Source of the DNA: Pontibacter sp. HSC-36F09
GTDB taxonomy: Bacteria > Bacteroidota > Bacteroidia > Cytophagales > Hymenobacteraceae
Direction: 5' to 3'
Assembly: GCF_024171605.1 (NCBI RefSeq)
Contig: NZ_JALKAA010000008.1
Span: forward strand, 1-64,000
DNA length: 64,000 nt
The notes under the pieces were generated by a model that did not search any database, was not told the origin of the DNA, and worked only from the letters and a program-made list of their open reading frames with translations. The position numbers were made by a program, and so were the translations under genes. Numbering within the stretch: position 1 is the stretch's first letter; each line of letters begins with the position of its first letter. Of this stretch, positions 1 through 64,000 are shown piece after piece.

Positions 1-466
1 TCCGTTTTACTTCCGTTTCCCCGCCCCGTTTGACCGGGTTGGGAGTGCAAAGGTCCACAAAATTTCCGAATCCGCAAGCACCCGGTGTTAAATTCAGCTG
101 GCGTCCCGGGGCAGTTCCCCCTAACTCACTGAAAAGCACCGGGAATCATTTTGAAAAAACTTTCGGGTTTTGTCGCTTCTTAGCAATACAGGCTATTTAA
201 ACCTCCATTGCTAAGAGCTTGTTTGCTTTCAGAGCTTTTAATTGCTCCAAAGTATAGGTTGTTTGGTCAGTTTCAGCATAAGGAGATTGCTTTTACAATC
301 TGTGGGATTCCCCTATGCTGTGCACCTCAGTTTCCCGTGCGCTAGATAGTAACAGCGTTTCCCCCTCTAATAGTTTCCTCATTAATTATTTTTTTCATTT
401 TTTATTTTTCTTCCTTATACCAGGTATAGCCTCACTCTTATGTCTGCCTCTCTTCTACAAAAGAAA
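1..466. other. gene-free left edge, rRNA-type leader and upstream region
   Basis: No convincing protein-coding or tRNA gene is visible here. The first 80 bases carry a minus-strand promoter listed separately; further right the region is AT-rich with T and A tracts (about 150-170 and 380-415), as is common upstream of strong rRNA promoters. One copy of the dispersed octamer lies at 422-429, just outside the terminator that closes the minus-strand tsaB/DUF2480 unit. Confidence 0.5.
48..77 (-). promoter_or_regulatory. probable rRNA-operon-type promoter firing leftward out of the window
   Basis: On the minus strand there is a TTG (77-75), a 19-base spacer, then GACCTTTG (55-48), one mismatch from the Bacteroidota -7 box TAnnTTTG. 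The sequence that follows, GCACTCCCAA then a G/C-rich leader, is the kind of start I know from Bacteroidota rRNA operons. The transcript would leave through base 1, so the gene itself is not visible. The promoter architecture is seen directly; the rRNA assignment is inference. Confidence 0.5.
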
Positions 467-491
467 AAGCCCTCTCTTTTAGAAAGGGCTT
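467..491 (-). terminator. intrinsic terminator of the DUF2480 unit
   Basis: AGCCCT (468-473) pairs with AGGGCT (485-490) and is followed on the minus strand by a T-rich run. It lies 27 bp past the stop of the 518-1030 gene. Confidence 0.7.
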
Positions 492-517
492 ATGTTCTAA
501 ATACTTCTGTTTCGCGT

Positions 518-1030
518 TTATGCTGATTTTGGCCTTTTATATAAAGGCACTGTGCTGCATGGCTCGCCGTACATCAGGCTACTCACTACTGGTGATAGTT
601 TTCGCATGATCTCTACATAAGCATAAGTAGGAACAGGTATACTGCCGCATCCTTTGATCACAACTTTACCATCCCGATATTCTTCCGGATCTATTTTGGC
701 AATCGCTTCCTGCATCAGCGCTTGTTCCAATGCTTCCAGATCGCCGAACACATAATAGTTAGCGTGCGCCTGCAGCTTTGTAGCCAGTAGCATATAAGCC
801 CAGGTCGGCACGATGGCATCAACAGAACAAATGATGGCGACATTTTTCCCGGCATAAGCCGACCAGTCGTGTTCTTTCACAAAAGCCCGGAAATCCTTCT
901 CGCGCAGAATCAGGCCCTGGAACAGATTGTCTTTTATATCATATACTACGCGCTCTCCCGGATGAAGCAACTCTTCCAGGTTTAGCGTCACGAGTGCGCT
1001 TTGCGCTACTTTGTTTATTATATCTGACAT
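518..1030 (-). CDS. DUF2480 family protein
   Basis: A 170-residue cytosolic protein of unknown function that I recognise as the DUF2480 family, found mainly in Bacteroidota. No signal peptide or membrane segment. The conserved parts are a central hydrophobic stretch (about residues 62-85, with PTWAYMLLATKL) and a C-terminal third containing KGCGSIPVPTYAY and GEPCSTVPLYKR, each with a single cysteine. The ATG start at 1030 lies only 9 bp after the tsaB stop, so the two are probably one transcript closed by the terminator at 467-491. In some relatives the family sits near iron-sulfur cluster (suf) genes; nothing here supports that link. Confidence 0.75.
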   Translation of the reverse strand: MSDIINKVAQSALVTLNLEELLHPGERVVYDIKDNLFQGLILREKDFRAFVKEHDWSAYAGKNVAIICSVDAIVPTWAYMLLATKLQAHANYYVFGDLEALEQALMQEAIAKIDPEEYRDGKVVIKGCGSIPVPTYAYVEIMRKLSPVVSSLMYGEPCSTVPLYKRPKSA

Positions 1031-1039
1031 TGTTATAGC

Positions 1040-1738
1040 TTATTTAATCGTGTTCTTACTCGGACTTGTTATATAAACATCCTTCAGGTAGAAGGGTTCA
1101 TAATAGGCCACATCTTCAAAAGCCTGCTGTTCGTACTTCACCAGCGCCAACTGCCCGATCGGTTTTGCGGATGGTTGTATACTATCTATAAACAACGCAT
1201 TCACACTTCCTTCCTGTAACTTTTTGAACTTAAAGGCACCATTGCCGAAGAAAATGATCGGTTGTTGGGCTAATTGTTCCTGAAAGCTTTGCTCATCTAA
1301 CACTATTGGCGTGACAGGCATTTGCTCTTCCAACCTGGAATTGAGCAGACAGGTATAGACTTCCATACGGCGGGCATCCATCATGGGGCAGAACAGGTAG
1401 TCCTGCGCATTGGGCACACCATCTATTGCTTGCTTCGCCAATCCATATAAAGTAGACACTTCCAGCAACGGAATATCGAGCGAATAACAAAGGCCTTTGG
1501 CGGTAGAGCTCCCGATCCGCAAACCCGTATAGGAACCGGGCCCTCCCGAAACAGCCACAGCACTCAGGTCATGCAAGTTATAGCCACAGTTCTCGACCAA
1601 TTGTGAGATCATGACTGTGATGTGGGATGAATGAGACTTTTCGATCTGCAGCTCGGATGCGCCCAATAAGTCCGCTCCTTTATATAAGGCAACAGAGCAT
1701 ACGTTAGACGAGGTTTCGAGCGCTAGCAGTAGTGGCAT
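1040..1738 (-). CDS. tsaB: tRNA threonylcarbamoyladenosine biosynthesis protein TsaB
   Basis: TsaB is the non-catalytic, ASKHA-fold partner that dimerises with TsaD in the complex making t6A37 on ANN-decoding tRNAs. The 232 residues have normal family length. The N-terminus LLALETSSNVCSVALYKG and the loop SGGPGSYTGLRIG (about 64-77) are the family signatures. It sits between an S41 protease gene and DUF2480, all on the minus strand, about 107 bp downstream of the protease stop with that gene's terminator in between. The octamer occurs once in the coding sequence (1351-1358). Confidence 0.93.
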   Translation of the reverse strand: MPLLLALETSSNVCSVALYKGADLLGASELQIEKSHSSHITVMISQLVENCGYNLHDLSAVAVSGGPGSYTGLRIGSSTAKGLCYSLDIPLLEVSTLYGLAKQAIDGVPNAQDYLFCPMMDARRMEVYTCLLNSRLEEQMPVTPIVLDEQSFQEQLAQQPIIFFGNGAFKFKKLQEGSVNALFIDSIQPSAKPIGQLALVKYEQQAFEDVAYYEPFYLKDVYITSPSKNTIK

Positions 1739-1796
1739 ACTTTATACTTATAATAAATGATATGACAAAAGTACGGCCGAAAGACCAAGAAACAAA

Positions 1797-1827
1797 AAAG
1801 GGTGACACCGGACCGGCACCACCCTTT
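1797..1827 (-). terminator. intrinsic terminator after the S41 protease gene
   Basis: AAAGGGTG (1797-1804) pairs with CACCCTTT (1820-1827); the minus strand continues with a T-rich run. It lies about 19 bp beyond the protease stop codon. Confidence 0.75.
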
Positions 1828-1845
1828 TGCTTATACCTTGTTTGC

Positions 1846-3495
1846 TTACTTCACTTTCAGGTATGATGCATATTCCTGTTGATTGCTGAGCACTCGCTTG
1901 GCCATCAGAATATCCGGATCGTCATCGAAAGAAGACTCGATGTAGCCTTTCTGCAAATAGTAGCGAGAAGCAATTTCCGCCTCGAGCATTTCCTGAATCT
2001 CGGCACGGAAGCGCGTCAGGTCATTCGACTTGTTATGCGATACCTTTTTCTTAATAGCATCCAGCTCCAGTTTAATGTCATCCAAGTGCTTTCCATCCTT
2101 TGCCTGCTCAGTCAGTTGTTCCAGTTCGCGCTCTACTTTAGTGGTGTAGTTCACATCTTTGTTATCCAGGAACGTGATGAACTTCTGGTAGTCGGCATCG
2201 GTCAGCTTAAACTGCTTGGCTGAAGGTATAGTCGGGTTCTCTGCTCTGTACTTATTGGCGTACTCAAAGAAGTATCCTTTAACTGCGATTGTCCTGGCAA
2301 TTTCAGAATAATCCTTTCGGGTAACTTCCACATCCGGGCTAACGCCACCGCCGTCATACACGATGCGGCCTCCGGCAGTTTTGTGGGCCACCTTTAACGA
2401 ATCCGGAATTTTGCCGGCGCTGCCGTCCTCGTTGCGATGCTGGTAATCAATGGCCTGTATGCTACGGCCGCTCGGGATATAATATTTAGCAGTTGTTACT
2501 TTCAATTGTGAGTTATAGGAAAGCGGACGTGTTGCCTGTACCAGGCCTTTGCCGAAAGTACGTTCCCCTACTAGTACCGCTCTGTCATAGTCCTGCATCA
2601 CACCGGCCACAATTTCAGAGGCCGAGGCACTGCGCGAACTGGTCAAGATCACCATCGGAACCTCCTTGTCCAGTGGTTCATCCAGCGCTTTGTAGGTTTT
2701 GTTCCACTCCTTTACTTTGCCCTTGGTACTTACAATGTCACTGCCCTTGTCAACAAACAGGTTGGAGATGTTCACAGCTTCGTGCAGCAAACCACCCGGA
2801 TTGTCGCGCAAATCGAAAATAATCTTCTTAGCCCCCTGCTCTTTCAACTTCTGAACAGCAGTTCTCACTTCTTTAGAAGCATCCACTGTAAAGCCTGACA
2901 GTTGGAAGTAACCGATTTCGTTATCGATCATGCCATAGTAAGGCACGTTGTCGACCATAATATTAGCGCGGGTGAGTTCTACTGTTCGTGATTTGTTTTG
3001 TCCGTAGCTGCGCACTTCAAGTTTTACGATAGAGTTAGCCTGCCCTTTCAGCAACTTGCTCACCTCGGAAGTAGTCTTACTGGAAACATTTACGCCATCT
3101 ATTTTCACGATCTCATCGCCTATTACCAAACCCGCCTTATGGGCCGGGGAGTTTTCATAGGGCATTTGTACCACAATCTTATTATCGCGGCTGCCAATGA
3201 GTGCGCCTATACCGCCATACTGACCGGTGGTCATGGTGCGGAAATCTTCAATATCGTCTTCGGGAATGTAGTTGGTATACGGGTCGAGCGACTTGAGCAT
3301 CGCGTCTATACCTGTGCGCACTAGTTTGGAGGGCGGCACTTCGTCTACATAATAGGTGTTTACTTCTTTGAAAAGCGTGGCAAAAACATCGAGGTTTTTA
3401 GCTATTTCGAAATAGCGCTCCGACTCTGACTTAAAAGAGAAGAGGGTCAGCGCTAAGCTGCCGGCGAGGATGCCAGCTAGTAACTTCTTGTACAT
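1846..3495 (-). CDS. S41 family carboxyl-terminal processing protease (CtpA-like)
   Basis: A periplasmic serine protease of the tail-specific (Tsp/CtpA) type, which cleaves near the C-termini of exported proteins. Residues 1-24 form a signal or anchor segment (MYKKLLAGILAGSLALTLFS). A PDZ domain spans about 85-165 (GGIGALIG, AGLVIGDEIVKIDGVNV). The catalytic serine is in SSRSASASEIVAG (about 287-299) and the lysine in ERTFGKGLVQ (about 316), the expected Ser-Lys dyad. About 150 residues follow the protease core, as is common in Bacteroidota. The gene lies downstream of rnpA on the same strand, 29 bp away, so co-transcription from rpmH is possible. Two copies of the octamer are in the coding region. 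Confidence 0.9.
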   Translation of the reverse strand: MYKKLLAGILAGSLALTLFSFKSESERYFEIAKNLDVFATLFKEVNTYYVDEVPPSKLVRTGIDAMLKSLDPYTNYIPEDDIEDFRTMTTGQYGGIGALIGSRDNKIVVQMPYENSPAHKAGLVIGDEIVKIDGVNVSSKTTSEVSKLLKGQANSIVKLEVRSYGQNKSRTVELTRANIMVDNVPYYGMIDNEIGYFQLSGFTVDASKEVRTAVQKLKEQGAKKIIFDLRDNPGGLLHEAVNISNLFVDKGSDIVSTKGKVKEWNKTYKALDEPLDKEVPMVILTSSRSASASEIVAGVMQDYDRAVLVGERTFGKGLVQATRPLSYNSQLKVTTAKYYIPSGRSIQAIDYQHRNEDGSAGKIPDSLKVAHKTAGGRIVYDGGGVSPDVEVTRKDYSEIARTIAVKGYFFEYANKYRAENPTIPSAKQFKLTDADYQKFITFLDNKDVNYTTKVERELEQLTEQAKDGKHLDDIKLELDAIKKKVSHNKSNDLTRFRAEIQEMLEAEIASRYYLQKGYIESSFDDDPDILMAKRVLSNQQEYASYLKVK

Positions 3496-3524
3496 AGAAT
3501 TTCAGGTTTAGGGGCGGGGTAAGA

Positions 3525-3929
3525 CTATCTAGTCAAACAACGTTCCAAACCGGAAATTAGTTTTTTTTGGATTGTATCAAAGGATTTTTTTTCCTTGCCG
3601 ATGTAAATAATGGCAAGGAGGCTGGGTGCCTGCCCCTGATGTTGGGTAAGAAAGTGCTTGTTAAGGCGGTAAGCCTCACGTATCTGGCGCTTCAGGCGGT
3701 TCCGGTCGACGGCACGCTTAAAGTTGCGCTTCGAAACGGAAATAACCAACTGCGTTCCTTCGGAAAGAGGAGCTTCAGGTGTGTGGTATACAAACCTGAG
3801 CGGATACAAATTAAAAGAAGAACCCTTGCTAAACAGCAGCGAGATGAGTCGCTTACTGCACAAGCGTTCTTCTTTCGAATATGTATAAGAAATCGGTTGC
3901 TCTGCTGGCTTGTTGTTAGCTGGATCCAT
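3525..3929 (-). CDS. rnpA: ribonuclease P protein component
   Basis: The small basic protein subunit of RNase P, which helps the catalytic RNA mature tRNA 5' ends. From the ATG at 3929 it has 134 residues, slightly long because of a Bacteroidota-type N-terminal extension. The core has YSKEERLCSKRLISLLFSKG (about 17-36) and the RNR signature RAVDRNRLKRQIREAYR (about 73-89). The frame is open further upstream to a GTG at 3962, but the ATG at 3929 gives a normal family N-terminus. It follows rpmH by 41 bp in the classic rpmH-rnpA order. Confidence 0.92.
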   Translation of the reverse strand: MDPANNKPAEQPISYTYSKEERLCSKRLISLLFSKGSSFNLYPLRFVYHTPEAPLSEGTQLVISVSKRNFKRAVDRNRLKRQIREAYRLNKHFLTQHQGQAPSLLAIIYIGKEKKSFDTIQKKLISGLERCLTR

Positions 3930-3970
3930 ACGCGTGACGGCTCCGGGCTGAGCAAAGCACAACCAGATTA

Positions 3971-4129
3971 CTAAGCTTTGTGTCTTCTTTCGTCAGAAAC
4001 AGAAAGTCTCTTTCTGCCTTTAGCTCTTCTGCTAGCTAATACTCTTCTTCCGTTAGCGGTTTCCATTCTTGATCTGAAACCGTGCTTATTTCTTCTTTTT
4101 CTCTGCGAAGGCTGGAATGTTCTTTTCAT
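3971..4129 (-). CDS. rpmH: 50S ribosomal protein L34
   Basis: A 52-residue, highly basic protein read on the minus strand. It starts [18 protein letters not shown] and continues with the diagnostic [20 protein letters not shown], which identifies bL34; the C-terminus has a short extension (DERRHKA). Its stop lies 41 bp upstream of the rnpA start. A textbook Bacteroidota promoter sits 29-60 bp upstream of the ATG. A 50S subunit protein gene next to rnpA is the universal arrangement. Confidence 0.97.
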
Positions 4130-4157
4130 CGGATGCCAATGGTTTTATTATGGCCTG

Positions 4158-4188
4158 CAAAATTAGGGAAGCTTTTCTAAAATAGCAA
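4158..4188 (-). promoter_or_regulatory. promoter of rpmH-rnpA
   Basis: On the minus strand: TTG at 4188-4186, a 20-base spacer, then TAATTTTG at 4165-4158, a perfect match to the Bacteroidota -7 box TAnnTTTG. Transcription would begin about 4150, giving a leader of about 20 bases before the rpmH ATG. Confidence 0.75.
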
Positions 4189-4264
4189 TCCTACTTCTCA
4201 TATTATTTCAAAAAATACAGAAAAAATCGGCTGCACACCCCTTTATACTACTTCTAACGCGTAG

Positions 4265-4755
4265 CTATACCTTGAGTTGGGCCTTATCTGAGGGCTCTAT
4301 ACCTGGGTTAAACGCAGATTATCTTAATTTTACACCAAACGCTATACCTTCCCGCAACTATGATCCGACACCACCTCTCCTACGCCAATCCGCTGACGCA
4401 CTTCCTGGATATCACCATCACTATACCTGACAACAGACAACAGGAGCTATACCTGCAACTGCCTGCCTGGCGACCGGGCCGCTACGAATTGCAGCATTTT
4501 GCCCAGAAGCTACGCGGTGTTACGGCTAGCGCCAACGGGGCGGCTATACCTGTTCGCAAGGTAACCAAAGACCGTTGGATCGTAGAGACTGGTGACGCGG
4601 AAAATATCGAGGTTCGCTACAGCTTTTATGCCCGGCAGATGGATGGCGGCGGCTCCTGGCTGGATGAAGAACATCTATACCTGAACGGCATCAACTGCCT
4701 GATGGCGGTGGAGGACCGCACGCACGAACCGCAGCAACTGCAGCTCGCTATACCT
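4265..4755 (+). repeat. dense same-orientation cluster of the CTATACCT octamer
   Basis: Eight exact copies begin at 4265, 4297, 4342, 4421, 4447, 4544, 4675 and 4748, all reading CTATACCT on the plus strand. The first three are in the M61 gene's upstream region and the rest are inside its first 400 bp, read as I-P, L-Y-L or A-I-P. A related TATACCT copy follows near 4890. This is the densest cluster in the window. Confidence 0.85.
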
Positions 4756-6084
4756 GACAACTGGCAGATCGCCTGCGGACTGCCTGAAATTGAACACCAT
4801 ACCTTGCTGGCTGATAACTATGATCTGTTGGTAGACTCCCCTTTGATTGCCAGCGCCTCACTCAAAAAAGAGACTTATACCGTAGCTGGTATACCTTTCC
4901 ACATATGGCTGCAGGGCGATTGCCGGCCGGATTGGGAGCGGATCAAAAAAGACTTTGAAGCTTTCACAAAGGAGCAGCTGGAGGTGTTTGGCGACTTTCC
5001 GGTGCAGGACTACCATTACCTGAACGAGATTCTCCCCTATCGCTTTTATCATGGGGTAGAGCACGTCAACTCCACTGTCATCACACTTGGTCCGGGCGAA
5101 TTGCTGATGACACCCGCTCTGTATAAGGAGTTTCTGGGTGTGAGCTCGCATGAGCTTTTCCACACGTGGAACGTCAAGCAGATACGCCCAAAGGAAATTT
5201 TGCCCTACGATTTTACTGGTGAGAATTATTTCCGGACAGGCTATGTGGCGGAAGGTATAACGACTTACTACGGCGACTACATGCTGGCCCGCTCGGGTGT
5301 GTTCACGGCGTCGCAGTATTTTGACGAGCTCAACACAACGTTGCAACGCTACTTTGCAGACCACAGCCGCTACCACATGTCTGTCGCCGACTCGTCGTTC
5401 GACCTCTGGCTCGATGGCTACAAAACCGGTATACCTGATCGCAAAGTGTCTATTTACATTAAAGGAGCCCTGACTGCCCTACTACTCGACCTGCAACTGC
5501 GCCGTGTTACCAGCAATCAGGAAAGCCTGGATACGGTGATGCGACACCTTTGGGAAGATTTTGGGAAGCGCGGCATTGGGTATACCGAAGATGATTACAA
5601 GCAATTGGTGCTCCGTGTCGGCGGCGTTGAGTTTGAGGGTTATTTTGACAGGTATATCAACGGTACTGCTCCGATCGAAAATGCTTTGGATGAGGCGCTT
5701 GCTTATGTGGGTTGTACCCTGCAAGCAGATGAAAATGCTCTGCTTTATGAGAGGCTCTTCGGATTTAAGGTAGTCGCTGATGCGCAAGCGACTAAAGTAA
5801 CCGCTATCGCTCCTGACTCGCCTGCCAGTGCTGTATTAAGTATAGACGACGAGTTGATGGCAGTGAATGGGCGAAAGATTGAACAGAACCTGCAAGCTTT
5901 ATTAGCGGACACAGATCTCACACAAGGTATAGCACTGGCGCTATTCAGAAACAAGCAACTGCGTCAGGTCAGGCTGGAGCCAAGCCAGCATACCTACTAC
6001 ACCAGGTATAGCATTACCAAAAGAAAGGAAGCGACGGATACCGAGAAGCAAAACTTCAGGCTGTGGCTGAAGCAGGAGTTTTAG
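4360..6084 (+). CDS. M61 family metallopeptidase with PDZ domain
   Basis: A glycyl-aminopeptidase-type (M61) zinc peptidase of 574 residues. The zinc site is SSHELFHTWN (H264, E265, H268) with the downstream glutamate in YVAEGITTYYGDYM (about E298). An N-terminal beta domain (1-170) precedes the catalytic domain, and a PDZ domain lies at about 465-545 (DSPASAVLSIDDELMAVNG). No signal peptide is visible at the ATG used, so location is uncertain; many relatives are exported. The 3' end overlaps the stop of the convergent FAD-reductase gene by 4 bp. The 5' end is embedded in the densest cluster of the dispersed octamer. Confidence 0.9.
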   Translation: MIRHHLSYANPLTHFLDITITIPDNRQQELYLQLPAWRPGRYELQHFAQKLRGVTASANGAAIPVRKVTKDRWIVETGDAENIEVRYSFYARQMDGGGSWLDEEHLYLNGINCLMAVEDRTHEPQQLQLAIPDNWQIACGLPEIEHHTLLADNYDLLVDSPLIASASLKKETYTVAGIPFHIWLQGDCRPDWERIKKDFEAFTKEQLEVFGDFPVQDYHYLNEILPYRFYHGVEHVNSTVITLGPGELLMTPALYKEFLGVSSHELFHTWNVKQIRPKEILPYDFTGENYFRTGYVAEGITTYYGDYMLARSGVFTASQYFDELNTTLQRYFADHSRYHMSVADSSFDLWLDGYKTGIPDRKVSIYIKGALTALLLDLQLRRVTSNQESLDTVMRHLWEDFGKRGIGYTEDDYKQLVLRVGGVEFEGYFDRYINGTAPIENALDEALAYVGCTLQADENALLYERLFGFKVVADAQATKVTAIAPDSPASAVLSIDDELMAVNGRKIEQNLQALLADTDLTQGIALALFRNKQLRQVRLEPSQHTYYTRYSITKRKEATDTEKQNFRLWLKQEF

Positions 6085-7316
6085 TTGAATAGCAGTTTGA
6101 GATAGAATGACGGCTGCTTGAGTCGCTCGCGCAGATCGAGGTCGGTGAACATACAGGAGATCGTTTCGGCGAGGGCTTGATTTTTTGATGCTTTGCTCGC
6201 TACTTGGTTAAATAGCCATGGGTAGTCCAGCAACTGCTGCATTCGGCGGCTAAGCTTGAGTTCTTTCCAGAGTCGGTTGTACACAGCTTTGTCGTAGCCT
6301 TGCATGAAGCCGGCGGAGAAGTTCTGCTGTTGCAGGCACAGCTCGGCCTGCGTAGCGGCCCAGCGACCGCTGATCATGGCATTGCTGATTCCTTCTCCTG
6401 TAAAAGGGTCGATCAAGGAGGCGGCGTCACCCACCAGCATGTAGTTGTCGCCGGAGATCACGCGTTTTTTGGAGCCCAGCGGCAGGCCATACCCTTTGAT
6501 GTCACTCATCAGTTCTGCTGCTGCAAAGCGCTGTTTGAATTCTGGGTGCGTCTCGATGATGCGGAGCATTTCCTTCTTCAGGTTGATCTTTTTTTGGCTC
6601 ACCGTCTCGCTCAGCATCCCTACACCCACGTTGGCATAACCGCCCGGTAGTGGAAAGATCCAGAAATAACCCGGCAGAAAATCTTTGAGAAAGTGCAGTT
6701 CAATAAAATTATCTTTATCAAGGCCCGCCACATTTTTGTAGTACGCCCTGAGGCCGGCGCAGTAGTGCTCAGGTTCCTGCTTTATACCTGCCTCGTGCCG
6801 TGCAAAGGCAGAATGTGCCCCATTGGCCGCAATCAGAAGGCAGGTGCTAAACTGGTGTTCGCCGCTTTTGTCGGTCAGTGAGAACCCCTGCTCGTTCCTC
6901 TCCACTTTCGAAATGTCTATACCTTCCAGTAAAGTGATCTCGGGCCGCTTCTTCACCTGCTCGATCAGGAAGTTGTCGAAGTCAATCCGTTTGGAGATGT
7001 AGCCGGAAGGAACGTCTTCTGCAGCTTTGTAATCAGGCTTGAAAGGGACGCTGAGTTTGTGACCGGCCGGCGAGATGAAATGAATTCCCCAAGATGGCAA
7101 CTGCTCTTCCTGCTGACTTAACAAGGCGGGCAAATCCGGAGAAATGCGTTTCAGTTCGTTGACTACTTTGCCGCTCAGGGCATCGCCGCATACCTTGTCT
7201 CTGGGAAAAACGGCCTTATCAAGCAGCACACAAGAGATGCCCTTGTTGGCCAGGTGCAAAGCTGCCGAGGCACCGCCCGGCCCGGCGCCGAGTATACAAA
7301 TGTCGTGTTGCTGCAT
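6081..7316 (-). CDS. geranylgeranyl-reductase-family FAD-dependent oxidoreductase
   Basis: A 411-residue flavoprotein. The N-terminal Rossmann motif ICILGAGPGGASAALHLANK (about 5-24) binds FAD, and GDAASLIDPFTGEGISNAM (about 277-295) is the second FAD-contact motif of the family. Relatives reduce prenyl chains or hydroxylate aromatic and lipid substrates; the substrate here cannot be read from sequence. The frame continues upstream to a TTG at 7355, but the ATG at 7316 starts directly before the Rossmann strand (MQQHDICILG) and is preferred. The stop codon overlaps the stop of the convergent M61 gene. Confidence 0.85.
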   Translation of the reverse strand: MQQHDICILGAGPGGASAALHLANKGISCVLLDKAVFPRDKVCGDALSGKVVNELKRISPDLPALLSQQEEQLPSWGIHFISPAGHKLSVPFKPDYKAAEDVPSGYISKRIDFDNFLIEQVKKRPEITLLEGIDISKVERNEQGFSLTDKSGEHQFSTCLLIAANGAHSAFARHEAGIKQEPEHYCAGLRAYYKNVAGLDKDNFIELHFLKDFLPGYFWIFPLPGGYANVGVGMLSETVSQKKINLKKEMLRIIETHPEFKQRFAAAELMSDIKGYGLPLGSKKRVISGDNYMLVGDAASLIDPFTGEGISNAMISGRWAATQAELCLQQQNFSAGFMQGYDKAVYNRLWKELKLSRRMQQLLDYPWLFNQVASKASKNQALAETISCMFTDLDLRERLKQPSFYLKLLFN

Positions 7317-7399
7317 AAAAACCTTCTGCTGAAAGAAGCTAAAAATAAACAGCAAAAACGAGTCTGTTGCTATACCTGCCGCAAAAGGACATAAAAAAA

Positions 7400-7419
7400 G
7401 GAAAGCCCTTGGGCCTTCC
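7400..7419 (-). terminator. intrinsic terminator of the 66-residue protein gene
   Basis: GGAAAGCCC (7400-7408) pairs, with one mismatch, with GGGCCTTCC (7411-7419); on the minus strand a run of seven T follows. It lies about 100 bp downstream of the 7521-7721 stop, beyond the decayed second copy of its 3' end. Confidence 0.6.
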
Positions 7420-7462
7420 TCTCATTATTTCATAGTCTTATTTTGCATTCCTGACGCACTCA

Positions 7463-7520
7463 CTAATAGTAAGGGGTGCTTTCGCTACCTTTCGCCAGGT
7501 TAGATTGAATTACCGTATGG
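7463..7520 (-). pseudogene. decayed duplicate of the 3' end of the neighbouring small gene
   Basis: Immediately past the stop of the 66-residue gene, a different minus-strand frame reads SNLAKGSESTPYY-stop, closely resembling that gene's own end NSNRNLAKGGNNTPYDKK. It has no start of its own. This looks like a partial tandem duplication of the last 15-20 codons. The similarity is seen directly; the duplication history is inference. Confidence 0.4.
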
Positions 7521-7721
7521 CTATTTCTTGTCGTAAGGCGTGTTGTTACCGCCTTTTGCCAGGTTTCGGTTTGAGTTTTGCACTTTGGTATCGTCTGCGT
7601 TCAACGCATTCTGGTTCGGCTGAGAATCAATATTACCCATTGGCTTGTTCGGATCTTTACCTTCAGGGTTATTCTTCTTCAGCTCGTCCAGTGTTTTTTT
7701 ATTTTCGTTTTTCAAGCTCAT
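7521..7721 (-). CDS. small hydrophilic protein of unknown function
   Basis: A 66-residue protein rich in Asn, Lys and Asp (MSLKNENKKTLDELKK at the start, then NPEGKDPNKPMG and NIDSQPNQNALNADD). It has no membrane segment, no cysteine and little predicted order; it looks intrinsically disordered. I do not recognise a family. Its own terminator and an ATG with normal spacing argue that it is real. A degenerate copy of its C-terminal codons follows the stop codon. Confidence 0.5.
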   Translation of the reverse strand: MSLKNENKKTLDELKKNNPEGKDPNKPMGNIDSQPNQNALNADDTKVQNSNRNLAKGGNNTPYDKK

Positions 7722-7825
7722 TTTCGTCAGTTTTAAGGTAATCTATACTTAAGTCTTACCTGTTATACCTGTACTTTGTTACAATTTAGTGCAAATCAGG
7801 TCACTGGTTATACCTTCCATAAAAC

Positions 7826-7855
7826 AAAAAAGGGAAGCTTTCGCCTCCCTTTTTT
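7826..7855 (-). terminator. intrinsic terminator of the PfkB gene
   Basis: AAAAAAGGGA (7826-7835) pairs with TCCCTTTTTT (7846-7855). It lies about 23 bp past the stop at 7878 and works on the minus strand; the symmetric A/T tails would allow use in both directions. Confidence 0.75.
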
Positions 7856-7877
7856 GGAATATATAAAACCCTTATAC

Positions 7878-8801
7878 TTAAGACAATACTGTGTCAAAAG
7901 CCACCAGGTTCACAAACTGCTGCACGCGGCTGTCGATTTCCTGCTGATCTAATTTCTTCAGTCTTTCAGTGCCAAATTTTTCTACGCAGAACGATGCCAT
8001 GGCTGAACCGTGGATGATCGCACGCTTCATATTCTCGAAACTGATGTCGCCTGTGGCGGCAATGTAGCCGATGAAACCACCTGCAAACGTGTCGCCGGCG
8101 CCGGTTGGGTCGAACACTTCCTCGAGCGGCAGGGCTGGCGCAAAGAATACTTTTTCTTCGTGGAACAACAGGGCGCCGTGTTCTCCTTTTTTGATGATCA
8201 GGAATTTCGGTCCCATCGCCATGATTTTGCGGGCAGCTTTTACCAAAGAATACTCGCCGCTCAGCTGGCGCGCTTCTTCGTCGTTGATCGACAGCACGTC
8301 TACCATACCGATAGTTTTCTGAAGCTCTTCCATGGCATTGTCCATCCAGAAGTTCATGGTGTCCATCACGATCAGCTTCGGACGGTTGGTGAGGCGCTCC
8401 AGTACCGTGCGCTGTACCTGTGGCGCCAGGTTGCCCAGCATTAGGTACTCGCAGTTCTGGTAGCTCTCAGGTATAATCGGATCGAAATCACCCAGCACGT
8501 TTAGTTCAGTTACGAGCGTTTCGCGGCTGTTCATGTCGTTGAAGTAGCGGCCAGACCAGAAGAAAGACCTCTCGTTCTCCTTTACCTGCACGCCTTCGGT
8601 GCTGATGTTGCGCTGGTGCATCAGGCTGATGTGGTCCTGATCAAAATCTCCACCTACTACCGATACCACATTCACGGGCTTCACAAAATAAGAAGCCGAC
8701 AGTGAAATATAAGTGGCAGCACCGCCCACGATCTTGTCTGTTTTTCCGAAAGGAGTTTCCAGCGCGTCAAACGCCATCGAACCTACTACTACTAAGCTCA
8801 T
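7878..8801 (-). CDS. PfkB family carbohydrate (ribokinase-type) kinase
   Basis: A 307-residue sugar or nucleoside kinase. N-terminal glycine motif IVGGAATYISLSASY (about 24-38) and the C-terminal PfkB signature DPTGAGDTFAGGF (about 232-244), in which the aspartate of GAGD is the catalytic base and the glycines form the anion hole. The substrate is not evident; similar Bacteroidota proteins are annotated as ribokinase or adenosine-kinase-like. ATG at 8801. It is a single-gene unit on the minus strand between tRNA-His and a small orphan gene, with its own terminator. Confidence 0.85.
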   Translation of the reverse strand: MSLVVVGSMAFDALETPFGKTDKIVGGAATYISLSASYFVKPVNVVSVVGGDFDQDHISLMHQRNISTEGVQVKENERSFFWSGRYFNDMNSRETLVTELNVLGDFDPIIPESYQNCEYLMLGNLAPQVQRTVLERLTNRPKLIVMDTMNFWMDNAMEELQKTIGMVDVLSINDEEARQLSGEYSLVKAARKIMAMGPKFLIIKKGEHGALLFHEEKVFFAPALPLEEVFDPTGAGDTFAGGFIGYIAATGDISFENMKRAIIHGSAMASFCVEKFGTERLKKLDQQEIDSRVQQFVNLVAFDTVLS

Positions 8802-8903
8802 ATTGCTGATTTTTGAATGAGTGATTTTTGAATGAGTGAATGGTTTCAGTTGATAATTGACACCATCAAGCTAACCATACAGCAATTTAATCATTAAAAT
8901 AAA

Positions 8904-8937
8904 TAAAAAAAGCCCCTGAAGGTTTGCTTCAAGGGCT
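8904..8937 (-). terminator. intrinsic terminator of tRNA-His
   Basis: AAGCCCcTGAAG (8910-8921) pairs with CTTCAaGGGCTT (8927-8938). On the minus strand a run of seven T follows the stem. The hairpin begins within a base of the encoded CCA, so the tRNA transcript ends almost immediately. Confidence 0.8.
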
Positions 8938-9015
8938 TGGGGTGGAAGATGGGTCTCGAACCCACGACCCCCAGAATCACAATCTGGTGCTCTAACCAAC
9001 TGAGCTACAACCACC
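8938..9015 (-). tRNA. tRNA-His (anticodon GTG)
   Basis: The minus strand folds into a cloverleaf: extra 5' G (position -1) opposite C73, D-arm TAGCTCAGTTGGTTAGAGC, anticodon arm CCAGA-TTGTGAT-TCTGG with GTG, and T-arm GTGGG-TTCGAGA-CCCAT. CCA is encoded (8940-8938). The G-1:C73 pair is the histidine identity element. The acceptor stem as written has two adjacent U-U oppositions (pairs 5-68 and 6-67); I believe relatives share this. Confidence 0.95.
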
Positions 9016-9163
9016 GTGTCTCGTTTGAGAATGCAAATATACGTCTCGTTTTCTTATTTACAATACGCAGAAGGCATTTTTTCTAAAAACTTTGTAATCC
9101 TTCATAACCCTAAAAGGTAATCAACTCGCTATAAAGGCATTAATCAGCAACAGTAACAATTCC

Positions 9164-9241
9164 TGTCATTTCGACCCCCAGGGAGAAATCTGATAACTTA
9201 ACAGGTATAGATTCAGATCTCTCCCATCGTCGGGATGACAG
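9164..9241. repeat. about 78-bp imperfect palindrome of a Bacteroidota intergenic repeat type
   Basis: The ends are inverted: TGTCATTTCGAC at the left and GTCGGGATGACA at the right, with a second inverted block AGAAATCTGA versus TCAGATCTCT inside. This style of element, with flanking GTCATttCGAC and a central GAGAAATCT, is one I have seen scattered between genes in Bacteroidota genomes. It carries one octamer copy (9203-9210) exactly in its loop. It encodes nothing. Only one copy lies in this window. Confidence 0.6.
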
Positions 9242-9258
9242 TTTAAAGTTTCAGGTCC

Positions 9259-9627
9259 TTATTTACTCAATTTCGTACCGCACCAGGGGCAGTAATTGAT
9301 CACTACCATGGTGGCGCTTCCATTGTGAACAGGTATACCATAAAAACCTTCATCCCATTTGTTGATGATTACCTCCGGATCATCATACTTGATATCCCCT
9401 TCCGAATCCAGGCTTTCGTATACCTTGTCGGCCATCATCAGGCAGCAGTAGTTCTGGGAGTCGAAGCCTTTACTTCTCAGCTTTTCGACAATCGCCCAGT
9501 TGTAGCACGCTTCATTTTCGTGAATGGCCGCTTCGTAAGCCTCATACTCCTCCGATTGCAACACTTCCTCAGGCAGTTCTTTTCCGAAAAAGCGGGTATG
9601 CAGTTCTTTGAATCGCTCTAATTCCAT
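9259..9627 (-). CDS. small acidic protein with C-terminal CPWCG motif
   Basis: A 122-residue cytosolic, acidic protein. It ends NYCPWCGTKLSK, a CxxC zinc-knuckle-like motif, and carries YCCLMMADKVYES (about 72-84). The pair of features resembles a family I think is called DUF6980, but I am not sure. Its start codon is separated from the dihydroorotase stop by only 9 bp, and those bases are a copy of the dispersed octamer, so the two genes are probably co-transcribed. No catalytic motif is apparent. Confidence 0.65.
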   Translation of the reverse strand: MELERFKELHTRFFGKELPEEVLQSEEYEAYEAAIHENEACYNWAIVEKLRSKGFDSQNYCCLMMADKVYESLDSEGDIKYDDPEVIINKWDEGFYGIPVHNGSATMVVINYCPWCGTKLSK

Positions 9628-9636
9628 GGCTATACC

Positions 9637-10971
9637 TTAGCGGTCAAACAACAGTCGCTCGCCTTTTTTGCTTTCGTCAAAGGCGCCATTGGCAAAAGCG
9701 AGGTGGCCGGAAACGAAGGTATGGGTAATCGTGCTGTTGAAGGTATGGCCCTCGAAAGGCGACCAGTTGCACTTGTAGTAAGTGTTCTCTTTGGTAACGG
9801 TATAAGGCTTATTCAGATCCACCAGCACGAGGTCAGCCCAGTAGCCTTCGCGTATGTAGCCGCGCTCGCGCACGTTGAAAAGGATGGCCGGCGCATGTGC
9901 CATTTTCTCCACCACTTTCTCTATCGTCAGTTTGCCCTGCTTCACGAACTCGAGCATCATCTGCACCGAGTGCTGCACCAGCGGCACACCGCTTGGCGCC
10001 TGCTTGTACTTGCCCTGCTTCTCTTCCCAGGTATGCGGGGCGTGGTCGGTGGCAATTACGTCGAGTTTATCTTCAAGTAAACCTTGCAGCAGGCCTTTTT
10101 TGTGCCGATGCTCCTTTACAGCCGGGTTACATTTGATCAGGGTGCCGTATGTATCGTAGTCTTCTTTGTCGAACCAGAGGTGGTGCACGCATACCTCGGC
10201 GGTGATACGCTTCTGCTCGAGCGGAATATCATTGCGGAAAAGCTTCAGTTCTTCTTCCGTGGAAATGTGCAGAATGTGCAGGCGGGTGTTGTGCTTCTCG
10301 GCCAGCTTCACCGCCAGAAAGGAAGACTTGAAACAGGCCGTCTCGTTGCGGATCTCCGGGTGGCACTTGATAGGTATATCTTCTCCGTACTTCTCTTCAT
10401 AGATTGCCATGTTGTCGCGGATGGTTTGCTCATCCTCGCAGTGCACGGCAATCGGCAGCCTGGCCTTAGCAAAAATCTGCTCCAGCGTTTCTTCGTTATC
10501 CACGAGCATGTTCCCCGTGGAAGAACCCATGAAGATCTTGATGCCGCAAACGGTGTTAGGGTTGGTGAGCAGCACCTCGGCGAGGTTGTCGTTGGTGGCG
10601 CCCATGTAGAAGGAGTAGTTCGCCAGCGAGGTTTCGGCCGCGATCTTATACTTATCCTCCAGCAGCTCCTGCGTTACGGTATTGGGGACCGTGTTGGGCA
10701 TCTCCATAAACGAAGTCGTGCCGCCTGCCACAGCCGCTCTTGCTTCAGTCTCGATGCTGGCTTTGCGCGTAAGTCCCGGCTCGCGGAAGTGTACCTGGTC
10801 GTCGATAGCACCGGGCAACAGGTATAGGTCGGTAGCGTCGATGGTCTGGTCAGCTTCGGTGGCTATACCTTGCCCGATTTGGGCGATACGTCCTTCTTTC
10901 ACCAGCACATCGGCGGTGGTAGTGCTTCCTTCGTTTACAAGCTGTGCGTTCTTTATCAGGATAGATTTCAT
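9637..10971 (-). CDS. pyrC: dihydroorotase (Bacteroidota type)
   Basis: Catalyses the reversible cyclisation of carbamoyl aspartate to dihydroorotate in pyrimidine synthesis; 444 residues from the ATG at 10971 (the frame extends 11 codons upstream without a better start). Metal-site features: DDQVHFREPGLTRKA (about 54-68), the lysine of GIKIFMGSSTGNMLV, His in VHCEDEQ, LHILHISTEEE and the aspartate of ATDHAPHTWEEKQ. The usual HxH of amidohydrolases reads QVH here; as I recall, other Bacteroidota dihydroorotases share this form, so it is not by itself a sign of inactivity. The salvage gene upp lies about 4.4 kb away. Confidence 0.9.
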   Translation of the reverse strand: MKSILIKNAQLVNEGSTTTADVLVKEGRIAQIGQGIATEADQTIDATDLYLLPGAIDDQVHFREPGLTRKASIETEARAAVAGGTTSFMEMPNTVPNTVTQELLEDKYKIAAETSLANYSFYMGATNDNLAEVLLTNPNTVCGIKIFMGSSTGNMLVDNEETLEQIFAKARLPIAVHCEDEQTIRDNMAIYEEKYGEDIPIKCHPEIRNETACFKSSFLAVKLAEKHNTRLHILHISTEEELKLFRNDIPLEQKRITAEVCVHHLWFDKEDYDTYGTLIKCNPAVKEHRHKKGLLQGLLEDKLDVIATDHAPHTWEEKQGKYKQAPSGVPLVQHSVQMMLEFVKQGKLTIEKVVEKMAHAPAILFNVRERGYIREGYWADLVLVDLNKPYTVTKENTYYKCNWSPFEGHTFNSTITHTFVSGHLAFANGAFDESKKGERLLFDR

Positions 10972-11073
10972 GCTGCTAAGGTATGTGCTCAACAAAGTTA
11001 ACACACATTAGCGTAGATTCCTGCACAAAAAGGCCTTGATTGCTATACCTTAAATGAAAAGCTATAACTGCCG

Positions 11074-12306
11074 CTATTCGGGCTGCATCAGTTTGCCGAT
11101 GAAGAGAATGGCACCCGAGGATTTTTCCCGGATCATGAAAACGAAAGGCCGGTCGATGCGCACAGAGGGCGGCAATGAGGTGAGCATTATACCGGTGGAG
11201 GTGGCCGCTGCTGCTTCCGTACCTTCTTCGTTCACTTCTACAAAAGTCTTGTGCTTTACTTCGGAGATCGCCAGGTTAGCACCGCCTTCTACCATCCGGC
11301 TAAAGTTGGCTCCACCATTAAAAGCAACGCCCATACCTAGCTGGCTCAGCATGTCTTTCAACTCTTTGCTGTACTCTAGTTTGAACTTGGGCATGTAGAG
11401 CTCGTAAGTCGTTTCTTTCGCATCTGCCAATAAAGTTGCCAGTCGGGCCGCATCGAGTTCCTGCACCACATCCTGCACCGTGCGGTCACGGCCGGGCACC
11501 AGAATCGTCATACTGTATTGCCGGTTGCCGTAGGGCAGGTCGATCAGTTGCAGGCGGTCATCCTGGTAGTGCAGGTACTTGCCGTCTTTCATCGCCATAA
11601 AGTCATGCGTAATAGTACTGCCGTTCTCCAGTTGGAAAGGGCCCGGTTGGGTCAGCTTTTTATCGAAAGGAAAGGTCCAGGTGCCTTTAAAGTAAATGGC
11701 GTTAATCAGGAACAGGATATGCTCGCGCCGCACATCGTCCACGATCGTTTCAATTTTGCCGTTGGTTTTGCTCTTCACCCAGTTGTTCATCTGGTCTTTG
11801 GCGGCCGGAGAGGAAAAATCGAGCCCTTGTACCGTCGCGTCGTAGTAGGTTTGATTTGTTTTGATGAAAGGTGCCTGCAATTTATACTCGTTGCTGTGCC
11901 ACATGGAGTTGGCAGAAGTGAATACCACCTGCTTGTCTATACCTTTCAGCAAGGCGTCGAGGTCCCTGAAAGATTTGTTGATCTCTTCGTCGGTTGGCAG
12001 TGTAAAGCCCAGTGCTTTGCGCATGGCTTCTTTGGTTTCGCCATCAGCCCCGTTGTAGGCCATTCCCAGCGACATGCTGATGCTCAATGGAGAGATGAAA
12101 ACGTTCTCCGGCCCTTCTGCCTCACTCAATTGCGCAAAAGCCCGGAAAGCAAAATCGTTGGAGCTCGCCACTGTCTTTTCTTCCTGTGCCGTTAGCGGAC
12201 GGGTGTTAGGCGAGTTATCTGCCAGCTCTTTTTTACAACCTGAAAACAAACTCACCGCCACAAGGGCTATACCTGAGAGAAACACACTTTTGCTCATGAG
12301 AAACAT
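11074..12306 (-). CDS. serpin family lipoprotein
   Basis: A serine or cysteine protease inhibitor with the full serpin fold (about 410 residues from the ATG at 12306). The N-terminus has a lipoprotein signal peptide with lipobox LFSGC (about residues 18-22), so it should be anchored in a periplasmic or outer membrane face. The hinge and reactive-centre loop region is EVNEEGTEAAAATSTGIML near the C-terminus, with the small-residue hinge expected of an inhibitory serpin; the C-terminal signature DRPFVFMIRE follows. A downstream ATG at 12297 is also possible. Bacterial serpins are sporadic and often thought to arrive by transfer or to protect against host or self proteases. Confidence 0.9.
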   Translation of the reverse strand: MFLMSKSVFLSGIALVAVSLFSGCKKELADNSPNTRPLTAQEEKTVASSNDFAFRAFAQLSEAEGPENVFISPLSISMSLGMAYNGADGETKEAMRKALGFTLPTDEEINKSFRDLDALLKGIDKQVVFTSANSMWHSNEYKLQAPFIKTNQTYYDATVQGLDFSSPAAKDQMNNWVKSKTNGKIETIVDDVRREHILFLINAIYFKGTWTFPFDKKLTQPGPFQLENGSTITHDFMAMKDGKYLHYQDDRLQLIDLPYGNRQYSMTILVPGRDRTVQDVVQELDAARLATLLADAKETTYELYMPKFKLEYSKELKDMLSQLGMGVAFNGGANFSRMVEGGANLAISEVKHKTFVEVNEEGTEAAAATSTGIMLTSLPPSVRIDRPFVFMIREKSSGAILFIGKLMQPE

Positions 12307-12430
12307 TGGGGTAAAATAAAGTTCTATACCTGAAAGACCCGGATTGTACCGGGATGGTTGCAAACCGAGGTTAGCAATAAGCTATATAAGTTCTGCTTAG
12401 CTACAGGTATAGGTATGGTCTGAAGAACTT

Positions 12431-12649
12431 TTAAACATATAGATGCTTGGCACACGCCACACAAATACTAAGTTCATTTATTTCTAAAGGTTGATATAGT
12501 TCCCGAATATTCTCTGCCAGGAACCCAGGTTGAATTTTAGCTGGAAGATTTGGCTTGTACCCTATTGTTTGGCATATTATACACTGATTGAGCCATTTTT
12601 TAACTTCGGGATACTGCTTTGAATAAAGTTCTTTCTCTCGACCTTTCAT
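12431..12649 (-). CDS. small protein with two CxxC pairs, unknown function
   Basis: A 72-residue basic protein, MKGREKELYSKQYPEVKK at the start, with paired cysteines CIIC (about 23-26) and CVAC (about 63-66), which could form one zinc site. I do not recognise the family. The region from about 12431 to 12865 is visibly richer in A+T than its neighbours and contains no octamer, so this gene and the next may be later arrivals. It lies 24 bp downstream of the next gene, same strand. Confidence 0.5.
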   Translation of the reverse strand: MKGREKELYSKQYPEVKKWLNQCIICQTIGYKPNLPAKIQPGFLAENIRELYQPLEINELSICVACAKHLYV

Positions 12650-12673
12650 TAATTCATAACCTAATAATGTATT

Positions 12674-12865
12674 TCATGCTTGTTTAACAACTCTACAAAC
12701 TCTCTGAAGTCTTGGCTCAGCATCTTTTATAGTAAAACGTATATATTGATTACGTAGGATTTCAATTGCCGCTAATCTCTCTTCCGGCGTTTTAGTCAGC
12801 CAATAAGCGTAATCTGACTGCTGCTCCTTTAATCCTACTTTCCTAACGACCTTTTCCATCATCAA
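12674..12865 (-). CDS. small protein of unknown function, toxin-antitoxin-neighbour type
   Basis: A 63-residue basic protein: DYAYWLTKTPEERLAAIEIL (about 18-37) followed by PRLQRVCRVVKQA at the C-terminus. Short proteins with this pair of motifs (TPEERLAA...LRNQY and LQRV..VVK) are, as far as I recall, common next to nucleotidyltransferase-like genes of presumed toxin-antitoxin loci. No such partner is present here, only another small orphan, so this could be a remnant. Three consecutive ATG codons make the exact start uncertain by 1-2 codons. Confidence 0.5.
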   Translation of the reverse strand: MMMEKVVRKVGLKEQQSDYAYWLTKTPEERLAAIEILRNQYIRFTIKDAEPRLQRVCRVVKQA

Positions 12866-12940
12866 AGCATATTTTAATACAATATACGTATAATCGCCCG
12901 CTTGTCAGCATACCTTTATCCCGCTCCCGCAAATTTCCCG

Positions 12941-12948
12941 TACCTTTG
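12941..12948 (+). promoter_or_regulatory. -7 promoter box of the DEAD-box helicase gene
   Basis: TACCTTTG followed by CATATTAAC matches the Bacteroidota -7 consensus TAnnTTTG. It lies inside the longest open frame of the helicase gene and 32 bp before the ATG at 12980, which fixes that ATG as the start. No good TTG -33 element is visible at the right spacing. Confidence 0.6.
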
Positions 12949-12979
12949 CATATTAACACCAAACACAAGTACCACAAAC

Positions 12980-14320
12980 ATGGCTGAAGAAGCGGAGAAA
13001 GAAATAAGCACGTTCGAGGATTTTAAGCTGAACCGACAGCTGCTCAACGCCATTGAGGAGGCCGGTTACGAGAAGCCGACACCTATCCAGCTCAAAGCTA
13101 TACCTGTGATCATGGGCGGGCACGATGTGATGGGCATCGCCCAGACTGGCACGGGTAAAACAGCGGCCTTTCTGCTGCCAATCCTCATGAAAGTGAAGTA
13201 TGCCCAGGGCACCAACCCGCGCGCCATCATCCTGGCTCCCACCCGCGAACTGGCCATGCAGATCGAGGAGCACATTACCTTGCTGGCGAAGTATACCGAC
13301 CTGCGTCATACTGTTATCTACGGCGGACTAGGACCCAAAACACAGATCGAGATCCTCAGCAAAGGCATCGATATACTGGTAGCCACACCCAAACGCCTGA
13401 TGGAGCTATACCTGAAAGGCGACCTTATATTAAAAGAAGTGAAGACGCTGGTGCTGGATGAGGCCGACAAGATGATGGACATGGGTTTTATGCCGCAGAT
13501 CCGTCAGCTGCTGGAAGTGTTGCCACGCAAGCGCCAGAACCTGCTCTTCTCGGCCACCATGCACCCCAAGGTGGTAGAATTATCGGAGGAGTTTCTGGAG
13601 TTCCCCACCCGCATTGAGGTCACGCCGCAGGCTACGCCGGTAGAGACGGTGAGTCAGGTGCTGTACCAGGTGCCGAACCTGCGCACCAAGATCGCGATGC
13701 TCGAGCATATTATTCGCGACAAGGAAACATTCAACCGCGTGATCATCTTTACCCGAAGCAAGAAAAACGCTGAGAACGTGGCCAAATTTCTGGAGCGTCG
13801 CGAGTACGGCGAAGTACGTGCCATTCACGGTAACAAAGGACAGAATACCCGCATCAACTCCATGGAAGCTTTTAAAGGCGGTGAAGTTCGCTTTCTGGTT
13901 GCCACGGACGTCGCCTCCAGAGGTATAGATGTGACCATGGTGAGTCATGTGATCAATTTCGATGTGCCGTTTGTGTACGAGGATTATGTGCACCGTATTG
14001 GTCGTACGGGTCGTGCCGAGAATGTGGGAGCAGCCATTACTTTTGCGAACCCAGCCGAGATGTACCACATCCGTAAGATTGAGAAGCTGATCAGGATGCA
14101 GATACCGGAGGAGCCGATGCCAGCGGAAGTAAAAATTCACGACATCACTTTCGAGGAGCAGCAGGCCATTGCCCGCGACATCGACCACCAGAAGCGCAGC
14201 GAGAACCCGGACTTCAAAGGTGCCTTCCACGAAAAGAAAGCTATACCTAAGAAGCGACCAGAGAGCAAACGCGACCCGAGAGCCTCATTCTGGCAAAAGA
14301 CAAAAAAGAAGAAAAAATAA
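12980..14320 (+). CDS. DEAD-box ATP-dependent RNA helicase
   Basis: A 446-residue RNA helicase of the RhlE/CsdA type, remodelling structured RNA in ribosome assembly or mRNA decay. Visible motifs in order: Q-motif (PTPIQLKAIP), Walker A AQTGTGKTAAFLLP, PTRELAMQ, VLDEADKMMDMGF, LFSATMHPKV, then domain 2 with IIFTRSKKNAE, RFLVATDVASRGIDV and YVHRIGRTGR. The tail is basic (ending QKTKKKKK), as in many cold-shock helicases. The frame is open 26 codons further upstream, but a promoter box at 12941 places transcription start after those codons. Confidence 0.95.
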   Translation: MAEEAEKEISTFEDFKLNRQLLNAIEEAGYEKPTPIQLKAIPVIMGGHDVMGIAQTGTGKTAAFLLPILMKVKYAQGTNPRAIILAPTRELAMQIEEHITLLAKYTDLRHTVIYGGLGPKTQIEILSKGIDILVATPKRLMELYLKGDLILKEVKTLVLDEADKMMDMGFMPQIRQLLEVLPRKRQNLLFSATMHPKVVELSEEFLEFPTRIEVTPQATPVETVSQVLYQVPNLRTKIAMLEHIIRDKETFNRVIIFTRSKKNAENVAKFLERREYGEVRAIHGNKGQNTRINSMEAFKGGEVRFLVATDVASRGIDVTMVSHVINFDVPFVYEDYVHRIGRTGRAENVGAAITFANPAEMYHIRKIEKLIRMQIPEEPMPAEVKIHDITFEEQQAIARDIDHQKRSENPDFKGAFHEKKAIPKKRPESKRDPRASFWQKTKKKKK

Positions 14321-14327
14321 GTGAGAG

Positions 14328-14356
14328 CACCCTGTCCGATATGGCGGGGTGTTTTT
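14328..14356 (+). terminator. intrinsic terminator of the helicase gene
   Basis: CACCC (14328-14332) pairs with GGGTG (14347-14351), followed by TTTTTGTTT. It starts 8 bp after the stop codon and reaches the 3' end of the convergent membrane-protein gene. Confidence 0.6.
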
Positions 14357-14358
14357 GT

Positions 14359-14811
14359 TTACAGGTATAGCAGCGCTACTTCCCGGAAGCGGTAAACGAG
14401 GAAGGTCAGGATGAAACCCCACACGATACCACTGCAGAGCATGTATATCAGGATTTGACGGCGGGGCACGCCAAACACAGCGGCTATCATGGTACCAGCT
14501 ATCGGTGTCAGAAAAAGCGGTGTGAAGAAGGCAACGCCCAGTATCCCGAAATTATGCCAAATTCGGATAATGAAGCGCGTCTTGGTACCAAATACGGGCT
14601 TTTTGGCCTTACGCCGGTATGCTGAGTACCACCGGGAGGCAGCGCGCCCTATAACGGAAAACACAAATACGCTCGTCATCATGCCGGCGATCGTCAGAGA
14701 CACCGTTTCTAAATAGGATAGCCCCAGCGACATACCCGTTAGGGGCCCGCCTATGAATTTCACCATGCTGACCAGGTATACTGACGCGTATTTGAGAAGT
14801 TCCGCTACCAC
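14359..14811 (-). CDS. small integral membrane protein
   Basis: A 150-residue protein with about four hydrophobic segments (about 10-35, 37-57, 88-110 and 122-145) separated by a basic loop (RWYSAYRRKAKKPVFGTK). The layout and the glycine-rich segment HNFGILGVAFFTPLFLTPIAG are like the small multidrug-export / DedA-like group, but I cannot assign a substrate. Its stop lies just after the helicase terminator. The octamer at 14363-14370 encodes the final LLYL. Confidence 0.7.
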   Translation of the reverse strand: MVAELLKYASVYLVSMVKFIGGPLTGMSLGLSYLETVSLTIAGMMTSVFVFSVIGRAASRWYSAYRRKAKKPVFGTKTRFIIRIWHNFGILGVAFFTPLFLTPIAGTMIAAVFGVPRRQILIYMLCSGIVWGFILTFLVYRFREVALLYL

Positions 14812-14888
14812 TCTACTGCTTTAAAAGGGATGTGCTCTGGTTGTTTTTACCTGACTGATGCGTATCCAGCATGTTATGAACGATGGTT

Positions 14889-15332
14889 CTAAGCGTTTAA
14901 TTTCATCTTCATCTGATACAGGTCGATGCCTTGCGCCCAGAAATCCTTTTCTATTTTCTCCAGCTCAAAGCTCAGCTTTTGGTAGAACGGATATACAAAC
15001 TGACTCGTCCGTACCTGCAGCCATTGCATACCGGGCTTTTCCTTCAGCTTAGAAATACGAAACAAGGCCAACTCCCGGCCTATACCTTTGCCCTGAAACG
15101 CAGGATGAACCAGATCCCAGGACAGCCTGGCCCAGGTATAGCCATCGAAATAATTAATACCGCCCGCACCGACTACCTGCCCCTCCCGCTCTACCACAAA
15201 GTAATCTTCGCGGCGCTCCTGCAGGTATAGTATAAAGTCGGCTTCTTCGTCGGGTGCAAAGTAGGTTGGCGTGTTGAGCCGCAGAATCTGTAGCAGCGCC
15301 TCCTGGTCAGCTGGGGTATAAAGCCTGATCAT
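14889..15332 (-). CDS. GNAT family N-acetyltransferase
   Basis: A 147-residue acetyl-CoA-dependent acetyltransferase. The acetyl-CoA-binding motif A is VHPAFQGKGIGRELALFRI (about 76-94, the R/Q-x-x-G-x-G/A pattern), preceded by the beta-4 strand VVEREGQVVGAGGINYF. The substrate is unknown. It lies 15 bp downstream of upp on the same strand, so the two are probably co-transcribed. Three octamer copies fall in or next to the gene. Confidence 0.85.
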   Translation of the reverse strand: MIRLYTPADQEALLQILRLNTPTYFAPDEEADFILYLQERREDYFVVEREGQVVGAGGINYFDGYTWARLSWDLVHPAFQGKGIGRELALFRISKLKEKPGMQWLQVRTSQFVYPFYQKLSFELEKIEKDFWAQGIDLYQMKMKLNA

Positions 15333-15347
15333 AATTGGCAGGTATGG

Positions 15348-16004
15348 CTATACCTTCGGACCGAAAGCCAGGTCGCCGGCATCGCCGAGACCGGGCACGA
15401 TGTAGAAATTCTCATTCAGGCTTTCGTCCATAGCCCCAAGCCAGATGTGTGCTTCCGGCACTTCCTGCTGCACATACGCTATACCTTCCGGCGAGGCAAT
15501 GGCAGCGGCAAAATGAACCTGCACCGGTTTGCCGTGGCGCAGCATCCCTTTGTAAGACTTGACAAGCGAGCGACCAGTAGCCAGCATCGGGTCCGCCAGG
15601 ATCAGAATTTTGTCGTGCAGGTCGGTCGAGGCCAGATATTCCATGTTGATCTGCAGTTCCGTGTTCTGCTCCTCCACCCGGTAGGCTCCCACAAACGTAC
15701 TGTAGGCTTTATCAAAATAGTTGAGCATACCGTTGTAGAGCGGCAATCCGGCCCTTAAGATAGTAGCCAGCACTGGTTGTGCCGTCAGCAATTGTGTCTG
15801 GGTAGTCGACAGTGGTGTCACGATGTTGCGGGTTTCGTAAGGCAGCGTTTTGGAAATTTCGTAGGCCAGCAGCTCGCCCAGTCGCTCCAGGTTGCGGCGG
15901 AAACGCAGGCTGTCATGCTGCACCGACACGTCGCGCAGTTCGGCTACAAAATGGTTGGCAAGCGATGGGGTTGCGGTGAGGATATGCAGGTTATCGTTTT
16001 GCAT
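15348..16004 (-). CDS. upp: uracil phosphoribosyltransferase
   Basis: Salvages uracil to UMP using PRPP; 218 residues, normal length. The PRPP-binding loop is ILADPMLATGRSLVKSY (about 135-151), and the uracil-binding C-terminus is GLGDAGDLAFGPKV. The final codons AAG GTA TAG overlap a copy of the dispersed octamer AGGTATAG, which therefore provides the stop codon. Upstream, the 220 bp to the divergent Wzi-like gene hold two more octamer copies. Confidence 0.95.
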   Translation of the reverse strand: MQNDNLHILTATPSLANHFVAELRDVSVQHDSLRFRRNLERLGELLAYEISKTLPYETRNIVTPLSTTQTQLLTAQPVLATILRAGLPLYNGMLNYFDKAYSTFVGAYRVEEQNTELQINMEYLASTDLHDKILILADPMLATGRSLVKSYKGMLRHGKPVQVHFAAAIASPEGIAYVQQEVPEAHIWLGAMDESLNENFYIVPGLGDAGDLAFGPKV

Positions 16005-16091
16005 GGCTATGGCTGATTTGATAGGCTAAAGATACAGTCTTTCGGTCGTGTGGCAATCTCTGAGGATCAAAAACGTTAAACCGGTCAAGTG

Positions 16092-16120
16092 CTATACCTG
16101 TATAAGGCTGAGCTATACCT
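16092..16120 (+). repeat. two direct copies of the octamer between upp and the Wzi-like gene
   Basis: GCTATACCTG occurs at 16091-16100 and again at 16112-16121, same orientation, starts 21 bp apart (two helical turns). No gene or promoter element is apparent at this point in the divergent intergenic region. Confidence 0.7.
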
Positions 16121-16225
16121 GCTTTCGTCGGTCGGCATCATGCAATTTCATGTGTTTTTGTTAATATTGTAACTTCTAAATAAGTACCTTACAAATCGCT
16201 TTCCCCTGATTAGAACTTTCTTCCT

Positions 16226-17905
16226 ATGAGAAATATACTTGCCGCTATGGCATTTGGTCTGCTGGCTATACCTGCCGTGCAGGCGCAGGACGTGTACGTG
16301 CCTTACGACCGCGACACCTACCACCTGATAGACCGCTACCAGATTAAACTGGGAACAAAAGTGCCGGAGATGCATACTAATGTGCGCCCGATCGGTCGCC
16401 GCGACGTAGCTGCTTTGGCCGAAGCTGCCACAGGCGAGCCACGCTCCAACGCCGACATGTTCAACATCCAGTACCTGCTCAACGATAACTGGAACTACAC
16501 TACGCAGGCCAACGACAATAGCAGCGAGCGCCCGATCTTCAACACCTTTTACCGCAACAAGACCGACTTGTATCATTATGAGTCCGAAGATTTTACTCTG
16601 CGTGTGAACCCGGTGCTGCACCTGGAGCTAGGCCACGATGACCAAAGCGACGGCATGCGCTACGTCAATACACGAGGTATACAGCTAGAAGGCAGCATCG
16701 ACGATCGATTCGGCTTCTATACCTTCATCGGGGAGAACCAGGCGAAGTTTGCCGATTATGTGGTGGACCGCATCGAGCGCGATGGCGTGGTGCCGCACGA
16801 AGGGCTTTGGAAAGATTTTAAAGGCGATGGCTATGATTTTCTGACGGCACGCGGCTACATGAACTACTCGCTCTCGAAGCACGTGGAGATACAGCTGGGC
16901 CACGACCGCCACTTTATCGGCGACGGCTACCGCTCACTCGTTTACTCCGACTACGCCCCGCCGGCTTTCTTCCTCAAGCTGAACACCCGCGTCTGGAAAC
17001 TGCACTATATGAACCTGTTTCAGGAGCTGACGGCTGACTACCGCCGGCGTAGCGGCGGCGACAGAATTCTGCCTAAAAAGTACATGGCCCTGCACCGCCT
17101 GGGTGTAAACATCACTGACAACCTGAATGTGGGTTTGTTTGAGCAGGTGATTTTCGGGCGCGAGAAAGGAAAGTTCGAGTTGCAGTACCTCAACCCGATC
17201 ATTTTTTACCGCAGCGTGGAGCACAATCTGGGCAGTGAAGACAACGCCATGCTAGGATTAGACTTCCGCTGGAACCTCTTCAACACAGCGCAGCTTTACG
17301 GTCAGCTGGTGCTCGACGAGTTTGTGCTGAACGAGGTAAAATCGGGCGAAGGCTGGTGGGCTAACAAGCAGGCCGGTCAAATTGGTGCCAAGTATATCGA
17401 TGCCTTTGGTCTTTCTAACTTAGACCTGCAGGGCGAGGTAAACATCATCCGTCCCTATACCTACCAGCACCGTGACGGCAGCTCCAACTACCAACACAAC
17501 CGCCAGCCACTGGCCCACCCGATGGGTGCCAACCTGTACGAGTTTGTAGGTATAGCACGCTACCAGCCGCTACCACGCCTGCACCTGGTGGGCAAAGCCA
17601 TTGCCACCCGTTTCGGTCAGGATGAAATTTCAGCAGAAGGCGACACCATTAACTGGGGCAACAACGTGAACCTGGATTATAACTTAAGACCATTCAACTA
17701 TGGTCACGAAATCGCACAAGGTATACGCACCAACCAACTGCATCTCGACCTGACGGCCACCTACCAGTTCAAGCACAACCTGTTCGTGGACCTAAAAGGG
17801 ATCATCCGCCGCACCGAAGCTGAGGCGAGCACACTGAGCAAAAATACTGTGTTTACTTCCGTGGCACTGCGCTGGAACATCGCCCAGCGACTGCATGAGT
17901 TTTAA
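16226..17905 (+). CDS. Wzi/RemB-like capsule-assembly outer-membrane protein
   Basis: A 559-residue exported protein with signal peptide MRNILAAMAFGLLAIPAVQA. The rest is rich in alternating aromatic residues and turns and ends in RWNIAQRLHEF, typical of an outer-membrane beta-barrel. It resembles the Wzi family, which holds capsule polysaccharide at the surface; in gliding Bacteroidota the related RemB is linked to motility. Which of these applies cannot be decided from sequence. The octamer in the signal-peptide region reads as A-I-P. A small membrane-protein gene follows 12 bp after the stop. Confidence 0.75.
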   Translation: MRNILAAMAFGLLAIPAVQAQDVYVPYDRDTYHLIDRYQIKLGTKVPEMHTNVRPIGRRDVAALAEAATGEPRSNADMFNIQYLLNDNWNYTTQANDNSSERPIFNTFYRNKTDLYHYESEDFTLRVNPVLHLELGHDDQSDGMRYVNTRGIQLEGSIDDRFGFYTFIGENQAKFADYVVDRIERDGVVPHEGLWKDFKGDGYDFLTARGYMNYSLSKHVEIQLGHDRHFIGDGYRSLVYSDYAPPAFFLKLNTRVWKLHYMNLFQELTADYRRRSGGDRILPKKYMALHRLGVNITDNLNVGLFEQVIFGREKGKFELQYLNPIIFYRSVEHNLGSEDNAMLGLDFRWNLFNTAQLYGQLVLDEFVLNEVKSGEGWWANKQAGQIGAKYIDAFGLSNLDLQGEVNIIRPYTYQHRDGSSNYQHNRQPLAHPMGANLYEFVGIARYQPLPRLHLVGKAIATRFGQDEISAEGDTINWGNNVNLDYNLRPFNYGHEIAQGIRTNQLHLDLTATYQFKHNLFVDLKGIIRRTEAEASTLSKNTVFTSVALRWNIAQRLHEF

Positions 17906-17917
17906 AAGATCATCTAT

Positions 17918-18229
17918 ATGAAACGGACCGCGCTTGTCCACCTAGGTATTAGTATGCTCTATTTCTGGGTTATTATCCTAATGTCCTGGAATGTGTCGGG
18001 CGGAGATATTCTGGCGATATTTTTCGTTTCTGTTTGCGTCCTGATACATTTGTTTGTGGTACTCCTGAGGATGATTCTGTATAAGCATAAGCGAAGCTTT
18101 TTACCATTGTTGGGAGTGTTATGTGGCCTGGCACTTCACGTACTTTCTTTTTATCTGATCTCGGAGTACAGGCAGTACAGGCATGAAGTAGCCGGCGGCA
18201 ATCGAGTTATACCCATGGAAGTAGAATAG
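17918..18229 (+). CDS. small three-helix membrane protein, unknown function
   Basis: A 103-residue protein, almost entirely hydrophobic, with three likely membrane segments (about 7-27, 33-54 and 65-85) and a short polar tail ending VIPMEVE. I recognise no family. It lies 12 bp behind the Wzi-like gene and in front of a strong terminator, so it is probably the second gene of that transcript. Confidence 0.6.
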   Translation: MKRTALVHLGISMLYFWVIILMSWNVSGGDILAIFFVSVCVLIHLFVVLLRMILYKHKRSFLPLLGVLCGLALHVLSFYLISEYRQYRHEVAGGNRVIPMEVE

Positions 18230-18246
18230 TTAGTCTGTCACTGAAA

Positions 18247-18287
18247 AAAGCGGGAAGCCTTTCATAACAAGGCTTCCCGCTTTCGTT
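18247..18287 (+). terminator. strong intrinsic terminator
   Basis: AAAGCGGGAAGCC pairs with GGCTTCCCGCTTT around an 11-base loop and is followed by CGTTTT. It closes the Wzi-like transcript. Confidence 0.85.
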
Positions 18288-18322
18288 TTAAAGCCTGCTA
18301 TACATACCTGTTCCATTTTAGT

Positions 18323-18330
18323 TATCTTTG
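18323..18330 (+). promoter_or_regulatory. -7 promoter box upstream of the ABC exporter
   Basis: TATCTTTG followed by CA is a perfect TAnnTTTG match, 149 bp upstream of the ABC exporter ATG. No clear TTG element is seen 19-21 bp upstream. The implied leader of about 140 bases contains a 20-codon ORF (18420-18482) overlapping the exporter start. Confidence 0.5.
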
Positions 18331-18478
18331 CAGCGGCTGCGTGTACGGCAGGTATGGCGTGGTCAGAAATATTGTAATTCACTAATACTTAAAAACTTCC
18401 GCCAAGCTATCCCTGCATTATGGGAAGCAAACGGAACCGCCGCCTATACCTACAAGAGGTAAGGACGGCCTACACAAC

Positions 18479-20317
18479 ATGAAGACTTATCTCCGGATAC
18501 TGCAGTTTGCAAAGCCCTATAGCCGCTTTGTACCGCTTTATACTATTTATACCGTGCTGGGCATTATTTTCGGCCTGCTCAACTTTACGCTCCTCATTCC
18601 GCTGCTCAGCGTGCTTTTCGGAACAGTAGGCGCAGACGATGCCGCCGCTATGGTGACCACCAAGCCCGAATTCAGCCTCTCGCTTGAGTATTTCAAGGAT
18701 TTCTTCAACTACCATTTCGGGCAGGTGATACTGGAAAAAGGCAGGCAGGGCGCTTTGCTGTTCGTGTGTATCATCATTGTGTGCTCCGTTTTCCTTTCGA
18801 ACCTCTTCAAATATCTGGCATTGAGAGTAGTAGGAGCGCTACGGGCACATGTCGTTAAAAAAATCCGCCATGCTACCTACGAGCGTGTGACGCAGCTGCA
18901 CCTGGGTTATTTCAGCAACGAACGCAAAGGTGACCTGATGACCCGCATGACGGTAGATATTCAGGAAGTGGAAAACTCTGTGGTCAACACGATGACCGTC
19001 GTTATCCGTGAGCCTATCTCCATCATCGCCTTCTTTGTAGTGCTGTTTACCATGTCGGTTAAGCTCACGCTTTTCACCCTGATTCTGCTTCCGCTCTCAG
19101 GCATCCTCATTGCAGGTATAGCCAAGCGCCTGAAGCGGGCCGCGCAGCAAGGCCAGGAGTCATTGAGCTTTATCCTGACGATCATCGACGAGACGCTGAG
19201 CGGCATCCGGGTGATCAAGGCCTTTAATGCGGAGCCCTACATCCTGGACAAGTTCAACCAACAGAATGACCGCTACGCCCACCTACAGCGCTCCATTGCC
19301 AACAAGCGCGATCTGGCCTCTCCTTTCTCGGAATTTATGGGAGTAACAGTGGTGGCTGGCCTGCTTTGGTTTGGCGGTAATTTAGTGCTTACCCAACAGT
19401 CCGAACTGAAAGCCGAGGAATTTATCACTTACATTGTGCTCTTCTCGCAGGTGCTCGTGCCAGCCAAGGCTATGTCGGCGGCTTTCAGCAACATACAGCG
19501 CGGACTGGTGTCCGGCGACCGTATTCTGAAAGTGATCGACACCAAGCCGCAGGTAATTGACAAACCGAATGCGAAAGTATTGCCGGAGTTCCGCCACGAA
19601 ATTGAGTTCCGGGATGTGCGCTTTGGCTACGGCGACCACACGGTGCTGCAGGACATCAACCTCCGCATCCAGAAAGGGAAAACGGTGGCTCTGGTAGGAC
19701 CATCGGGCGGTGGCAAGTCCACGCTGGCCGACCTGATCCCGCGCTTCTACGACCCAACGGCAGGTAGCATCCTGATCGATGGGCACGACATACGGGACTA
19801 TACCACGGAGTCGGTGCGCGATAAAATAGGCGTCGTAACACAGGAGTCGATCCTTTTCAACGACACGATCTTCAACAACATCGCTTTCAACAAAACCGAC
19901 GCGACCGAGGAAGAAGTGATCGCAGCAGCCAAAATTGCCAACGCGCACGAGTTTATCGTGAAGGCGCCGGAAGGCTACCAGACCCTGATCGGTGACCGGG
20001 GCAGTCGCTTGTCGGGTGGACAGCGCCAGCGCCTGAGCATTGCCAGAGCCATTCTGCAAAACCCGCCCATCCTGATTCTGGACGAAGCGACCTCAGCTCT
20101 GGATACCGAATCGGAGAAACTGGTGCAGGAAGCGTTGACCAATTTGATGAAGAACAGAACGTCTGTTGTGATTGCGCACAGGCTGAGCACCATACAGTAT
20201 GCCGACGAGATTGTAGTATTACAACAGGGCAGCATCGTGGAGCGCGGCACGCACGAAGAACTGCTTCAGCACGGTGGATTGTACGCGAAACTTACACAAA
20301 TGCAACTGGTGTCATAA
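18479..20317 (+). CDS. MsbA-like ABC exporter (fused permease and ATPase)
   Basis: A 612-residue half-transporter expected to work as a homodimer in the inner membrane. The N-terminal permease (about 1-340) has about six membrane segments; the ATPase follows with Walker A LVGPSGGGKSTLADL, Q-loop VTQESILF, signature LSGGQRQRLSIARAI, Walker B ILILDEATSALD and switch histidine VIAHRLSTIQ. This is the lipid-A-exporter/MsbA family; substrates of relatives include lipid A, glycolipids and drugs. The location beside gmhA (heptose synthesis for LPS) favours an envelope role, an inference. Confidence 0.92.
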   Translation: MKTYLRILQFAKPYSRFVPLYTIYTVLGIIFGLLNFTLLIPLLSVLFGTVGADDAAAMVTTKPEFSLSLEYFKDFFNYHFGQVILEKGRQGALLFVCIIIVCSVFLSNLFKYLALRVVGALRAHVVKKIRHATYERVTQLHLGYFSNERKGDLMTRMTVDIQEVENSVVNTMTVVIREPISIIAFFVVLFTMSVKLTLFTLILLPLSGILIAGIAKRLKRAAQQGQESLSFILTIIDETLSGIRVIKAFNAEPYILDKFNQQNDRYAHLQRSIANKRDLASPFSEFMGVTVVAGLLWFGGNLVLTQQSELKAEEFITYIVLFSQVLVPAKAMSAAFSNIQRGLVSGDRILKVIDTKPQVIDKPNAKVLPEFRHEIEFRDVRFGYGDHTVLQDINLRIQKGKTVALVGPSGGGKSTLADLIPRFYDPTAGSILIDGHDIRDYTTESVRDKIGVVTQESILFNDTIFNNIAFNKTDATEEEVIAAAKIANAHEFIVKAPEGYQTLIGDRGSRLSGGQRQRLSIARAILQNPPILILDEATSALDTESEKLVQEALTNLMKNRTSVVIAHRLSTIQYADEIVVLQQGSIVERGTHEELLQHGGLYAKLTQMQLVS

Positions 20318-20445
20318 TAGCATTTGGCGCTTAAGTGTTACTTACTCTTGCTTTAAATTAAATTTTGGACTCAACATTTCGGTATATTCACATTTTTTTA
20401 TATTTTAGCCCGATACATTTTTGCACCAAAATCCAACCTGAAAGC

Positions 20446-20787
20446 ATGAAAGAACTTAAGACTCTCTCGGATGTTGTCGTTTTTTGCTACGCCCTGTTTA
20501 TAGCACTTTTGCTAACAAACCTGCTGGACTATAAAACCATCTTCGAGATCGCGACTGAAGAGCAGGCGCTCACCCTCTACAAAACGCTCGGGGCAGTAGG
20601 CGCCGGGCTGATGCTGATCAAACTACTGATCGGAAAACTTTACATTACGTCGCTCAAATACGACAGGCACATGGCTCAGGTAAAAATTAACGAGCTGAAG
20701 GCCGATCTGTATGAGCGCAAACAGGAATACAGAAGCAACAGCTACAAAGAATCTCTTCGTATGGAGATGGCTGTGGCGAGCAACTAA
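20446..20787 (+). CDS. small two-helix membrane protein with coiled-coil tail
   Basis: From the ATG at 20446 ([18 protein letters not shown]) the product has 113 residues, with two membrane segments (about 9-26 and 47-66) and a charged helical tail ([20 protein letters not shown]). The frame is open 27 codons further upstream, but those codons are poor and overlap what looks like promoter sequence. I recognise no family. It lies 8 bp ahead of gmhA, so it is co-transcribed with it. Confidence 0.6.
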
Positions 20788-20795
20788 TATTATAC

Positions 20796-21371
20796 ATGAC
20801 CCAAACCGTAATCAAGGAGCTGCAGGAAGCGCAACAGACGCTCAACAATTTTATAGCTGACCCTAACAATATTGCTTCCATCGAAAAGGCAGCGAATGCC
20901 ATGGCAGATGCCATAGCAGCTGGTGGCAAAATATTGTCGTGCGGCAACGGTGGCTCCATGTGCGATGCCATGCACTTTGCCGAGGAACTGACAGGTCGTT
21001 ACCGCGAAAACCGCCAGGCTATACCTGCCATCTCTATCTCTGACGTGAGCCACATGAGCTGCGTGGGCAACGACTACGGCTACGATCATGTATTTTCCCG
21101 CTACATCGAAGCACTGGGTAATAAAGGCGACGTGTTGTTGGCGATCAGCACCAGCGGTAACTCCGCTAACGTGCTCAAAGCAGCCGCAGCCGCCAAAGCC
21201 AAAGGCATGACCGTAGTAGGCCTCACCGGCAAAGACGGCGGCAAACTGGCTGCCTTCTGCGACGTGGAAGTGCGCGTTCCACACCACGGCTACGCTGACC
21301 GCGTTCAGGAAATCCACATCAAAGTCATCCATATCCTGATTCTGCTGATCGAGAAGCGAATTTGTGGGTAA
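20796..21371 (+). CDS. gmhA: sedoheptulose-7-phosphate isomerase
   Basis: First enzyme of ADP-heptose synthesis for LPS core or other heptose glycans; 191 residues, the usual length. It is a SIS-domain protein with the ligand motif [20 protein letters not shown] (about 48-67), a second phosphate loop [14 protein letters not shown] (about 114-127) and C-terminal [17 protein letters not shown] with the conserved histidine. The octamer in the middle reads Q-A-I-P-A-I. Other heptose genes are not in the window. Confidence 0.92.
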
Positions 21372-21506
21372 GGTATAAGGTATAGGTATAATTTGCTGGC
21401 GAGAAATGGCAGCCGCGGAGGGGCACCACAACCCGTAGCGCCATTCAGGCTGGTGAGCGTTTAGTGTTTGCTACGCAGGTATAGCTTTGTAGCCGGAACA
21501 CTTAGA

Positions 21507-21812
21507 TACTCCCACCCTTCTCGAGAGGGGAATAACCTCCCCTAGCCCCTCCTTTTGTAAAAGGCCTCTACCCCCAAAACAGGAAAGGAGTTTTGCTGTC
21601 GCTGCCAGTTCTAAGGTATAGGAATTGTAACTACGGCTTCGTGTGCACGATTAACATCCCCCTGCCCCCTTCGAAGGGGGAGTTTTCAGTTAAAGCCATC
21701 TCCTAGGTATAGCTTCATAGGGCCTTTCTTATATCAAGATAACTGATTGTATCCTCCCCTACCCCCTTTACCCCATCCCAACCTTCCCCTAAAAACAGGG
21801 GAAGGAGTCTAC
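21507..21812. repeat. three C-rich palindromic elements
   Basis: Related C-rich blocks occur at about 21507-21590 (ACCTCCCCTAGCCCCTCCTT), 21656-21682 (CCCCCTTCGAAGGGGGA, a perfect palindrome) and 21751-21812 (CCTTCCCCT, AAAAAC loop, AGGGGAAGG). They share the CCCCTnnCCCC core and form G/C-rich hairpins. This is the appearance of small extragenic palindromic repeats; whether they recur elsewhere cannot be tested here. Confidence 0.55.
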
Positions 21813-21939
21813 CACTACAGAATTCAAAGTTATAAGCACTGTAATTTAAATTCCTATCATGAGCCCCTGACAGGTATAGCAAGACTAACTTGCCCCAGAA
21901 GCGATGAAACAGAAAGCATTAGCCAAGTGCACTTTTTGG

Positions 21940-22045
21940 CGCTCCACTGTTTGAGCGGTCAGCGAGTTTGGAGCGTCTTGTTTTTTTTGCTTACTTTTTC
22001 ATCAAGGAAAAAAGTGAGTGCCCGCCGCACAGGCAAAGCTATAGA
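21940..22045. repeat. candidate dispersed intergenic repeat with hairpins
   Basis: GGCGCTCCACTGTTTGAGCG is followed by AGCGAGTTTGGAGCG, so GCGCTCCA and TGGAGCG-type arms pair, then TTACTTTTTCATCAAGG pairs with AAAAAAGTGAG. I have seen very similar text between genes in other Cytophagales, so I take it as a dispersed repeat; this is recollection, not a search. Confidence 0.45.
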
Positions 22046-22326
22046 ACAAACAAGTTGCTATACCTGCAACAAGCCGCAGCTACACTAATTACAAACCGGT
22101 CATCATGCATTACCACTAGTTACGCTGACACTAAACTAGCGCTATACCCTATACCTATCGCACAGTCGCCGCTATACCAACAACTCTATAGCAATACTAC
22201 CCCATACAATCTCAATAAATTTCTTTTCCCTACATTTACTACCACTCTCCGGAATCAATTACCGGCAAGCTATGTTGCGAATCTAACTTATCAAAAATTG
22301 CATTTATAGATCAACATCTAACCCCT

Positions 22327-23865
22327 ATGCTTATCAAAACGTTTGGCAGCGCCGTGCAGGGCGTGAACGCCTATACCGTGACCGTGGAAGTGAGTGTGAG
22401 CGCCGGCGCGAAGTACTTTCTGGTGGGCTTGCCCGACAACGCCATTAAAGAAGGCGAGCAGCGTATAGAATCAGCACTGGCGCAGTATGGCTACAAGCTC
22501 AAGCGCCAGAAAACCATCATCAACATGGCCCCTGCCGACATCCGCAAAGAAGGCGCTGCTTACGACCTCACCATTGCGATGGGTATGCTGGCTGCCGGCG
22601 GACAAATGGCTGCTGATAAGCTTTCGCAATACATGATCATGGGGGAGCTTTCACTTGATGGCTCGCTTCGTCCGATTAAAGGGGTGCTTCCTATTGCCAT
22701 TCAGGCCCGCAAGGAAGGATTCAGAGGTATCATACTGCCCGCCAGCAATGCCCGAGAAGCGGCTATCGTGAATAACCTGGACGTGATCGGGGTGGAGAAT
22801 ATCAAGGAAGCGATCGACTTCCTGAACGGTGAGCTTGACATTCAACCTGTAAAAATAGACACCCGTGATGTGTTTCAGAACACGGCCAACCAGTATGCTG
22901 CCGACTTCTCGGATGTGCAGGGGCAGGAGAATATCAAGCGGGCTTTGGAGATTGCTGCAGCCGGTGGCCATAATGTGATCATGATCGGACCTCCGGGCGC
23001 GGGTAAAACCATGCTGGCCAAACGACTGCCATCTATACTCCCTCCGCTTTCGATGCACGAAGCCCTGGAAACAACCAAAATACATTCGGTGGCTGGCAAA
23101 CTGGGCGAGGTTTCGTCGCTGCTTGCTACGCGGCCATACAGGTCGCCGCACCATACCATCTCGGATGTGGCGCTGGTGGGCGGTGGCGGTATACCACAGC
23201 CCGGCGAAATATCGCTGGCCCACAATGGCGTGCTATTTTTGGACGAACTCCCGGAATTTAAGCGCACTGCACTGGAGGTAATGCGTCAGCCACTCGAAGA
23301 ACGCCGCGTGACCATTTCGAGAGCAAAAACCACCCTGGATTTCCCGGCAAACTTTATGCTTATAGCGAGTATGAACCCGTGCCCCTGTGGATTTTATAAC
23401 CACCCTGATAAAGAGTGTGTATGCGCACCCGGCCTGGTGCAGCGCTACCTCAACAAAGTAAGCGGCCCCCTCCTCGACCGCATCGACCTGCACGTAGAAG
23501 TAACACCTGTTACATTTGATGAAATGACAGCTACCCGTAAGTCAGAAGACAGTGAGACCATACGCGAACGTGTGGTGCGGGCGCGTGAGTTACAGCGGGA
23601 ACGTTTCAACGAATTCGAGGACATCCACTCCAACGCCATGATGCCCTCGCAAATGGTGAAGGAACTCTGTCAGATCTCAGATGCCGGGCGCACTTTGCTG
23701 AAGACTGCCATGGAGCGTCTTGGACTCTCGGCCCGTGCCTACGATCGCATCCTGAAAGTAAGCCGCACCATTGCTGACCTAGCCGGTAGCGGCGAAATCA
23801 AAATTGAACATTTAGCAGAAGCTATTCAGTACCGCAGCCTGGATAGAGACGGCTGGGCAGGCTAA
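22327..23865 (+). CDS. comM: YifB/ComM family Mg-chelatase-like AAA ATPase
   Basis: A 512-residue protein of full family length. The N-terminal ChlI (Lon-protease-like) domain (about 20-145) is followed by an AAA+ Mg-chelatase domain with Walker A MIGPPGAGKTMLAKR (about 218-232) and Walker B GVLFLDELPEF, then a C-terminal Mg-chelatase subunit domain. In Vibrio ComM is a hexameric helicase that speeds branch migration during integration of transforming DNA; the protein is common also in bacteria not known to be competent. No octamer copy falls in this gene. It has its own terminator and stands alone. Confidence 0.92.
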   Translation: MLIKTFGSAVQGVNAYTVTVEVSVSAGAKYFLVGLPDNAIKEGEQRIESALAQYGYKLKRQKTIINMAPADIRKEGAAYDLTIAMGMLAAGGQMAADKLSQYMIMGELSLDGSLRPIKGVLPIAIQARKEGFRGIILPASNAREAAIVNNLDVIGVENIKEAIDFLNGELDIQPVKIDTRDVFQNTANQYAADFSDVQGQENIKRALEIAAAGGHNVIMIGPPGAGKTMLAKRLPSILPPLSMHEALETTKIHSVAGKLGEVSSLLATRPYRSPHHTISDVALVGGGGIPQPGEISLAHNGVLFLDELPEFKRTALEVMRQPLEERRVTISRAKTTLDFPANFMLIASMNPCPCGFYNHPDKECVCAPGLVQRYLNKVSGPLLDRIDLHVEVTPVTFDEMTATRKSEDSETIRERVVRARELQRERFNEFEDIHSNAMMPSQMVKELCQISDAGRTLLKTAMERLGLSARAYDRILKVSRTIADLAGSGEIKIEHLAEAIQYRSLDRDGWAG

Positions 23866-23904
23866 GCCACAAAAGATACAAAAACTTATATATTAAGTAA
23901 TTAT

Positions 23905-23941
23905 AAAGTTCAATACCATAAAATGGTGTTGAACTTTTCTT
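23905..23941 (+). terminator. intrinsic terminator of comM
   Basis: AAAGTTCAATACCAT pairs with ATGGTGTTGAACTTT across a three-base loop, then TCTTTTT. It lies 40 bp after the comM stop. Confidence 0.8.
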
Positions 23942-24109
23942 TTTAATACCGTTTTAATCTGCCCCTGTGATTGCACTACCTTTCAAGCGAAAGATTAATC
24001 TTTTTTAGACTTTTCTTGGGGGACTGCGTATTATGGGGCGTCAGGAGCCTGAAGTGAAGAAGACTTATCCTGACGGTTATACACTTAATCCAATTAACCA
24101 TTTACTACT

Positions 24110-24694
24110 ATGAAGAAGAGAATTTTAATGCTTGTATTAGCCATGACAACAGTGGTTGCCGCACACGCACAGGGACCACGATTGGGTATCAGGGCTGGTG
24201 TGAACTATGCTGGCTTTGGCGGCTCAGATGCCGACAATCTCGATCGTATCTGGGGCGGGCATGCTGGTCTGACGGCCAACTTCCCAATATCAACTGATAA
24301 CTTTTTCTCTGTTCAACCCGAATTGCTTTACTCCATGAAGGGTGCCGAGACAAGTGCCGATGATGTGAAGTGGAAAATCAACTACCTGGATGTACCTGTA
24401 TTGGGCCGCGTAAATGCGGGACCACTGTACTTTGAAGCAGGACCTCAGGTATCGTTTAGAATAGGCGGCGAAGTGGATGTGAATAATACAACCATCACCG
24501 ATGATTTGGACGACTACAAGCGTACCAGCCTTGGATACGCAGCTGGTGTTGGCCTGCAGGCTACTCCGCTTGGGCTAAGCGTTGGTGTTCGTTATAACGG
24601 CGACATTTCTAAGCTTTATGACAACACAAACATAGGTAACTATCGTAATGACGTATTCATGCTGACGCTGGGCTATTTGTTCGGCAGCAGATAA
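24110..24694 (+). CDS. PorT-type outer-membrane beta-barrel protein (copy 1)
   Basis: A 194-residue exported protein with signal peptide ending AAHAQ at about residue 20 and a barrel of eight or so short strands. Diagnostic blocks shared with the two following genes: LGIRAGVNYAGFGG, FFSVQPELLYSMKG, YLDVPVLGRVNAGPLYFEAG and SVGVRYNGDIS; the end is MLTLGYLFGSR. This is the 'outer membrane beta-barrel / porin family' seen in multiple copies in Bacteroidota; function unknown. It has its own terminator at 24731. Confidence 0.85.
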   Translation: MKKRILMLVLAMTTVVAAHAQGPRLGIRAGVNYAGFGGSDADNLDRIWGGHAGLTANFPISTDNFFSVQPELLYSMKGAETSADDVKWKINYLDVPVLGRVNAGPLYFEAGPQVSFRIGGEVDVNNTTITDDLDDYKRTSLGYAAGVGLQATPLGLSVGVRYNGDISKLYDNTNIGNYRNDVFMLTLGYLFGSR

Positions 24695-25065
24695 GCGCCT
24701 CCATTAGTACAAAATAAAACTATGATACTGAAGCCCCGGTTTACGCCGGGGCTTTTTCTTGATCCCTCTGCTATACCTGTTGTGCCTTTTCCCAACTACC
24801 GCATCGGCACCGCTCACTAAGTATCCGCAACTAAGTTTTGAGTAGGTATAGTAAAGTTACGTATGCTGCAACTTCACTGAATGAGAGCCCGGATGAGTTC
24901 GCACACAGAAAAGCCGCAAATATGATCCAATTCGATAAAAATTATTCACTTGATAGTCAACCAGATGACCCCTTGTTGATAAATATACCCGCCTTATATA
25001 CTCAATAAAAATATAGTTCTGCACGTATATTGCACAGGTAATACCAAAACAACCAATACCCAATT
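24695..25065. other. 370-bp intergenic region with terminator, octamers and a promoter zone
   Basis: It contains the terminator at 24731-24757, octamers at 24771 and 24844, and an AT-rich final 120 bp with TATATTGC (about 25026-25033), a near match to the -7 box, about 33 bp before the next ATG. No small gene is credible. Confidence 0.5.
24731..24757 (+). terminator. intrinsic terminator of barrel gene 1
   Basis: AAGCCCCGG pairs with CCGGGGCTT, followed by TTTCTT. Confidence 0.8.
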
Positions 25066-25731
25066 ATGAAAAAGCTAGTATTTATATTCGTGTTTGCAGT
25101 AGCTACTGCATTTAGTGCTCAGGCGCAAAACGCAAGCTTCGGTGTAAGAGGCGGTGCGAATATTTCTAACCTGTCCGGCGACCTGCGTGATGAAGACCGT
25201 TTCGAAAATAAAGTTGGATTCCATGCCGGTGTCATGGCTAACTTCGGCATCGTCGACAATTTCTTCTCTATACAGCCGGAGTTGCTTTACTCTGTGAAGG
25301 GTTTTAAGAACGAGGATTCTGAGTTTACGCTACTGGGCCAGAACTGGAGAAGAGAGGGTAAGGTGAATTACAACTACATCGACCTGCCGGTGCTTGCCAG
25401 AATTAAGGCAGGGCCTTTGTATTTTGAAGCAGGCCCGCAAGCGTCTTACCTCGTGAGCGTAAACAATGAGACAAAGTCTTACCTGAACGGCCAGTTACAG
25501 AACACCTCCCGCGATGAGAACAGCAAGGATGGCCTGAAAGAATTTGAAGTGGGTTATGCAGCCGGGATCGGTTTCACTTCTGCTAACAATGCCATCAGTT
25601 TCGGAGTGCGTTACAATGGTGCCTTCAGCGACTTCGTGAAAGAAGACTTGAATTTCGACGGAGACCTGACCAACGCCCGCCATTCTACCTTCATGGTGAC
25701 GGTAGGCTTGGCACTGCCAACGGGCCGCTAA
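25066..25731 (+). CDS. PorT-type outer-membrane beta-barrel protein (copy 2)
   Basis: A 221-residue exported barrel protein; signal peptide MKKLVFIFVFAVATAFSAQA. It aligns along its length with the gene before it: FGVRGGANISNLSG, NFFSIQPELLYSVKGFK, YNYIDLPVLARIKAGPLYFE and ISFGVRYNGAFSD, ending MVTVGLALPTGR. Tandem placement and shared blocks indicate duplication of an ancestral gene. Function unknown; relatives include PorT of the type IX secretion system, but this sequence is closer to the generic family. Confidence 0.85.
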   Translation: MKKLVFIFVFAVATAFSAQAQNASFGVRGGANISNLSGDLRDEDRFENKVGFHAGVMANFGIVDNFFSIQPELLYSVKGFKNEDSEFTLLGQNWRREGKVNYNYIDLPVLARIKAGPLYFEAGPQASYLVSVNNETKSYLNGQLQNTSRDENSKDGLKEFEVGYAAGIGFTSANNAISFGVRYNGAFSDFVKEDLNFDGDLTNARHSTFMVTVGLALPTGR

Positions 25732-25749
25732 TTAATTTCTTAACTAGAG

Positions 25750-25784
25750 AAGCCGCCGGGTGCACAGCATCCGGCGGCTTTTTT
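25750..25784 (+). terminator. intrinsic terminator of barrel gene 2
   Basis: AAGCCGCCGG pairs with CCGGCGGCTT, followed by a T run. Strong stem of ten pairs. Confidence 0.85.
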
Positions 25785-25882
25785 GTGTCCGGCTATACCT
25801 GCTCCTATACTTAACTAAATGCCGCCGTCAGGAGTACAAAGAAGCAAGGCAAGACCCTAACCACGTTACTAAACCCGCAACT

Positions 25883-26542
25883 ATGACAAAGACCATACTC
25901 CTGATAGGACTGCTGCTGGTCATCTCGTTTGCAGCAGAAGCCCAGTATTACCGCTACGGCGTAAAAGCTGGTGGTGGCTTCTCCAGAGCAGCCGGCTCAG
26001 ATGCTCCTTCCGACCAGATCAACCACCTGGCAGGTATACATGGTGCCTTCGTTTTTGACTATGAGTTTGCTTCCCGCCTTTCGGTGCAGCCCGAGCTCCA
26101 CTACAGCCGCAAGGGCTTTACCTATGACAACTATACCTTAAACACTCCCTCCGAAACCGCCCTCACCGGCGACCTGCGCCTCGATTACATCGAACTCCCC
26201 CTTATGGTCAAACTGCAGAAAGCTGCTCTGTTCGTAGAGGCTGGTCCTTACATGGGTTACCTGATCAATGTCGGCAACAAGGTTAATATGGTGAGCACTG
26301 ATCCTACCCTGGATCCTCCACTCGTTCTGGGTCGCCAAGATTTCAGCCGGGATGATTTTAACAGCTTTGATGCCGGTTATGCTTTGGGTGGTGGCTTGAT
26401 GCTCGAAAGCGGTTTCTTTCTGAATGTGCGCCACACAGGCAGCCTCCGCCCATTTCCGAAACAGGACCTGACCCAGCGTAACCTTGTCTGGCAACTTTCT
26501 ATCGGCTTTCTGATGCCTGCAAGTAAGCCTGGCAACTGGTAA
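25883..26542 (+). CDS. PorT-type outer-membrane beta-barrel protein (copy 3)
   Basis: From the ATG at 25883 the product has 219 residues with signal peptide MTKTILLIGLLLVISFAAEA; the 41 codons open upstream of it overlap the preceding terminator and are rejected. Shared family blocks: YRYGVKAGGGFSRAAG, LSVQPELHYSRKGF, LDYIELPLMVKLQKAALFVE, ending LSIGFLMPAS. It is more diverged than the first two copies. Two octamers or near-octamers lie in it. Confidence 0.82.
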   Translation: MTKTILLIGLLLVISFAAEAQYYRYGVKAGGGFSRAAGSDAPSDQINHLAGIHGAFVFDYEFASRLSVQPELHYSRKGFTYDNYTLNTPSETALTGDLRLDYIELPLMVKLQKAALFVEAGPYMGYLINVGNKVNMVSTDPTLDPPLVLGRQDFSRDDFNSFDAGYALGGGLMLESGFFLNVRHTGSLRPFPKQDLTQRNLVWQLSIGFLMPASKPGNW

Positions 26543-26571
26543 AAGCGCACTCGTATACCTTAAAAACAGTA

Positions 26572-26603
26572 CAGCCCCGCTACTTGGATCAGTAACGGGG
26601 CTG
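26572..26603 (+). terminator. bidirectional terminator between barrel gene 3 and the M20 peptidase
   Basis: CAGCCCCG pairs with CGGGGCTG, with TACT/AGTA extending the stem. T-rich sequence follows on the plus strand; the M20 gene converges from the right. Confidence 0.65.
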
Positions 26604-26623
26604 TGTTGTTTTAGAGAAGGAGT

Positions 26624-27985
26624 TTACTTGCTCATCTCTGCGTAGTGCTTATAGAACTGCGGGATCGTCTCTATACCTTTCATGAAATTGAACACACCAA
26701 AATGCTCGTTAGGGGAGTGGATCGCATCCGTATCCAGACCAAAGCCCATCAATACAGAATCCAGTCCGAGCTCTGACTTGAACATCGCCACGATTGGAAT
26801 AGAACCACCGCTGCGCACCGGCACCGGCTTCACCCCGAAGGTTTCTTCGTAAGCTTTGGCAGCCGCCTGATAAGCGATCGAATCTGTAGGCGTTACCACC
26901 GGCTCACCGCCGTGGTGTGGCTTCACCAGCACCTTCACGCTCTTCGGCGCAATGCTTTCAAAGTGCTTCTTGAATTTCTCTGTGATCTCCTCAGAAGTCT
27001 GGTTCGGCACAAGGCGCATCGATATTTTGGCAAACGCCTGGGAAGGTATAACTGTCTTGGCGCCTTCCCCGGTATAGCCACCCCAGATGCCGTTCACATC
27101 CAGCGTCGGGCGTATGGAGTTACGCTCCATAGTCACGTAGCCTTCCTCGCCATGCACATCCGATAGGTCGAGCGCCTGCTTATACTTGTCCAGACTGAAT
27201 GGGGCGCGGGCCATCTCGGCGCGTTCCTCCTGGCTTAGTTCCTGCACATTGTCGTAGAAACCAGGTATGGTGATGTGGTTGTTCTCGTCGTGCATCGAAG
27301 CGATCATCTGGCACAGGATGTTGATCGGGTTTGCCACAGCGCCGCCGTACAGGCCGGAGTGCAGGTCACGGTTCGGTCCGGTTACTTCTACCTCCACATA
27401 ACTCATACCGCGCAAACCGGTCGTAATCGAAGGCGTATCGTTGCCCAGCATACCTGTGTCCGAGATCAGGATCACATCGGCAGTTAATTTCTCCTTGTTA
27501 TTTTTAACGAAAGTAGCCAGGTTGGCAGATCCCACTTCCTCCTCGCCTTCTATCATGAACTTCACATTACAAGTTAATGCGTTGTTCTGCATCATGACTT
27601 CAAAGGCTTTTACGTGCATGTACATCTGGCCTTTGTCGTCGCAGGCGCCACGGGCGTAGATCTTACCGTCTTTAATTACTGGCTCAAAAGGAGGCGATGT
27701 CCACAGTTCATAAGGATCGGCAGGCTGCACATCGTAGTGGCCGTACACCAGCACCGTAGGCAGGCTTGGGTCCACCACTTTCTCGCCATACACAATCGGG
27801 TAGCCGGCAGTTTCGCATAGCTCCACGTTATCGGCGCCGGCTTCGCGCAGCTTTTGGGCTACGAAGTCAGCTGTGCGCAGTACGTCCTGCTTAAACTTTG
27901 GGTCGGCGCTTACAGAAGGTATGCGCAGCATGTCGAGCAGTTCGTTTATAAATCGGTCTTTGTTGTCAGCGATATATTGATTCAT
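26624..27985 (-). CDS. M20 family metallodipeptidase
   Basis: A 453-residue cytosolic peptidase with the M20 two-metal site: VYGHYDVQPADPYELW (His and first Asp), YARGACDDKGQMYMH (bridging Asp), MIEGEEEVGSANL (catalytic Glu and metal Glu) and ISDTGMLGNDTPS. It matches the dipeptidase / CNDP-like branch by length and motif spacing. No signal peptide. It is co-oriented with plsY but separated from it by a terminator, so it is probably its own transcript. Confidence 0.9.
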   Translation of the reverse strand: MNQYIADNKDRFINELLDMLRIPSVSADPKFKQDVLRTADFVAQKLREAGADNVELCETAGYPIVYGEKVVDPSLPTVLVYGHYDVQPADPYELWTSPPFEPVIKDGKIYARGACDDKGQMYMHVKAFEVMMQNNALTCNVKFMIEGEEEVGSANLATFVKNNKEKLTADVILISDTGMLGNDTPSITTGLRGMSYVEVEVTGPNRDLHSGLYGGAVANPINILCQMIASMHDENNHITIPGFYDNVQELSQEERAEMARAPFSLDKYKQALDLSDVHGEEGYVTMERNSIRPTLDVNGIWGGYTGEGAKTVIPSQAFAKISMRLVPNQTSEEITEKFKKHFESIAPKSVKVLVKPHHGGEPVVTPTDSIAYQAAAKAYEETFGVKPVPVRSGGSIPIVAMFKSELGLDSVLMGFGLDTDAIHSPNEHFGVFNFMKGIETIPQFYKHYAEMSK

Positions 27986-28016
27986 AGTCTAGATAAATGT
28001 CCTGCGCTAAAGGTAC

Positions 28017-28047
28017 AAAAAAAGCCACCCTTCGGAAAGAGTGGCTA
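28017..28047 (-). terminator. intrinsic terminator of plsY
   Basis: AGCCAC (28023-28028) pairs with GTGGCT (28041-28046), with CCTT/AAAG inside; a seven-T run follows on the minus strand. It lies between plsY and the M20 gene. Confidence 0.75.
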
Positions 28048-28078
28048 TTAGAATGCTTATACCTATGGGTGGCTATAC

Positions 28079-28723
28079 TTATTTTCGGAGTCCGAGCTTG
28101 ATGTTGGCTTTGCTCTCCTCGCCATTTATCAGGCGGTTGATGTTCTTACGGTGCGTTAATACCACCACGGCGAACACCACAAATCCAAAGATGATCAGGA
28201 TCGGGTTATCCGGATGGAAACGCGGCAGCAACAGGAGTATGGGAAAGGCAAGTGCCGCAATCATAGAGCCCAGCGACACATACTTAGAAGTAAAGAGCAC
28301 GATCACAAAAATGACCATGCACATCAGGGCTACTTCCAGGTGTATGGCCAACATCATACCCAGCAGCGTTGCCACTCCTTTTCCGCCCTTAAAGCGCTCG
28401 TATACCGGAAAAATATGGCCTACCACTGCCAATGCGCCCATGGCCAACTGATAGAACATCAAATCATCGGCGGGCACGGCGTTGAAGATCACCAGTAAGG
28501 CTGCCAGCGAAGTGGCTACCCAGCCTTTGAAGATGTCGATCAGCATCACGATGGTGCCCGGCTTTTTGCCCAGCACCCGAAATGTATTGGTTGCGCCGGA
28601 GTTACCACTGCCGTGCTGGCGTATGTCAATCCCGTAGTAAGCCTTGCCGATCCAAACGGCGGTAGATATAGATCCAATTAAGTATGCTACTATAAATAAA
28701 GCGGCAATTAAAAGTATGTTCAT
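28079..28723 (-). CDS. plsY: glycerol-3-phosphate acyltransferase PlsY
   Basis: An inner-membrane enzyme that acylates glycerol-3-phosphate from acyl-phosphate, the first step of phospholipid synthesis. The 214 residues have about five to seven membrane segments and the three PlsY motifs: GSGNSGATNTFRVLGKKPG (about 39-57), RFKGGKGVATLLG (about 110-122) and the C-terminal THRKNINRLINGEE. No companion plsX is nearby. Confidence 0.93.
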   Translation of the reverse strand: MNILLIAALFIVAYLIGSISTAVWIGKAYYGIDIRQHGSGNSGATNTFRVLGKKPGTIVMLIDIFKGWVATSLAALLVIFNAVPADDLMFYQLAMGALAVVGHIFPVYERFKGGKGVATLLGMMLAIHLEVALMCMVIFVIVLFTSKYVSLGSMIAALAFPILLLLPRFHPDNPILIIFGFVVFAVVVLTHRKNINRLINGEESKANIKLGLRK

Positions 28724-28886
28724 GACGCGTGTGCCAGGTTTCTGTTTGCATTAACCACACTTAACAGAATTAAGTGCGGTTTGCCCGTGTGTTTTTATTT
28801 TGAAAAGAACCCAAATATAGGGACTAGTTATTTTAATATCCAAACGGTGGATATCTTTCCCTATACGGCCGTAATGCGGGTATCGG

Positions 28887-31800
28887 TTATTGCCAACCTT
28901 CCTCCTCTTCAGCATTTCCTTTTTTCTTCTTCTTTTTCTTCTTTGTGTCCTCTACTTCGTCTTCAGCCATATTAAAGCCCCCCTGCTCTGCTATTGGTGC
29001 CTGGGTTGCCATTTTAAAAGGATCTTTACCGTTCAGGTAGTCGTGCTTGAACTGGTCCACAAAGCGGTTCTTATCGATGCCTTCACCCATGTACATACCG
29101 TACTTACGGGAGCGACCGCCACTGGCCTTGGAGCGGATGGTTTTGTTCAGGTCAGCGTCAGAGGATACAACCACGAGGCCGTTTTCCAGGTAGCTCAGGA
29201 ACACCCAGGTATAAGGATCTGCCTGCAGGTACAGGTTCACGACCGGTTCGCCGTTCAGGTCCTGCTTGATCTCCATAAAGCCGTCCATGTTCGCGTTGAT
29301 CTCTTCCTTCATCACGTTGGACAAGCCAAGCTTGCCCACGCTGTACCAGGCATTGGTTTTGTTGGACCAACGCAAATCTACGTTGTCGAACACCATGCTG
29401 CGCACCAACTTGTTTGAGAGTTTTGGTAAAGCGATCGCACCGCCCTGGTAACGTTGCGCGTCGCGGTTGCCGATGATGTTGCCCAGTTTGTAAAGCATCG
29501 CCTCGTCACCACCCTGGTCGCCGCCTCCGCGTATAGCCGTCTCGTTCAGTTTTTTGCCAAGTGCCGTGATAACCGAAGTATGCATGTTCATGTCAAAAGC
29601 CATGAGCGCATCGATGGCATAATAGCCGCTGTCGGTTTTGGCTATACCTGTTCCGGCCGACTCTATTCCAAAATCCTTCAGGGAATTCACCAGGTTCAGC
29701 TTGCCTTCAAAAGTTACCGTTTTGGAGCCTTCGTTGTAACGCAACTCGCTGCCTTCGTAAGATCCGGCAGCTGAACGGGCTGCATCCGTAATCTTAAATT
29801 CGCTTTTCTCCTTGTCGTAAGACAGGTCGCCGCTCACGGTAAAAATGTCCAGGTCGTCCTCGTACTGCTTCTTCGAAACGAAGGTGTTGTAGGGTTTAAA
29901 TGTTCCACGTGACAGGTGCAGACCTGTGTACAGCTGATTTCCGTCCGGAGCCTTCTGCTTCATGATCGGGATGCGCACGTTGTCCGGGTTCAGGGAGTCA
30001 CGCTTGAACGGGAACCAGTCCGAGTCTTCTTCGTTTCCGGTGAAGTTCAGCTTCAGGTCGCCATCAAAATCCATGTGTGGGCGGTAGGAGTACATTGTCA
30101 CGTTTCCTCTGTAGCGAATATGCGGGAAGATGTAGAAATTATCCGTTTCGCGCACCAGCGACTGTGCATAGGTTGTGTTGATGCTTGATTTCTTCTTCAG
30201 TTCGTGCTGCTTGTACAGGAAGTCGGCAAACTGCAACTTAAACGAATCAGAAGCAGCATTCTGATAATCATGTATGGCCGTACCACTGAAGGCATTGCGC
30301 GATAGCACGTTGATATTGCCTGAATACAGTTTATGGAACTGCTGCAGGGAGTCAGCCAGAACGCGTGCATTGCGCAGGGTAGTAATGGTTGCACCTGCCG
30401 CCACAGCTACTTTTCCGCTGTCAGGTATAATGTGCACATCACCTACAGGTATGTAGGGCACGCCGCCTGCCAGAATAGAGTTTACTTTGAGATCATACTC
30501 ACCGGTGGCGGCGCTAAAGTACAGGCCTTCCTGCTCCGGGTGCTGCGAGTAGAAGTAGTTTTTACCGCTTGCGTCATCGGCTGCCAGACTTACCTTTTGC
30601 TGCTTCATATCCCAGGTGGCGCGGCTCATAGATGTTTTGTACTGCGCCTTCGGGAACTCGATACTCGCTATACCTTTCTGCTCACTGCCAAACTTGACAA
30701 AGCGCTTGTCCAGGTCGTAGCTAATGGCCATATCCGTCGCTTTCATGGCTGGCTTACCTTCCACATCCGATTTCACGATCATCTGTGCATTGTTGCCCGA
30801 CAGGTTGCGCCCTTTGAACGAAAGCTTCTGTGAAACGATGTTGGCATCGGCGTTATCCAGTTCGCCATCGCCATACAGTCCCCCCGGCGACAACTTGGCT
30901 GTACCCGTAAACTTGAATTCTTCTTTGTAGATCTTCATTGGGTCCTCGGCAGCGGCCATCAGGTACATGGTGTCCTGCTTCGGCACCCAGATCATTTCAT
31001 AGTGCCCCAGGCTGGCCATCGGGAAGCTGGCCTCGCCGCCTCCTGCTTCCACTTTCGCGCTGGCTCCTTTTTGGGTCACCACTTTGTCGAGGTAGTAGGT
31101 ATACTCCGGCGCCTCTAAGGTAGAGGTCAGGTACTTGAGTTTGCCCCGGCTCTGTATACCTGCCGAGGTCATCATAATGGTATCATAGGCTATACCTTTG
31201 CCACCGAATGCCGGCAGTCCTTTCGGGCCAGGCTGGTAGTAGAAGCCAAGCGTTTCGTCCGGCATCATGGTCAGCTTAGTCTTGATCGGTGGAAAAATAT
31301 CGCCGGAATAGAAGGTACCATTGAAGCCGAGCATGCTTTTGCCTTTGCTCAAACTATCGAGTTTGTAGGATGGGATGTCGAAGTAAACGGTGCTGTCGTA
31401 GGCACCTGCCAGTACGTCCGGCCTGGCAAAGGCCACCTGCCCACCCATCGGCGAGTCAAATTTCGGATACTCCGGGTAGTGCTTGCGACCCGACTTGTTG
31501 TTTGGCTTGTTGATGTAGAGCTTACCGGACATTTTGCCCGACCGGCTGGTCATCACCTGTTCCAGTTCTTTCTTTTTGCCTACCGCATGGCGTTTCTTTG
31601 TCACAAAAGCCACGGTGTCCAGTTTCTGCATATCGATCATGAACTCATTATAATCGAACTTGAACTGAGAGCCTCTGAAGTTCAGACGGCCTGCGTACAG
31701 CCTGCCACCGAACTCCATGTTGCGGTTGTCGAGCAGGTGCACAATGCTGCTGTCAGGCACGACGTAAACGGTAGAAGAGTCGTTGTTGAAGGCCATTTTC

Positions 31801-33671
31801 TCCACACCACGCACCGTCAGGCGGTTGCTGTTCAGGTTGAGGGTAGCGTTACGGCCAGACGGCACCACCGATTTGATCACTAGGTGGTCGTAGTCGCTTA
31901 GATTCTGTGCCGAGCCTACATAGTGCCAGGCTTTCGGCTTCAGGGAGATAAAGTTAGTCTGTCCGTCGTAGGTCAGGTACCCTTCGCGGGCCAGGCTAAT
32001 GGCCGCTTCCCGCACCGCTTTCTCGTTCAGTTTCGATGCCTTGGCCACATCGAATGCGTAGAAATCGTTGGTTTTGGCTTTGGCGGCATACGACACCAGC
32101 ACCTGCAGCGGGTGGAAACTAGCTACACCGACCAACTGCTGAAAACGCATGTTAGAGAAATACTGCGCCGATTCCAGTTGCACCGGTATAAGGGTTTTGG
32201 TATTCAGGATCGAGAAATTGACGTGCGGTGTACCCAGGTTCCAGGCAACACGCTCAGCTGTGATCTCGAACTTGTGGTAGCTGTCGTAGAAAGGAGACTT
32301 GCTATACATACCTTTATCACGGGTCAGGACCAGTTCGCGGGTTGGCTTGGAGTAGCGCAATTGCATGGCCGGATGCGTAAGCGAGTCCCGGCGCTGGTTT
32401 TGGTAGATAGCAACGTATGCCCTGTTGGCAAAAATAATGGAGTCGTTCAGGTTGTAGTTGTGTGCCATAGACCGGAACTTCTTCTTTCCGTCTTCCAATA
32501 CTGCCAGCGCAGAAATACTGCCGTCGAGTGGCTTACTACCGATCAGGTTGCCGGCCAGCGTAAAACCACCGGAATAGACTATATCTTTGCCCAGGCTTTT
32601 TACTTTTGCATCGTTGGTGTAGGAGGCAAAACGCGGATAGGATTTCTCTCCGTTCGTGCCGGCTTTGGTGCTTCTGAACTCAAAAATACCCTCAATTGGG
32701 GCGTCGAGCACAGCATTGTAGGTGATGGTGGCTACAGGTACTTTGAAGGCGGCTGCCGTAATATCAAAATTGAAGGCCTTGAAATCGGCTGAGACCGGCT
32801 TGCCATCAGCTGTCCATGAAAAGGAGCCGCCCTCCCCGACGAACAGATTGGTCGCCAGCATTAGGTGCCCGCTCGTTTTCATGATGGCAGTGGAATCGTG
32901 TATGGTGGCGAAACTCAGGTTGACATTCTCCAGCTTCAGCACCGGGCCGCTCACCTTCGGCTGAGCAGGTATAAACATCTTCTTGAAGTCGTCGCGGCGC
33001 TTCTTCTCAGCTACTTTTGGGTCTACTTTTTTTGCCGCAGGCTTAGGCGTGTCCCAGGCATCTCCCCAATCATCAGCAGTAGCCTCTTTGCTTTCGCCTG
33101 CTACCTCATCGTCCCAGGAGAAACTTTCCCAGTCGCTTACCTCCTCCGACTTTTCTTTGTCTTTCGGGGCCGCCTTGCCTTCATAGGCAAAGCTCACGGC
33201 GCCCCCTGTGGTGCGCAGGGCATACTGCTTGTTCTGGTACAGTATACCTGTGGTCAGGTAACTGCTGCTGGTCTTAAAGAAACGATCGAGGGCTGCACCC
33301 TCATCCTGCTGCACAGCCTTGGCCACCACCTCCAGCATGTTGTCGATCTGAGCACCACGCATGTTCTGATGGTTCACGGCGCCCACCAGCATCTCGTAGA
33401 AGTTCTCGTAATGCGGATTGACGCGCAGCTTCTTGCGGTACATCAATTGCGAAATGTCGATCACCTGCTGTTTCTGCTTATCGGATAGTCGCTGGTTGCC
33501 CCACACGCTCTCCAGGGCAGCTCCCAGTGCTTCGGCATTTTTGGCTTTGCCAGTCACCAGCATAGCTTTGGCATCGGTGATATACTGCGCCGGGTCAGTT
33601 GCTAGCTTAGTCTGGGCTTGTGCTGCGAATACAGCCAGGAAAAATAAAAAGGGTAGAAGTTTATATTTCAT
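28887..33671 (-). CDS. very large exported protein of unknown function
   Basis: A 1594-residue protein with a clear signal peptide (MKYKLLPFLFFLAVFAAQA). No catalytic domain is recognised. Residues about 170-240 form a charged linker (EKSEEVSDWESFSWDDE, then KKRRDDFKKMF); the remaining 1300 residues are a long beta-rich region with repeated short motifs of the type LxLxSNxLTVxG, and many phrases on fields such as YSGGFTLAGNLIG. The C-terminus is a lysine tract followed by EEEEGWQ. Proteins of this kind occur as single copies across Cytophagales. The beta-rich build and size suggest a periplasmic or outer-membrane-associated scaffold; that is inference. It shares a short gap (19 bp) with prmA upstream, so it may be co-transcribed. 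Confidence 0.8.
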   Translation of the reverse strand: MKYKLLPFLFFLAVFAAQAQTKLATDPAQYITDAKAMLVTGKAKNAEALGAALESVWGNQRLSDKQKQQVIDISQLMYRKKLRVNPHYENFYEMLVGAVNHQNMRGAQIDNMLEVVAKAVQQDEGAALDRFFKTSSSYLTTGILYQNKQYALRTTGGAVSFAYEGKAAPKDKEKSEEVSDWESFSWDDEVAGESKEATADDWGDAWDTPKPAAKKVDPKVAEKKRRDDFKKMFIPAQPKVSGPVLKLENVNLSFATIHDSTAIMKTSGHLMLATNLFVGEGGSFSWTADGKPVSADFKAFNFDITAAAFKVPVATITYNAVLDAPIEGIFEFRSTKAGTNGEKSYPRFASYTNDAKVKSLGKDIVYSGGFTLAGNLIGSKPLDGSISALAVLEDGKKKFRSMAHNYNLNDSIIFANRAYVAIYQNQRRDSLTHPAMQLRYSKPTRELVLTRDKGMYSKSPFYDSYHKFEITAERVAWNLGTPHVNFSILNTKTLIPVQLESAQYFSNMRFQQLVGVASFHPLQVLVSYAAKAKTNDFYAFDVAKASKLNEKAVREAAISLAREGYLTYDGQTNFISLKPKAWHYVGSAQNLSDYDHLVIKSVVPSGRNATLNLNSNRLTVRGVEKMAFNNDSSTVYVVPDSSIVHLLDNRNMEFGGRLYAGRLNFRGSQFKFDYNEFMIDMQKLDTVAFVTKKRHAVGKKKELEQVMTSRSGKMSGKLYINKPNNKSGRKHYPEYPKFDSPMGGQVAFARPDVLAGAYDSTVYFDIPSYKLDSLSKGKSMLGFNGTFYSGDIFPPIKTKLTMMPDETLGFYYQPGPKGLPAFGGKGIAYDTIMMTSAGIQSRGKLKYLTSTLEAPEYTYYLDKVVTQKGASAKVEAGGGEASFPMASLGHYEMIWVPKQDTMYLMAAAEDPMKIYKEEFKFTGTAKLSPGGLYGDGELDNADANIVSQKLSFKGRNLSGNNAQMIVKSDVEGKPAMKATDMAISYDLDKRFVKFGSEQKGIASIEFPKAQYKTSMSRATWDMKQQKVSLAADDASGKNYFYSQHPEQEGLYFSAATGEYDLKVNSILAGGVPYIPVGDVHIIPDSGKVAVAAGATITTLRNARVLADSLQQFHKLYSGNINVLSRNAFSGTAIHDYQNAASDSFKLQFADFLYKQHELKKKSSINTTYAQSLVRETDNFYIFPHIRYRGNVTMYSYRPHMDFDGDLKLNFTGNEEDSDWFPFKRDSLNPDNVRIPIMKQKAPDGNQLYTGLHLSRGTFKPYNTFVSKKQYEDDLDIFTVSGDLSYDKEKSEFKITDAARSAAGSYEGSELRYNEGSKTVTFEGKLNLVNSLKDFGIESAGTGIAKTDSGYYAIDALMAFDMNMHTSVITALGKKLNETAIRGGGDQGGDEAMLYKLGNIIGNRDAQRYQGGAIALPKLSNKLVRSMVFDNVDLRWSNKTNAWYSVGKLGLSNVMKEEINANMDGFMEIKQDLNGEPVVNLYLQADPYTWVFLSYLENGLVVVSSDADLNKTIRSKASGGRSRKYGMYMGEGIDKNRFVDQFKHDYLNGKDPFKMATQAPIAEQGGFNMAEDEVEDTKKKKKKKKGNAEEEEGWQ

Positions 33672-33690
33672 AGGTCGGAAGGATAATCAA

Positions 33691-34521
33691 TTACTTGTTC
33701 TTAAAAATAGCAGACACCCAGTTGTTCTTGGTGCGGTGCGACACGTAGGTCAGTCCCAGTTCAGTAGCCCGCTCCAGCAGCGCCGGCAAGTCTTCAGTAT
33801 AAAAGCCGCTTAGCAACAAGGTGCCTGCTGGCTTTAGCACCGCCACATAGGCCGGCATGTCGTCGAGCAGCACGTTGCGGTTAATGTTGGCCAGGATAAT
33901 GTCGTAAGGCTGGTCTCCTTCAATTGTCTCGGCACCGCCTAGTCGCACGTCTATACCTGCATAGCCGTTTTCCTGCGCATTCTCGCGGGCATTTTCTACC
34001 GTCCAGTCTTCTATTTCTACGGCTACGATCTCAGCAGCGCCCAATTCTCCGGCCATAATAGCTAGTATACCTGTGCCGCAGCCCATGTCCAGAACGCGCT
34101 TGCCCTGGTGGTCGAGTGTCAGCTGGTTTTCGATCATGAGCGTGGTGGTTTCATGGTGGCCCGTGCCGAAGGACATTTTCGGGTTGATCACGATGTCATA
34201 CTTTGCCTCAGCTGGTTTCTCGTGGAACGAGGCCCGCACAGATACCTGCCCGCCGATGAAGAGCGGCTCGAAATTGCGCTCCCACTCTTCGTTCCAGTTC
34301 TGCCGCTCAATCTTCTGTACCTGATATTCCACGGTGGTATACCCGGCGTAGCGGGCGATCATGTTAGTGAGTTCGCGCTGGTCGAACTTGTCTTCGTCGA
34401 TGTAAGCGTTAAAACCCTCGGCTGTGTCCTCAAAGGCATCAAAACCCAACTCGCCCATTTCGGCAGTGAAGATGTCGGCAAAATCGGGGCTTACTTTCAG
34501 GGCAACTTCTATAAAATCCAT
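33691..34521 (-). CDS. prmA: ribosomal protein L11 methyltransferase
   Basis: A SAM-dependent methyltransferase that methylates lysines and the N-terminus of L11. 276 residues, with the N-terminal substrate-binding domain (about 1-100) and the Rossmann core: GTGHHETTTLMIE (about 118-130), SAM motif LDMGCGTGILAIMAGELGA (about 143-161), and DIILANINRNVLL (NxN catalytic region, about 208-220). It lies between a small exported protein gene and the 1594-residue gene. Confidence 0.93.
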   Translation of the reverse strand: MDFIEVALKVSPDFADIFTAEMGELGFDAFEDTAEGFNAYIDEDKFDQRELTNMIARYAGYTTVEYQVQKIERQNWNEEWERNFEPLFIGGQVSVRASFHEKPAEAKYDIVINPKMSFGTGHHETTTLMIENQLTLDHQGKRVLDMGCGTGILAIMAGELGAAEIVAVEIEDWTVENARENAQENGYAGIDVRLGGAETIEGDQPYDIILANINRNVLLDDMPAYVAVLKPAGTLLLSGFYTEDLPALLERATELGLTYVSHRTKNNWVSAIFKNK

Positions 34522-34530
34522 GTGTGTTGG

Positions 34531-34902
34531 TTAAGGACGGCACGCCGCGTAGGAGCGCACGTTGGTAAAGTGTACAGTAAAATCAGCAAAATTCCGGTTA
34601 TCGGTCACGTAGAGCACGTGGTCGGCAAAGGCTTTCTTGTTGGTGATGTGCCAGATGGCCGTGCCATCGGCAAAAAGTTTATTACTCTCGCGGTATACCA
34701 CCATGGAGGCAAAGGCTTCTTCATCGCCCAGGTATACCGTATAGGCAGCGGTGTTCTTATACCTGGGGTCGCGCTCCAGGTATACCGAACCATAGATGCG
34801 GCAAATGTCATTGCTGGCTACCGTGACGGGCGAGGGGGCTGCTGGCTGCGCCGCCGCCAGGTATGGAAGCAGCGTTAACCAAAAGGATATTATCAAAATC
34901 AT
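34531..34902 (-). CDS. small exported protein (DUF6150-like)
   Basis: A 123-residue protein from the ATG at 34902; the frame opens six codons earlier at a TTG. Signal peptide MILIISFWLTLLPYLAAAQ. The mature part has a repeated pattern of YG-VY..., VYRESNKLFADGTAIW, VLYVTDNRNFADFTVHFTN and a cysteine near each end (ICRIYGSVY, AACRP), which I associate with DUF6150. Function unknown. It lies 9 bp upstream of prmA. Confidence 0.65.
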   Translation of the reverse strand: MILIISFWLTLLPYLAAAQPAAPSPVTVASNDICRIYGSVYLERDPRYKNTAAYTVYLGDEEAFASMVVYRESNKLFADGTAIWHITNKKAFADHVLYVTDNRNFADFTVHFTNVRSYAACRP

Positions 34903-34940
34903 AGCAGATAATTTAGCCAAATATAACTATATCTACAAGA

Positions 34941-34977
34941 AAAAAGGCTGCCAACTTTTTTAGTTAGCAGCCTTTTT
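34941..34977 (-). terminator. terminator of tpiA, usable in both directions
   Basis: AAAAAGGCTGC (34941-34951) pairs with GCAGCCTTTTT (34967-34977) with AACT/AGTT inside. It lies 18 bp past the tpiA stop. Confidence 0.85.
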
Positions 34978-34994
34978 CCTGTGTTACCTGATTC

Positions 34995-35756
34995 TCAGAA
35001 CGATTTGATAATGTCGGTAAAGTCGCGTGATTTAAGCGAAGCCCCTCCGATCAGGCCACCATCAACGTCTGGCTGAGAGAACAATTCCTTCGCGTTGCCC
35101 GGGTTACAGCTGCCTCCGTACAGGATTGAGCAATTGAAAGCCGCCTCGGCGTCAAACATGCGTGAAAGCTGCTCGCGGATGTAAGCGTGCATTTCCTGGG
35201 CCTGCTGGCTGCTGGCCGTACGACCTGTACCAATAGCCCAGATCGGCTCGTAAGCTACCACCACCTTATCAAACTCTTCGTTGCTCAAATAAGAAAGACT
35301 GTCGTGCAGTTGCTTGCCCACGTAGTCGAAGTGGCGGTCTGCGTCGCGCTCGTCCAATGGCTCGCCGCAGCAGAAGATCGGCGTTATACCTTGCGCAATG
35401 GCTGCTTTCAATTTCTTGTAAAGTGTCTGGGCATCTTCGTGGTGGTACATGCGGCGCTCACTGTGGCCAATGATCACGTACTGCACTCCCACCGACTTTA
35501 GCATACCAGCCGACACTTCACCGGTAAAAGCACCACTTTCGTGCTCACTCACGTTTTGCGCAGCCAGGTGCATCAGGTCGTTGCCTTGGGTTAGTTTGCC
35601 CACGCCCTGCAGGAACGGGAAAGGCGGCGCCACAATCACGGTCACATCGCCGTTCACTTCGTCCTTCACCATGTTATCGATTTCCGAGACCAGCGAAAGC
35701 GCCTCCTCGTAAGTCTTGTTCATTTTCCAGTTACCGGCAACAATTCGTTTTCTCAT
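34995..35756 (-). CDS. tpiA: triose-phosphate isomerase
   Basis: Glycolytic TIM-barrel enzyme interconverting DHAP and glyceraldehyde-3-phosphate. 253 residues. Catalytic residues: lysine in GNWKMNKT (about residue 11), histidine in VIIGHSERRMYHHE (about 98) and glutamate in VVAYEPIWAIGTGRTAS (about 170); the phosphate loop is LYGGSCNPGN. Its own terminator follows, and the uvrA terminator lies upstream, so it is monocistronic. Confidence 0.97.
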   Translation of the reverse strand: MRKRIVAGNWKMNKTYEEALSLVSEIDNMVKDEVNGDVTVIVAPPFPFLQGVGKLTQGNDLMHLAAQNVSEHESGAFTGEVSAGMLKSVGVQYVIIGHSERRMYHHEDAQTLYKKLKAAIAQGITPIFCCGEPLDERDADRHFDYVGKQLHDSLSYLSNEEFDKVVVAYEPIWAIGTGRTASSQQAQEMHAYIREQLSRMFDAEAAFNCSILYGGSCNPGNAKELFSQPDVDGGLIGGASLKSRDFTDIIKSF

Positions 35757-35844
35757 GTTTTATAGTAGCTATTGATTTTTTTGATTTTCACCTATACGGC
35801 AAGTTAACAAAATATAGTATACCTGCCTTGCTATACCTTAAAAC

Positions 35845-35879
35845 AAAAGCCGCCGCAAATTCAATTGAGGCGGCTTTTA
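35845..35879 (-). terminator. intrinsic terminator of uvrA
   Basis: AAAAGCCGCC (35845-35854) pairs with GGCGGCTTTT (35869-35878). It lies just past the uvrA stop; the octamer at 35831-35838 is immediately beside it. Confidence 0.85.
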
Positions 35880-35888
35880 TACCTTACG

Positions 35889-38696
35889 TTACAACCTTTC
35901 CTTCAGGAACCTGGCCGTATGGTTATCCTTCAGTTTCGCCATTTCCTCCGGCGTGCCTTCAAAGAGCAGGTGCCCGCCATTGGTGCCTCCTTCCGGCCCC
36001 AGATCGATGATCCAGTCGGCGGACTTGATGATGTCCATGTTGTGCTCGATGATAACGACCGTGTTGCCGTTCTCGATCAGCGCATTGATGGACTGCAGCA
36101 GTTTGTTGATGTCGTGGAAGTGCAGACCGGTGCTTGGCTCATCGAAGATAAACAGGATATCCTCCTGATGCGCCTGCACGCCTTTGGTCAGGAACGAAGC
36201 CAGTTTCACGCGCTGCGCCTCACCACCCGACAAAGTGTTGCTCGACTGCCCCAACCTAATGTAGCCCAGTCCCACGTCGTTCAACGGCCTCAGTTTCTCT
36301 ACGATCTTTGACTGATCGGCAAAGAAATCGATGCTGTCGGCAATGGTCATGTCCAGCACTTCCGAAATGCTTTTCTCTTTATACCTGACATCGAGCACGT
36401 CCTGCTTAAAGCGTTGGCCGTTGCAGCTCTCGCAGGTCAGGTAGATGTCCGCCATAAACTGCATCTCGATCTTCACCTGGCCTTCGCCCTGGCATACTTC
36501 GCAACGACCACCCTCGATATTGAACGAGAAATGCGACGGCTTGAAACCACGCGACTTAGCCAGCGGCTGATCAGCGTATAGGGAACGGATCGCATCGTAA
36601 GCCTTCACGTAGGTCACCGGGTTGGAGCGCGACGACTTTCCGATCGGGTTCTGGTCCACGAACTCTACGTGCCGGATCTTGTTGTAGTCACCGGCCAGTT
36701 TATCGAATTTACCGGTAGACTCAGCCGTGTTGCCGTGCAGTTTCATCATGGCCGGAGCCAGTATTTTCTTGATCAGGGTAGACTTGCCAGAACCACTCAC
36801 GCCTGTCACCACAGTCATCACGCCCAAGGGCACTTTCACGCTCAGGTTTTTGAGGTTATTCTCACGGGCGCCCTGTATTTCGATGGCATTGCGCCATTTA
36901 CGGCGCTGCGCCGGCACCGACACCTCCATCTCACCGCTCAGGTATTTGGCGGTATAGGTATCGGCAGTGCGGGTCATCTCGTCCAGCGTCCCCTGGAACA
37001 TCAGGTTGCCGCCACCCGAGCCGGCCTCCGGACCAATATCGATCAGTTGATCAGCGGCACGCATCATTTCTTCTTCGTGTTCCACCACAATCACGGTGTT
37101 GCCCATTTTTTGCAAAGAGCGCAACACACCGATCAGTTGTTCAGAGTCTTTAGGATGCAGACCTATACTTGGTTCATCGAGAATATACATGGAGCCTACC
37201 AGGGCACTTCCCAGCGAAGTCGCCAGGTTGATACGCTGACTTTCACCACCGGATAATGTATTGGAAAGTCGGTTGAGCGTGAGATAGCCCAAGCCCACCC
37301 GCACCAGATAGCCGAGGCGGTTAGTAACTTCCGTTACCAGTCGTTCGGCTACGTTACGCTCATGCTCGGTCAGTTGCATGTTCTCAAAAAATGCCAGCGA
37401 TTGTGTGATCGGCATCAACACCAGATCGGTGATGCTCTTGTCATTGATCTTCACATAACTGGCGTCTTTGCGCAAGCGAGAGCCTTTGCAGTCGGGGCAG
37501 GTGGTGCGGCCACGGTAGCGCGACAGCATCACGCGGTACTGTATTTTGTGCGTCTGTGCTTGCAGGTGCTTAAAAAAGTCGTTGAGTCCTTCGAAGTATT
37601 TGTTGCCGGTCCACAGCAGCTCCTGCTCTTTTTCGGAAAGCTCACTGTAAGGGCGATGGATCGGGAAGTCGAATCGTATACCGTTCTTCACGAGCGGCTG
37701 CAGCCATTCGTTCATCTTTTCAGATCGCCAGGGCGCAACGGCACCTTCGTATACCGTCAGGCTTTTGTCAGGTATAACCAGGTCGGGGTCTATACCTAGC
37801 ACACTGCCAAAACCCTCGCAGGTCTGGCAAGCACCATAAGGATTGTTGAAGCTGAAGAAATTGACAGAAGGCTCTTCGAACACCATGCCGTCGAGCTCAA
37901 AGCGATCCGAGAACACACGCTCTTCGCCGTCGCCATACTTCACACGACACTCCCCGTTACCTTCAAAAAAGGCGGTTTGCACGGAGTCCGCAATCCTGAA
38001 CTGCAGGTCTTCGTCTGATTTGTAAATCACGGCGCGATCCACGAGAATGTATACCTGCTTGCCCAGCTTCGGCTTTTTCTCTTCCAGAAGCTCTTCGATA
38101 AAGTATACCTGTCCGTCGGCGTAAATACGTGAATAGCCTTTTTGAAGCAGCAGGTCCAGTTCTTTGGCAAGTGTGCGCTCTTTGTGCAGTTGCAGCGGCG
38201 CCAGAATCATCACACGGGCTTCATCCTCCAGCGAGAAGATAAAGTCCACCACATCGGCCACGCTGTCTTTTTTCACTACCTCACCCGAAACAGGTGAATA
38301 AGTTTTGCCGATGCGGGCGTAGAGCAGCTTCAGGTAGTCGTAAATTTCGGTGCTGGTACCCACAGTAGAACGGTTGTTCTTGATGCTCACCTTCTGCTCG
38401 ATGGCAATGGCCGGACTGATGCCTTTGATATAATCGACGTCAGGCTTATCCATACGCCCCAGAAACTGACGCGCATACGAGCTCAGGCTTTCCACATACA
38501 TGCGTTGCCCTTCGGCATACAGCGTATCGAAAGCCAGAGATGATTTACCGGAGCCGGAAAGGCCGGTGACCACAATGAATTTGTTGCGCGGCAAGGCCAC
38601 ACTGAGATTTTTGAGATTGTGCACGCGGGCGCCTTTGATGATAATGTGCTGGCGCGGATCGAGTGTTTCGAGGTTATTTTCGGATGTGTTTGCCAT
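35889..38696 (-). CDS. uvrA: UvrABC system protein A (excinuclease ATPase)
   Basis: Damage-recognition ATPase of nucleotide-excision repair, 935 residues, normal length. Two ABC modules: Walker A GLSGSGKSSLAFDTLYAEGQ and GVSGSGKSTLIKKIL; signatures LSGGESQRINLA and LSGGEAQRVKLA; Walker B ILDEPSIGLH and IFDEPSTGLH. Zinc cysteines CPDCKGSRL and CEVCQGEGQ with CESCNGQRF. ATG at 38696. uvrA often exists in two copies in Bacteroidota; only one is visible here. Confidence 0.97.
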   Translation of the reverse strand: MANTSENNLETLDPRQHIIIKGARVHNLKNLSVALPRNKFIVVTGLSGSGKSSLAFDTLYAEGQRMYVESLSSYARQFLGRMDKPDVDYIKGISPAIAIEQKVSIKNNRSTVGTSTEIYDYLKLLYARIGKTYSPVSGEVVKKDSVADVVDFIFSLEDEARVMILAPLQLHKERTLAKELDLLLQKGYSRIYADGQVYFIEELLEEKKPKLGKQVYILVDRAVIYKSDEDLQFRIADSVQTAFFEGNGECRVKYGDGEERVFSDRFELDGMVFEEPSVNFFSFNNPYGACQTCEGFGSVLGIDPDLVIPDKSLTVYEGAVAPWRSEKMNEWLQPLVKNGIRFDFPIHRPYSELSEKEQELLWTGNKYFEGLNDFFKHLQAQTHKIQYRVMLSRYRGRTTCPDCKGSRLRKDASYVKINDKSITDLVLMPITQSLAFFENMQLTEHERNVAERLVTEVTNRLGYLVRVGLGYLTLNRLSNTLSGGESQRINLATSLGSALVGSMYILDEPSIGLHPKDSEQLIGVLRSLQKMGNTVIVVEHEEEMMRAADQLIDIGPEAGSGGGNLMFQGTLDEMTRTADTYTAKYLSGEMEVSVPAQRRKWRNAIEIQGARENNLKNLSVKVPLGVMTVVTGVSGSGKSTLIKKILAPAMMKLHGNTAESTGKFDKLAGDYNKIRHVEFVDQNPIGKSSRSNPVTYVKAYDAIRSLYADQPLAKSRGFKPSHFSFNIEGGRCEVCQGEGQVKIEMQFMADIYLTCESCNGQRFKQDVLDVRYKEKSISEVLDMTIADSIDFFADQSKIVEKLRPLNDVGLGYIRLGQSSNTLSGGEAQRVKLASFLTKGVQAHQEDILFIFDEPSTGLHFHDINKLLQSINALIENGNTVVIIEHNMDIIKSADWIIDLGPEGGTNGGHLLFEGTPEEMAKLKDNHTARFLKERL

Positions 38697-39041
38697 AAAG
38701 TATAGCGTAGGCTAGATAAAGCCCACGCATGACGAACTGATTTTTTACGATGTAAAGATACAAATACCCGGTCGCATTCTGAAGGCTTTTTACCCCTTGG
38801 CGCTATACCTGGCTTTTGGCCACAGTATGCAACACAGCATCCTTTTGAAACAGCTACAGGTATAAAAAGGTTTAGCTTTCTATTACTATTTAAAGGTATA
38901 GGCCTGTCTTGGTTTCTGCCTGTGCTTTACTGGCGGCGGTTATAGAACCCGCCTGTTCCTAAACTTTGCCAAATGATTAAACTGCAGCCCCCTGCTTCCG
39001 TATGTATGGGTTACGATCTACAACCAATAAACTAACACAAC
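38697..39041. other. 345-bp divergent region between uvrA and the THX gene
   Basis: Contains octamers at 38803 and 38894 and a TATA-type variant near 38860. On the minus strand TATCTTTA (38760-38753) is a one-mismatch -7 box for uvrA; on the plus strand CTAAACTTTGCC (about 38959-38970) resembles a -7 box with one extra base for THX. No gene seen. Confidence 0.45.
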
Positions 39042-39164
39042 ATGGGAAAAGGAGATAAAAAATCGAAGAAAGGCAAAATCGTGAAAGGCACTTACGGCAA
39101 CAGCCGCCCAAGACAGGCTACCAAAAGAAAAGCCGCCGAGAAGAAAGAGGCCGCTGCCAAGTAG
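39042..39164 (+). CDS. 30S ribosomal protein THX
   Basis: A 40-residue basic protein: MGKGDKKSKKGKIVKGTYGN followed by SRPRQATKRK and an Ala/Lys tail. The GKGDxK(S/T)xxGKI...G(T/S)YG pattern is that of bTHX, a small peptide that fits into the head of the 30S subunit, first known from Thermus and common in Bacteroidota. ATG at 39042, TAG at 39162-39164. Followed by unusual tandem hairpins (39188-39240). Confidence 0.92.
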   Translation: MGKGDKKSKKGKIVKGTYGNSRPRQATKRKAAEKKEAAAK

Positions 39165-39187
39165 CACCACCACCCTACCACATCAGC

Positions 39188-39246
39188 AGTCCCATGCCCC
39201 GCCTGTCGGGGCATGGGACTGCCTGTCGGGGCGTGGGACTGCCTTT
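39188..39246 (+). terminator. terminator with duplicated right arm
   Basis: AGTCCCATGCCCC (39188-39200) can pair with GGGGCATGGGACT (39208-39220) or, with one mismatch, with GGGGCGTGGGACT (39228-39240). The two right arms are part of a 20-bp tandem direct repeat (39201-39220 and 39221-39240) that differs at one base. A T run follows at 39244. It separates THX from the convergent MFS gene. Confidence 0.6.
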
Positions 39247-39247
39247 T

Positions 39248-40516
39248 TTAGACAACCTCCATCTCCGGCGTCAGGTCCAGCTTGCGCAGTTTATCTGCCT
39301 TCAGGGCCGTTATACCTACCACCAACAGGGTGATCGCGCCGCCTAGCACCACAGAGGGCACCGCGCCCATGACCTTAGCCATTGCTCCTGCCCGGAAGGC
39401 CCCTATCTCGTTGGACGAACCGATAAAGATACTATTCACCGAAGAGACGCGCCCCTTCATATACTCCGGTGTAAGGGTATGAAGCAGCGTGGAGCGGATG
39501 ATGACACTGATGCTGTCGAAGGCACCGCTCAGCACCAGCAATACCAGCGAGAGCCAGAAACTAGTAGATAACCCAAAAAAGATCAGGCTCACCCCGAAGC
39601 CTGCCACGCACCAGAGCATGATTTTTCCGGCTTTGATGGTAATAGGGTAATAGGCCATCCAGACGGCCATCGCTACCGAGCCGACGGCAGGTGCCGCCCG
39701 CAGAAAACCGAGCCCCTGTGGACCAACCAGCAATATGTCCGAGGCGAAAACAGGCAGCAGCGCCACTGCTCCTCCAAACAGCACCGCGAACATATCCAGG
39801 GAGATGGCGTTCAGGATGACTTGGTTGCCGAACACGAAGCGTATACCTGAGCGCAGACTCTCCATCATGTTCTGCGGATTGACATTTTCCGGGAGCGCCT
39901 TCCCGCCGATCAGCGCGAAAGAGGTGAGTGCCAGCAAGACAAGCACAGCATCCAGGGTATAGGCCGCTGTGATGCCGTAGAAACCGTACACCAGTCCACC
40001 CAGGGCGGGTCCTACCAGCGAGGCAGCCTGCCAGGTGGTACTGCTCCAGGTGATGGCATTGGCGTAGAGCTGCTTGTCGGACACCAATTGGGGCATAAAC
40101 GAGAACACGGCCGGCCCCATGAAACCACGAGCGATGCCGCTGACAAAGATGACGACATAAATCGGCAGCACACCATACAGCGGCAACACATGACTCGCAT
40201 CCAGGGTAAAGTACAGCAGCGCCAGCGAGCAAAGAAGCAGCACCGCCACCACCGTCACGATGATTTTCTTGCGGGGCACCGTATCGGCCACGTAGCCAGC
40301 GTACAGCGACACAAAAATGGAAGGTATAGCCTCCGCCAGCCCGATCAGGCCCAGAGAGAAGACATCATCAGTAATGGCATAGATTTGCCAACCGACAATA
40401 ACGGCCTGGATCTGCATGGCAAGCGTGATGCACAGCCGCGCCGATATGTAATGCCTGAACTCCGGCAGCCGAAGCACGGCATAGGGATCGTGCCTGCGGG
40501 TTGATTTAGCGCCCAT
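39248..40516 (-). CDS. MFS transporter
   Basis: A 422-residue inner-membrane permease with about 12 hydrophobic segments. The loop 2-3 signature is present as AGYVADTVPRKKIIVTV (about 75-90), typical of the drug/solute MFS group related to the enterobactin exporter EntS. No accessory domain; substrate unknown. One octamer copy (40322-40329). The 500 bp beyond its start codon contain no gene. Confidence 0.85.
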   Translation of the reverse strand: MGAKSTRRHDPYAVLRLPEFRHYISARLCITLAMQIQAVIVGWQIYAITDDVFSLGLIGLAEAIPSIFVSLYAGYVADTVPRKKIIVTVVAVLLLCSLALLYFTLDASHVLPLYGVLPIYVVIFVSGIARGFMGPAVFSFMPQLVSDKQLYANAITWSSTTWQAASLVGPALGGLVYGFYGITAAYTLDAVLVLLALTSFALIGGKALPENVNPQNMMESLRSGIRFVFGNQVILNAISLDMFAVLFGGAVALLPVFASDILLVGPQGLGFLRAAPAVGSVAMAVWMAYYPITIKAGKIMLWCVAGFGVSLIFFGLSTSFWLSLVLLVLSGAFDSISVIIRSTLLHTLTPEYMKGRVSSVNSIFIGSSNEIGAFRAGAMAKVMGAVPSVVLGGAITLLVVGITALKADKLRKLDLTPEMEVV

Positions 40517-41031
40517 TTTCCTTTCTCCTCCACAAATACGTTTTCATAACCACAAAGCTACGCCATAGTGTGCATACCTGCAGAATGCCTGCCCGAATAA
40601 AACCGCTGTTTTCTGTTGTGCGACAGACGGTGACGGCGTTGTCGGCCGGCATCTCCAAGCCAACTCTTAGAAGGCAACCCTCCAGCTTAAATCCACTCAT
40701 AAAGCCGCATTATCAGGTCACCGGATAAATCGTAAAGGGCTGTATACCTATGTTGTATAAAATTATTTGGAATTATATGACTTAAACTGTAACACTCCCT
40801 CCGGTATAGAAGTATAATTTTTTAAGGAGCGGCCACCCCCTCATTTAGCAGCCGACTTCTGTGTGTCAGGCACCACCAACCTGTGCTGATGCATGCTTCT
40901 GGTGCATACAGCGCCATATTATTCTTTTATTAACAATCCTTTTATGGGTTAACGCAGCCAACTCAGGACCGTATCCTGAGCAGAGGAACTGCCGACTTTA
41001 TTGATTATTAATATTTAAAAATATCAACATC
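40517..41031. other. 515-bp divergent intergenic region
   Basis: No credible gene. Features seen: perfect hairpin CTCAGGA-CCGTA-TCCTGAG at 40962-40980, 52 bp before the next ATG; a looser inverted pair around GATGCATGC and GTGCATAC near 40890-40915; and AT-rich tracts at 40750-40780 and 40830-40840. No exact octamer is present; one near match GTATACCT occurs near 40744. The length of the 5' region is large for the small gene it precedes. Confidence 0.5.
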
Positions 41032-41367
41032 ATGGAACAACTGGACATCCGCAAATTATTGGAAAACATCGAGAGGAAGGTGTACCAGCAGGAAATCACT
41101 TCAAGCTCTGACGTGACACAACTGATCAACACTGAAATCGCAAAGGCTATCAACCTCAATAGCAAAGTAGCTGACGGGGAAGGCCTACAGTACCAGAATA
41201 TCTCGTGCACTACCATCGAGTGCTATCTGGAGCACCTCAAAGCTGTAGAGGAAAAACTGAAATGCCCTGCTGACATCACCGCACAGTGCAAGCCTGTGGA
41301 AGAGCGAGAGATAAACCGCCGTCTCCTCCTCATCCTGAACCGTTTGAAGCGATACAACCGCGAGTAG
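41032..41367 (+). CDS. conserved-looking small soluble protein, unknown function
   Basis: A 111-residue soluble protein, helical and slightly acidic: MEQLDIRKLLENIERKVYQQ, a middle with NISCTTIECYLEHLKAVEEK (two cysteines) and CPADITAQCKPVEE (two more), ending LLILNRLKRYNRE. Four cysteines in the C-terminal half are noteworthy for a cytosolic protein. I do not recognise a family. It has its own terminator (41391-41430) and a long 5' region with a perfect hairpin. Confidence 0.6.
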   Translation: MEQLDIRKLLENIERKVYQQEITSSSDVTQLINTEIAKAINLNSKVADGEGLQYQNISCTTIECYLEHLKAVEEKLKCPADITAQCKPVEEREINRRLLLILNRLKRYNRE

Positions 41368-41390
41368 TCAGCATTTGTAGTAATAACCTT

Positions 41391-41430
41391 ATCCTTCGTA
41401 CAGACGATCAGTTCTTACGAAGGATTTTTT
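41391..41430 (+). terminator. intrinsic terminator of the 111-residue protein gene
   Basis: ATCCTTCGT (41391-41399) pairs with ACGAAGGAT (41417-41425), then a T run. Confidence 0.8.
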
Positions 41431-41486
41431 ATGCCCTTTATATGCCCATAATGACCAATGTCATTTTTCCCGTGCCTCAGTGCTGA

Positions 41487-41494
41487 TAATTTTG
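41487..41494 (+). promoter_or_regulatory. -7 promoter box of the truncated-hemoglobin gene
   Basis: TAATTTTG matches TAnnTTTG perfectly and lies 29 bp before the ATG at 41524. No TTG is seen at ideal spacing; TTT at 41465-41467 is the nearest. Confidence 0.55.
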
Positions 41495-41523
41495 TAAACC
41501 TATGAGGTTTCAATTTGCAGCAA

Positions 41524-41913
41524 ATGAAGGAAGATATTAAAGACGAACAAGATATAAAACTGCTGGTTGACTCGTTTTACGCCAAAGTAAACGAGGACGA
41601 CCTGTTGGGGCCTATTTTCAATGGCTTTGCGAATGTGGACTGGGAGCACCACCTTCCCATCATGTACAACTTCTGGAGTTCAGTTCTGTTTGGCACCATG
41701 GCCTACAAAGGGCAGCCTTTCCCCAAACACATGCGCCTGCCCATAGACAGGCAGCATTTTTCCCGCTGGGTGATGCTGTTTAGTGAAACTGCAGACGAGC
41801 TGTTTGAAGGCGATAAAACAAAGGAATTGAAGCAGAAGGCAACCAGCATTGCGCAGGTGTTTCAGATGAAATTAGGTCTCCTGGGCATTATCGGCAAAGA
41901 GACAACCATCTAA
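41524..41913 (+). CDS. group III truncated hemoglobin
   Basis: A 129-residue haem protein of the trHbP (group III) type, expected to bind oxygen, NO or sulfide; physiological role generally unclear. Blocks: FYAKVNEDDLLGPIFNGFA (helices A-B), WEHHLPIMYNFWSSVLFG (E helix with distal residues) and PIDRQHFSRWVMLFSETADE, whose histidine is the proximal haem ligand. A TTG three codons upstream is open, but the ATG at 41524 is preferred. A single-gene unit with promoter and terminator. Confidence 0.9.
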   Translation: MKEDIKDEQDIKLLVDSFYAKVNEDDLLGPIFNGFANVDWEHHLPIMYNFWSSVLFGTMAYKGQPFPKHMRLPIDRQHFSRWVMLFSETADELFEGDKTKELKQKATSIAQVFQMKLGLLGIIGKETTI

Positions 41914-41937
41914 AGCAGCTTATTAGCACAAGAGAGC

Positions 41938-41979
41938 GGCAGTCGTCCCGGGTTACATCCTTGGGGCGACTGCCGTTTT
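41938..41979 (+). terminator. intrinsic terminator of the globin gene
   Basis: GGCAGTCG (41938-41945) pairs with CGACTGCC (41967-41974), extended by CCC/GGG, followed by TTTT. Confidence 0.75.
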
Positions 41980-42181
41980 GCTTTGCCCTATACCTTATTC
42001 GTCTCCCTGATCAGTACTAATCTCCTCCCTGTCAGCACCATATACGTAAATACTATATGTTGAAAAATAAATTTAACTAAAAGCATATACGTTTACATTA
42101 TCTTGCCGTATATTAGGGAACGATAATTCTTTACTGGCATATAGCACCTTTAATATTTTTTGCTAAGGACACCCGGCTATG

Positions 42182-42213
42182 TTTGCGCAGTCAAAATGCA
42201 TTCTCTATATTTG
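42182..42213 (+). promoter_or_regulatory. promoter of the sigma-factor gene
   Basis: TTTG at 42182-42185, a 20-base spacer, then TATATTTG at 42206-42213: both Bacteroidota elements match perfectly. Transcription would start about 42220, giving a leader of about 80 bases. Confidence 0.7.
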
Positions 42214-42267
42214 ATTTCCATTTCAAAAAAATATTTGTTCTAACAGCTTAACGCAACAATATGGTAT

Positions 42268-42296
42268 AAAGCTCTACGTTAAACTAATGTAGCTTT
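42268..42296 (+). promoter_or_regulatory. inverted repeat in the sigma-factor leader
   Basis: AAAGCT(CT)AC at 42268-42277 faces GTAGCTTT at 42289-42296, ending four bases before the ATG. It could be an mRNA hairpin that masks the start codon or an operator. Which one is not decidable from sequence. Confidence 0.4.
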
Positions 42297-42299
42297 ACG

Positions 42300-42902
42300 A
42301 TGAATACAACTACCCAGCTGAGCGACTCTGCTTTAGTCTCGCTCTACATCGCAGGTAACGAAAATGCGTTTGAACAGCTAGTAAACAGACACAAGAACAA
42401 AGTATTCACTACGATCTTACTGATTGTTAAGGACACGTATACCGCTGAGGACCTCATGCAGGATGCTTTTATTAAGGCAATCCACACCATGAAAGGCGGC
42501 AGGTATAACGAGGAAGGCAAGTTCTCTTCATGGATATGCCGCATTGCCCATAACCTGGCAATCGACTTTTTCCGTAAAGAGAAAAGAAGCCCGATGATCA
42601 CGCTGGAGGACGGTAGCAATGTGTTCAATGCCTTGTCTTTTGCAGAGGACTCCGCTGAGTCGCAGCAAATAAAGGAGGACACCCATGCCCGACTACGCGA
42701 GCTGATCCAAACGCTGCCACAAGCACAGCGGGAAGTACTCATGATGCGCCATTACGCTGACATGAGCTTCCAGGAGATAGCAGAAGCAACCGGTGTGAGC
42801 ATCAACACAGCTTTAGGTCGTATGCGCTACGCATTGATCAACCTAAGAAAAAAGATGCTAAACAGCACCATTGCTTATGATAAAAACCTCTACTCAGAAT
42901 GA
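42300..42902 (+). CDS. RNA polymerase sigma factor, ECF type
   Basis: A 200-residue sigma-70 family factor with region 2 (about 22-95: FEQLVNRHKNKVFTTIL, DLMQDAFIKAIHTM, FSSWICRIAHNLAIDFFRKE) and region 4 (about 130-190: LIQTLPQAQREVLMMRHYAD, FQEIAEATGVSINTALGRMR). Region 3 is absent, which defines an ECF sigma. The last 26 bases overlap the ATG of a small acidic protein gene, so the two are translationally coupled. Upstream are a perfect promoter and an inverted repeat. Confidence 0.92.
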   Translation: MNTTTQLSDSALVSLYIAGNENAFEQLVNRHKNKVFTTILLIVKDTYTAEDLMQDAFIKAIHTMKGGRYNEEGKFSSWICRIAHNLAIDFFRKEKRSPMITLEDGSNVFNALSFAEDSAESQQIKEDTHARLRELIQTLPQAQREVLMMRHYADMSFQEIAEATGVSINTALGRMRYALINLRKKMLNSTIAYDKNLYSE

Positions 42903-43107
42903 GCTGATCCAGTACGTATACGATGAGTTGGCAGACCCTGCCCGCGAGCAACTGGAAACAGCACTGATGCACGACAACGAGTTAGCCGAGAGCTGCTCCG
43001 AGCTCATGCTCATCCAGCGACTGTTAAGCGGCGCGGCCAAAAGCCCTAGCAAGCAGTCTATCGACAACATTTTAAATTACTCAAAAAGCTTAAGTTTGCA
43101 GTCTTAA
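42877..43107 (+). CDS. small acidic protein overlapping the sigma-factor gene
   Basis: A 76-residue soluble acidic protein from the ATG at 42877 (a TTG two codons earlier is also open). It reads MIKTSTQNELIQYVYDELAD, then ETALMHDNELAESCSELMLI and a polar tail. This helical pattern (YxYDELxxxxRxxLExxLxxDxEL) resembles the N-terminus of short anti-sigma-type proteins. With no membrane segment and direct overlap with an ECF sigma gene, a cytosolic regulator of that sigma is a reasonable guess. Its stop codon lies in the loop of a strong terminator. Confidence 0.7.
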   Translation: MIKTSTQNELIQYVYDELADPAREQLETALMHDNELAESCSELMLIQRLLSGAAKSPSKQSIDNILNYSKSLSLQS

Positions 43108-43126
43108 CCGACTGCAAACTTTTTTT
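43092..43126 (+). terminator. perfect 12-bp terminator ending at the nth start codon
   Basis: AAGTTTGCAGTC (43092-43103) pairs perfectly with GACTGCAAACTT (43110-43121) around a six-base loop, then a run of seven T (43120-43126). The stop codon of the small gene is in the loop (43105-43107) and the nth ATG begins at 43127, directly after the last T. Confidence 0.9.
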
Positions 43127-43813
43127 ATGCGCAAACGAGAACGCTACAAGCTGCTGATCGAGCACTTTACCCAGAACTTCCCGGATCCGGAAACCGAGCT
43201 GGCCTATACCAATCCCTATGAACTGATACTGGCTGTGGTGCTCAGCGCCCAGTGTACCGATAAACGCGTGAACATGGTAACGCCTGCCCTGTTCGAAGCA
43301 TTCCCGACGCCAGAGCATCTGGCTGCGGCCACTCCGGAAGATATCTTTCCAATTATTAGAAGCATTTCCTACCCTAACAATAAGGCCAAGCACCTGGCGG
43401 GTTTGGGAAGAATGCTCGTGGAGCAGTTTAACGCGGAGGTACCTAGCACGGTCGAAGAACTGGTGAAGCTGCCGGGTGTGGGTCGCAAGACGGCCAACGT
43501 GATCGTGTCAGTGATCTGGAACCAACCGGCTATGGCTGTGGACACGCATGTGTTTCGGGTGAGCAAGCGACTGGGCCTGGTTTCGAAAACAGCTAAAACC
43601 CCGCTGGAAGTTGAAAAAGAGTTGGTGGCCAACCTCCCGCAGGAGCTGATCGCCAAGGCGCATCATTGGCTCATATTGCATGGCCGCTACATCTGCCTGG
43701 CGCGACGGCCGAAATGTGAGGAATGCCCGCTCACGCATTTCTGTGCTTTTTTTCAGAAGTACTACCCCAATATACCCGACGACCCTGAGAACAAAGTAGG
43801 AGGTATAGCCTGA
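43127..43813 (+). CDS. nth: endonuclease III
   Basis: Base-excision-repair DNA glycosylase/AP lyase for oxidised pyrimidines. 228 residues. Helix-hairpin-helix LPGVGRKTANVIVSV (about 114-128) with the catalytic lysine, catalytic aspartate in MAVDTHVFRVSKRLG (about 139), and [4Fe-4S] cysteines in CLARRPKCEECPLTHFC (C-x6-C-x2-C-x5-C). The ATG at 43127 directly follows the T tract of a strong terminator; the N-terminus MRKRERYKLLIEHFTQ fits the family, so the start is probably right. The octamer provides codons GIA before the stop. Confidence 0.95.
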   Translation: MRKRERYKLLIEHFTQNFPDPETELAYTNPYELILAVVLSAQCTDKRVNMVTPALFEAFPTPEHLAAATPEDIFPIIRSISYPNNKAKHLAGLGRMLVEQFNAEVPSTVEELVKLPGVGRKTANVIVSVIWNQPAMAVDTHVFRVSKRLGLVSKTAKTPLEVEKELVANLPQELIAKAHHWLILHGRYICLARRPKCEECPLTHFCAFFQKYYPNIPDDPENKVGGIA

Positions 43814-43818
43814 TAAAA

Positions 43819-43857
43819 AAAGCGGGGGCAGACACTAAATGGTCTGCCCCCGCTTTC
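43819..43857 (+). terminator. bidirectional terminator between nth and the exported protein gene
   Basis: AAAGCGGGGGCAGAC (43819-43833) pairs with GTCTGCCCCCGCTTT (43842-43856): 15 perfect pairs, A tract on the left and T tract on the right. Confidence 0.9.
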
Positions 43858-43879
43858 ACTATGGGAATCTTATCAGGGA

Positions 43880-44386
43880 TTACATTCCCTGCTGTTGCTT
43901 CTTGTACTCACCTCTTTTTTTGTGCTCGCCTGACTTGTGGCCTCTCTTACCATCAGCACGCTTCTGCTTCATTTCCGCGCGATCGGTTTCGTACTTGGCA
44001 TACTGCTCTGCTGACAAGATGCTCTTAAGCTCGGCCTGCCACTTTTCGTGACTTACTTTTCTGGCTTCCTGCATCTGTGCTCGCTGCTCAGGCGTTTTTT
44101 CCGTAGTCGCTTTGTGACTCTCTTGCATGGCTTTCATCTCCTGCGCATGCCGCATATTCAGTTTCTGGAGTTGGTTTTTCTGCGATGCACTCAATTCCAG
44201 CTTCTGCGCCATCATATCGGTTTTCATCTGAGCCATTTCCTCAGGGCTTTTTTGGGCTCTGTCTTTCATGGCTCCACGCATTTCGCTGCGCGGCTTTTGG
44301 TCTTGTGGCTTAGTTGTGGTCTGGGCGTAAGCGCTGCTGCCAGCAACTAACATTCCGAGCGAAAGGGCTGCTATTATCTTCTTCAT
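43880..44386 (-). CDS. exported charged helical protein (DUF4890-like)
   Basis: 168 residues from the ATG at 44386; a longer frame of 17 codons upstream is poor. Signal peptide MKKIIAALSLGMLVAGSSAYA. The mature part is helical and very charged, with a block like the LTxxQ motifs of Spy/CpxP (MAQKLELSASQKNQLQKLNM), a second helix (EARKVSHEKWQAELKSILSA) and a basic tail. It resembles the DUF4890 group of Bacteroidota. A periplasmic chaperone-like role is suggested by the motif but not shown. Confidence 0.75.
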   Translation of the reverse strand: MKKIIAALSLGMLVAGSSAYAQTTTKPQDQKPRSEMRGAMKDRAQKSPEEMAQMKTDMMAQKLELSASQKNQLQKLNMRHAQEMKAMQESHKATTEKTPEQRAQMQEARKVSHEKWQAELKSILSAEQYAKYETDRAEMKQKRADGKRGHKSGEHKKRGEYKKQQQGM

Positions 44387-44455
44387 GTTTCTTTCTCTTT
44401 TAAATTTCTGGTTGGTTCGATTAGTAGCAAAGTTCAAATTTGCACATGTGCTCTG

Positions 44456-44598
44456 CTATACCTGCCTAAACAAAGGCTGTGCCAAAAACTCAATCGCAAC
44501 TTGCACAGCTTCGTAAGCAACTGTTTTGCAAGAGCATGAGTCAAAACAGAGCAGGGGGCAATTTGAAAGCATGCTATACCTGAGCCGTCACTATACCT
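44456..44598 (+). repeat. three same-orientation octamers in the divergent intergenic region
   Basis: CTATACCT at 44456, 44574 and 44591. The last two are 17 bp apart. They lie between two divergent genes for exported proteins (44386 and 44678) with no other feature nearby. Confidence 0.75.
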
Positions 44599-44677
44599 TT
44601 CGGGATCTGAAAATAATGGCACTGAAATAAATTCATATCGATATATTTAACTATTAATCACTATACCCTTTAAGCTT

Positions 44678-45211
44678 ATGCAAACTTCTACATCCATCAA
44701 ACTATTTGTATCCTTCCTACTGCTCTTTGTTAGCTTTTCGGCAGTACAAGCCCAGACGCAGTTCACTGAGCGTAAAGGCGGACATTCCTATTCCATGGAA
44801 ATACCAAGTTACATGGTGAAAACCTACGAGCTGAATGATGTGGCTAGTCTGCAGTACTTCAACAAAAACAAAGACGCTTACGCCATCGTGATAGAGGACT
44901 CTAAAGATGAGCTGGAGACCAAGGGGATGATGTTTGAGAATGCGACAGATTTTCTGGACAGCTTTACCGCTGACTACAAGAAGGAGGAGAAGAGACGCAA
45001 GCTGAGCAAGACAAAGGCCTTCGAATCAAATGGAAACAAAATTGCACAGAATGAATTGAAGTGGACGGATGAAGATGGCGACTTCTTTATGCTGATCACA
45101 GCTGTAGAGACGAAAACACACTTCTATAAAGTAATCTGCTGGACGCTGGCCGCAAATGCCCCACAATTAAAAGAAGACTTCAAACACTTGTCGGAGAGCA
45201 TCAAGGACTAG
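44678..45211 (+). CDS. exported protein of unknown function
   Basis: 177 residues, signal peptide ending VQAQ at about residue 26. The rest alternates strands and helices (YSMEIPSYMVKTYELNDVAS, FESNGNKIAQNELKW, ITAVETKTHFYKVICWTLA) and looks like a single small periplasmic domain. I recognise no family. It is convergent with the GT4 gene, with only 3 bp between the two stops. Confidence 0.7.
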   Translation: MQTSTSIKLFVSFLLLFVSFSAVQAQTQFTERKGGHSYSMEIPSYMVKTYELNDVASLQYFNKNKDAYAIVIEDSKDELETKGMMFENATDFLDSFTADYKKEEKRRKLSKTKAFESNGNKIAQNELKWTDEDGDFFMLITAVETKTHFYKVICWTLAANAPQLKEDFKHLSESIKD

Positions 45212-45214
45212 ATC

Positions 45215-46417
45215 CTATACCTTGCCTGCTACCTGCAACAGGATTTGCTCTACCTGAGCGGCAAGTTGCTGGCGGTCGAATAGTTGTCGAGCGATGGCGT
45301 GTCCGTTTTGTCCGGCCAGCCGTCGCTTCTCATCGTCCGATAGGATTTCTCTTATTTTCTGGGCCAGTTGATGTGGCTGACCTGCCGGGCAATACCAACC
45401 GCAGTTGTGCTGCTCCACAAATGTTTTCGTCCAACCAGGATTCGTTACCAGCACGGGCACGCCGCATGCCAGGCTATCGTAAAGCTTGGCCGGCGAATTA
45501 GAGGCCAGCACAGGTAGATCGTTGAAAGTAATAAGCGACAGGTCTGCCAGCTTGAACAGTGTGAACACATCGGGCCGTGGCTGTGGGGGAAGCAGCACCA
45601 GGTTAGAAAGTCGTAGCGATAGCCTCCGGAGTTCGTCATCATAAAAACCTCCGCCTGCCAGCACGAACACAATGTCCTGCTGATCGGCCATCGCCTCAGC
45701 TGCCTGCATGATGGTAGGGATATCGTTGGCCCGGCCAAAGGTACCGGCATAGAGCACCACTTGCTTGTTTTGTAATAGGTATCGCCTGCGCAGTGCTGCT
45801 ACCTTCTCAGGAGTCACGGCATCAGCCATTTCGAGGTCAGTGCCATTCAGAATAGTGGTCACCTTGTCGCGCGCTATACCTTGGCTGACTACGTAGTCTT
45901 CCATGTCCGGGGAAAGCGTGATGATGTGGTTGGCACTCTGATAAAGACTTTTCTCCAATCTGAACAGGCGGCGCTTCAGCCACTCCCGCTTTACCGCACC
46001 CATCTCAATGGGGAAGCTGGGCCACAGGTCCTGTACCTCAAATACCCACGGAATACCACGCATCTTCGCGACACGGGCCGCCATCCATGGCGTTGTGAGC
46101 GGTGTAGACACGCCCCAAACCACATCAGGCTTAGGTATAGAAAGGCCTTTGGCAAGACTGTAGGCAGCAAAGCCGCCGTAAGAAACCAATCGTCTGCGCA
46201 CGCCCATCTTGTTACTATAAGGCACCTCCTGCTCATATAGATCTACTCCCTCCGGCACCCACTTATACCTGTCCGTAATGCGAAGCTGCTTCCAGGCGCT
46301 ACTCGAGATCAGGCTCACCTTATGCCGCTTGGCAAGATACTCCAGAAAGGTATAATGCCGGCAAGTTGAAGGGCAGTCCGGGTTGTGATGGTGCTGGTTG
46401 AAAATAGCTATGTGCAT
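45215..46417 (-). CDS. GT4 family glycosyltransferase (WbuB-like)
   Basis: A 400-residue GT-B transferase of the type that builds surface polysaccharide or O-antigen. N-terminal HHHNPDCPSTCRHYTFLEYL and DVVWGVSTPLTTPW, central DLWPSFPIEMGAVK; C-terminal EX7E region LLITFNDLPVLASNSPAKLYD and CGVPVLVTNPGW. The motif order matches WbuB and related N-acetylfucosamine transferases, but the donor cannot be named. The last codons AAG GTA TAG lie in a dispersed octamer, which provides the stop. Upstream, gldB ends 30 bp away. Confidence 0.88.
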   Translation of the reverse strand: MHIAIFNQHHHNPDCPSTCRHYTFLEYLAKRHKVSLISSSAWKQLRITDRYKWVPEGVDLYEQEVPYSNKMGVRRRLVSYGGFAAYSLAKGLSIPKPDVVWGVSTPLTTPWMAARVAKMRGIPWVFEVQDLWPSFPIEMGAVKREWLKRRLFRLEKSLYQSANHIITLSPDMEDYVVSQGIARDKVTTILNGTDLEMADAVTPEKVAALRRRYLLQNKQVVLYAGTFGRANDIPTIMQAAEAMADQQDIVFVLAGGGFYDDELRRLSLRLSNLVLLPPQPRPDVFTLFKLADLSLITFNDLPVLASNSPAKLYDSLACGVPVLVTNPGWTKTFVEQHNCGWYCPAGQPHQLAQKIREILSDDEKRRLAGQNGHAIARQLFDRQQLAAQVEQILLQVAGKV

Positions 46418-46446
46418 GCGCGCAGGTATAGAGGCGAAGTATGGTA

Positions 46447-47442
46447 CTACCGCTTCTCAGGCTTGTATTTGGATTCGTTGAATATTTTCTGGTGATCTTC
46501 GTCAGCCATTAGTTCCTGCAGCGTTACTTTTGGGTTACGCTCCATATACTTGCGCACGATTTGCCAGCCTACCCAGGTGCCGAGGCGGCCAGGAGATGTG
46601 GCATCGATCTCGGGCGTATTAGGGCGTTCGCCAATATACTTGTTCACTACGAACGGGCTCTTCTCATAAAGCAGTTTTTGCTCAATAAAGTGTGCCCAGA
46701 TACGGCCTTCGTTATGACGCACGTCGGCCAGTTGCTGACCGCTATACCCAATGATAGTGGAGTCTGGCGCGCAAGGCATAATAGATTTCACAAAATAGTA
46801 GGCCTTGCCCGTATTCACCATCTCGGCAAGCAGACTACGCTCCAGGAAGTTCGTTTTGTTGTATCGGTTAGACAGCAGCAGCATAGCAGCTGGCACCATG
46901 TTCGCGCGTTCGTATCGCTTCAAAATATAGTCGTAGGTATCCGGGCGGTAACTGGCATTTTCGCCGATAAAGAAGTCTATGCCAAACACCAGCAAGCTGT
47001 CCGACACCAGCAGGTCCTGGTTCAGACCGGACACAAAAGTTTTCACTTGCGGCTCCTTGAACTCAGGATAGTAATATTTGATATGCTTGAAAGCGGTTTC
47101 CAGCTGTTGCTTTTCAGTAGCCATGTCACCGAAGGTAGTGTCCGCCTCCTGGGCCAGCTTTTGAAGCTCAGGGTTCGAAGCCAGGTTATAAAGCACATTG
47201 ACGATGGCTGAGTCAGAAGGGTAATTCTTCCGCTGCAGGAACCGCTCCGTAAAAACAGGGTTGCTTTCCAGAAGAGAGGCGATATCCTGCCTGGAGTCCG
47301 CCGCAAAAAAAGGCTTCTCGAATCGCTCTATCTCTACCTTTACCGGTATGCGTTCTATTTCTTCAGGTATGTCGCAGCCGGTCTTCTTCTTGCAGCTAAA
47401 AAGCAATAGGATGGTTGCTAGTAATAATAATCTGTGATACAT
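46447..47442 (-). CDS. gldB: gliding motility lipoprotein GldB
   Basis: A 331-residue lipoprotein required for gliding motility in Flavobacterium. The signal peptide ends in a lipobox with LLLFSCKKK (cysteine at about residue 17). Family blocks: IERIPVKVEIERFEKPFF, NVLYNLASNPELQKLAQEAD, FGIDFFIGENASYRPD and the C-terminal GRLGTWVGWQIVRKYMERNP. The presence of gldB, gldD and gldE indicates a gliding Bacteroidota with type IX secretion; the secretion genes themselves are not in the window. Confidence 0.92.
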   Translation of the reverse strand: MYHRLLLLATILLLFSCKKKTGCDIPEEIERIPVKVEIERFEKPFFAADSRQDIASLLESNPVFTERFLQRKNYPSDSAIVNVLYNLASNPELQKLAQEADTTFGDMATEKQQLETAFKHIKYYYPEFKEPQVKTFVSGLNQDLLVSDSLLVFGIDFFIGENASYRPDTYDYILKRYERANMVPAAMLLLSNRYNKTNFLERSLLAEMVNTGKAYYFVKSIMPCAPDSTIIGYSGQQLADVRHNEGRIWAHFIEQKLLYEKSPFVVNKYIGERPNTPEIDATSPGRLGTWVGWQIVRKYMERNPKVTLQELMADEDHQKIFNESKYKPEKR

Positions 47443-47458
47443 TGCCGAATATTTAATA

Positions 47459-47466
47459 CAAAAATA
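47459..47466 (-). promoter_or_regulatory. -7 promoter box of gldB
   Basis: TATTTTTG on the minus strand (47466-47459) is a perfect TAnnTTTG match, 17 bp before the gldB ATG at 47442. The implied leader is very short, about 10 bases. No TTG is seen 19-21 bp upstream. Confidence 0.5.
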
Positions 47467-47509
47467 GAGGGTTATCCCGTATTAGAAGAAATAAACGCGA
47501 CAAATTAAC

Positions 47510-48187
47510 ATGCAATTCAAAAAACTAGCATTCCTGCTGCTCTTTTTGGGCTTCTCATCCACTGCCATGGCCCAAATGGAAATCGGCATCCAGTTCTCCC
47601 CTACTATTGCCGGCACACGTTTTATAGCTGAAGACAGACATGGCTTCGAAAAAAGCAGCAATACATTGCGTGTAGGTGTAGGCGTAATTGGCGATTATTT
47701 TTTCTCCAACAACTATGCTTTCAGCTCTGGACTAATGTACCGCAGCAAGGGCTCTAAAATTAAGTACAACTTTACGTCAGAAAGCCCCGATGGCACGCCA
47801 ACGACTATTCAGGCAGAAGACGACCTGACGGTGCAGTATCTGGAAATCCCGGTGACGTTAAAGCTTTTCACCAACGAAGTAGCTCCTGATGTAGTGCTAT
47901 ATTTCCAAGTAGGCGGATCGCTGGGCACGAAGGTATCAGGGCAGGTGAACAATCAGAAAGTGATCAATGGCGAAAAGACGGCAAAGCGTTTCAATGTTTT
48001 TGAGACCAGCGCCATACTGGGTACGGGTGCCGAAATGCAGCTTGGGCAAAGCACTAAGCTGTTTGGTGGAGTCACTTACCTGCGCGGCTTGAGCAACATC
48101 GATAATTTCTACAGTGACCGCCTGGGCGACAAGAATATCGCGCTTAAAAACAACGGTGTGTCTATTGATGTGGGTATCAAATTCTAA
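47510..48187 (+). CDS. PorT-type outer-membrane beta-barrel protein
   Basis: 225 residues, signal peptide MQFKKLAFLLLFLGFSSTAM followed by AQ. Barrel strands include IGIQFSPTIAGTRFI, YAFSSGLMYRSKGSK, TVQYLEIPVTLKLFT and FGGVTYLRGLSNI, ending GVSIDVGIKF, the usual terminal aromatic. The family is the same as the three barrels at 24-26.5 kb, but it is separate in location and more distant. It is divergent from gldB (67 bp apart); role unknown. Confidence 0.82.
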   Translation: MQFKKLAFLLLFLGFSSTAMAQMEIGIQFSPTIAGTRFIAEDRHGFEKSSNTLRVGVGVIGDYFFSNNYAFSSGLMYRSKGSKIKYNFTSESPDGTPTTIQAEDDLTVQYLEIPVTLKLFTNEVAPDVVLYFQVGGSLGTKVSGQVNNQKVINGEKTAKRFNVFETSAILGTGAEMQLGQSTKLFGGVTYLRGLSNIDNFYSDRLGDKNIALKNNGVSIDVGIKF

Positions 48188-48200
48188 GGTATAGGTATAG
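48187..48200 (+). repeat. two overlapping octamers just after a stop codon
   Basis: AGGTATAGGTATAG contains two copies of AGGTATAG offset by six bases (48187 and 48193), directly behind the TAA stop of the barrel gene. Confidence 0.8.
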
Positions 48201-48215
48201 TATCAGGCCTAAAGC

Positions 48216-48251
48216 AAAAAAGCCGCTCTGACTAGACAGAGCGGCTTTTTT
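48216..48251 (+). terminator. bidirectional terminator between barrel gene and rng
   Basis: AAAAAAGCCGCTCTG (48216-48230) pairs with CAGAGCGGCTTTTTT (48237-48251), six-base loop. It serves both convergent genes. Confidence 0.95.
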
Positions 48252-48258
48252 GTTGCCT

Positions 48259-49866
48259 TTAAATCTGATTAAAATTTTCTTGATCCTGCACCCCGTTCAC
48301 CTCCGTCAGGGCGGTGCGCAGCTCTATTTCTTCGCCTTTGTCGTCCATTACCTTAAAGTCAGTAATCCCGAGCGAAGTGTCTTTTACAAATTTCACCCAC
48401 TTGAAGTAGTGGAAGAACCACTTCATCTGCTTGGAGATGACACCCGATGTATAATAGGCATACAGGAAAGGGTGTACATACAATGTCAGACTTCTGTGAT
48501 TATGTCGCGTAAGCAGGTCATCTACCGCCACGTCAATTTCATCCGTAATCAGAATGCTGGCAGTTATTTTGCCGGTGCCGTTGCAAGTGGGGCATACCTC
48601 ACCGGTCACGATATTCTGCTCTGGCCTTACACGCTGACGCGTGATCTGCATCAGGCCGAACTTCGAGATAGGCAGAACTGTCGACTTGGAGCGGTCCCGC
48701 TTCAGTTCCTCTTTCACTACCTCGTATACTTTCTGGCGGTTTTCCGGAGACTTCATATCGATGAAGTCAATTACAATGATACCACCTATATCCCGGAGTC
48801 GCAGCTGACGGGCCACTTCTTTGGCAGCCATCATGTTCACGTTCAGCGCGGTAGCCTCCTGATCGGTTTCGGTATTAGATTTGTTCCCACTGTTTACATC
48901 GACTACGTGCAGGGCCTCGGTGTGCTCTATTACCAGGTATCCGCCGCCTGGTATAGTCACTGTTTTCCCGAAAGCAGCCTTTAGTTGCCGCTCGATGTTA
49001 AAGTGTTCGAAGGTTTTTGTCTTACCGGTATAGTGCTTCAGAATTTTTACTTTGTCTGGCGCAATGCTACCGATGTATGCTTTGATCTCGTCATAGAGTG
49101 ACTCGTCGTCCACTACTATGTTGTCAAAGCTTTCGTTCATTAAGTCTCTCAGAATGGACGAAGAACGACCCAGTTCACCAATGATCTTGTCATTGGGTTT
49201 GGCTATCTTCAGCGATTTAAAGCCTTCTTCCCAGCTTTCCACCATGTTGCGCAGGTCTCTGTCGAGTTCTGCCACCTCACGGCCCTCTGCCACTGTCCGG
49301 ATGATCACACCAAAGTTCTCAGGCTTGATCGAAGTGATCAGGCGCTTGAGCCGCGTGCGTTCTTCTTTGCTAACGATCTTCTTGGATACGCTTACCGTGT
49401 TGGAAAACGGCACGAGCACCAGGTATCGACCGGCGAGCGAGAGCTCGCAAGATAGACGCGGTCCTTTGGTGGAAATCGGCTCTTTGACAATCTGCACCAA
49501 GAGTTGCTGTCCCTTTTTCAGAACATCAGCGATCTTGCCGAGCTTGTCAATTTCTGGCTCGAATTTAGTCTGGTTAAGCTTTGCAGAAGCGTTCTTCTGT
49601 GTCTGTGCCGCCTTCACATACTTGTTCAGCGTTTTAACATTGGCTCCCAGATCATGGTAATGCAAAAATGCATCCTTGTGGTAGCCAATGTCAATAAAAG
49701 CGGCGTTTAGGCCTGGCATTACCTTTTTTACAGTTCCTAGAAAGATGTCGCCTACAATGTAGTTTGTATCCTTCTTTTCGTGGTGAAACTCTACAAGTCT
49801 CTTGTCCTGTAAAAGGGCGATGCGCTCTCCATCCTGAGTAGAATTGATTATAAGCTCGTTACTCAA
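48259..49866 (-). CDS. rng: ribonuclease G (Rne/Rng family)
   Basis: Single-strand endoribonuclease of rRNA maturation and mRNA decay, 535 residues. S1 domain in about residues 35-130 (IVGDIFLGTVKKVMPGLNAA, YHKDAFLHYHDLG); catalytic aspartates in LHVVDVNSGNKS (about 315) and GGIIVIDFIDM (about 355); the zinc-link CPTCNGTGK (about 425) is the CPxCxGxG motif. It is short like RNase G, without the degradosome tail of RNase E. The COX24-like ribosomal gene lies upstream (80 bp) with its own terminator. Confidence 0.93.
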   Translation of the reverse strand: MSNELIINSTQDGERIALLQDKRLVEFHHEKKDTNYIVGDIFLGTVKKVMPGLNAAFIDIGYHKDAFLHYHDLGANVKTLNKYVKAAQTQKNASAKLNQTKFEPEIDKLGKIADVLKKGQQLLVQIVKEPISTKGPRLSCELSLAGRYLVLVPFSNTVSVSKKIVSKEERTRLKRLITSIKPENFGVIIRTVAEGREVAELDRDLRNMVESWEEGFKSLKIAKPNDKIIGELGRSSSILRDLMNESFDNIVVDDESLYDEIKAYIGSIAPDKVKILKHYTGKTKTFEHFNIERQLKAAFGKTVTIPGGGYLVIEHTEALHVVDVNSGNKSNTETDQEATALNVNMMAAKEVARQLRLRDIGGIIVIDFIDMKSPENRQKVYEVVKEELKRDRSKSTVLPISKFGLMQITRQRVRPEQNIVTGEVCPTCNGTGKITASILITDEIDVAVDDLLTRHNHRSLTLYVHPFLYAYYTSGVISKQMKWFFHYFKWVKFVKDTSLGITDFKVMDDKGEEIELRTALTEVNGVQDQENFNQI

Positions 49867-49901
49867 TTTCTCTCAAAGATTAGTTGGATGTATAGACCAA
49901 A

Positions 49902-49928
49902 GCCCACAATTGCAGAAGCAATGTGGGC
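49902..49928 (-). terminator. hairpin terminator between the COX24-like gene and rng
   Basis: GCCCAC-A-ATTGC pairs with GCAATGTGGGC (one bulge) around a four-base loop. On the minus strand it is followed by CTTTGGTCT. The poor T run makes partial read-through into rng plausible. Confidence 0.55.
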
Positions 49929-49948
49929 CTCAATAAACGCAGAAGAAA

Positions 49949-50038
49949 TTACTTCTTCTTATGTCTGTTTTTTCTTAGACGCTTCTTTCTCTTGTGAGTA
50001 GCAATCTTATGTCTTTTTCTTTTCTTTCCGCAAGGCAT
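49949..50038 (-). CDS. 29-residue COX24/AURKAIP1-domain protein, probable small ribosomal protein
   Basis: MPCGKKRKRHKIATHKRKKR then LRKNRHKKK: only 29 residues, more than half of them Lys or Arg. The MPCGKKRKRHK...THKRKKRxRKNRHKKK pattern is the COX24 (AURKAIP1, mS38) motif; annotation pipelines name such peptides in Bacteroidota, and a place on the small ribosomal subunit is the likely role by analogy to mitochondria. It lies between the TPR gene and rng. Confidence 0.85.
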   Translation of the reverse strand: MPCGKKRKRHKIATHKRKKRLRKNRHKKK

Positions 50039-50074
50039 AGTCTTGAAATTTTTATTAAGTGGTTAGTTCTTTTA

Positions 50075-50935
50075 TTACATTTTTGCGAGATACTCGTCAA
50101 CAGAGGCTGTCAGGGCAGGGTCGCTGCTCATGGTCTTCACCTTGTTGAAAGTTCTAATTGCTTCTTCTTTCTTACCGGTTTCAGCCAGTGACACAGCCAG
50201 GTAGAAAGTGCCTTCTACGTGCTCAGGATTAACTGTTACCAGTTCCTGGAAACGCTCAGCGGCTTTATCCCACTGTCCGGACTGTACTGACAGGATGCCC
50301 AGGTTGAACAGCGCCTTCTGGTTTTTCGGGTCTGTCGAAATCACTTCACGCAGCAGCGTTATACCCTGCATAGGGTTTTCGCTGGCGATGTAAGTCATGG
50401 CTACGTTCGTTTTCGCATCCAGGTCCGAAGGATTGTTCTTGAGCACCTGCTCGTACATTTTACGAGCCTTGCCGCCCATTTCGCTGGCGCGCTGCTGTGT
50501 TGCTGCATACGTGAAGGCTTCGAAGTACTGGTCACCGGCTTTGCGATAGCTCTTCTCACCCGGACGGGCATCAGCAGCTAACTCGTAGTAGTAACCTGCA
50601 CTGTCAAACTTACTTGCTGAGGCATATGCTGCTGCCAGTTCGCCGGCCAATAGGCCACGCGCCTTAGTATCAGTTGCTTTGTTGTAGCGGGCACGCACGG
50701 TGGCGAGTTCCATCAGTTGCTCTGGCGTCGCCATTGAGTGTACTCCGTCAGCCGCAGCGGCTGGTGTAGCACCATGGTCATGGCCATCGTCTTCAGAGTG
50801 ACCTTCAGGCAAAGCAGAGGTTTGTTCAGCAGCCACTGTGCTATCATCCTTTGTTACAACCACCTTAGGAAGAAAAAACATAGCCGCGGCCAATGCGATA
50901 GCTGCAACTAGTATCAGTATTTGAGCGCGTGACAT
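50075..50935 (-). CDS. membrane-anchored tetratricopeptide-repeat protein
   Basis: 286 residues with one N-terminal membrane segment (about 5-25), a His/Asp-rich linker (EGHSEDDGHDHGATPA) that could bind metal, and at least four TPR units from about 95 (KFDSAGYYYELAADARPG) to the C-terminus (ALFNLGILSVQSGQWDKAAE, EGTFYLAVSLAETGKKEEAI). TPR proteins mediate protein-protein contacts; the partner is unknown. It lies between HU and the COX24-like gene on the minus strand, as in many Bacteroidota. Confidence 0.82.
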   Translation of the reverse strand: MSRAQILILVAAIALAAAMFFLPKVVVTKDDSTVAAEQTSALPEGHSEDDGHDHGATPAAAADGVHSMATPEQLMELATVRARYNKATDTKARGLLAGELAAAYASASKFDSAGYYYELAADARPGEKSYRKAGDQYFEAFTYAATQQRASEMGGKARKMYEQVLKNNPSDLDAKTNVAMTYIASENPMQGITLLREVISTDPKNQKALFNLGILSVQSGQWDKAAERFQELVTVNPEHVEGTFYLAVSLAETGKKEEAIRTFNKVKTMSSDPALTASVDEYLAKM

Positions 50936-51007
50936 GAGTTTCTGTTTTCTTTAAGTGACTGTATTTTAAATGATAAACTTTAAGCAACCGGCAAATATAC
51001 GAAAGAA

Positions 51008-51313
51008 TTAAGAATGAGCCAGTTCTTTGATCTTTTTGCTGTTCTTAATCTTAGCAATAAAGGTCTTGGATGGCTTGAAGCTTGGAATAAAGTGCTCATC
51101 AATAATGATGGAAGTGTTCTTCGAAATGTTACGAGCCACTTTCTTTGCGCGCTTCTTGTTTACAAAGCTTCCAAAACCTCTCACGTAGATGTTGTTGCCG
51201 TCAGCCATTGAGTCTTTCACTACTTTGAAAAACGCTTCGATGGTAGATTGCACATCAGCCTTATCAATCCCTGTTTTATCAGCAATTTCTGATATTACTT
51301 CTGCTTTAGTCAC
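51008..51313 (-). CDS. HU family DNA-binding protein
   Basis: 101 residues of the HU/IHF fold: MTKAEVISEIADKTGIDKAD at the N-terminus, dimer core IEAFFKVVKDSMADGNNIYV, then RGFGSFVNKKRAKKVARNIS at the arm, ending PSKTFIAKIKNSKKIKELAH. It binds and bends DNA as a dimer. Its sequence is closer to the Bacteroidota HU group than to IHF. It is divergent from mutY with about 350 bp between the starts. Confidence 0.93.
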   Translation of the reverse strand: MTKAEVISEIADKTGIDKADVQSTIEAFFKVVKDSMADGNNIYVRGFGSFVNKKRAKKVARNISKNTSIIIDEHFIPSFKPSKTFIAKIKNSKKIKELAHS

Positions 51314-51620
51314 TTTCTTAGATTTTTATAAATTAGAAATAAGTTAACTTTCTATTTTTCAGGAGGAACCACAGCGCTGTCGTTCTCCATTTTTCGGGGC
51401 ACAAAGGTATACCTACTTTTCGACAAGTAAAAGCTTTAGCATTAAATTATTACAGATTGTGCCCTGCTTAAACCGATCGGCCTCAGCCCCTTTTCGCCGG
51501 TCACACTGCTACAATACCCGTGCCAGCTTGCCAACACCCTAACGCGGGCTATGTGCTTATATTTTAGGCAGATACCATTATCTTACAAATTCACCGCAAC
51601 TCCTTTCCAGAACAAAGCTT

Positions 51621-51628
51621 TACCTTTG
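51621..51628 (+). promoter_or_regulatory. -7 promoter box of mutY
   Basis: TACCTTTG followed by TATG is a perfect TAnnTTTG match 39 bp before the ATG at 51668. It lies inside the longer open frame and so decides the start. Confidence 0.55.
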
Positions 51629-51667
51629 TATGTTTCCATCTCCTACATCAACCCACCTAAGTCAGTT

Positions 51668-52759
51668 ATGGAAAATAAGCCGACCCCTTTGTTTGCCCAG
51701 ACAATTATTGACTGGTACCAGCGTCATAAAAGAGCCCTGCCCTGGCGCGACACTACCGATCCATACCTGATATGGCTATCCGAAGTGATACTACAGCAGA
51801 CGCGTGTGGCCCAAGGGTTGCCCTATTTCCAGCGCTTTGCTGAAGCTTACCCTACCGTGCAGCACCTGGCTGCCGCCCCCCAGGATGAAGTGCTGCGCCT
51901 CTGGCAGGGGCTCGGCTATTACTCCAGGGCTCGTAACATGCATCACACAGCCCAGCAGATCGTGCAGGAGTATGGCGGCGTGTTCCCGGATAAATATGAG
52001 GAGCTGCTGAAACTGCGCGGGGTTGGAAGCTACACCGCTGCTGCCATCGCCTCTTTTGCATTCAGAGAGCAGGTCGCGGTGCTGGATGGCAATGTGTTCA
52101 GAGTACTGGCCCGGGTGTTCGGCCTGTCAGATGACATTGCGGTTCCCGCCTCGCGCAAGGTGTTTCAGCGGTTGGCCGAGGAACTTATACCTGCTGAAGC
52201 GTCTGACACGTTTAACCAGGCCATTATGGAATTCGGTGCTATCCAGTGCACACCCGTGATGCCTGACTGCCTGTTCTGCCCGCTGCAGCAATCCTGCTTT
52301 GCTTTTAACCATGGGTTGGTGCAGGAGCTGCCGGTAAAATCGAAGGCAAAAGCTGCCCGGCCGCGATTCTTTCACTACATGGTATTTGCGCACAAAGGAG
52401 AATATTATATGCGTAAGCGCCTGAGCGGTGATATCTGGGAAGGGCTGTATGATTTTTACCTGCACGAGAGCGACTCCAAGGTACTTGACACCGCCAAACT
52501 GCTGCGGGAACTGAACGACGCAGGTATAGCTGTGCAGGAATCGCATCTTTCGCCGCCACGCAAAGAATACAGGCATGTGCTTAGCCATCAGAAAATTACG
52601 GCCCGTTTTTATCTGATTCAGCTCGATTTTCGTTTAAGTGAAGAGGTTTTGCAGGAGGCGAGGCTGGCAACTTATTCATCTGAAAAAATAGAAGCATTAC
52701 CGAAGCCAATTCTTATCGACAGCTATTTGAAAGATGAGAAGATTTTACTAAATTTATAA
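51668..52759 (+). CDS. mutY: A/G-specific adenine glycosylase
   Basis: Removes adenine opposite 8-oxoguanine. From the ATG at 51668 it has 363 residues; the 39 codons upstream precede the promoter box and are rejected. Motifs: catalytic glutamate in SEVILQQTRVAQGLPYF (about 44), helix-hairpin-helix LRGVGSYTAAAIASFAF (about 119-135), catalytic aspartate in VLDGNVFRVLARVFG (about 142), [4Fe-4S] cysteines in CTPVMPDCLFCPLQQSC, and a C-terminal NUDIX-like domain that reads 8-oxoG. It starts the mutY-ssb-gldE-gldD block. Confidence 0.95.
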   Translation: MENKPTPLFAQTIIDWYQRHKRALPWRDTTDPYLIWLSEVILQQTRVAQGLPYFQRFAEAYPTVQHLAAAPQDEVLRLWQGLGYYSRARNMHHTAQQIVQEYGGVFPDKYEELLKLRGVGSYTAAAIASFAFREQVAVLDGNVFRVLARVFGLSDDIAVPASRKVFQRLAEELIPAEASDTFNQAIMEFGAIQCTPVMPDCLFCPLQQSCFAFNHGLVQELPVKSKAKAARPRFFHYMVFAHKGEYYMRKRLSGDIWEGLYDFYLHESDSKVLDTAKLLRELNDAGIAVQESHLSPPRKEYRHVLSHQKITARFYLIQLDFRLSEEVLQEARLATYSSEKIEALPKPILIDSYLKDEKILLNL

Positions 52760-52869
52760 ACTGAAACTTTTCTGTTTGCAAATGCATTCTAGAGTTTCAG
52801 TAGCCATAATTGCCTCCGGCTAGGTTGTCGGAGTAGCCCAAATCAATTTAATATTAAACAAAAAAAGAC

Positions 52870-53352
52870 ATGGCAAGTGTAAACAAAGTCATCCTTATCG
52901 GAAACCTTGGTAAGGACCCGGAAGTTCGCCACCTCGAAGGCGGCGTAGCTGTAGCGCGTTTCCCGATCGCTACTTCCGAAACATTCAAAGACAAAAACGG
53001 CGAAAAGCAGGAGCGCACCGAGTGGCACAACATCGTGCTTTGGCGTGGTCTGGCTGAAGTGGCCGAAAAGTACCTGCGCAAAGGGCAGTCTGTCTTCATT
53101 GAGGGCAAGATCCGCACGAACAGCTATCAGGACAAAGAAGGTGTGCAGCGTTACAGCACTGAGATCGTAGCCGACAACATGACGATGCTTAGCGCGCGTG
53201 AAGGCGGCAATGGTGGCTCAGGAAGCTTCCAGGGCGGTGTCTCTTCGCAGTCTGGGGGGCAATCCTCATCAGGTCAGGGTACTGCCGCCGCATCAGGCAA
53301 AGGCAATGCTTCTGCCTTCCAGAACGACGAGCCAGACGACCTGCCGTTCTAA
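52870..53352 (+). CDS. ssb: single-stranded DNA-binding protein
   Basis: 160 residues. The OB fold occupies about 1-105 (MASVNKVILIGNLGKDPEVR, WHNIVLWRGLAEVAEKYLRK, SYQDKEGVQRYSTEIVADNM), then a Gly/Ser/Gln-rich linker and the acidic tip DEPDDLPF that recruits repair proteins. It lies 110 bp after mutY and 26 bp before gldE, a common Bacteroidota order. Confidence 0.96.
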   Translation: MASVNKVILIGNLGKDPEVRHLEGGVAVARFPIATSETFKDKNGEKQERTEWHNIVLWRGLAEVAEKYLRKGQSVFIEGKIRTNSYQDKEGVQRYSTEIVADNMTMLSAREGGNGGSGSFQGGVSSQSGGQSSSGQGTAAASGKGNASAFQNDEPDDLPF

Positions 53353-53378
53353 CCCATGTTTAACCTAACTTTCTGATT

Positions 53379-54749
53379 TTGGACAGTTTAGATTCCGGAG
53401 ACCCCCTAAGTTATAGCTTACTGCAACTTTTACAAAGCGCAACGGCTTTACTTAGAATTGAATATATCGCAGCCATCTCGGCCTGCTTTATCTTATTGCT
53501 GCTCTCTGCCCTCACTTCGGGGGCGGAGGCAGCTTTTTTCTCGCTCACCCCCCAGGAGATCGAAAAAGCCAGAACGAGCAAAGACAAAAAGCTCCAACTG
53601 GTGCATCACCTGCTTCAGGCCCCGCGCCAACTTTTGGCCTCCCTTCTGATCATCAACAATGCGATCAATGTCAGCATCATTACCCTCTGCGCCTATATTG
53701 CGTGGCAGGTATCCGGTTCTGCTTCTTTAACAACCTTCACGCTGCTTCTGAGTGTACTGGTCGTTACTTTCCTGATCGTGTTTTTTGGCGAAGTGCTGCC
53801 TAAGGTATATGCCCGCAGGCACGGACCTGCCATTGCGCAGCGTATGACCCCTGTCCTTTCTGCCTTGGCCCCTGCCCTGAAGCCATTAGCCTGGATGCTA
53901 ACCCGTATCAGTTCCTATATTGACAGACGCTACCGAGTGCGGTCTTACAGCAATACGCTCGAGGAACTGCATCATAGCCTGGATGTGGCCTTGTCGAATG
54001 AAGAAACCTCGCCGGAAGAGCGGAAGATCCTTCGGGGCATCGTCAACTTCGGCTCGATCACGGTCAAGCAGATCATGCGTCCGCGTCTGGATATTGTAGC
54101 GTTCCCGCAGAGCGCCACGTTGCCGGAGCTTCTTCCACAGATCGTCCAGTGGGGTTATTCGCGTGTACCGGTCTATACCGAGAACACTGACAGCATCGAC
54201 GGCATCCTATATGTAAAGGACCTGCTGCCGCACCTCGACAAAGGAGCCGACTTTAAATGGCAGAACCTGATCAGAGCACCTTTTTACGTTCCGGAGACCA
54301 AACACATTTCCAATCTGCTGCAGGACTTCCGGGAGAAGCACGTGCACATGGCTATTGTGGTGAACGAATACGGCACGACGGCAGGTCTGCTGACCATGGA
54401 AGATGTGATCGAGGAAATTGTGGGCGAGATCAACGATGAGTTTGACGATGGGGACGAGATCATTTACTCACAACTCGACGAAAATACCTTTATATTTGAC
54501 GGTAAAACATCGCTGCACGACTTTTGTAAGATCACAGAGGTTCCGTTTGATGCCTTTAACGAGGTGAAAAGCGAGCACGAAACGGTGGCGGGCCTGATGC
54601 TGGCACTCTTTGGTCGCATCCCTTTTGTGGGCGAAGAAGTGTCGTACGGCCGCTACTACTTTACGGTGGAGTCGGCGGACAATAAGCGTGTAAAACGAGT
54701 TAAGATTAATGTCGCAAGCAAAAAAGAGCACTATCATAAAGTCGGCTAA
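53379..54749 (+). CDS. gldE: gliding-motility-associated GldE (CNNM/CorC-type membrane protein)
   Basis: 456 residues with an N-terminal CNNM (DUF21) membrane domain of three to four segments (about 20-180), two CBS domains (about 205-325: [36 protein letters not shown]) and a C-terminal CorC/HlyC domain. The start is a TTG at 53379, with no in-frame ATG in the right place. Its position before gldD identifies it as GldE. Its 3' end overlaps gldD by 41 bp in another frame. Confidence 0.88.
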
Positions 54750-55329
54750 ACTGCAAATGGTCCTGTGGGCAGGTATAGCCCTGGCCGTAGCTAGCTGTAA
54801 CGCCGAGTATACCCCTAAGCCAAAAGGATACAACCGCATCGACCTGCCCGCCGCCGCTTACCAGCAGTTGCAGGACGAGCATCCCTATACCTTCGAGTAC
54901 TCTAAGCATGCCAAGATCCGGCCGGATTCTTCGATGATCGCGCAGCCACATTGGATCAACATCATTTATCCAGGCTTGGGAGCCAACGTGCAGTTGACCT
55001 ATAAGGCCATCAACAACGATCCGAAGATGCTGAACAACCTGATCGAAGACGCCCGCAAACTAACTGGCAAACACCAGATAAAGGCTTATTCAATTGAAGA
55101 AACAGAGGTTCGGACACCGCAGGGAGATATTGCTTCGGTATTTGAACTGGAAGGTGAAATCCCTAGCCAGTTTCAATTCTATGTGACCGATACGACCACG
55201 CACTTCTTCCGGGGAGCGCTCTATTTCAGAACCGCTACTCAGAACGACTCACTGGCTCCTGTGATTGAGTATGTAAAGAAGGATATTGTGCATATGCTGA
55301 ATACGCTGGAGTTTAAGGATAGGAAGTAA
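54709..55329 (+). CDS. gldD: gliding motility lipoprotein GldD
   Basis: 206 residues with a lipoprotein signal: a basic n-region ([16 protein letters not shown]), hydrophobic core and lipobox VASC (about residue 30). Conserved family text: [57 protein letters not shown]. Essential for gliding in Flavobacterium. The ATG used overlaps gldE by 41 bp; an ATG at 54757 would remove the basic region, so it is disfavoured. An octamer encodes G-I-A in the signal peptide. Confidence 0.92.
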
Positions 55330-55378
55330 CTCTATCCGCTTAAAACAGGCAGACGGCCTACGCTCTTTTCATTACTTC

Positions 55379-55786
55379 ATGATTTTAAGTTATTTTCATC
55401 TGCCCTTTTACTTGGCCTCCAACTACTATCAGGACGCCAAAGTAAACCCTCAGTATGGTGCAGTTCCAATCTTGATAATTGTACTGGCTGCTCAGGAGCT
55501 TTTCCTTTTTATGGCTATACGCACAATCCAAGACCCATATGCGAACAATATAGGTATTCCCGAATCTGGTTCGAAATGGGCATTTGCGATTAATCTTATT
55601 TTAGGTTACTTTCTCTACATAAAAGATAACAAGCCGATAAAGGTATATAACTACTATAAAGATAAGCCTTGGGCCAACAAAAAGTCGGCAAGAGTTTTAA
55701 ACTGGATTTACATTTTGCTATCCTTTTTAGCGCCCTTTTTATTCATTATAGTCCGAAATGCAGCAACAGGCCGGCATCTTGTGTAA
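55379..55786 (+). CDS. small membrane protein, unknown function
   Basis: 135 residues, three hydrophobic segments (about 25-45, 67-80 and 108-125) separated by polar loops (SNYYQDAKVNPQYGAVP, KDNKPIKVYNYYKDKPWANK). The sequence is visibly richer in A+T than its neighbours and has no octamer, which may suggest a more recent origin. No family recognised. A terminator follows at 55841. Confidence 0.55.
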   Translation: MILSYFHLPFYLASNYYQDAKVNPQYGAVPILIIVLAAQELFLFMAIRTIQDPYANNIGIPESGSKWAFAINLILGYFLYIKDNKPIKVYNYYKDKPWANKKSARVLNWIYILLSFLAPFLFIIVRNAATGRHLV

Positions 55787-55840
55787 CCATATATACCCGA
55801 GTTGTCGTTTTCATATATAGGACAGCAAATGCAGACCAGA

Positions 55841-55875
55841 AAGCCCCGCCAGCACTTACACCTGTCGGGGCTTTT
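55841..55875 (+). terminator. intrinsic terminator before recG
   Basis: AAGCCCCG (55841-55848) pairs with CGGGGCTT (55866-55873), followed by TTGC. The loop is 17 bases long. Confidence 0.7.
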
Positions 55876-55921
55876 GCTTATTTTTGTCAGGTATACCTGC
55901 TATACCTTATTTACCTAACCT

Positions 55922-58030
55922 GTGCGTACACCCTTGAACAACTTCTTCCATACCAAGATCGAATTTCTGAAAGGCGTGGGACCGCAGCGGGCTGAGCTGA
56001 TGCAAAAGGAGCTCAATATCTATACCTACGGCGATCTCATCCAGCACTACCCCTTCCGGTACCTCGATCGAACCCAGTTCTACAAAGTAGCCGAACTGGA
56101 CGAAAGTATGCCTTATGTGCAGGTGCGCGGGCGTGTGCGGGGCAAAGAAGTGCTGGGCGAAGGCCGGAAGCAACGCCTTGCCGCTACTTTGGTAGACGAA
56201 GACGGCAACGAGATGGAGCTGGTCTGGTTTAAGGGGGTGAAGTGGATGCAGAAGACACTGAAAAACCACACCGACTACATCGTATTCGGCAAGCCTACAT
56301 CCTTCAATGGCAAGTGGAACATGGCCCACCCGGAACTAGAGGAGCTGGGCGAGGAGAAACAGACAGCCTCTTTTTTGCAACCGGTATACCATACCACTGA
56401 AAAACTGAAAGCCTTCCGGGTAGAGAGCAAAGTGATTGCCCGCATGATGGAAGTACTACTGAAGGTCGCAGCACCCAACATACACGAAACGCTTTCGCCT
56501 GAGCTGATCGACCATTACCGTCTGATGAACAAGCGGGATGCGCTTATCAACATTCACTTCCCGCAGTCGGTCGAAAAGTATAACGCCGCCAAGTTTCGCC
56601 TGAAGTTCGAAGAATTCTTTTACATACAGCTGCGCCTGCTGCGCCAGAAAACGGTGCGCCGCGCCGATCTGGCGGGTCAGGTGTTCAGGCAAGTGCCGAC
56701 CGTCACGGAGTTTTACAAAAACCACATGACCTTCGACCTGACCAATGCGCAAAAGCGGGTTATCAAAGAAATCCATAAGGACCTGACGGCTGGCAAGCAG
56801 ATGAACCGCCTGCTGCAGGGCGATGTAGGCTCGGGCAAAACGATTGTGGCTTTCATCACCATGCTGATTGCGGCTGACAACGGAGCGCAGTCGGTGCTGA
56901 TGGCACCTACCGAAATTCTGGCGGACCAACATTACACCGGCCTCAAGGCTTTTGCTGACCGGCTAGGTATAAACATTGGCAAACTTACAGGCTCTAGCAA
57001 GACCAAAGACCGCAAAGTACTGCACGAACAGCTGCGCTCCGGCGAGATGAAAATGATTGTGGGCACGCATGCGCTGCTGGAGGATGTGGTGCAGTTCCAG
57101 AACCTGGGGCTTTGCATTGTGGACGAACAGCACCGCTTCGGGGTAGAACAGCGGTCCAAGCTGTGGCGCAAGAACCCGCGCATCATTCCGCATGTGCTCG
57201 TGATGACGGCCACCCCTATACCCCGTACTTTGGCCATGACGCTCTACGGCGACCTGGATGTGTCGGTGATCGACGAGATGCCGGCTGGCCGTAAAGAGAT
57301 TGTGACGGTGCACCGCTTCGACTCGCACCGCCTGAAGGTTTTCCAGTTTGTGCGCGACCAGATCAAGCTGGGCCGTCAGGTATACATCGTGTACCCGCTC
57401 ATCGAAGAGTCGGAAGGCATGGACTACAAGGACCTGACCGATGGCTACGAAAGTATACGCAGAGCTTTCCCGGAGTACCAGGTGAGCATGGTGCACGGCA
57501 AACTGAAAGCACAGGACAAAGACTATGAGATGCAGCGCTTCGTCAAGAACGAGACGCAGATCATGGTGGCGACTACCGTGATTGAGGTGGGCGTGAATGT
57601 GCCAAATGCTTCGGTGATGATCATCGAGAGTGCGGAGCGCTTCGGTCTGTCGCAGCTGCACCAGTTGCGCGGCCGTGTGGGCCGTGGCGCTGAGCAGAGC
57701 TATTGTATCCTGATGACCGGGTATAAGCTGAGCAAAGACAGCAAGACACGACTGGAGACGATGGTGCGCACCAACAATGGCTTCGAGATTGCCGACATTG
57801 ACCTTAAATTGCGCGGACCGGGCGACCTGATGGGCACGCAGCAAAGCGGTGTGCTCGACCTGCTCATTGCCGACCTGGCCAAGGATGCACCTATTCTGCA
57901 GGAGGCGCGTGCCGCCGCGCAACGTGTGCTCAACGAGGACCCTCAGCTGGAGCAGCCACAAAACCAGAATATCGTGCGGCACATCAAATCGCTGAGCGTA
58001 AATACGGTTAACTGGAGCCGTATCAGTTAA
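55922..58030 (+). CDS. recG: ATP-dependent DNA helicase RecG
   Basis: Superfamily 2 helicase that remodels replication forks and branched DNA; 702 residues. The N-terminal wedge/OB domain (about 60-150) is followed by the helicase core: Walker A LQGDVGSGKTIVAFITM, DEQH motif IVDEQHRFGVEQRS, TATPIPRTLAMTLYG, and C-terminal VATTVIEVGVNVPNA with QLRGRVGRGAEQSYCIL. The start is a GTG at 55922 (a TTG at 55934 is also possible). The preceding 15 bp hold an octamer. Confidence 0.95.
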   Translation: MRTPLNNFFHTKIEFLKGVGPQRAELMQKELNIYTYGDLIQHYPFRYLDRTQFYKVAELDESMPYVQVRGRVRGKEVLGEGRKQRLAATLVDEDGNEMELVWFKGVKWMQKTLKNHTDYIVFGKPTSFNGKWNMAHPELEELGEEKQTASFLQPVYHTTEKLKAFRVESKVIARMMEVLLKVAAPNIHETLSPELIDHYRLMNKRDALINIHFPQSVEKYNAAKFRLKFEEFFYIQLRLLRQKTVRRADLAGQVFRQVPTVTEFYKNHMTFDLTNAQKRVIKEIHKDLTAGKQMNRLLQGDVGSGKTIVAFITMLIAADNGAQSVLMAPTEILADQHYTGLKAFADRLGINIGKLTGSSKTKDRKVLHEQLRSGEMKMIVGTHALLEDVVQFQNLGLCIVDEQHRFGVEQRSKLWRKNPRIIPHVLVMTATPIPRTLAMTLYGDLDVSVIDEMPAGRKEIVTVHRFDSHRLKVFQFVRDQIKLGRQVYIVYPLIEESEGMDYKDLTDGYESIRRAFPEYQVSMVHGKLKAQDKDYEMQRFVKNETQIMVATTVIEVGVNVPNASVMIIESAERFGLSQLHQLRGRVGRGAEQSYCILMTGYKLSKDSKTRLETMVRTNNGFEIADIDLKLRGPGDLMGTQQSGVLDLLIADLAKDAPILQEARAAAQRVLNEDPQLEQPQNQNIVRHIKSLSVNTVNWSRIS

Positions 58031-58044
58031 AAATTTCTATCTTT

Positions 58045-58222
58045 ACAACGTTTGGAGGCACCTCGGCCAGGTATAGCTGAGGTTTAAAAAGGAACCGTGT
58101 GAAAATCACGGGCTGACGCGCAACTGTAAATAACACCCAATTGGCTGCCTCAAATTATCCATTGTCCGGAAGAGGATGAGAAGGATGGCAGCCAGGTTAT
58201 AAGCCAGGAGACTTGCCCCAAA
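58045..58222 (+). promoter_or_regulatory. cobalamin (B12) riboswitch aptamer
   Basis: Conserved cobalamin-aptamer elements appear in order: CACGGGCTGACGCGCAACTG (58107-58125) with its pairing partner GGAACCGTGTGAAAA just before it, paired arms GGCTGCC (58143) and GGCAGCC (58187), and the B12 box AGCCAGGAGACTTGCC (58202-58217). A copy of the dispersed octamer (58069-58076) lies in the loop of the hairpin CCTC...GAGG at 58061-58082, a peripheral arm. TATCTTTA near 58038 may be the -7 box. No B12-related gene follows within 250 bp; see findings. Confidence 0.9.
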
Positions 58223-58272
58223 TAACTTTACGCATGCTTTCGCGCCTAAAGCCTGTGGTCTGAGAAATTACG

Positions 58273-58306
58273 CGACTCCTAAAGCCATCCTGGCTTAAAA
58301 GAGTCG
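58273..58306 (+). promoter_or_regulatory. hairpin downstream of the riboswitch, candidate expression platform
   Basis: CGACTC (58273-58278) pairs with GAGTCG (58301-58306), and AAGCC (58282-58286) with GGCTT (58292-58296). Its apical part GCCATCCT (58284-58291) is the exact complement of AGGATGGC (58182-58189) inside the aptamer, so the two could be mutually exclusive. The run after it is pyrimidine-rich (CCTTTCCTTT) but not a clean T tract. Confidence 0.5.
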
Positions 58307-58340
58307 TAGCCTTTCCTTTCCGCCATTCTACAGCGCCAGC

Positions 58341-58466
58341 ATGCAAAGCCACACGACTATGCTGGATACTTGCATCATCTTATCTATACCTTCTTTCCGG
58401 GCTACAATCCTTGCAGCGGTCAGCAGTGCATACGTATACCTTATCTTTAAAATTATACTTTTATGA
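58341..58466 (+). CDS. 41-codon hydrophobic ORF overlapping the thioesterase start
   Basis: MQSHTTMLDTCIILSIPSFR then ATILAAVSSAYVYLIFKIILL: about 25 hydrophobic residues at the C-terminus would form a membrane segment. Its stop TGA overlaps the thioesterase ATG (ATGA). The position behind the riboswitch and this overlap are what makes it worth listing; it may be chance. Confidence 0.25.
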   Translation: MQSHTTMLDTCIILSIPSFRATILAAVSSAYVYLIFKIILL

Positions 58467-58864
58467 ATTTACAAGAACGCATTGCCCAATCGGAGACTCG
58501 CATATTCAAGGCCGTTTTTCCGAACACTACCAACCACTACGACACCCTGTTTGGCGGCACAGCCATGCAACTGATGGATGAAGTGGCTTTTATCACCGCT
58601 ACCCGCTTTTGCCGCAAACGAGTGGTCACTGTTTCGTCAGACAGAATAGATTTTACCCAGCCTATACCTGCGGGCACCATTATCGAACTGATCGGGCAGG
58701 TAAAGCGCGTAGGCAACACCAGCCTGAAGGTGGAAGTGGAAATCTACATTGAAGAGATGTACTCTGACGTGCGGCTAAAGGCCATCCACGGCAGTTTTAC
58801 ATTTGTCGCCATTGACGAGAAGAAACAACCAGTGTCTGTATTGGAAAGTGAACTTCAGCGTTAA
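58463..58864 (+). CDS. acyl-CoA thioesterase, YciA/BACH hot-dog type
   Basis: 133 residues of a hot-dog-fold thioesterase that hydrolyses acyl-CoA. The core reads LFGGTAMQLMDEVAFITATR (about 30-49, with the catalytic Asp) and DRIDFTQPIPAGTIIELIGQ (about 65-84). Length and motif match YciA. It stands behind a cobalamin riboswitch with no other gene between except a doubtful 41-codon ORF. Whether the riboswitch truly regulates it is unknown. Confidence 0.9.
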   Translation: MNLQERIAQSETRIFKAVFPNTTNHYDTLFGGTAMQLMDEVAFITATRFCRKRVVTVSSDRIDFTQPIPAGTIIELIGQVKRVGNTSLKVEVEIYIEEMYSDVRLKAIHGSFTFVAIDEKKQPVSVLESELQR

Positions 58865-59099
58865 GGCAGGCTATACCTGTTTTTAGCTAATTTGCGTTAA
58901 AGGTTTTGTTTGTGCTGGTTCCACGAGAAACAATTTTATCCTATATTCGACCCGTCTATACCTGACGCAGAACATTTTGCTCACTGAAATTTCTAAAACT
59001 TATACCTTGAAAACACTTCATTTTTTGCCGCTTCTATTGCTGATGGCCTTATTGTCTGCCACAACAGCCGCTGCTCAGGGCAAGAAAGCTGCTATACCT
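58662..59099 (+). repeat. cluster of four octamers around the thioesterase / exported protein boundary
   Basis: CTATACCT at 58662 (end of the thioesterase gene, I-P-A), 58871, 58956 and 59092, with a TTATACCTTG variant at 59000-59009 that contains the likely TTG start of the next gene. All have the same orientation. Confidence 0.75.
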
Positions 59100-60467
59100 T
59101 TCACCTATCTCCCTGACAACAACGAAGACCAGTATAACCAGAGCATTCCCAGCAAGACGCTGCCGCTGGGAACTGACGGTTTCGTGATCCTCAGCCGAAA
59201 CAAACCGGGCGAGTATGCCATAGAGCGCTACAGCGCCACACTCAAAAAGGCCTGGTCAACGGCTATACCACTTGCTGCCGAAGAAACACTGGAGGCTTTT
59301 GCCAAAAACGAGGAGGCGGCATTGGTGGTCACGCACCGTCATGATGAAAAGGGAAACCAGGTGCTTTATGCGCATCGAATAGACCTGCGCAACGGCCAGA
59401 AAGACAAACCGGTGCTCTTGCTCGAAGCCCCCGCTGATGCCCGCAAAGCAGGTATAGCCCTGTCGCCGGATGGCACCAAGCTCCTCGCTTATCGCTTTAT
59501 TGTGACGGGAAACCAGGTGGTGCAGGGTATAAGCGGTAGCCTGTACGACGGCAAACTTCAGAAATTGAAAGACACCAAGTACAACCTGAGCGACCTGCGC
59601 GGCATTGTGTCGGCCGAGGTGACCGTAAACGATGCCGGCGATCAATTCATCAGCCTGATCTCTGAAAATATGGAGCGACTGACCGTGCGACAGTATACTC
59701 TCAAGTCGCCGGTTGCCAAAGGTATGTCGGTGCTGGTAGGTGGCATGTTCGACGGCAAGAAGGTCTACATCATGGACAGTAAGTATGCCTTGCAACCCAA
59801 CGGAAATATGTATGGCGTGGTGCTCACAGCCGATGAGAAAACAGGCGAGTATTACAGCCTGAAAGCCGTAAAATTTGATTTTGAAAACGACGACATGGTG
59901 TTTGCGGAGGAGTTCCGGTTTACGCCAGAATACTTGGCCAGTGTAAACAAGCTGGACAAGAGCAGTGGACCAAAAGCCAGTCGCCTGGAAGATATTTACC
60001 TGACCGACCTGATCCTGACACCGGAAGAAAAACTGATTGTGCTGGCCGAGAAGAAATACATGGAGGGCGGCGAGAATTCCCCTTACTATGCCAAAGAGGT
60101 CCACCTTTTTGCCTACGACCAATTTATGGGCACAGCCTGGAGCTCTGTGCTGATGAAAAACCAGAAAGCCCCGGCTGACGAAGCTTTTACAGGTATATCG
60201 TACCGCTATCACCTGACGGGCAACACACTGAACCTGCTCACCCTGGAAGAACTGGACGGCAAGTATGACCTATACCTGCGCCGCATCGACACCAACACTG
60301 GCAAAGCGGAAGCGCCAAAAGCAGCCGGTCTGAATGTGGCAAATGACAAGAACATCGCCTATGTAAAGGATTTCACGGCCTGGCTTTCAGAGCGAGATCT
60401 GGTAACGGTGGTGCGGCCATCCAAAAAAGCGAATAGCCTGCAGTTACGCCGTTTGCAGATCAAGTAA
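59007..60467 (+). CDS. exported protein of unknown function
   Basis: 486 residues from the TTG at 59007, giving a good signal peptide (LKTLHFLPLLLLMALLSATTAAAQ, cleaved after AAAQ); ten more codons to another TTG at 58977 are also open. The mature part resembles a beta-propeller-like repeat of polar strands (GFVILSRNKPGEYAIERYSA, ALSPDGTKLLAYRFI, NLLTLEELDGKYDLYLRRID). No catalytic motif seen. The phrase SPDGTKLLAYR is propeller-like; the fold is inference. The GT2 gene converges on it, end to start 1 bp apart. Confidence 0.75.
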   Translation: MKTLHFLPLLLLMALLSATTAAAQGKKAAIPFTYLPDNNEDQYNQSIPSKTLPLGTDGFVILSRNKPGEYAIERYSATLKKAWSTAIPLAAEETLEAFAKNEEAALVVTHRHDEKGNQVLYAHRIDLRNGQKDKPVLLLEAPADARKAGIALSPDGTKLLAYRFIVTGNQVVQGISGSLYDGKLQKLKDTKYNLSDLRGIVSAEVTVNDAGDQFISLISENMERLTVRQYTLKSPVAKGMSVLVGGMFDGKKVYIMDSKYALQPNGNMYGVVLTADEKTGEYYSLKAVKFDFENDDMVFAEEFRFTPEYLASVNKLDKSSGPKASRLEDIYLTDLILTPEEKLIVLAEKKYMEGGENSPYYAKEVHLFAYDQFMGTAWSSVLMKNQKAPADEAFTGISYRYHLTGNTLNLLTLEELDGKYDLYLRRIDTNTGKAEAPKAAGLNVANDKNIAYVKDFTAWLSERDLVTVVRPSKKANSLQLRRLQIK

Positions 60468-61199
60468 TCAAGACACTCTTATACCTGACAGGAAGCGCGA
60501 CCACTCTTTGGTCGTGCTTTTTTGCTTTTTGAGCTTCCGGGTGAAAGAGCTCAGCTGCACCAGCATGTGCACAAAACCCACATAGTCCACGATCTCAACA
60601 TACATCTTAAACTCCCTCCGGGAACCCTCCAGCACTCCAAGCTTGTCTACTTTGTAGGTATTCATGGCTGACCAGGGAATCCAGCGCACCCGTTTGCGTC
60701 GCTTGATCATATAGCGGTTAATGGCGACCTCAAGTTGGTAACGTGCCACGGGTTGGGCCAGCACCTCCTCCAGATCACTCCGCCGCAGGAGCCGCTCGCC
60801 TGACAGCAATATATCGCTGCGATACCAGCGCACAAACCAGGGCGACCGGATACGGCGCAGGATGAGCATATCGACTTTTGTAGTATTTTGAAAGGCATAG
60901 ATGGCCTTTTCAAGTTCGGTCCCATCTAACTCCTGCAGATCGGCGTCCATCAGGAGCACCTGCTCGTGCTGCACAAACTGGAGTCCATACTGTATGGCAG
61001 CGGCCTTTCCCCGGTTCTGGCTGAGGCGTATGACCTGTACACTTGGCCATTGCTGGCTTACCATGGTAGCCGTGTTGTCAGATGATCCGTCATCCACACA
61101 AATTACCTGCTGTATGCCATTTACATTGGTCACCACATCTAATACTGCCGCAATGCGGTCCTGCTCGTTATAACATGGAATAAGGCATGCTACCCCCAT
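60468..61199 (-). CDS. family 2 glycosyltransferase
   Basis: 243 residues of a GT-A transferase. N-terminal LIPCYNEQDRIAAVLDVV and VICVDDGSSDN, DxD motif in VLLMDADLQELDG (about 83-95), and acceptor-side QLEVAINRYM. Close to polyprenyl-phosphate mannose/glucose synthase-like enzymes in size, but no membrane segments are visible. Substrate unknown. The convergent gene's terminator (60495-60523) lies within its 3' end. Confidence 0.85.
   Translation of the reverse strand: MGVACLIPCYNEQDRIAAVLDVVTNVNGIQQVICVDDGSSDNTATMVSQQWPSVQVIRLSQNRGKAAAIQYGLQFVQHEQVLLMDADLQELDGTELEKAIYAFQNTTKVDMLILRRIRSPWFVRWYRSDILLSGERLLRRSDLEEVLAQPVARYQLEVAINRYMIKRRKRVRWIPWSAMNTYKVDKLGVLEGSRREFKMYVEIVDYVGFVHMLVQLSSFTRKLKKQKSTTKEWSRFLSGIRVS
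60495..60523 (+). terminator. intrinsic terminator of the 59007-60467 gene
   Basis: CGACCA (60498-60503) pairs with TGGTCG (60509-60514), extended by GC pairs, then a T run (60518-60523). It lies inside the coding sequence of the convergent GT2 gene. Confidence 0.75.
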
Positions 61200-61287
61200 A
61201 TGCTCTGATTATATTTATGCTTCGGTATTCGGGTATGTTTACGCACGATTAATCATTAAGTCACCAGAAGGTAACCCAATTAAACAA

Positions 61288-61316
61288 AAAGGCTGCCCCC
61301 TACGGAGACAGCCTTT
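61288..61316 (-). terminator. intrinsic terminator of the acyl-CoA dehydrogenase unit
   Basis: AAAGGCTG (61288-61295) pairs with CAGCCTTT (61309-61316). On the minus strand a T run follows (T at 61287-61283). It lies 25 bp past the stop of the 61341-63137 gene. Confidence 0.8.
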
Positions 61317-61340
61317 CTTAAACTATAGATTTGTCAGAAT

Positions 61341-63137
61341 CTAATACACAAATTCGTTTGCCTCTATCATAGAAGCTGCAATGCGGCGGCGGGCTTCTTT
61401 GGTGTTGTAGAGGTCTTTCTTGGTGAAGCGCTTCAGGCCCATGAACAACAGGCGCTGCTCGTCGCCCTCCACCATAGAGGCAATAGCGTCTTTACCGGCC
61501 AGGAAGGCAGTATCCACGGCATCGTTCACAGTTACGCGCACAATGTCGATCTGATTGGCCACGGCATCCTCACCTTTCATACCTACCAGTTTCTCCACGC
61601 GCAGCAGCGTTGACTCCGCCACATAAGTCTTGATAGCCATGTCGGCAATGTTCATCAAAATCTCCTGCTCCTTGGCCAGCGAGTTCATGTACTTCTGCAC
61701 CGCTGTACCTGCTACCATCAGAATCGCTTTCTTCAGGTTACGGATCGCTTTGTGCTCTGCAGCAAACAGACCTTCTTCTTCCTCACCGAAATCAGGTATA
61801 GCCATCAGTTCATTTTGCACATTTTGCGCAGGTCCCATCAAATCTAACTCGCCGTTCATAGCCTTTTTCAGGATCATGTCTACGGTGAGCATGCGGTTGA
61901 TCTCGTTGGTGCCCTCAAAGATGCGGTTGATGCGTGAATCGCGGTAGGCACGGTCCATTGGGTAGTCGGCCGAAAAGCCGTAGCCACCGTAGATCTGCAC
62001 GCCTTCGTCCACCACGTAGTCCAGTACTTCAGAACCTTCCACTTTCAGGATGGCACACTCCACGGCAAATTCGCGGGCTGCGCCCAGCATGGCTTCGTTC
62101 TCGCCTTTGCCGGCAGCCAACAACTCCTGCTCTTTGCGATAGATGTCCATACCGCATCGGTACAAGGCCGACTCCACAGCATAGATGCGGATAGCCTGCT
62201 CTGCCAGTTTGTAGCGTATAGCACCAAATTTCGAGATTGGCAGTTTGAACTGCTGGCGCTCGTTGGCATACTTTACCGACAGGTCTGCCACTTTTTTAGC
62301 GGCACCCAAGGTAGCAGCGCAAAGCTTGATACGACCAATGTTCAGGATGTTGAAGGCAATCAGGTGACCTTTGCCGATCTCGCCCAATACGTTCTCTTTC
62401 GGCACTTCGCAGTCCGACAGGAACACCTGACGCGTAGAAGAACCTTTGATACCCATCTTGTGCTCCTCGTTGCCAAGGCTCAGTCCCGGGTAGTTTTTCT
62501 CTACAATGAAGCCTGTGAACTTGTCGCCGTCTACCTGCGCGAACACAATGAACACATCGGCGAAGCCAGCGTTTGTGATCCACATTTTCTGACCGTTCAG
62601 GATATAATGCGTACCGGCTTCGTTCAATACGGCTTTGGTTTTGGCTGCCAGGGCATCAGAACCAGAACCTGGCTCAGTGAGGCAGTAAGCTGCCGCCCAT
62701 TCGCCGGAAGTCAATTTCGGCAGATAATTCGCTTTCTGCTCATCTGTACCAAAGTACAGGATCGGCAGCATACCTATACCTGTGTGTGCCGCAAAAGCCA
62801 CCGGGAAAGAGTGTCCACCTCCTACTGATTCTGTTACCAGCAGCGAAGTGTTAAAGTCCATGTTCAGACCACCGTATTGCTCCGGCATGGATACAGCAAA
62901 CAGTCCAAGCTCTCCAGCCTTTTTCATCAGGCCTTCCATCAGACCTTCTTCGTGGTTGTCGAGGCGCTCGAGCAGCGGGTTCACTTCTTCGCGCACAAAG
63001 TCCAGGCAGGTCTGCGCCATCATGCGCTGCTCCTCGCTGAACTCAGCAGGTATAAACACGTCCTGCGGATTCGTTTCTTTGATCAAAAATTCACCACCGC
63101 GAACAGTGGCCTTCTTGTTATCTGTTACATTTTCCAT
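61341..63137 (-). CDS. acyl-CoA dehydrogenase (long, Bacteroidota type)
   Basis: 598 residues of a FAD-dependent acyl-CoA dehydrogenase, first oxidative step of beta-oxidation. Blocks: EEQRMMAQTCLDFVREEVNP, YCLTEPGSGSDALAAKTKA (flavin loop, about 155-173), NGQKMWITNAGFADVF and DEGVQIYGGYGFSADYPMDR then RINRIFEGTNEINR. The C-terminal 150 residues are an extension seen in long members. It lies 35 bp downstream of the thiolase gene on the same strand; the two form a fatty-acid oxidation unit. Confidence 0.93.
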   Translation of the reverse strand: MENVTDNKKATVRGGEFLIKETNPQDVFIPAEFSEEQRMMAQTCLDFVREEVNPLLERLDNHEEGLMEGLMKKAGELGLFAVSMPEQYGGLNMDFNTSLLVTESVGGGHSFPVAFAAHTGIGMLPILYFGTDEQKANYLPKLTSGEWAAAYCLTEPGSGSDALAAKTKAVLNEAGTHYILNGQKMWITNAGFADVFIVFAQVDGDKFTGFIVEKNYPGLSLGNEEHKMGIKGSSTRQVFLSDCEVPKENVLGEIGKGHLIAFNILNIGRIKLCAATLGAAKKVADLSVKYANERQQFKLPISKFGAIRYKLAEQAIRIYAVESALYRCGMDIYRKEQELLAAGKGENEAMLGAAREFAVECAILKVEGSEVLDYVVDEGVQIYGGYGFSADYPMDRAYRDSRINRIFEGTNEINRMLTVDMILKKAMNGELDLMGPAQNVQNELMAIPDFGEEEEGLFAAEHKAIRNLKKAILMVAGTAVQKYMNSLAKEQEILMNIADMAIKTYVAESTLLRVEKLVGMKGEDAVANQIDIVRVTVNDAVDTAFLAGKDAIASMVEGDEQRLLFMGLKRFTKKDLYNTKEARRRIAASMIEANEFVY

Positions 63138-63172
63138 GGCAGATTATGATTAGTGTTTTAGGTACAGATTTT

Positions 63173-64000
63173 TTATTTGAGTAATTCATAGATGCCGGCA
63201 ACACCCTGACCGCCGCCAACGCATGCCGTCACGATGCCGTGCTTGCCACCTGTGCGGCGCAGGTCACTGAAGAGCTGCACGCTCAGCTTAGCACCAGAGC
63301 AACCTAGCGGGTGACCAAGGGCAATAGCTCCACCGTTGATGTTCAGTTTGGCTGGATCGAACTCCAGGTGACGCATTACGGCGATGGACTGAGCCGCAAA
63401 AGCCTCATTCATCTCGATCAGGTCGATATCGTTGAGGGTCATGCCAGCCATTTTCAGGGCTTTCGGAACGGCGGCGATCGGGCCCATACCCATAATGCGT
63501 GGATCCACACCGCCAGTGCCGTAGCTTACCAGGCGTGCAATTGGCTCCAGGTTAAGCTCCTTCACCATACGCTCGCTCATCACGACTACAAAGGCAGCGC
63601 CGTCAGAGGTCTGAGACGAGTTGCCGGCCGTTACCGAACCACCAGCTGCAAACACTGGCCTCAGACGCGCCAGCGCCTCCATAGACGTATCAGCGCGAGG
63701 GCCTTCATCCGTATCGACTATATAAGACCGGGTCTTCTTCTTGCCGTTCTCGTCCACGTAAGTTTCCTCTACTGTGATCGGCACGATCTGGTCTTTGAAG
63801 TAGCCGTTTTTGATGGCGTTTATTGCTTTCTGGTGTGAATTGAAGGCAAATTCGTCCTGGTCTTCACGTGAAACACTGTAGTCGGCGGCCACTGCCTCCG
63901 CTGTCAGGCCCATGCTCAGGTACCATTCCGGGTTGTGCTTGGCGATATTGTAGTTCGGCACGGTCTTCCAACCCGCCGTCGGCACCATCGACATCGACTC
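63173..64000 (-). CDS. acetyl-CoA acyltransferase (thiolase), N-terminus outside the window
   Basis: The visible 276 codons are the C-terminal two thirds of a thiolase (about 390 residues in full), which cleaves 3-ketoacyl-CoA. Seen: [36 protein letters not shown], the histidine motif [17 protein letters not shown] and the C-terminal cysteine motif [18 protein letters not shown]. The first catalytic cysteine lies beyond base 64000. It starts upstream of the acyl-CoA dehydrogenase gene, 35 bp apart. Confidence 0.93.

Follow-up and report, generated by a model that had tools for sequence, protein, structure and literature searches.

To our knowledge, families of uptake sequences are known from the Neisseriaceae and the Pasteurellaceae, and both are tied to type IV pili. 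According to PMC3630211, the DUS of the Neisseriaceae fall into several dialects that follow phylogeny and keep the inner core CTG, and Simonsiella muelleri carries two dialects at once. The USS of the Pasteurellaceae, according to PMC12616744, exist in two dialects with a shared inner core, and their predicted receptor is a type IV minor pilin. The cyanobacterial word HIP1 is characterized in PMC4390886 as a palindrome of one sequence that is associated with orphan methyltransferases. For Riemerella, PMC8459023 and PMC7965970 report natural transformation with no pilus genes found and with ComEC, DprA and helix-hairpin-helix proteins present, as well as a preference of R. columbina for its own DNA; for Riemerella and Flavobacterium, PMC7965970 lists only A+T-rich words.

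The window, by which we mean the whole 64-kb stretch analysed (GC 0.500), holds 91 exact copies of the octamer CTATACCT, 59 on the forward and 32 on the reverse strand, and 31 of the decamer GCTATACCTG (19 and 12), the same totals as in the first-pass annotation (Table 1). The octamer is given below as its reverse complement, AGGTATAG. Wholly inside called genes lie 53 of the 91 octamers, with 36 wholly outside and two in neither class, in line with the roughly 38 noncoding copies first estimated; genes were called with our own hexamer-based script and their limits are approximate. Same-strand copies of AGGTATA at 6-bp steps number 27 in 400 kb of contig C1.

Table 1. Positions of octamer copies, and of one gene given for context, in the 64-kb window
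Feature	Position	Strand	Remarks
Span of the 91 CTATACCT/AGGTATAG octamers	422..62781	both	exact positions; last copy 62774-62781
Densest cluster, 8 CTATACCT in 491 bp	4265..4755	+	exact positions
Cluster of 5 CTATACCT	21378..21879	-	exact positions
comM-like gene	22327..23865	+	Pfam Mg_chelatase, ChlI, Mg_chelatase_C; listed for context, not as an established part of the system
Cluster of 3 CTATACCT	44456..44598	+	exact positions
Two overlapping octamers, 6-bp step	48187..48200	-	exact positions
Cluster of 5 CTATACCT	58384..59099	+	exact positions

The excess extends over the whole genome (4.43 Mb), where AGGTATAG occurs 5222 times and its backwards spelling 102 times, and GCTATACCTG 1452 times against 8 for its backwards-read control. 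A 464-kb portion of this genome contains 592 copies of AGGTATAG, where Markov models of order 1, 2 and 3 predict 8.5, 16.1 and 43.6, and at order 3 no 8-mer has a higher observed/(expected + 1). The Markov comparison that had been suggested returned an excess far above expectation, and codon use does not account for the abundance of the word: genes contain 673 AGGTATA, 341 octamers and 96 decamers, against 63.9 +/- 7.5, 17.4 and 2.3 after synonymous shuffling. The word is asymmetric, as the first-pass annotation had said in calling it no palindrome, and the unit is approximately 5'-(C/A/T)AGGTATAG(C)-3' whose flanks show graded preferences at positions -1, +7 and +8. All seven positions of the core are held, each one-mismatch form of the decamer within AGGTATA being found 0-15 times against 175 for the exact form. 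Outside about -1 to +8 each position carries at most 0.04 bit; the word is thus not part of a longer repeat, and conserved sequence beyond it, of the kind expected for REP- or MITE-like interspersed repeats, was not found. Pasteurellaceae USS differ here in having extended flanks, whereas the information in Pontibacter ends within about 10 bp.

Whole-genome counts divide 50 Pontibacter genomes into 12 that use AGGTATAG (AGG dialect), 21 that use AAGTATAA (AAG dialect, one of them weakly), five that use AACTATAG (AAC dialect), two that mix AAGTATAA and AACTATAG (G026 and G032), eight without a clear word and two with weak variants that rest on samples of 60 and 40 kb (GGTATAA in G036 and a TATATA type in G069). 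The dialects, which are a new result, follow phylogeny and conserve the inner core TATA. All 12 AGG genomes form a single fully supported clade, the AAC and mixed genomes form a second, and the dialect labels require 10 changes on a tree of 46 of the 50 genomes plus Rufibacter, against a mean of 26.2 when shuffled; these labels were drawn from samples of 20-80 kb and not from the later whole-genome counts. G065, labelled AAC on the tree, also carries 2125 copies of AAGTATAA by whole-genome count. The tree omits G001, G012, G019 and G031, which had under a quarter of the columns because comM is broken by inserts and stretches are short, and the locus report covers loci above 8 kb, out of 80. 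Comparison with related genera, as initially recommended, gave an enrichment of AAGTATAA of at most 2.4-fold across 100 genomes from five further genera in the same family. Among the literature matches listed, no earlier report of the Pontibacter word was found.

By analogy, the word and its dialects closely resemble those of the Neisseriaceae. Both are short asymmetric words in thousands of copies, with phylogenetic dialects around a kept core (CTG there, TATA in Pontibacter), with genomes that carry two dialects and with family relatives that lack the word; the Neisseriaceae receptor is the pilin ComP. The putative Pontibacter system differs in sequence and phylum, lacks a type IV pilin as far as was found, and has its dialects within one genus, from several nested lineages of which (G002, G023, G024/G064 and G033) the word was lost or is missing. 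Pasteurellaceae USS share an abundant word and dialects with a common inner core and differ in the predicted minor pilin receptor, none having been found in Pontibacter.

Another possibility is that a conserved, perhaps orphan, methyltransferase or other DNA-modifying enzyme targets the word, so that modified sites would serve repair, replication or recombination and the dialects would follow enzyme specificity. HIP1 is likewise an abundant octamer, spread genome-wide at high density over much of a group, and some types of methyltransferase can have asymmetric targets. Restriction-modification targets, however, are usually avoided rather than enriched, and the graded flanks at -1, +7 and +8 are more like the profile of a protein-binding site. 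In addition, HIP1 is palindromic and has the same sequence in all described cases according to PMC4390886, whereas the Pontibacter word is asymmetric and differs between clades. We regard this explanation as unlikely. The first-pass annotation had offered a signature of either the uptake-sequence or the HIP1 type: the former is supported by a word that is genome-wide, more frequent in intergenic DNA, conserved at its sites, explained by neither Markov composition nor codons and divided into clade-wise dialects, and the latter fits less well with an asymmetric word that is not the same in all branches of the genus.

The placement of the word bears on two further alternatives. Its density is 3.9-4.5 per kb between genes and 1.8 per kb inside them, which agrees with the intergenic preference noticed at first, and by type of gap it is 6.4 per kb in convergent, 4.5 in tandem and 2.1 in divergent gaps. 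The number of copies in 5-kb segments shows overdispersion, with a mean of 11.1 and a variance of 22.4. This clustering and the non-random placement between genes, together with flank preferences that resemble a protein-binding site, might point to an abundant architectural or regulatory protein that acts in nucleoid organization, segregation or transcription; yet divergent gaps, which hold the promoters, have the lowest density of the word, the word has thousands of copies and is wholly turned over within one genus, and we consider such a role very unlikely. Slightly harder still to credit is a hotspot resembling Chi, which is itself a genome-abundant asymmetric octamer. A helicase-nuclease would read the word on single strands and start recombination, the dialects following changes in the enzyme, as RecBCD does with Chi; the asymmetry and the thousands of copies would fit. 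Against this, there was no clear replication-strand bias, with 440 copies against 448 in 400 kb (summed; GC skew negative in 20 of 20 bins) and about 598 on the G-rich strand against 544 on the other in 20 samples of G030 (summed). The ranking of convergent over divergent gaps, the absence of the word from several nested lineages and its fast change between clades also argue against a Chi-like site. The word is unlikely to serve as a terminator: 400 kb contain 48 inverted pairs spaced within 40 bp, and a T run adjoins nine of them (19%), compared with about 11% of randomly chosen places. The word is scarce in two mobile islands, which were chosen for examination as poor; they have one copy against 42, 25 and 37 (L024) and four against a median near 62 (L207), and of four comM inserts not chosen for poverty three are poorer than the sample of their own genome and one is not.

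Sites are conserved among relatives: 2203 of 3558 comparisons preserve them, whereas permuted 7-mers are preserved in 11022 of 42126 (G009, with a short locus, was omitted from this pairwise count). The orthologue comparison proposed at the outset gave a divided answer: third codon positions are better kept inside sites than outside in four of five relatives, the effect in the most distant, G003, not being significant (0.63 against 0.54, p 0.15), while at noncoding positions none of the five shows significantly better retention within sites. Motif-less controls kept 4/7, 0/4 and 4/8, numbers too few to judge. It is scarcely credible that the word is a functionless product of mutational or repair bias (for example, very-short-patch type repair) or a small spreading repeat, since, common as point gains and losses are (616 of the 1355 comparisons in which the exact motif is not kept differ at one position), the holding of all seven core positions goes beyond a single biased substitution and flanks without shared sequence indicate that no longer repeat is on the move. 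Site-by-site conversion between dialects was not relied on: AAGTATA stands at AGG sites in 246 of 1635 species pairs for AAG species against 8 of 630 for motif-less ones, a seemingly strong difference that is weak by distinct site (6/30 against 2/29).

We propose that the word is probably an uptake sequence for self-recognition, one that would work through a receptor other than a pilus. An inferred envelope receptor of competent cells would prefer DNA with 5'-AGGTATAG-3' or whichever dialect its clade uses; as tagged fragments transformed cells again and again, the tag would be copied into the genome and kept there by drive or selection, mostly where the cost is low, in intergenic DNA and at synonymous sites in codons. 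As the specificity of the receptor drifted, the genome would slowly convert to a new dialect that retains TATA as its core, and tags would decay where the system was lost. The type IV pilin profile N_methyl matched in none of the 50 Pontibacter genomes (the control matched in 8 of 14), which would call for a different type of receptor, and neither a type IV pilus nor a pilin-like receptor as in Neisseriaceae was found in them. T2SSE did match in all 50, over a short stretch (about positions 117-176 of the profile; the frames are some 650 residues long) and in three barely above the cut-off. Perhaps the receptor is akin to the pilus-less machinery found genetically in Riemerella, with which Pontibacter shares ComEC, DprA, helix-hairpin-helix proteins and the lack of detected pilus genes; a difference is that only A+T-rich words are listed for Riemerella. 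The broader proposal, that Pontibacter independently evolved an uptake-sequence system of three or more dialects with a non-pilin envelope receptor, in a phylum where the passage of DNA through the outer membrane still lacks an explanation, seems to us evenly balanced. No report of transformation in Pontibacter was found in the literature searched. If the proposal is right, the Bacteroidota would offer an independent instance of recognition of self DNA, based on a word with dialects and with no pilin detected, and the unsolved outer-membrane step of transformation in that phylum would become directly testable. The 40 genomes with a clear word, two with weak variants and eight without provide a natural series for the receptor search, and whatever its function, a genome-wide word that is respelled between clades of one genus needs explaining.

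Genes of the competence machinery do not track the motif. All 50 genomes, with or without the motif, contain ComEC, DprA and HHH_3. Among the HHH_3 proteins of G000 are one of 750 amino acids (L257), presumably resembling the RNA-binding protein Tex, and one of 319 (L256) that by eye looks ComEA-like; nothing suggestive was seen among the ORFs scanned around comEC of that genome (L250). The gene at 22327..23865, which we take to be comM, is found in 50 of 50 genomes (fragmented in some), and its place in the window therefore adds nothing, which bears out the earlier view of it as weak evidence. The Riemerella surface protein DUF5689 has no consistent Pontibacter counterpart; it is present in 22 of 50 genomes and does not match the distribution of the motif. 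Ten of these matches lie in frames of 1099-1299 residues, two of which on scanning showed LTD, Exo_endo_phos and a T9SS tail, and 12 lie in frames of 413-450 residues. In the single neighbourhood opened, that of G011 (L251), the DUF5689 frame is near a TonB-dependent receptor.

Read on the opposite strand, the repeated unit of the window is AGGTATAG, whose core, AGGTATA, occurs there 151 times; the first-pass counts of 91 copies of CTATACCT (59 on one strand, 32 on the other) and 31 of the decamer GCTATACCTG proved exact. C is favoured and G avoided at position -1 of the word, G is favoured and T avoided at +7 and C is favoured at +8, and the bases farther out are near random. The over-representation held against all 8-mers under an order-3 Markov model, in which AGGTATAG ranked first by observed/(expected+1), with 592 copies where 43.6 would be expected over a 464-kb portion of this genome. 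The whole 4.43 Mb genome carries 5222 octamers and 102 copies of the word read backwards, and 1452 decamers versus 8 for the control. Codon use, named in the first-pass annotation as an explanation that would undo the motif, is ruled out as its source: when synonymous codons were permuted 100 times inside each of 375 called genes, AGGTATA averaged 63.9 +/- 7.5 (673 seen), the octamer 17.4 (341 seen) and the decamer 2.3 (96 seen). Per kb, AGGTATA reaches 3.9-4.5 between genes and 1.8 within them, and the octamer 2.7-3.0 and 0.9-1.0 respectively; by gap type, AGGTATA stands at 6.4 in convergent, 4.5 in tandem and 2.1 in divergent gaps.

In a first sweep the decamer was abundant in only nine of 37 genomes, its own included, because other genomes spell the word differently, as sampled 20-kb stretches showed. 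Three dialects, AGG (AGGTATAG), AAG (AAGTATAA, core AAGTATA) and AAC (AACTATAG, core AACTATA), were counted over the full length of 50 Pontibacter genomes. AGGTATAG occurs 2823-5222 times in 12 of these and at most 833 times in the rest; AACTATAG 6288-8208 times in five (G017, G030, G060, G065 and G066), with further counts of 2617 in G026, 2002 in G032 and 907 in G071; and AAGTATAA 2246-7030 times in 20 genomes that have no second clear word, with 1201 in G007, 3911 in G026, 4476 in G032 and 2125 in G065. Weak variants appear in G036 (GGTATAA) and G069 (TATATA type). A clear word is absent from eight of the 50 genomes (G002, G023, G024, G025, G027, G033, G064 and G068), which are large (5.2-6.5 Mb, versus 3.8-5.5 Mb for most motif-bearing ones). 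Five of them, nested among motif-bearing lineages, hold AAGTATAA at 2.0-3.7 times its reversed control, and the other three at 1.3-1.6 times. The nested excess could be decay; it may also be composition, since G000, which belongs to the AGG dialect, likewise reaches 2.7 times. Throughout 100 genomes from five other genera of the family, in which only this dialect was counted, AAGTATAA did not exceed 2.4 times its control. The decamer has 0-35 copies in 22 same-order genomes outside the genus, and among the loci longer than 8 kb scanned, out of 80, the sole word-rich one was that of Pontibacter. The ComM of the window shares 85% identity with the one encoded in an uncultured Pontibacter sp. record (CANMMP010000007.1).

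The dialects follow the phylogeny. In a tree of nine concatenated proteins from 46 of the 50 genomes (LG+G4, quick search), rooted on the long branch of Rufibacter and with 10 forks open, one clade unites all 12 AGG genomes and a second holds the five AAC and two mixed genomes (SH-aLRT 100 for each), while AAG genomes are scattered over the remainder, as if AAG were the ancestral dialect. Placing the full set of labels on this tree takes 10 changes, whereas shuffled labels take 26.2 on average. In comparisons that share ancestry and are thus non-independent, exact AGGTATA was retained among 11 AGG genomes in 2203 of 3558 ordered cases (permuted 7-mers, 11022 of 42126), and retention versus permuted words was 0.58 versus 0.30 and 0.57 versus 0.33 in two AAG groups and 0.55 versus 0.30 in AAC. 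Against four of the five relatives compared, third codon positions were better conserved within sites than outside (p 1.6e-5 to 2.4e-4); the effect was not significant against the most distant, and noncoding positions in sites showed no significant difference against any of the five. A one-position difference accounted for 616 of the 1355 comparisons without the exact word, and many sites have therefore been gained and lost by point change. Species pairs suggest, weakly when reckoned by distinct site, that individual sites convert between dialects.

Of the two signatures first proposed, uptake-like or HIP1-like, the former appears the better match and HIP1 the poorer, and Chi, a terminator and the site of an architectural protein also fit less well, because the word is abundant genome-wide, lies at change-tolerant sites, turns over by point change yet is conserved, has dialects and lacks a clear strand bias. 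On the last point, AGGTATA summed to 440 and 448 on the two strands over 400 kb of contig C1 (negative GC skew in 20 of 20 bins), and AACTATA to about 598 on the G-rich and 544 on the other strand over 20 samples of G030, whose genome is a single contig. The strongest support, above all, comes from clade-wise dialects sharing a kept core, in which the word resembles described uptake sequences (PMC3630211). No report of such a word, or of transformation, in this group was found among the matches listed from the open-licence literature.

The main points against an uptake sequence are the missing pilin and receptor. An N-methylation pilin was found in none of the 50 genomes (control genomes matched in 8 of 14), and T2SSE gave short matches only, barely exceeding the cut-off in three. 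ComEC, DprA and HHH_3 proteins occur in all 50, wordless species included, and no tested gene follows the motif distribution in this set. Every comM, comEC and dprA match in G009 and G021 is split or carries stops, probably through assembly quality rather than real loss. A self-preferring uptake system without a pilus is nonetheless plausible in Bacteroidota: in Riemerella no pilus genes are detected, and transformation relies on ComEC, DprA, ComF and RecA together with four further proteins of different types (PMC8459023), and R. columbina prefers its own DNA, although the words given in that paper are A+T-rich (PMC7965970). A secreted nuclease-like protein of 1.27-1.28 kilo-residues, with LTD, DUF5689, Exo_endo_phos and a T9SS tail, is encoded in G024:C36 and G007:C79 (stretches L249 and L252); 10 of the 50 genomes, including four of the eight without a clear word, have DUF5689 matches in frames that are 1099-1299 residues long.

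Three stretches were picked for examination because they were word-poor. One G028 sample (L024) has a single AGGTATA, where three others have 42, 25 and 37; it encodes a relaxase, AbiEii and metal efflux, and also has an MmeI-type restriction gene. A G030 sample (L207) has four AACTATA, where the median of 20 samples is near 62, and besides a type I restriction system it contains a transposase; L200, with its 13 copies, is a less clear-cut case. In four genomes of the genus (L162-L165) comM is interrupted by inserts measuring about 10-17 kb, as if it were an integration hotspot; in Acinetobacter comM is likewise an island site. These inserts, which were not selected for low word count, were poorer in AAGTATA than a sample of their own genome in three of four cases (per kb, insert/genome, one sample per genome: 0.10/1.25, 0.34/0.75, 0.59/1.15 and 0.96/0.85).

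Coordinates of the inserts in comM and of the G019 repeat array
Feature	Genome and contig	Position	Remark
comM insert	G001:C1	about 1458902-1469041	
comM insert	G019:C1	about 3475364-3487111	
comM insert	G012:C11	about 61756-71900	
comM inserts	G031:C2	from about 22614	comM in three pieces, so two inserts
Repeat array (L255)	G019:C1	1943501-1948500	

The AAG-dialect genome G019 also contains a repeat array, a 41-nt repeat family in 66 copies spaced 64-69 bp, in which the common 30-nt unit includes AGGTATAG and the intervening sequence varies, in the manner of a CRISPR array; this array explains why AGGTATAG is unevenly divided between the two strands of G019 (209 versus 130).
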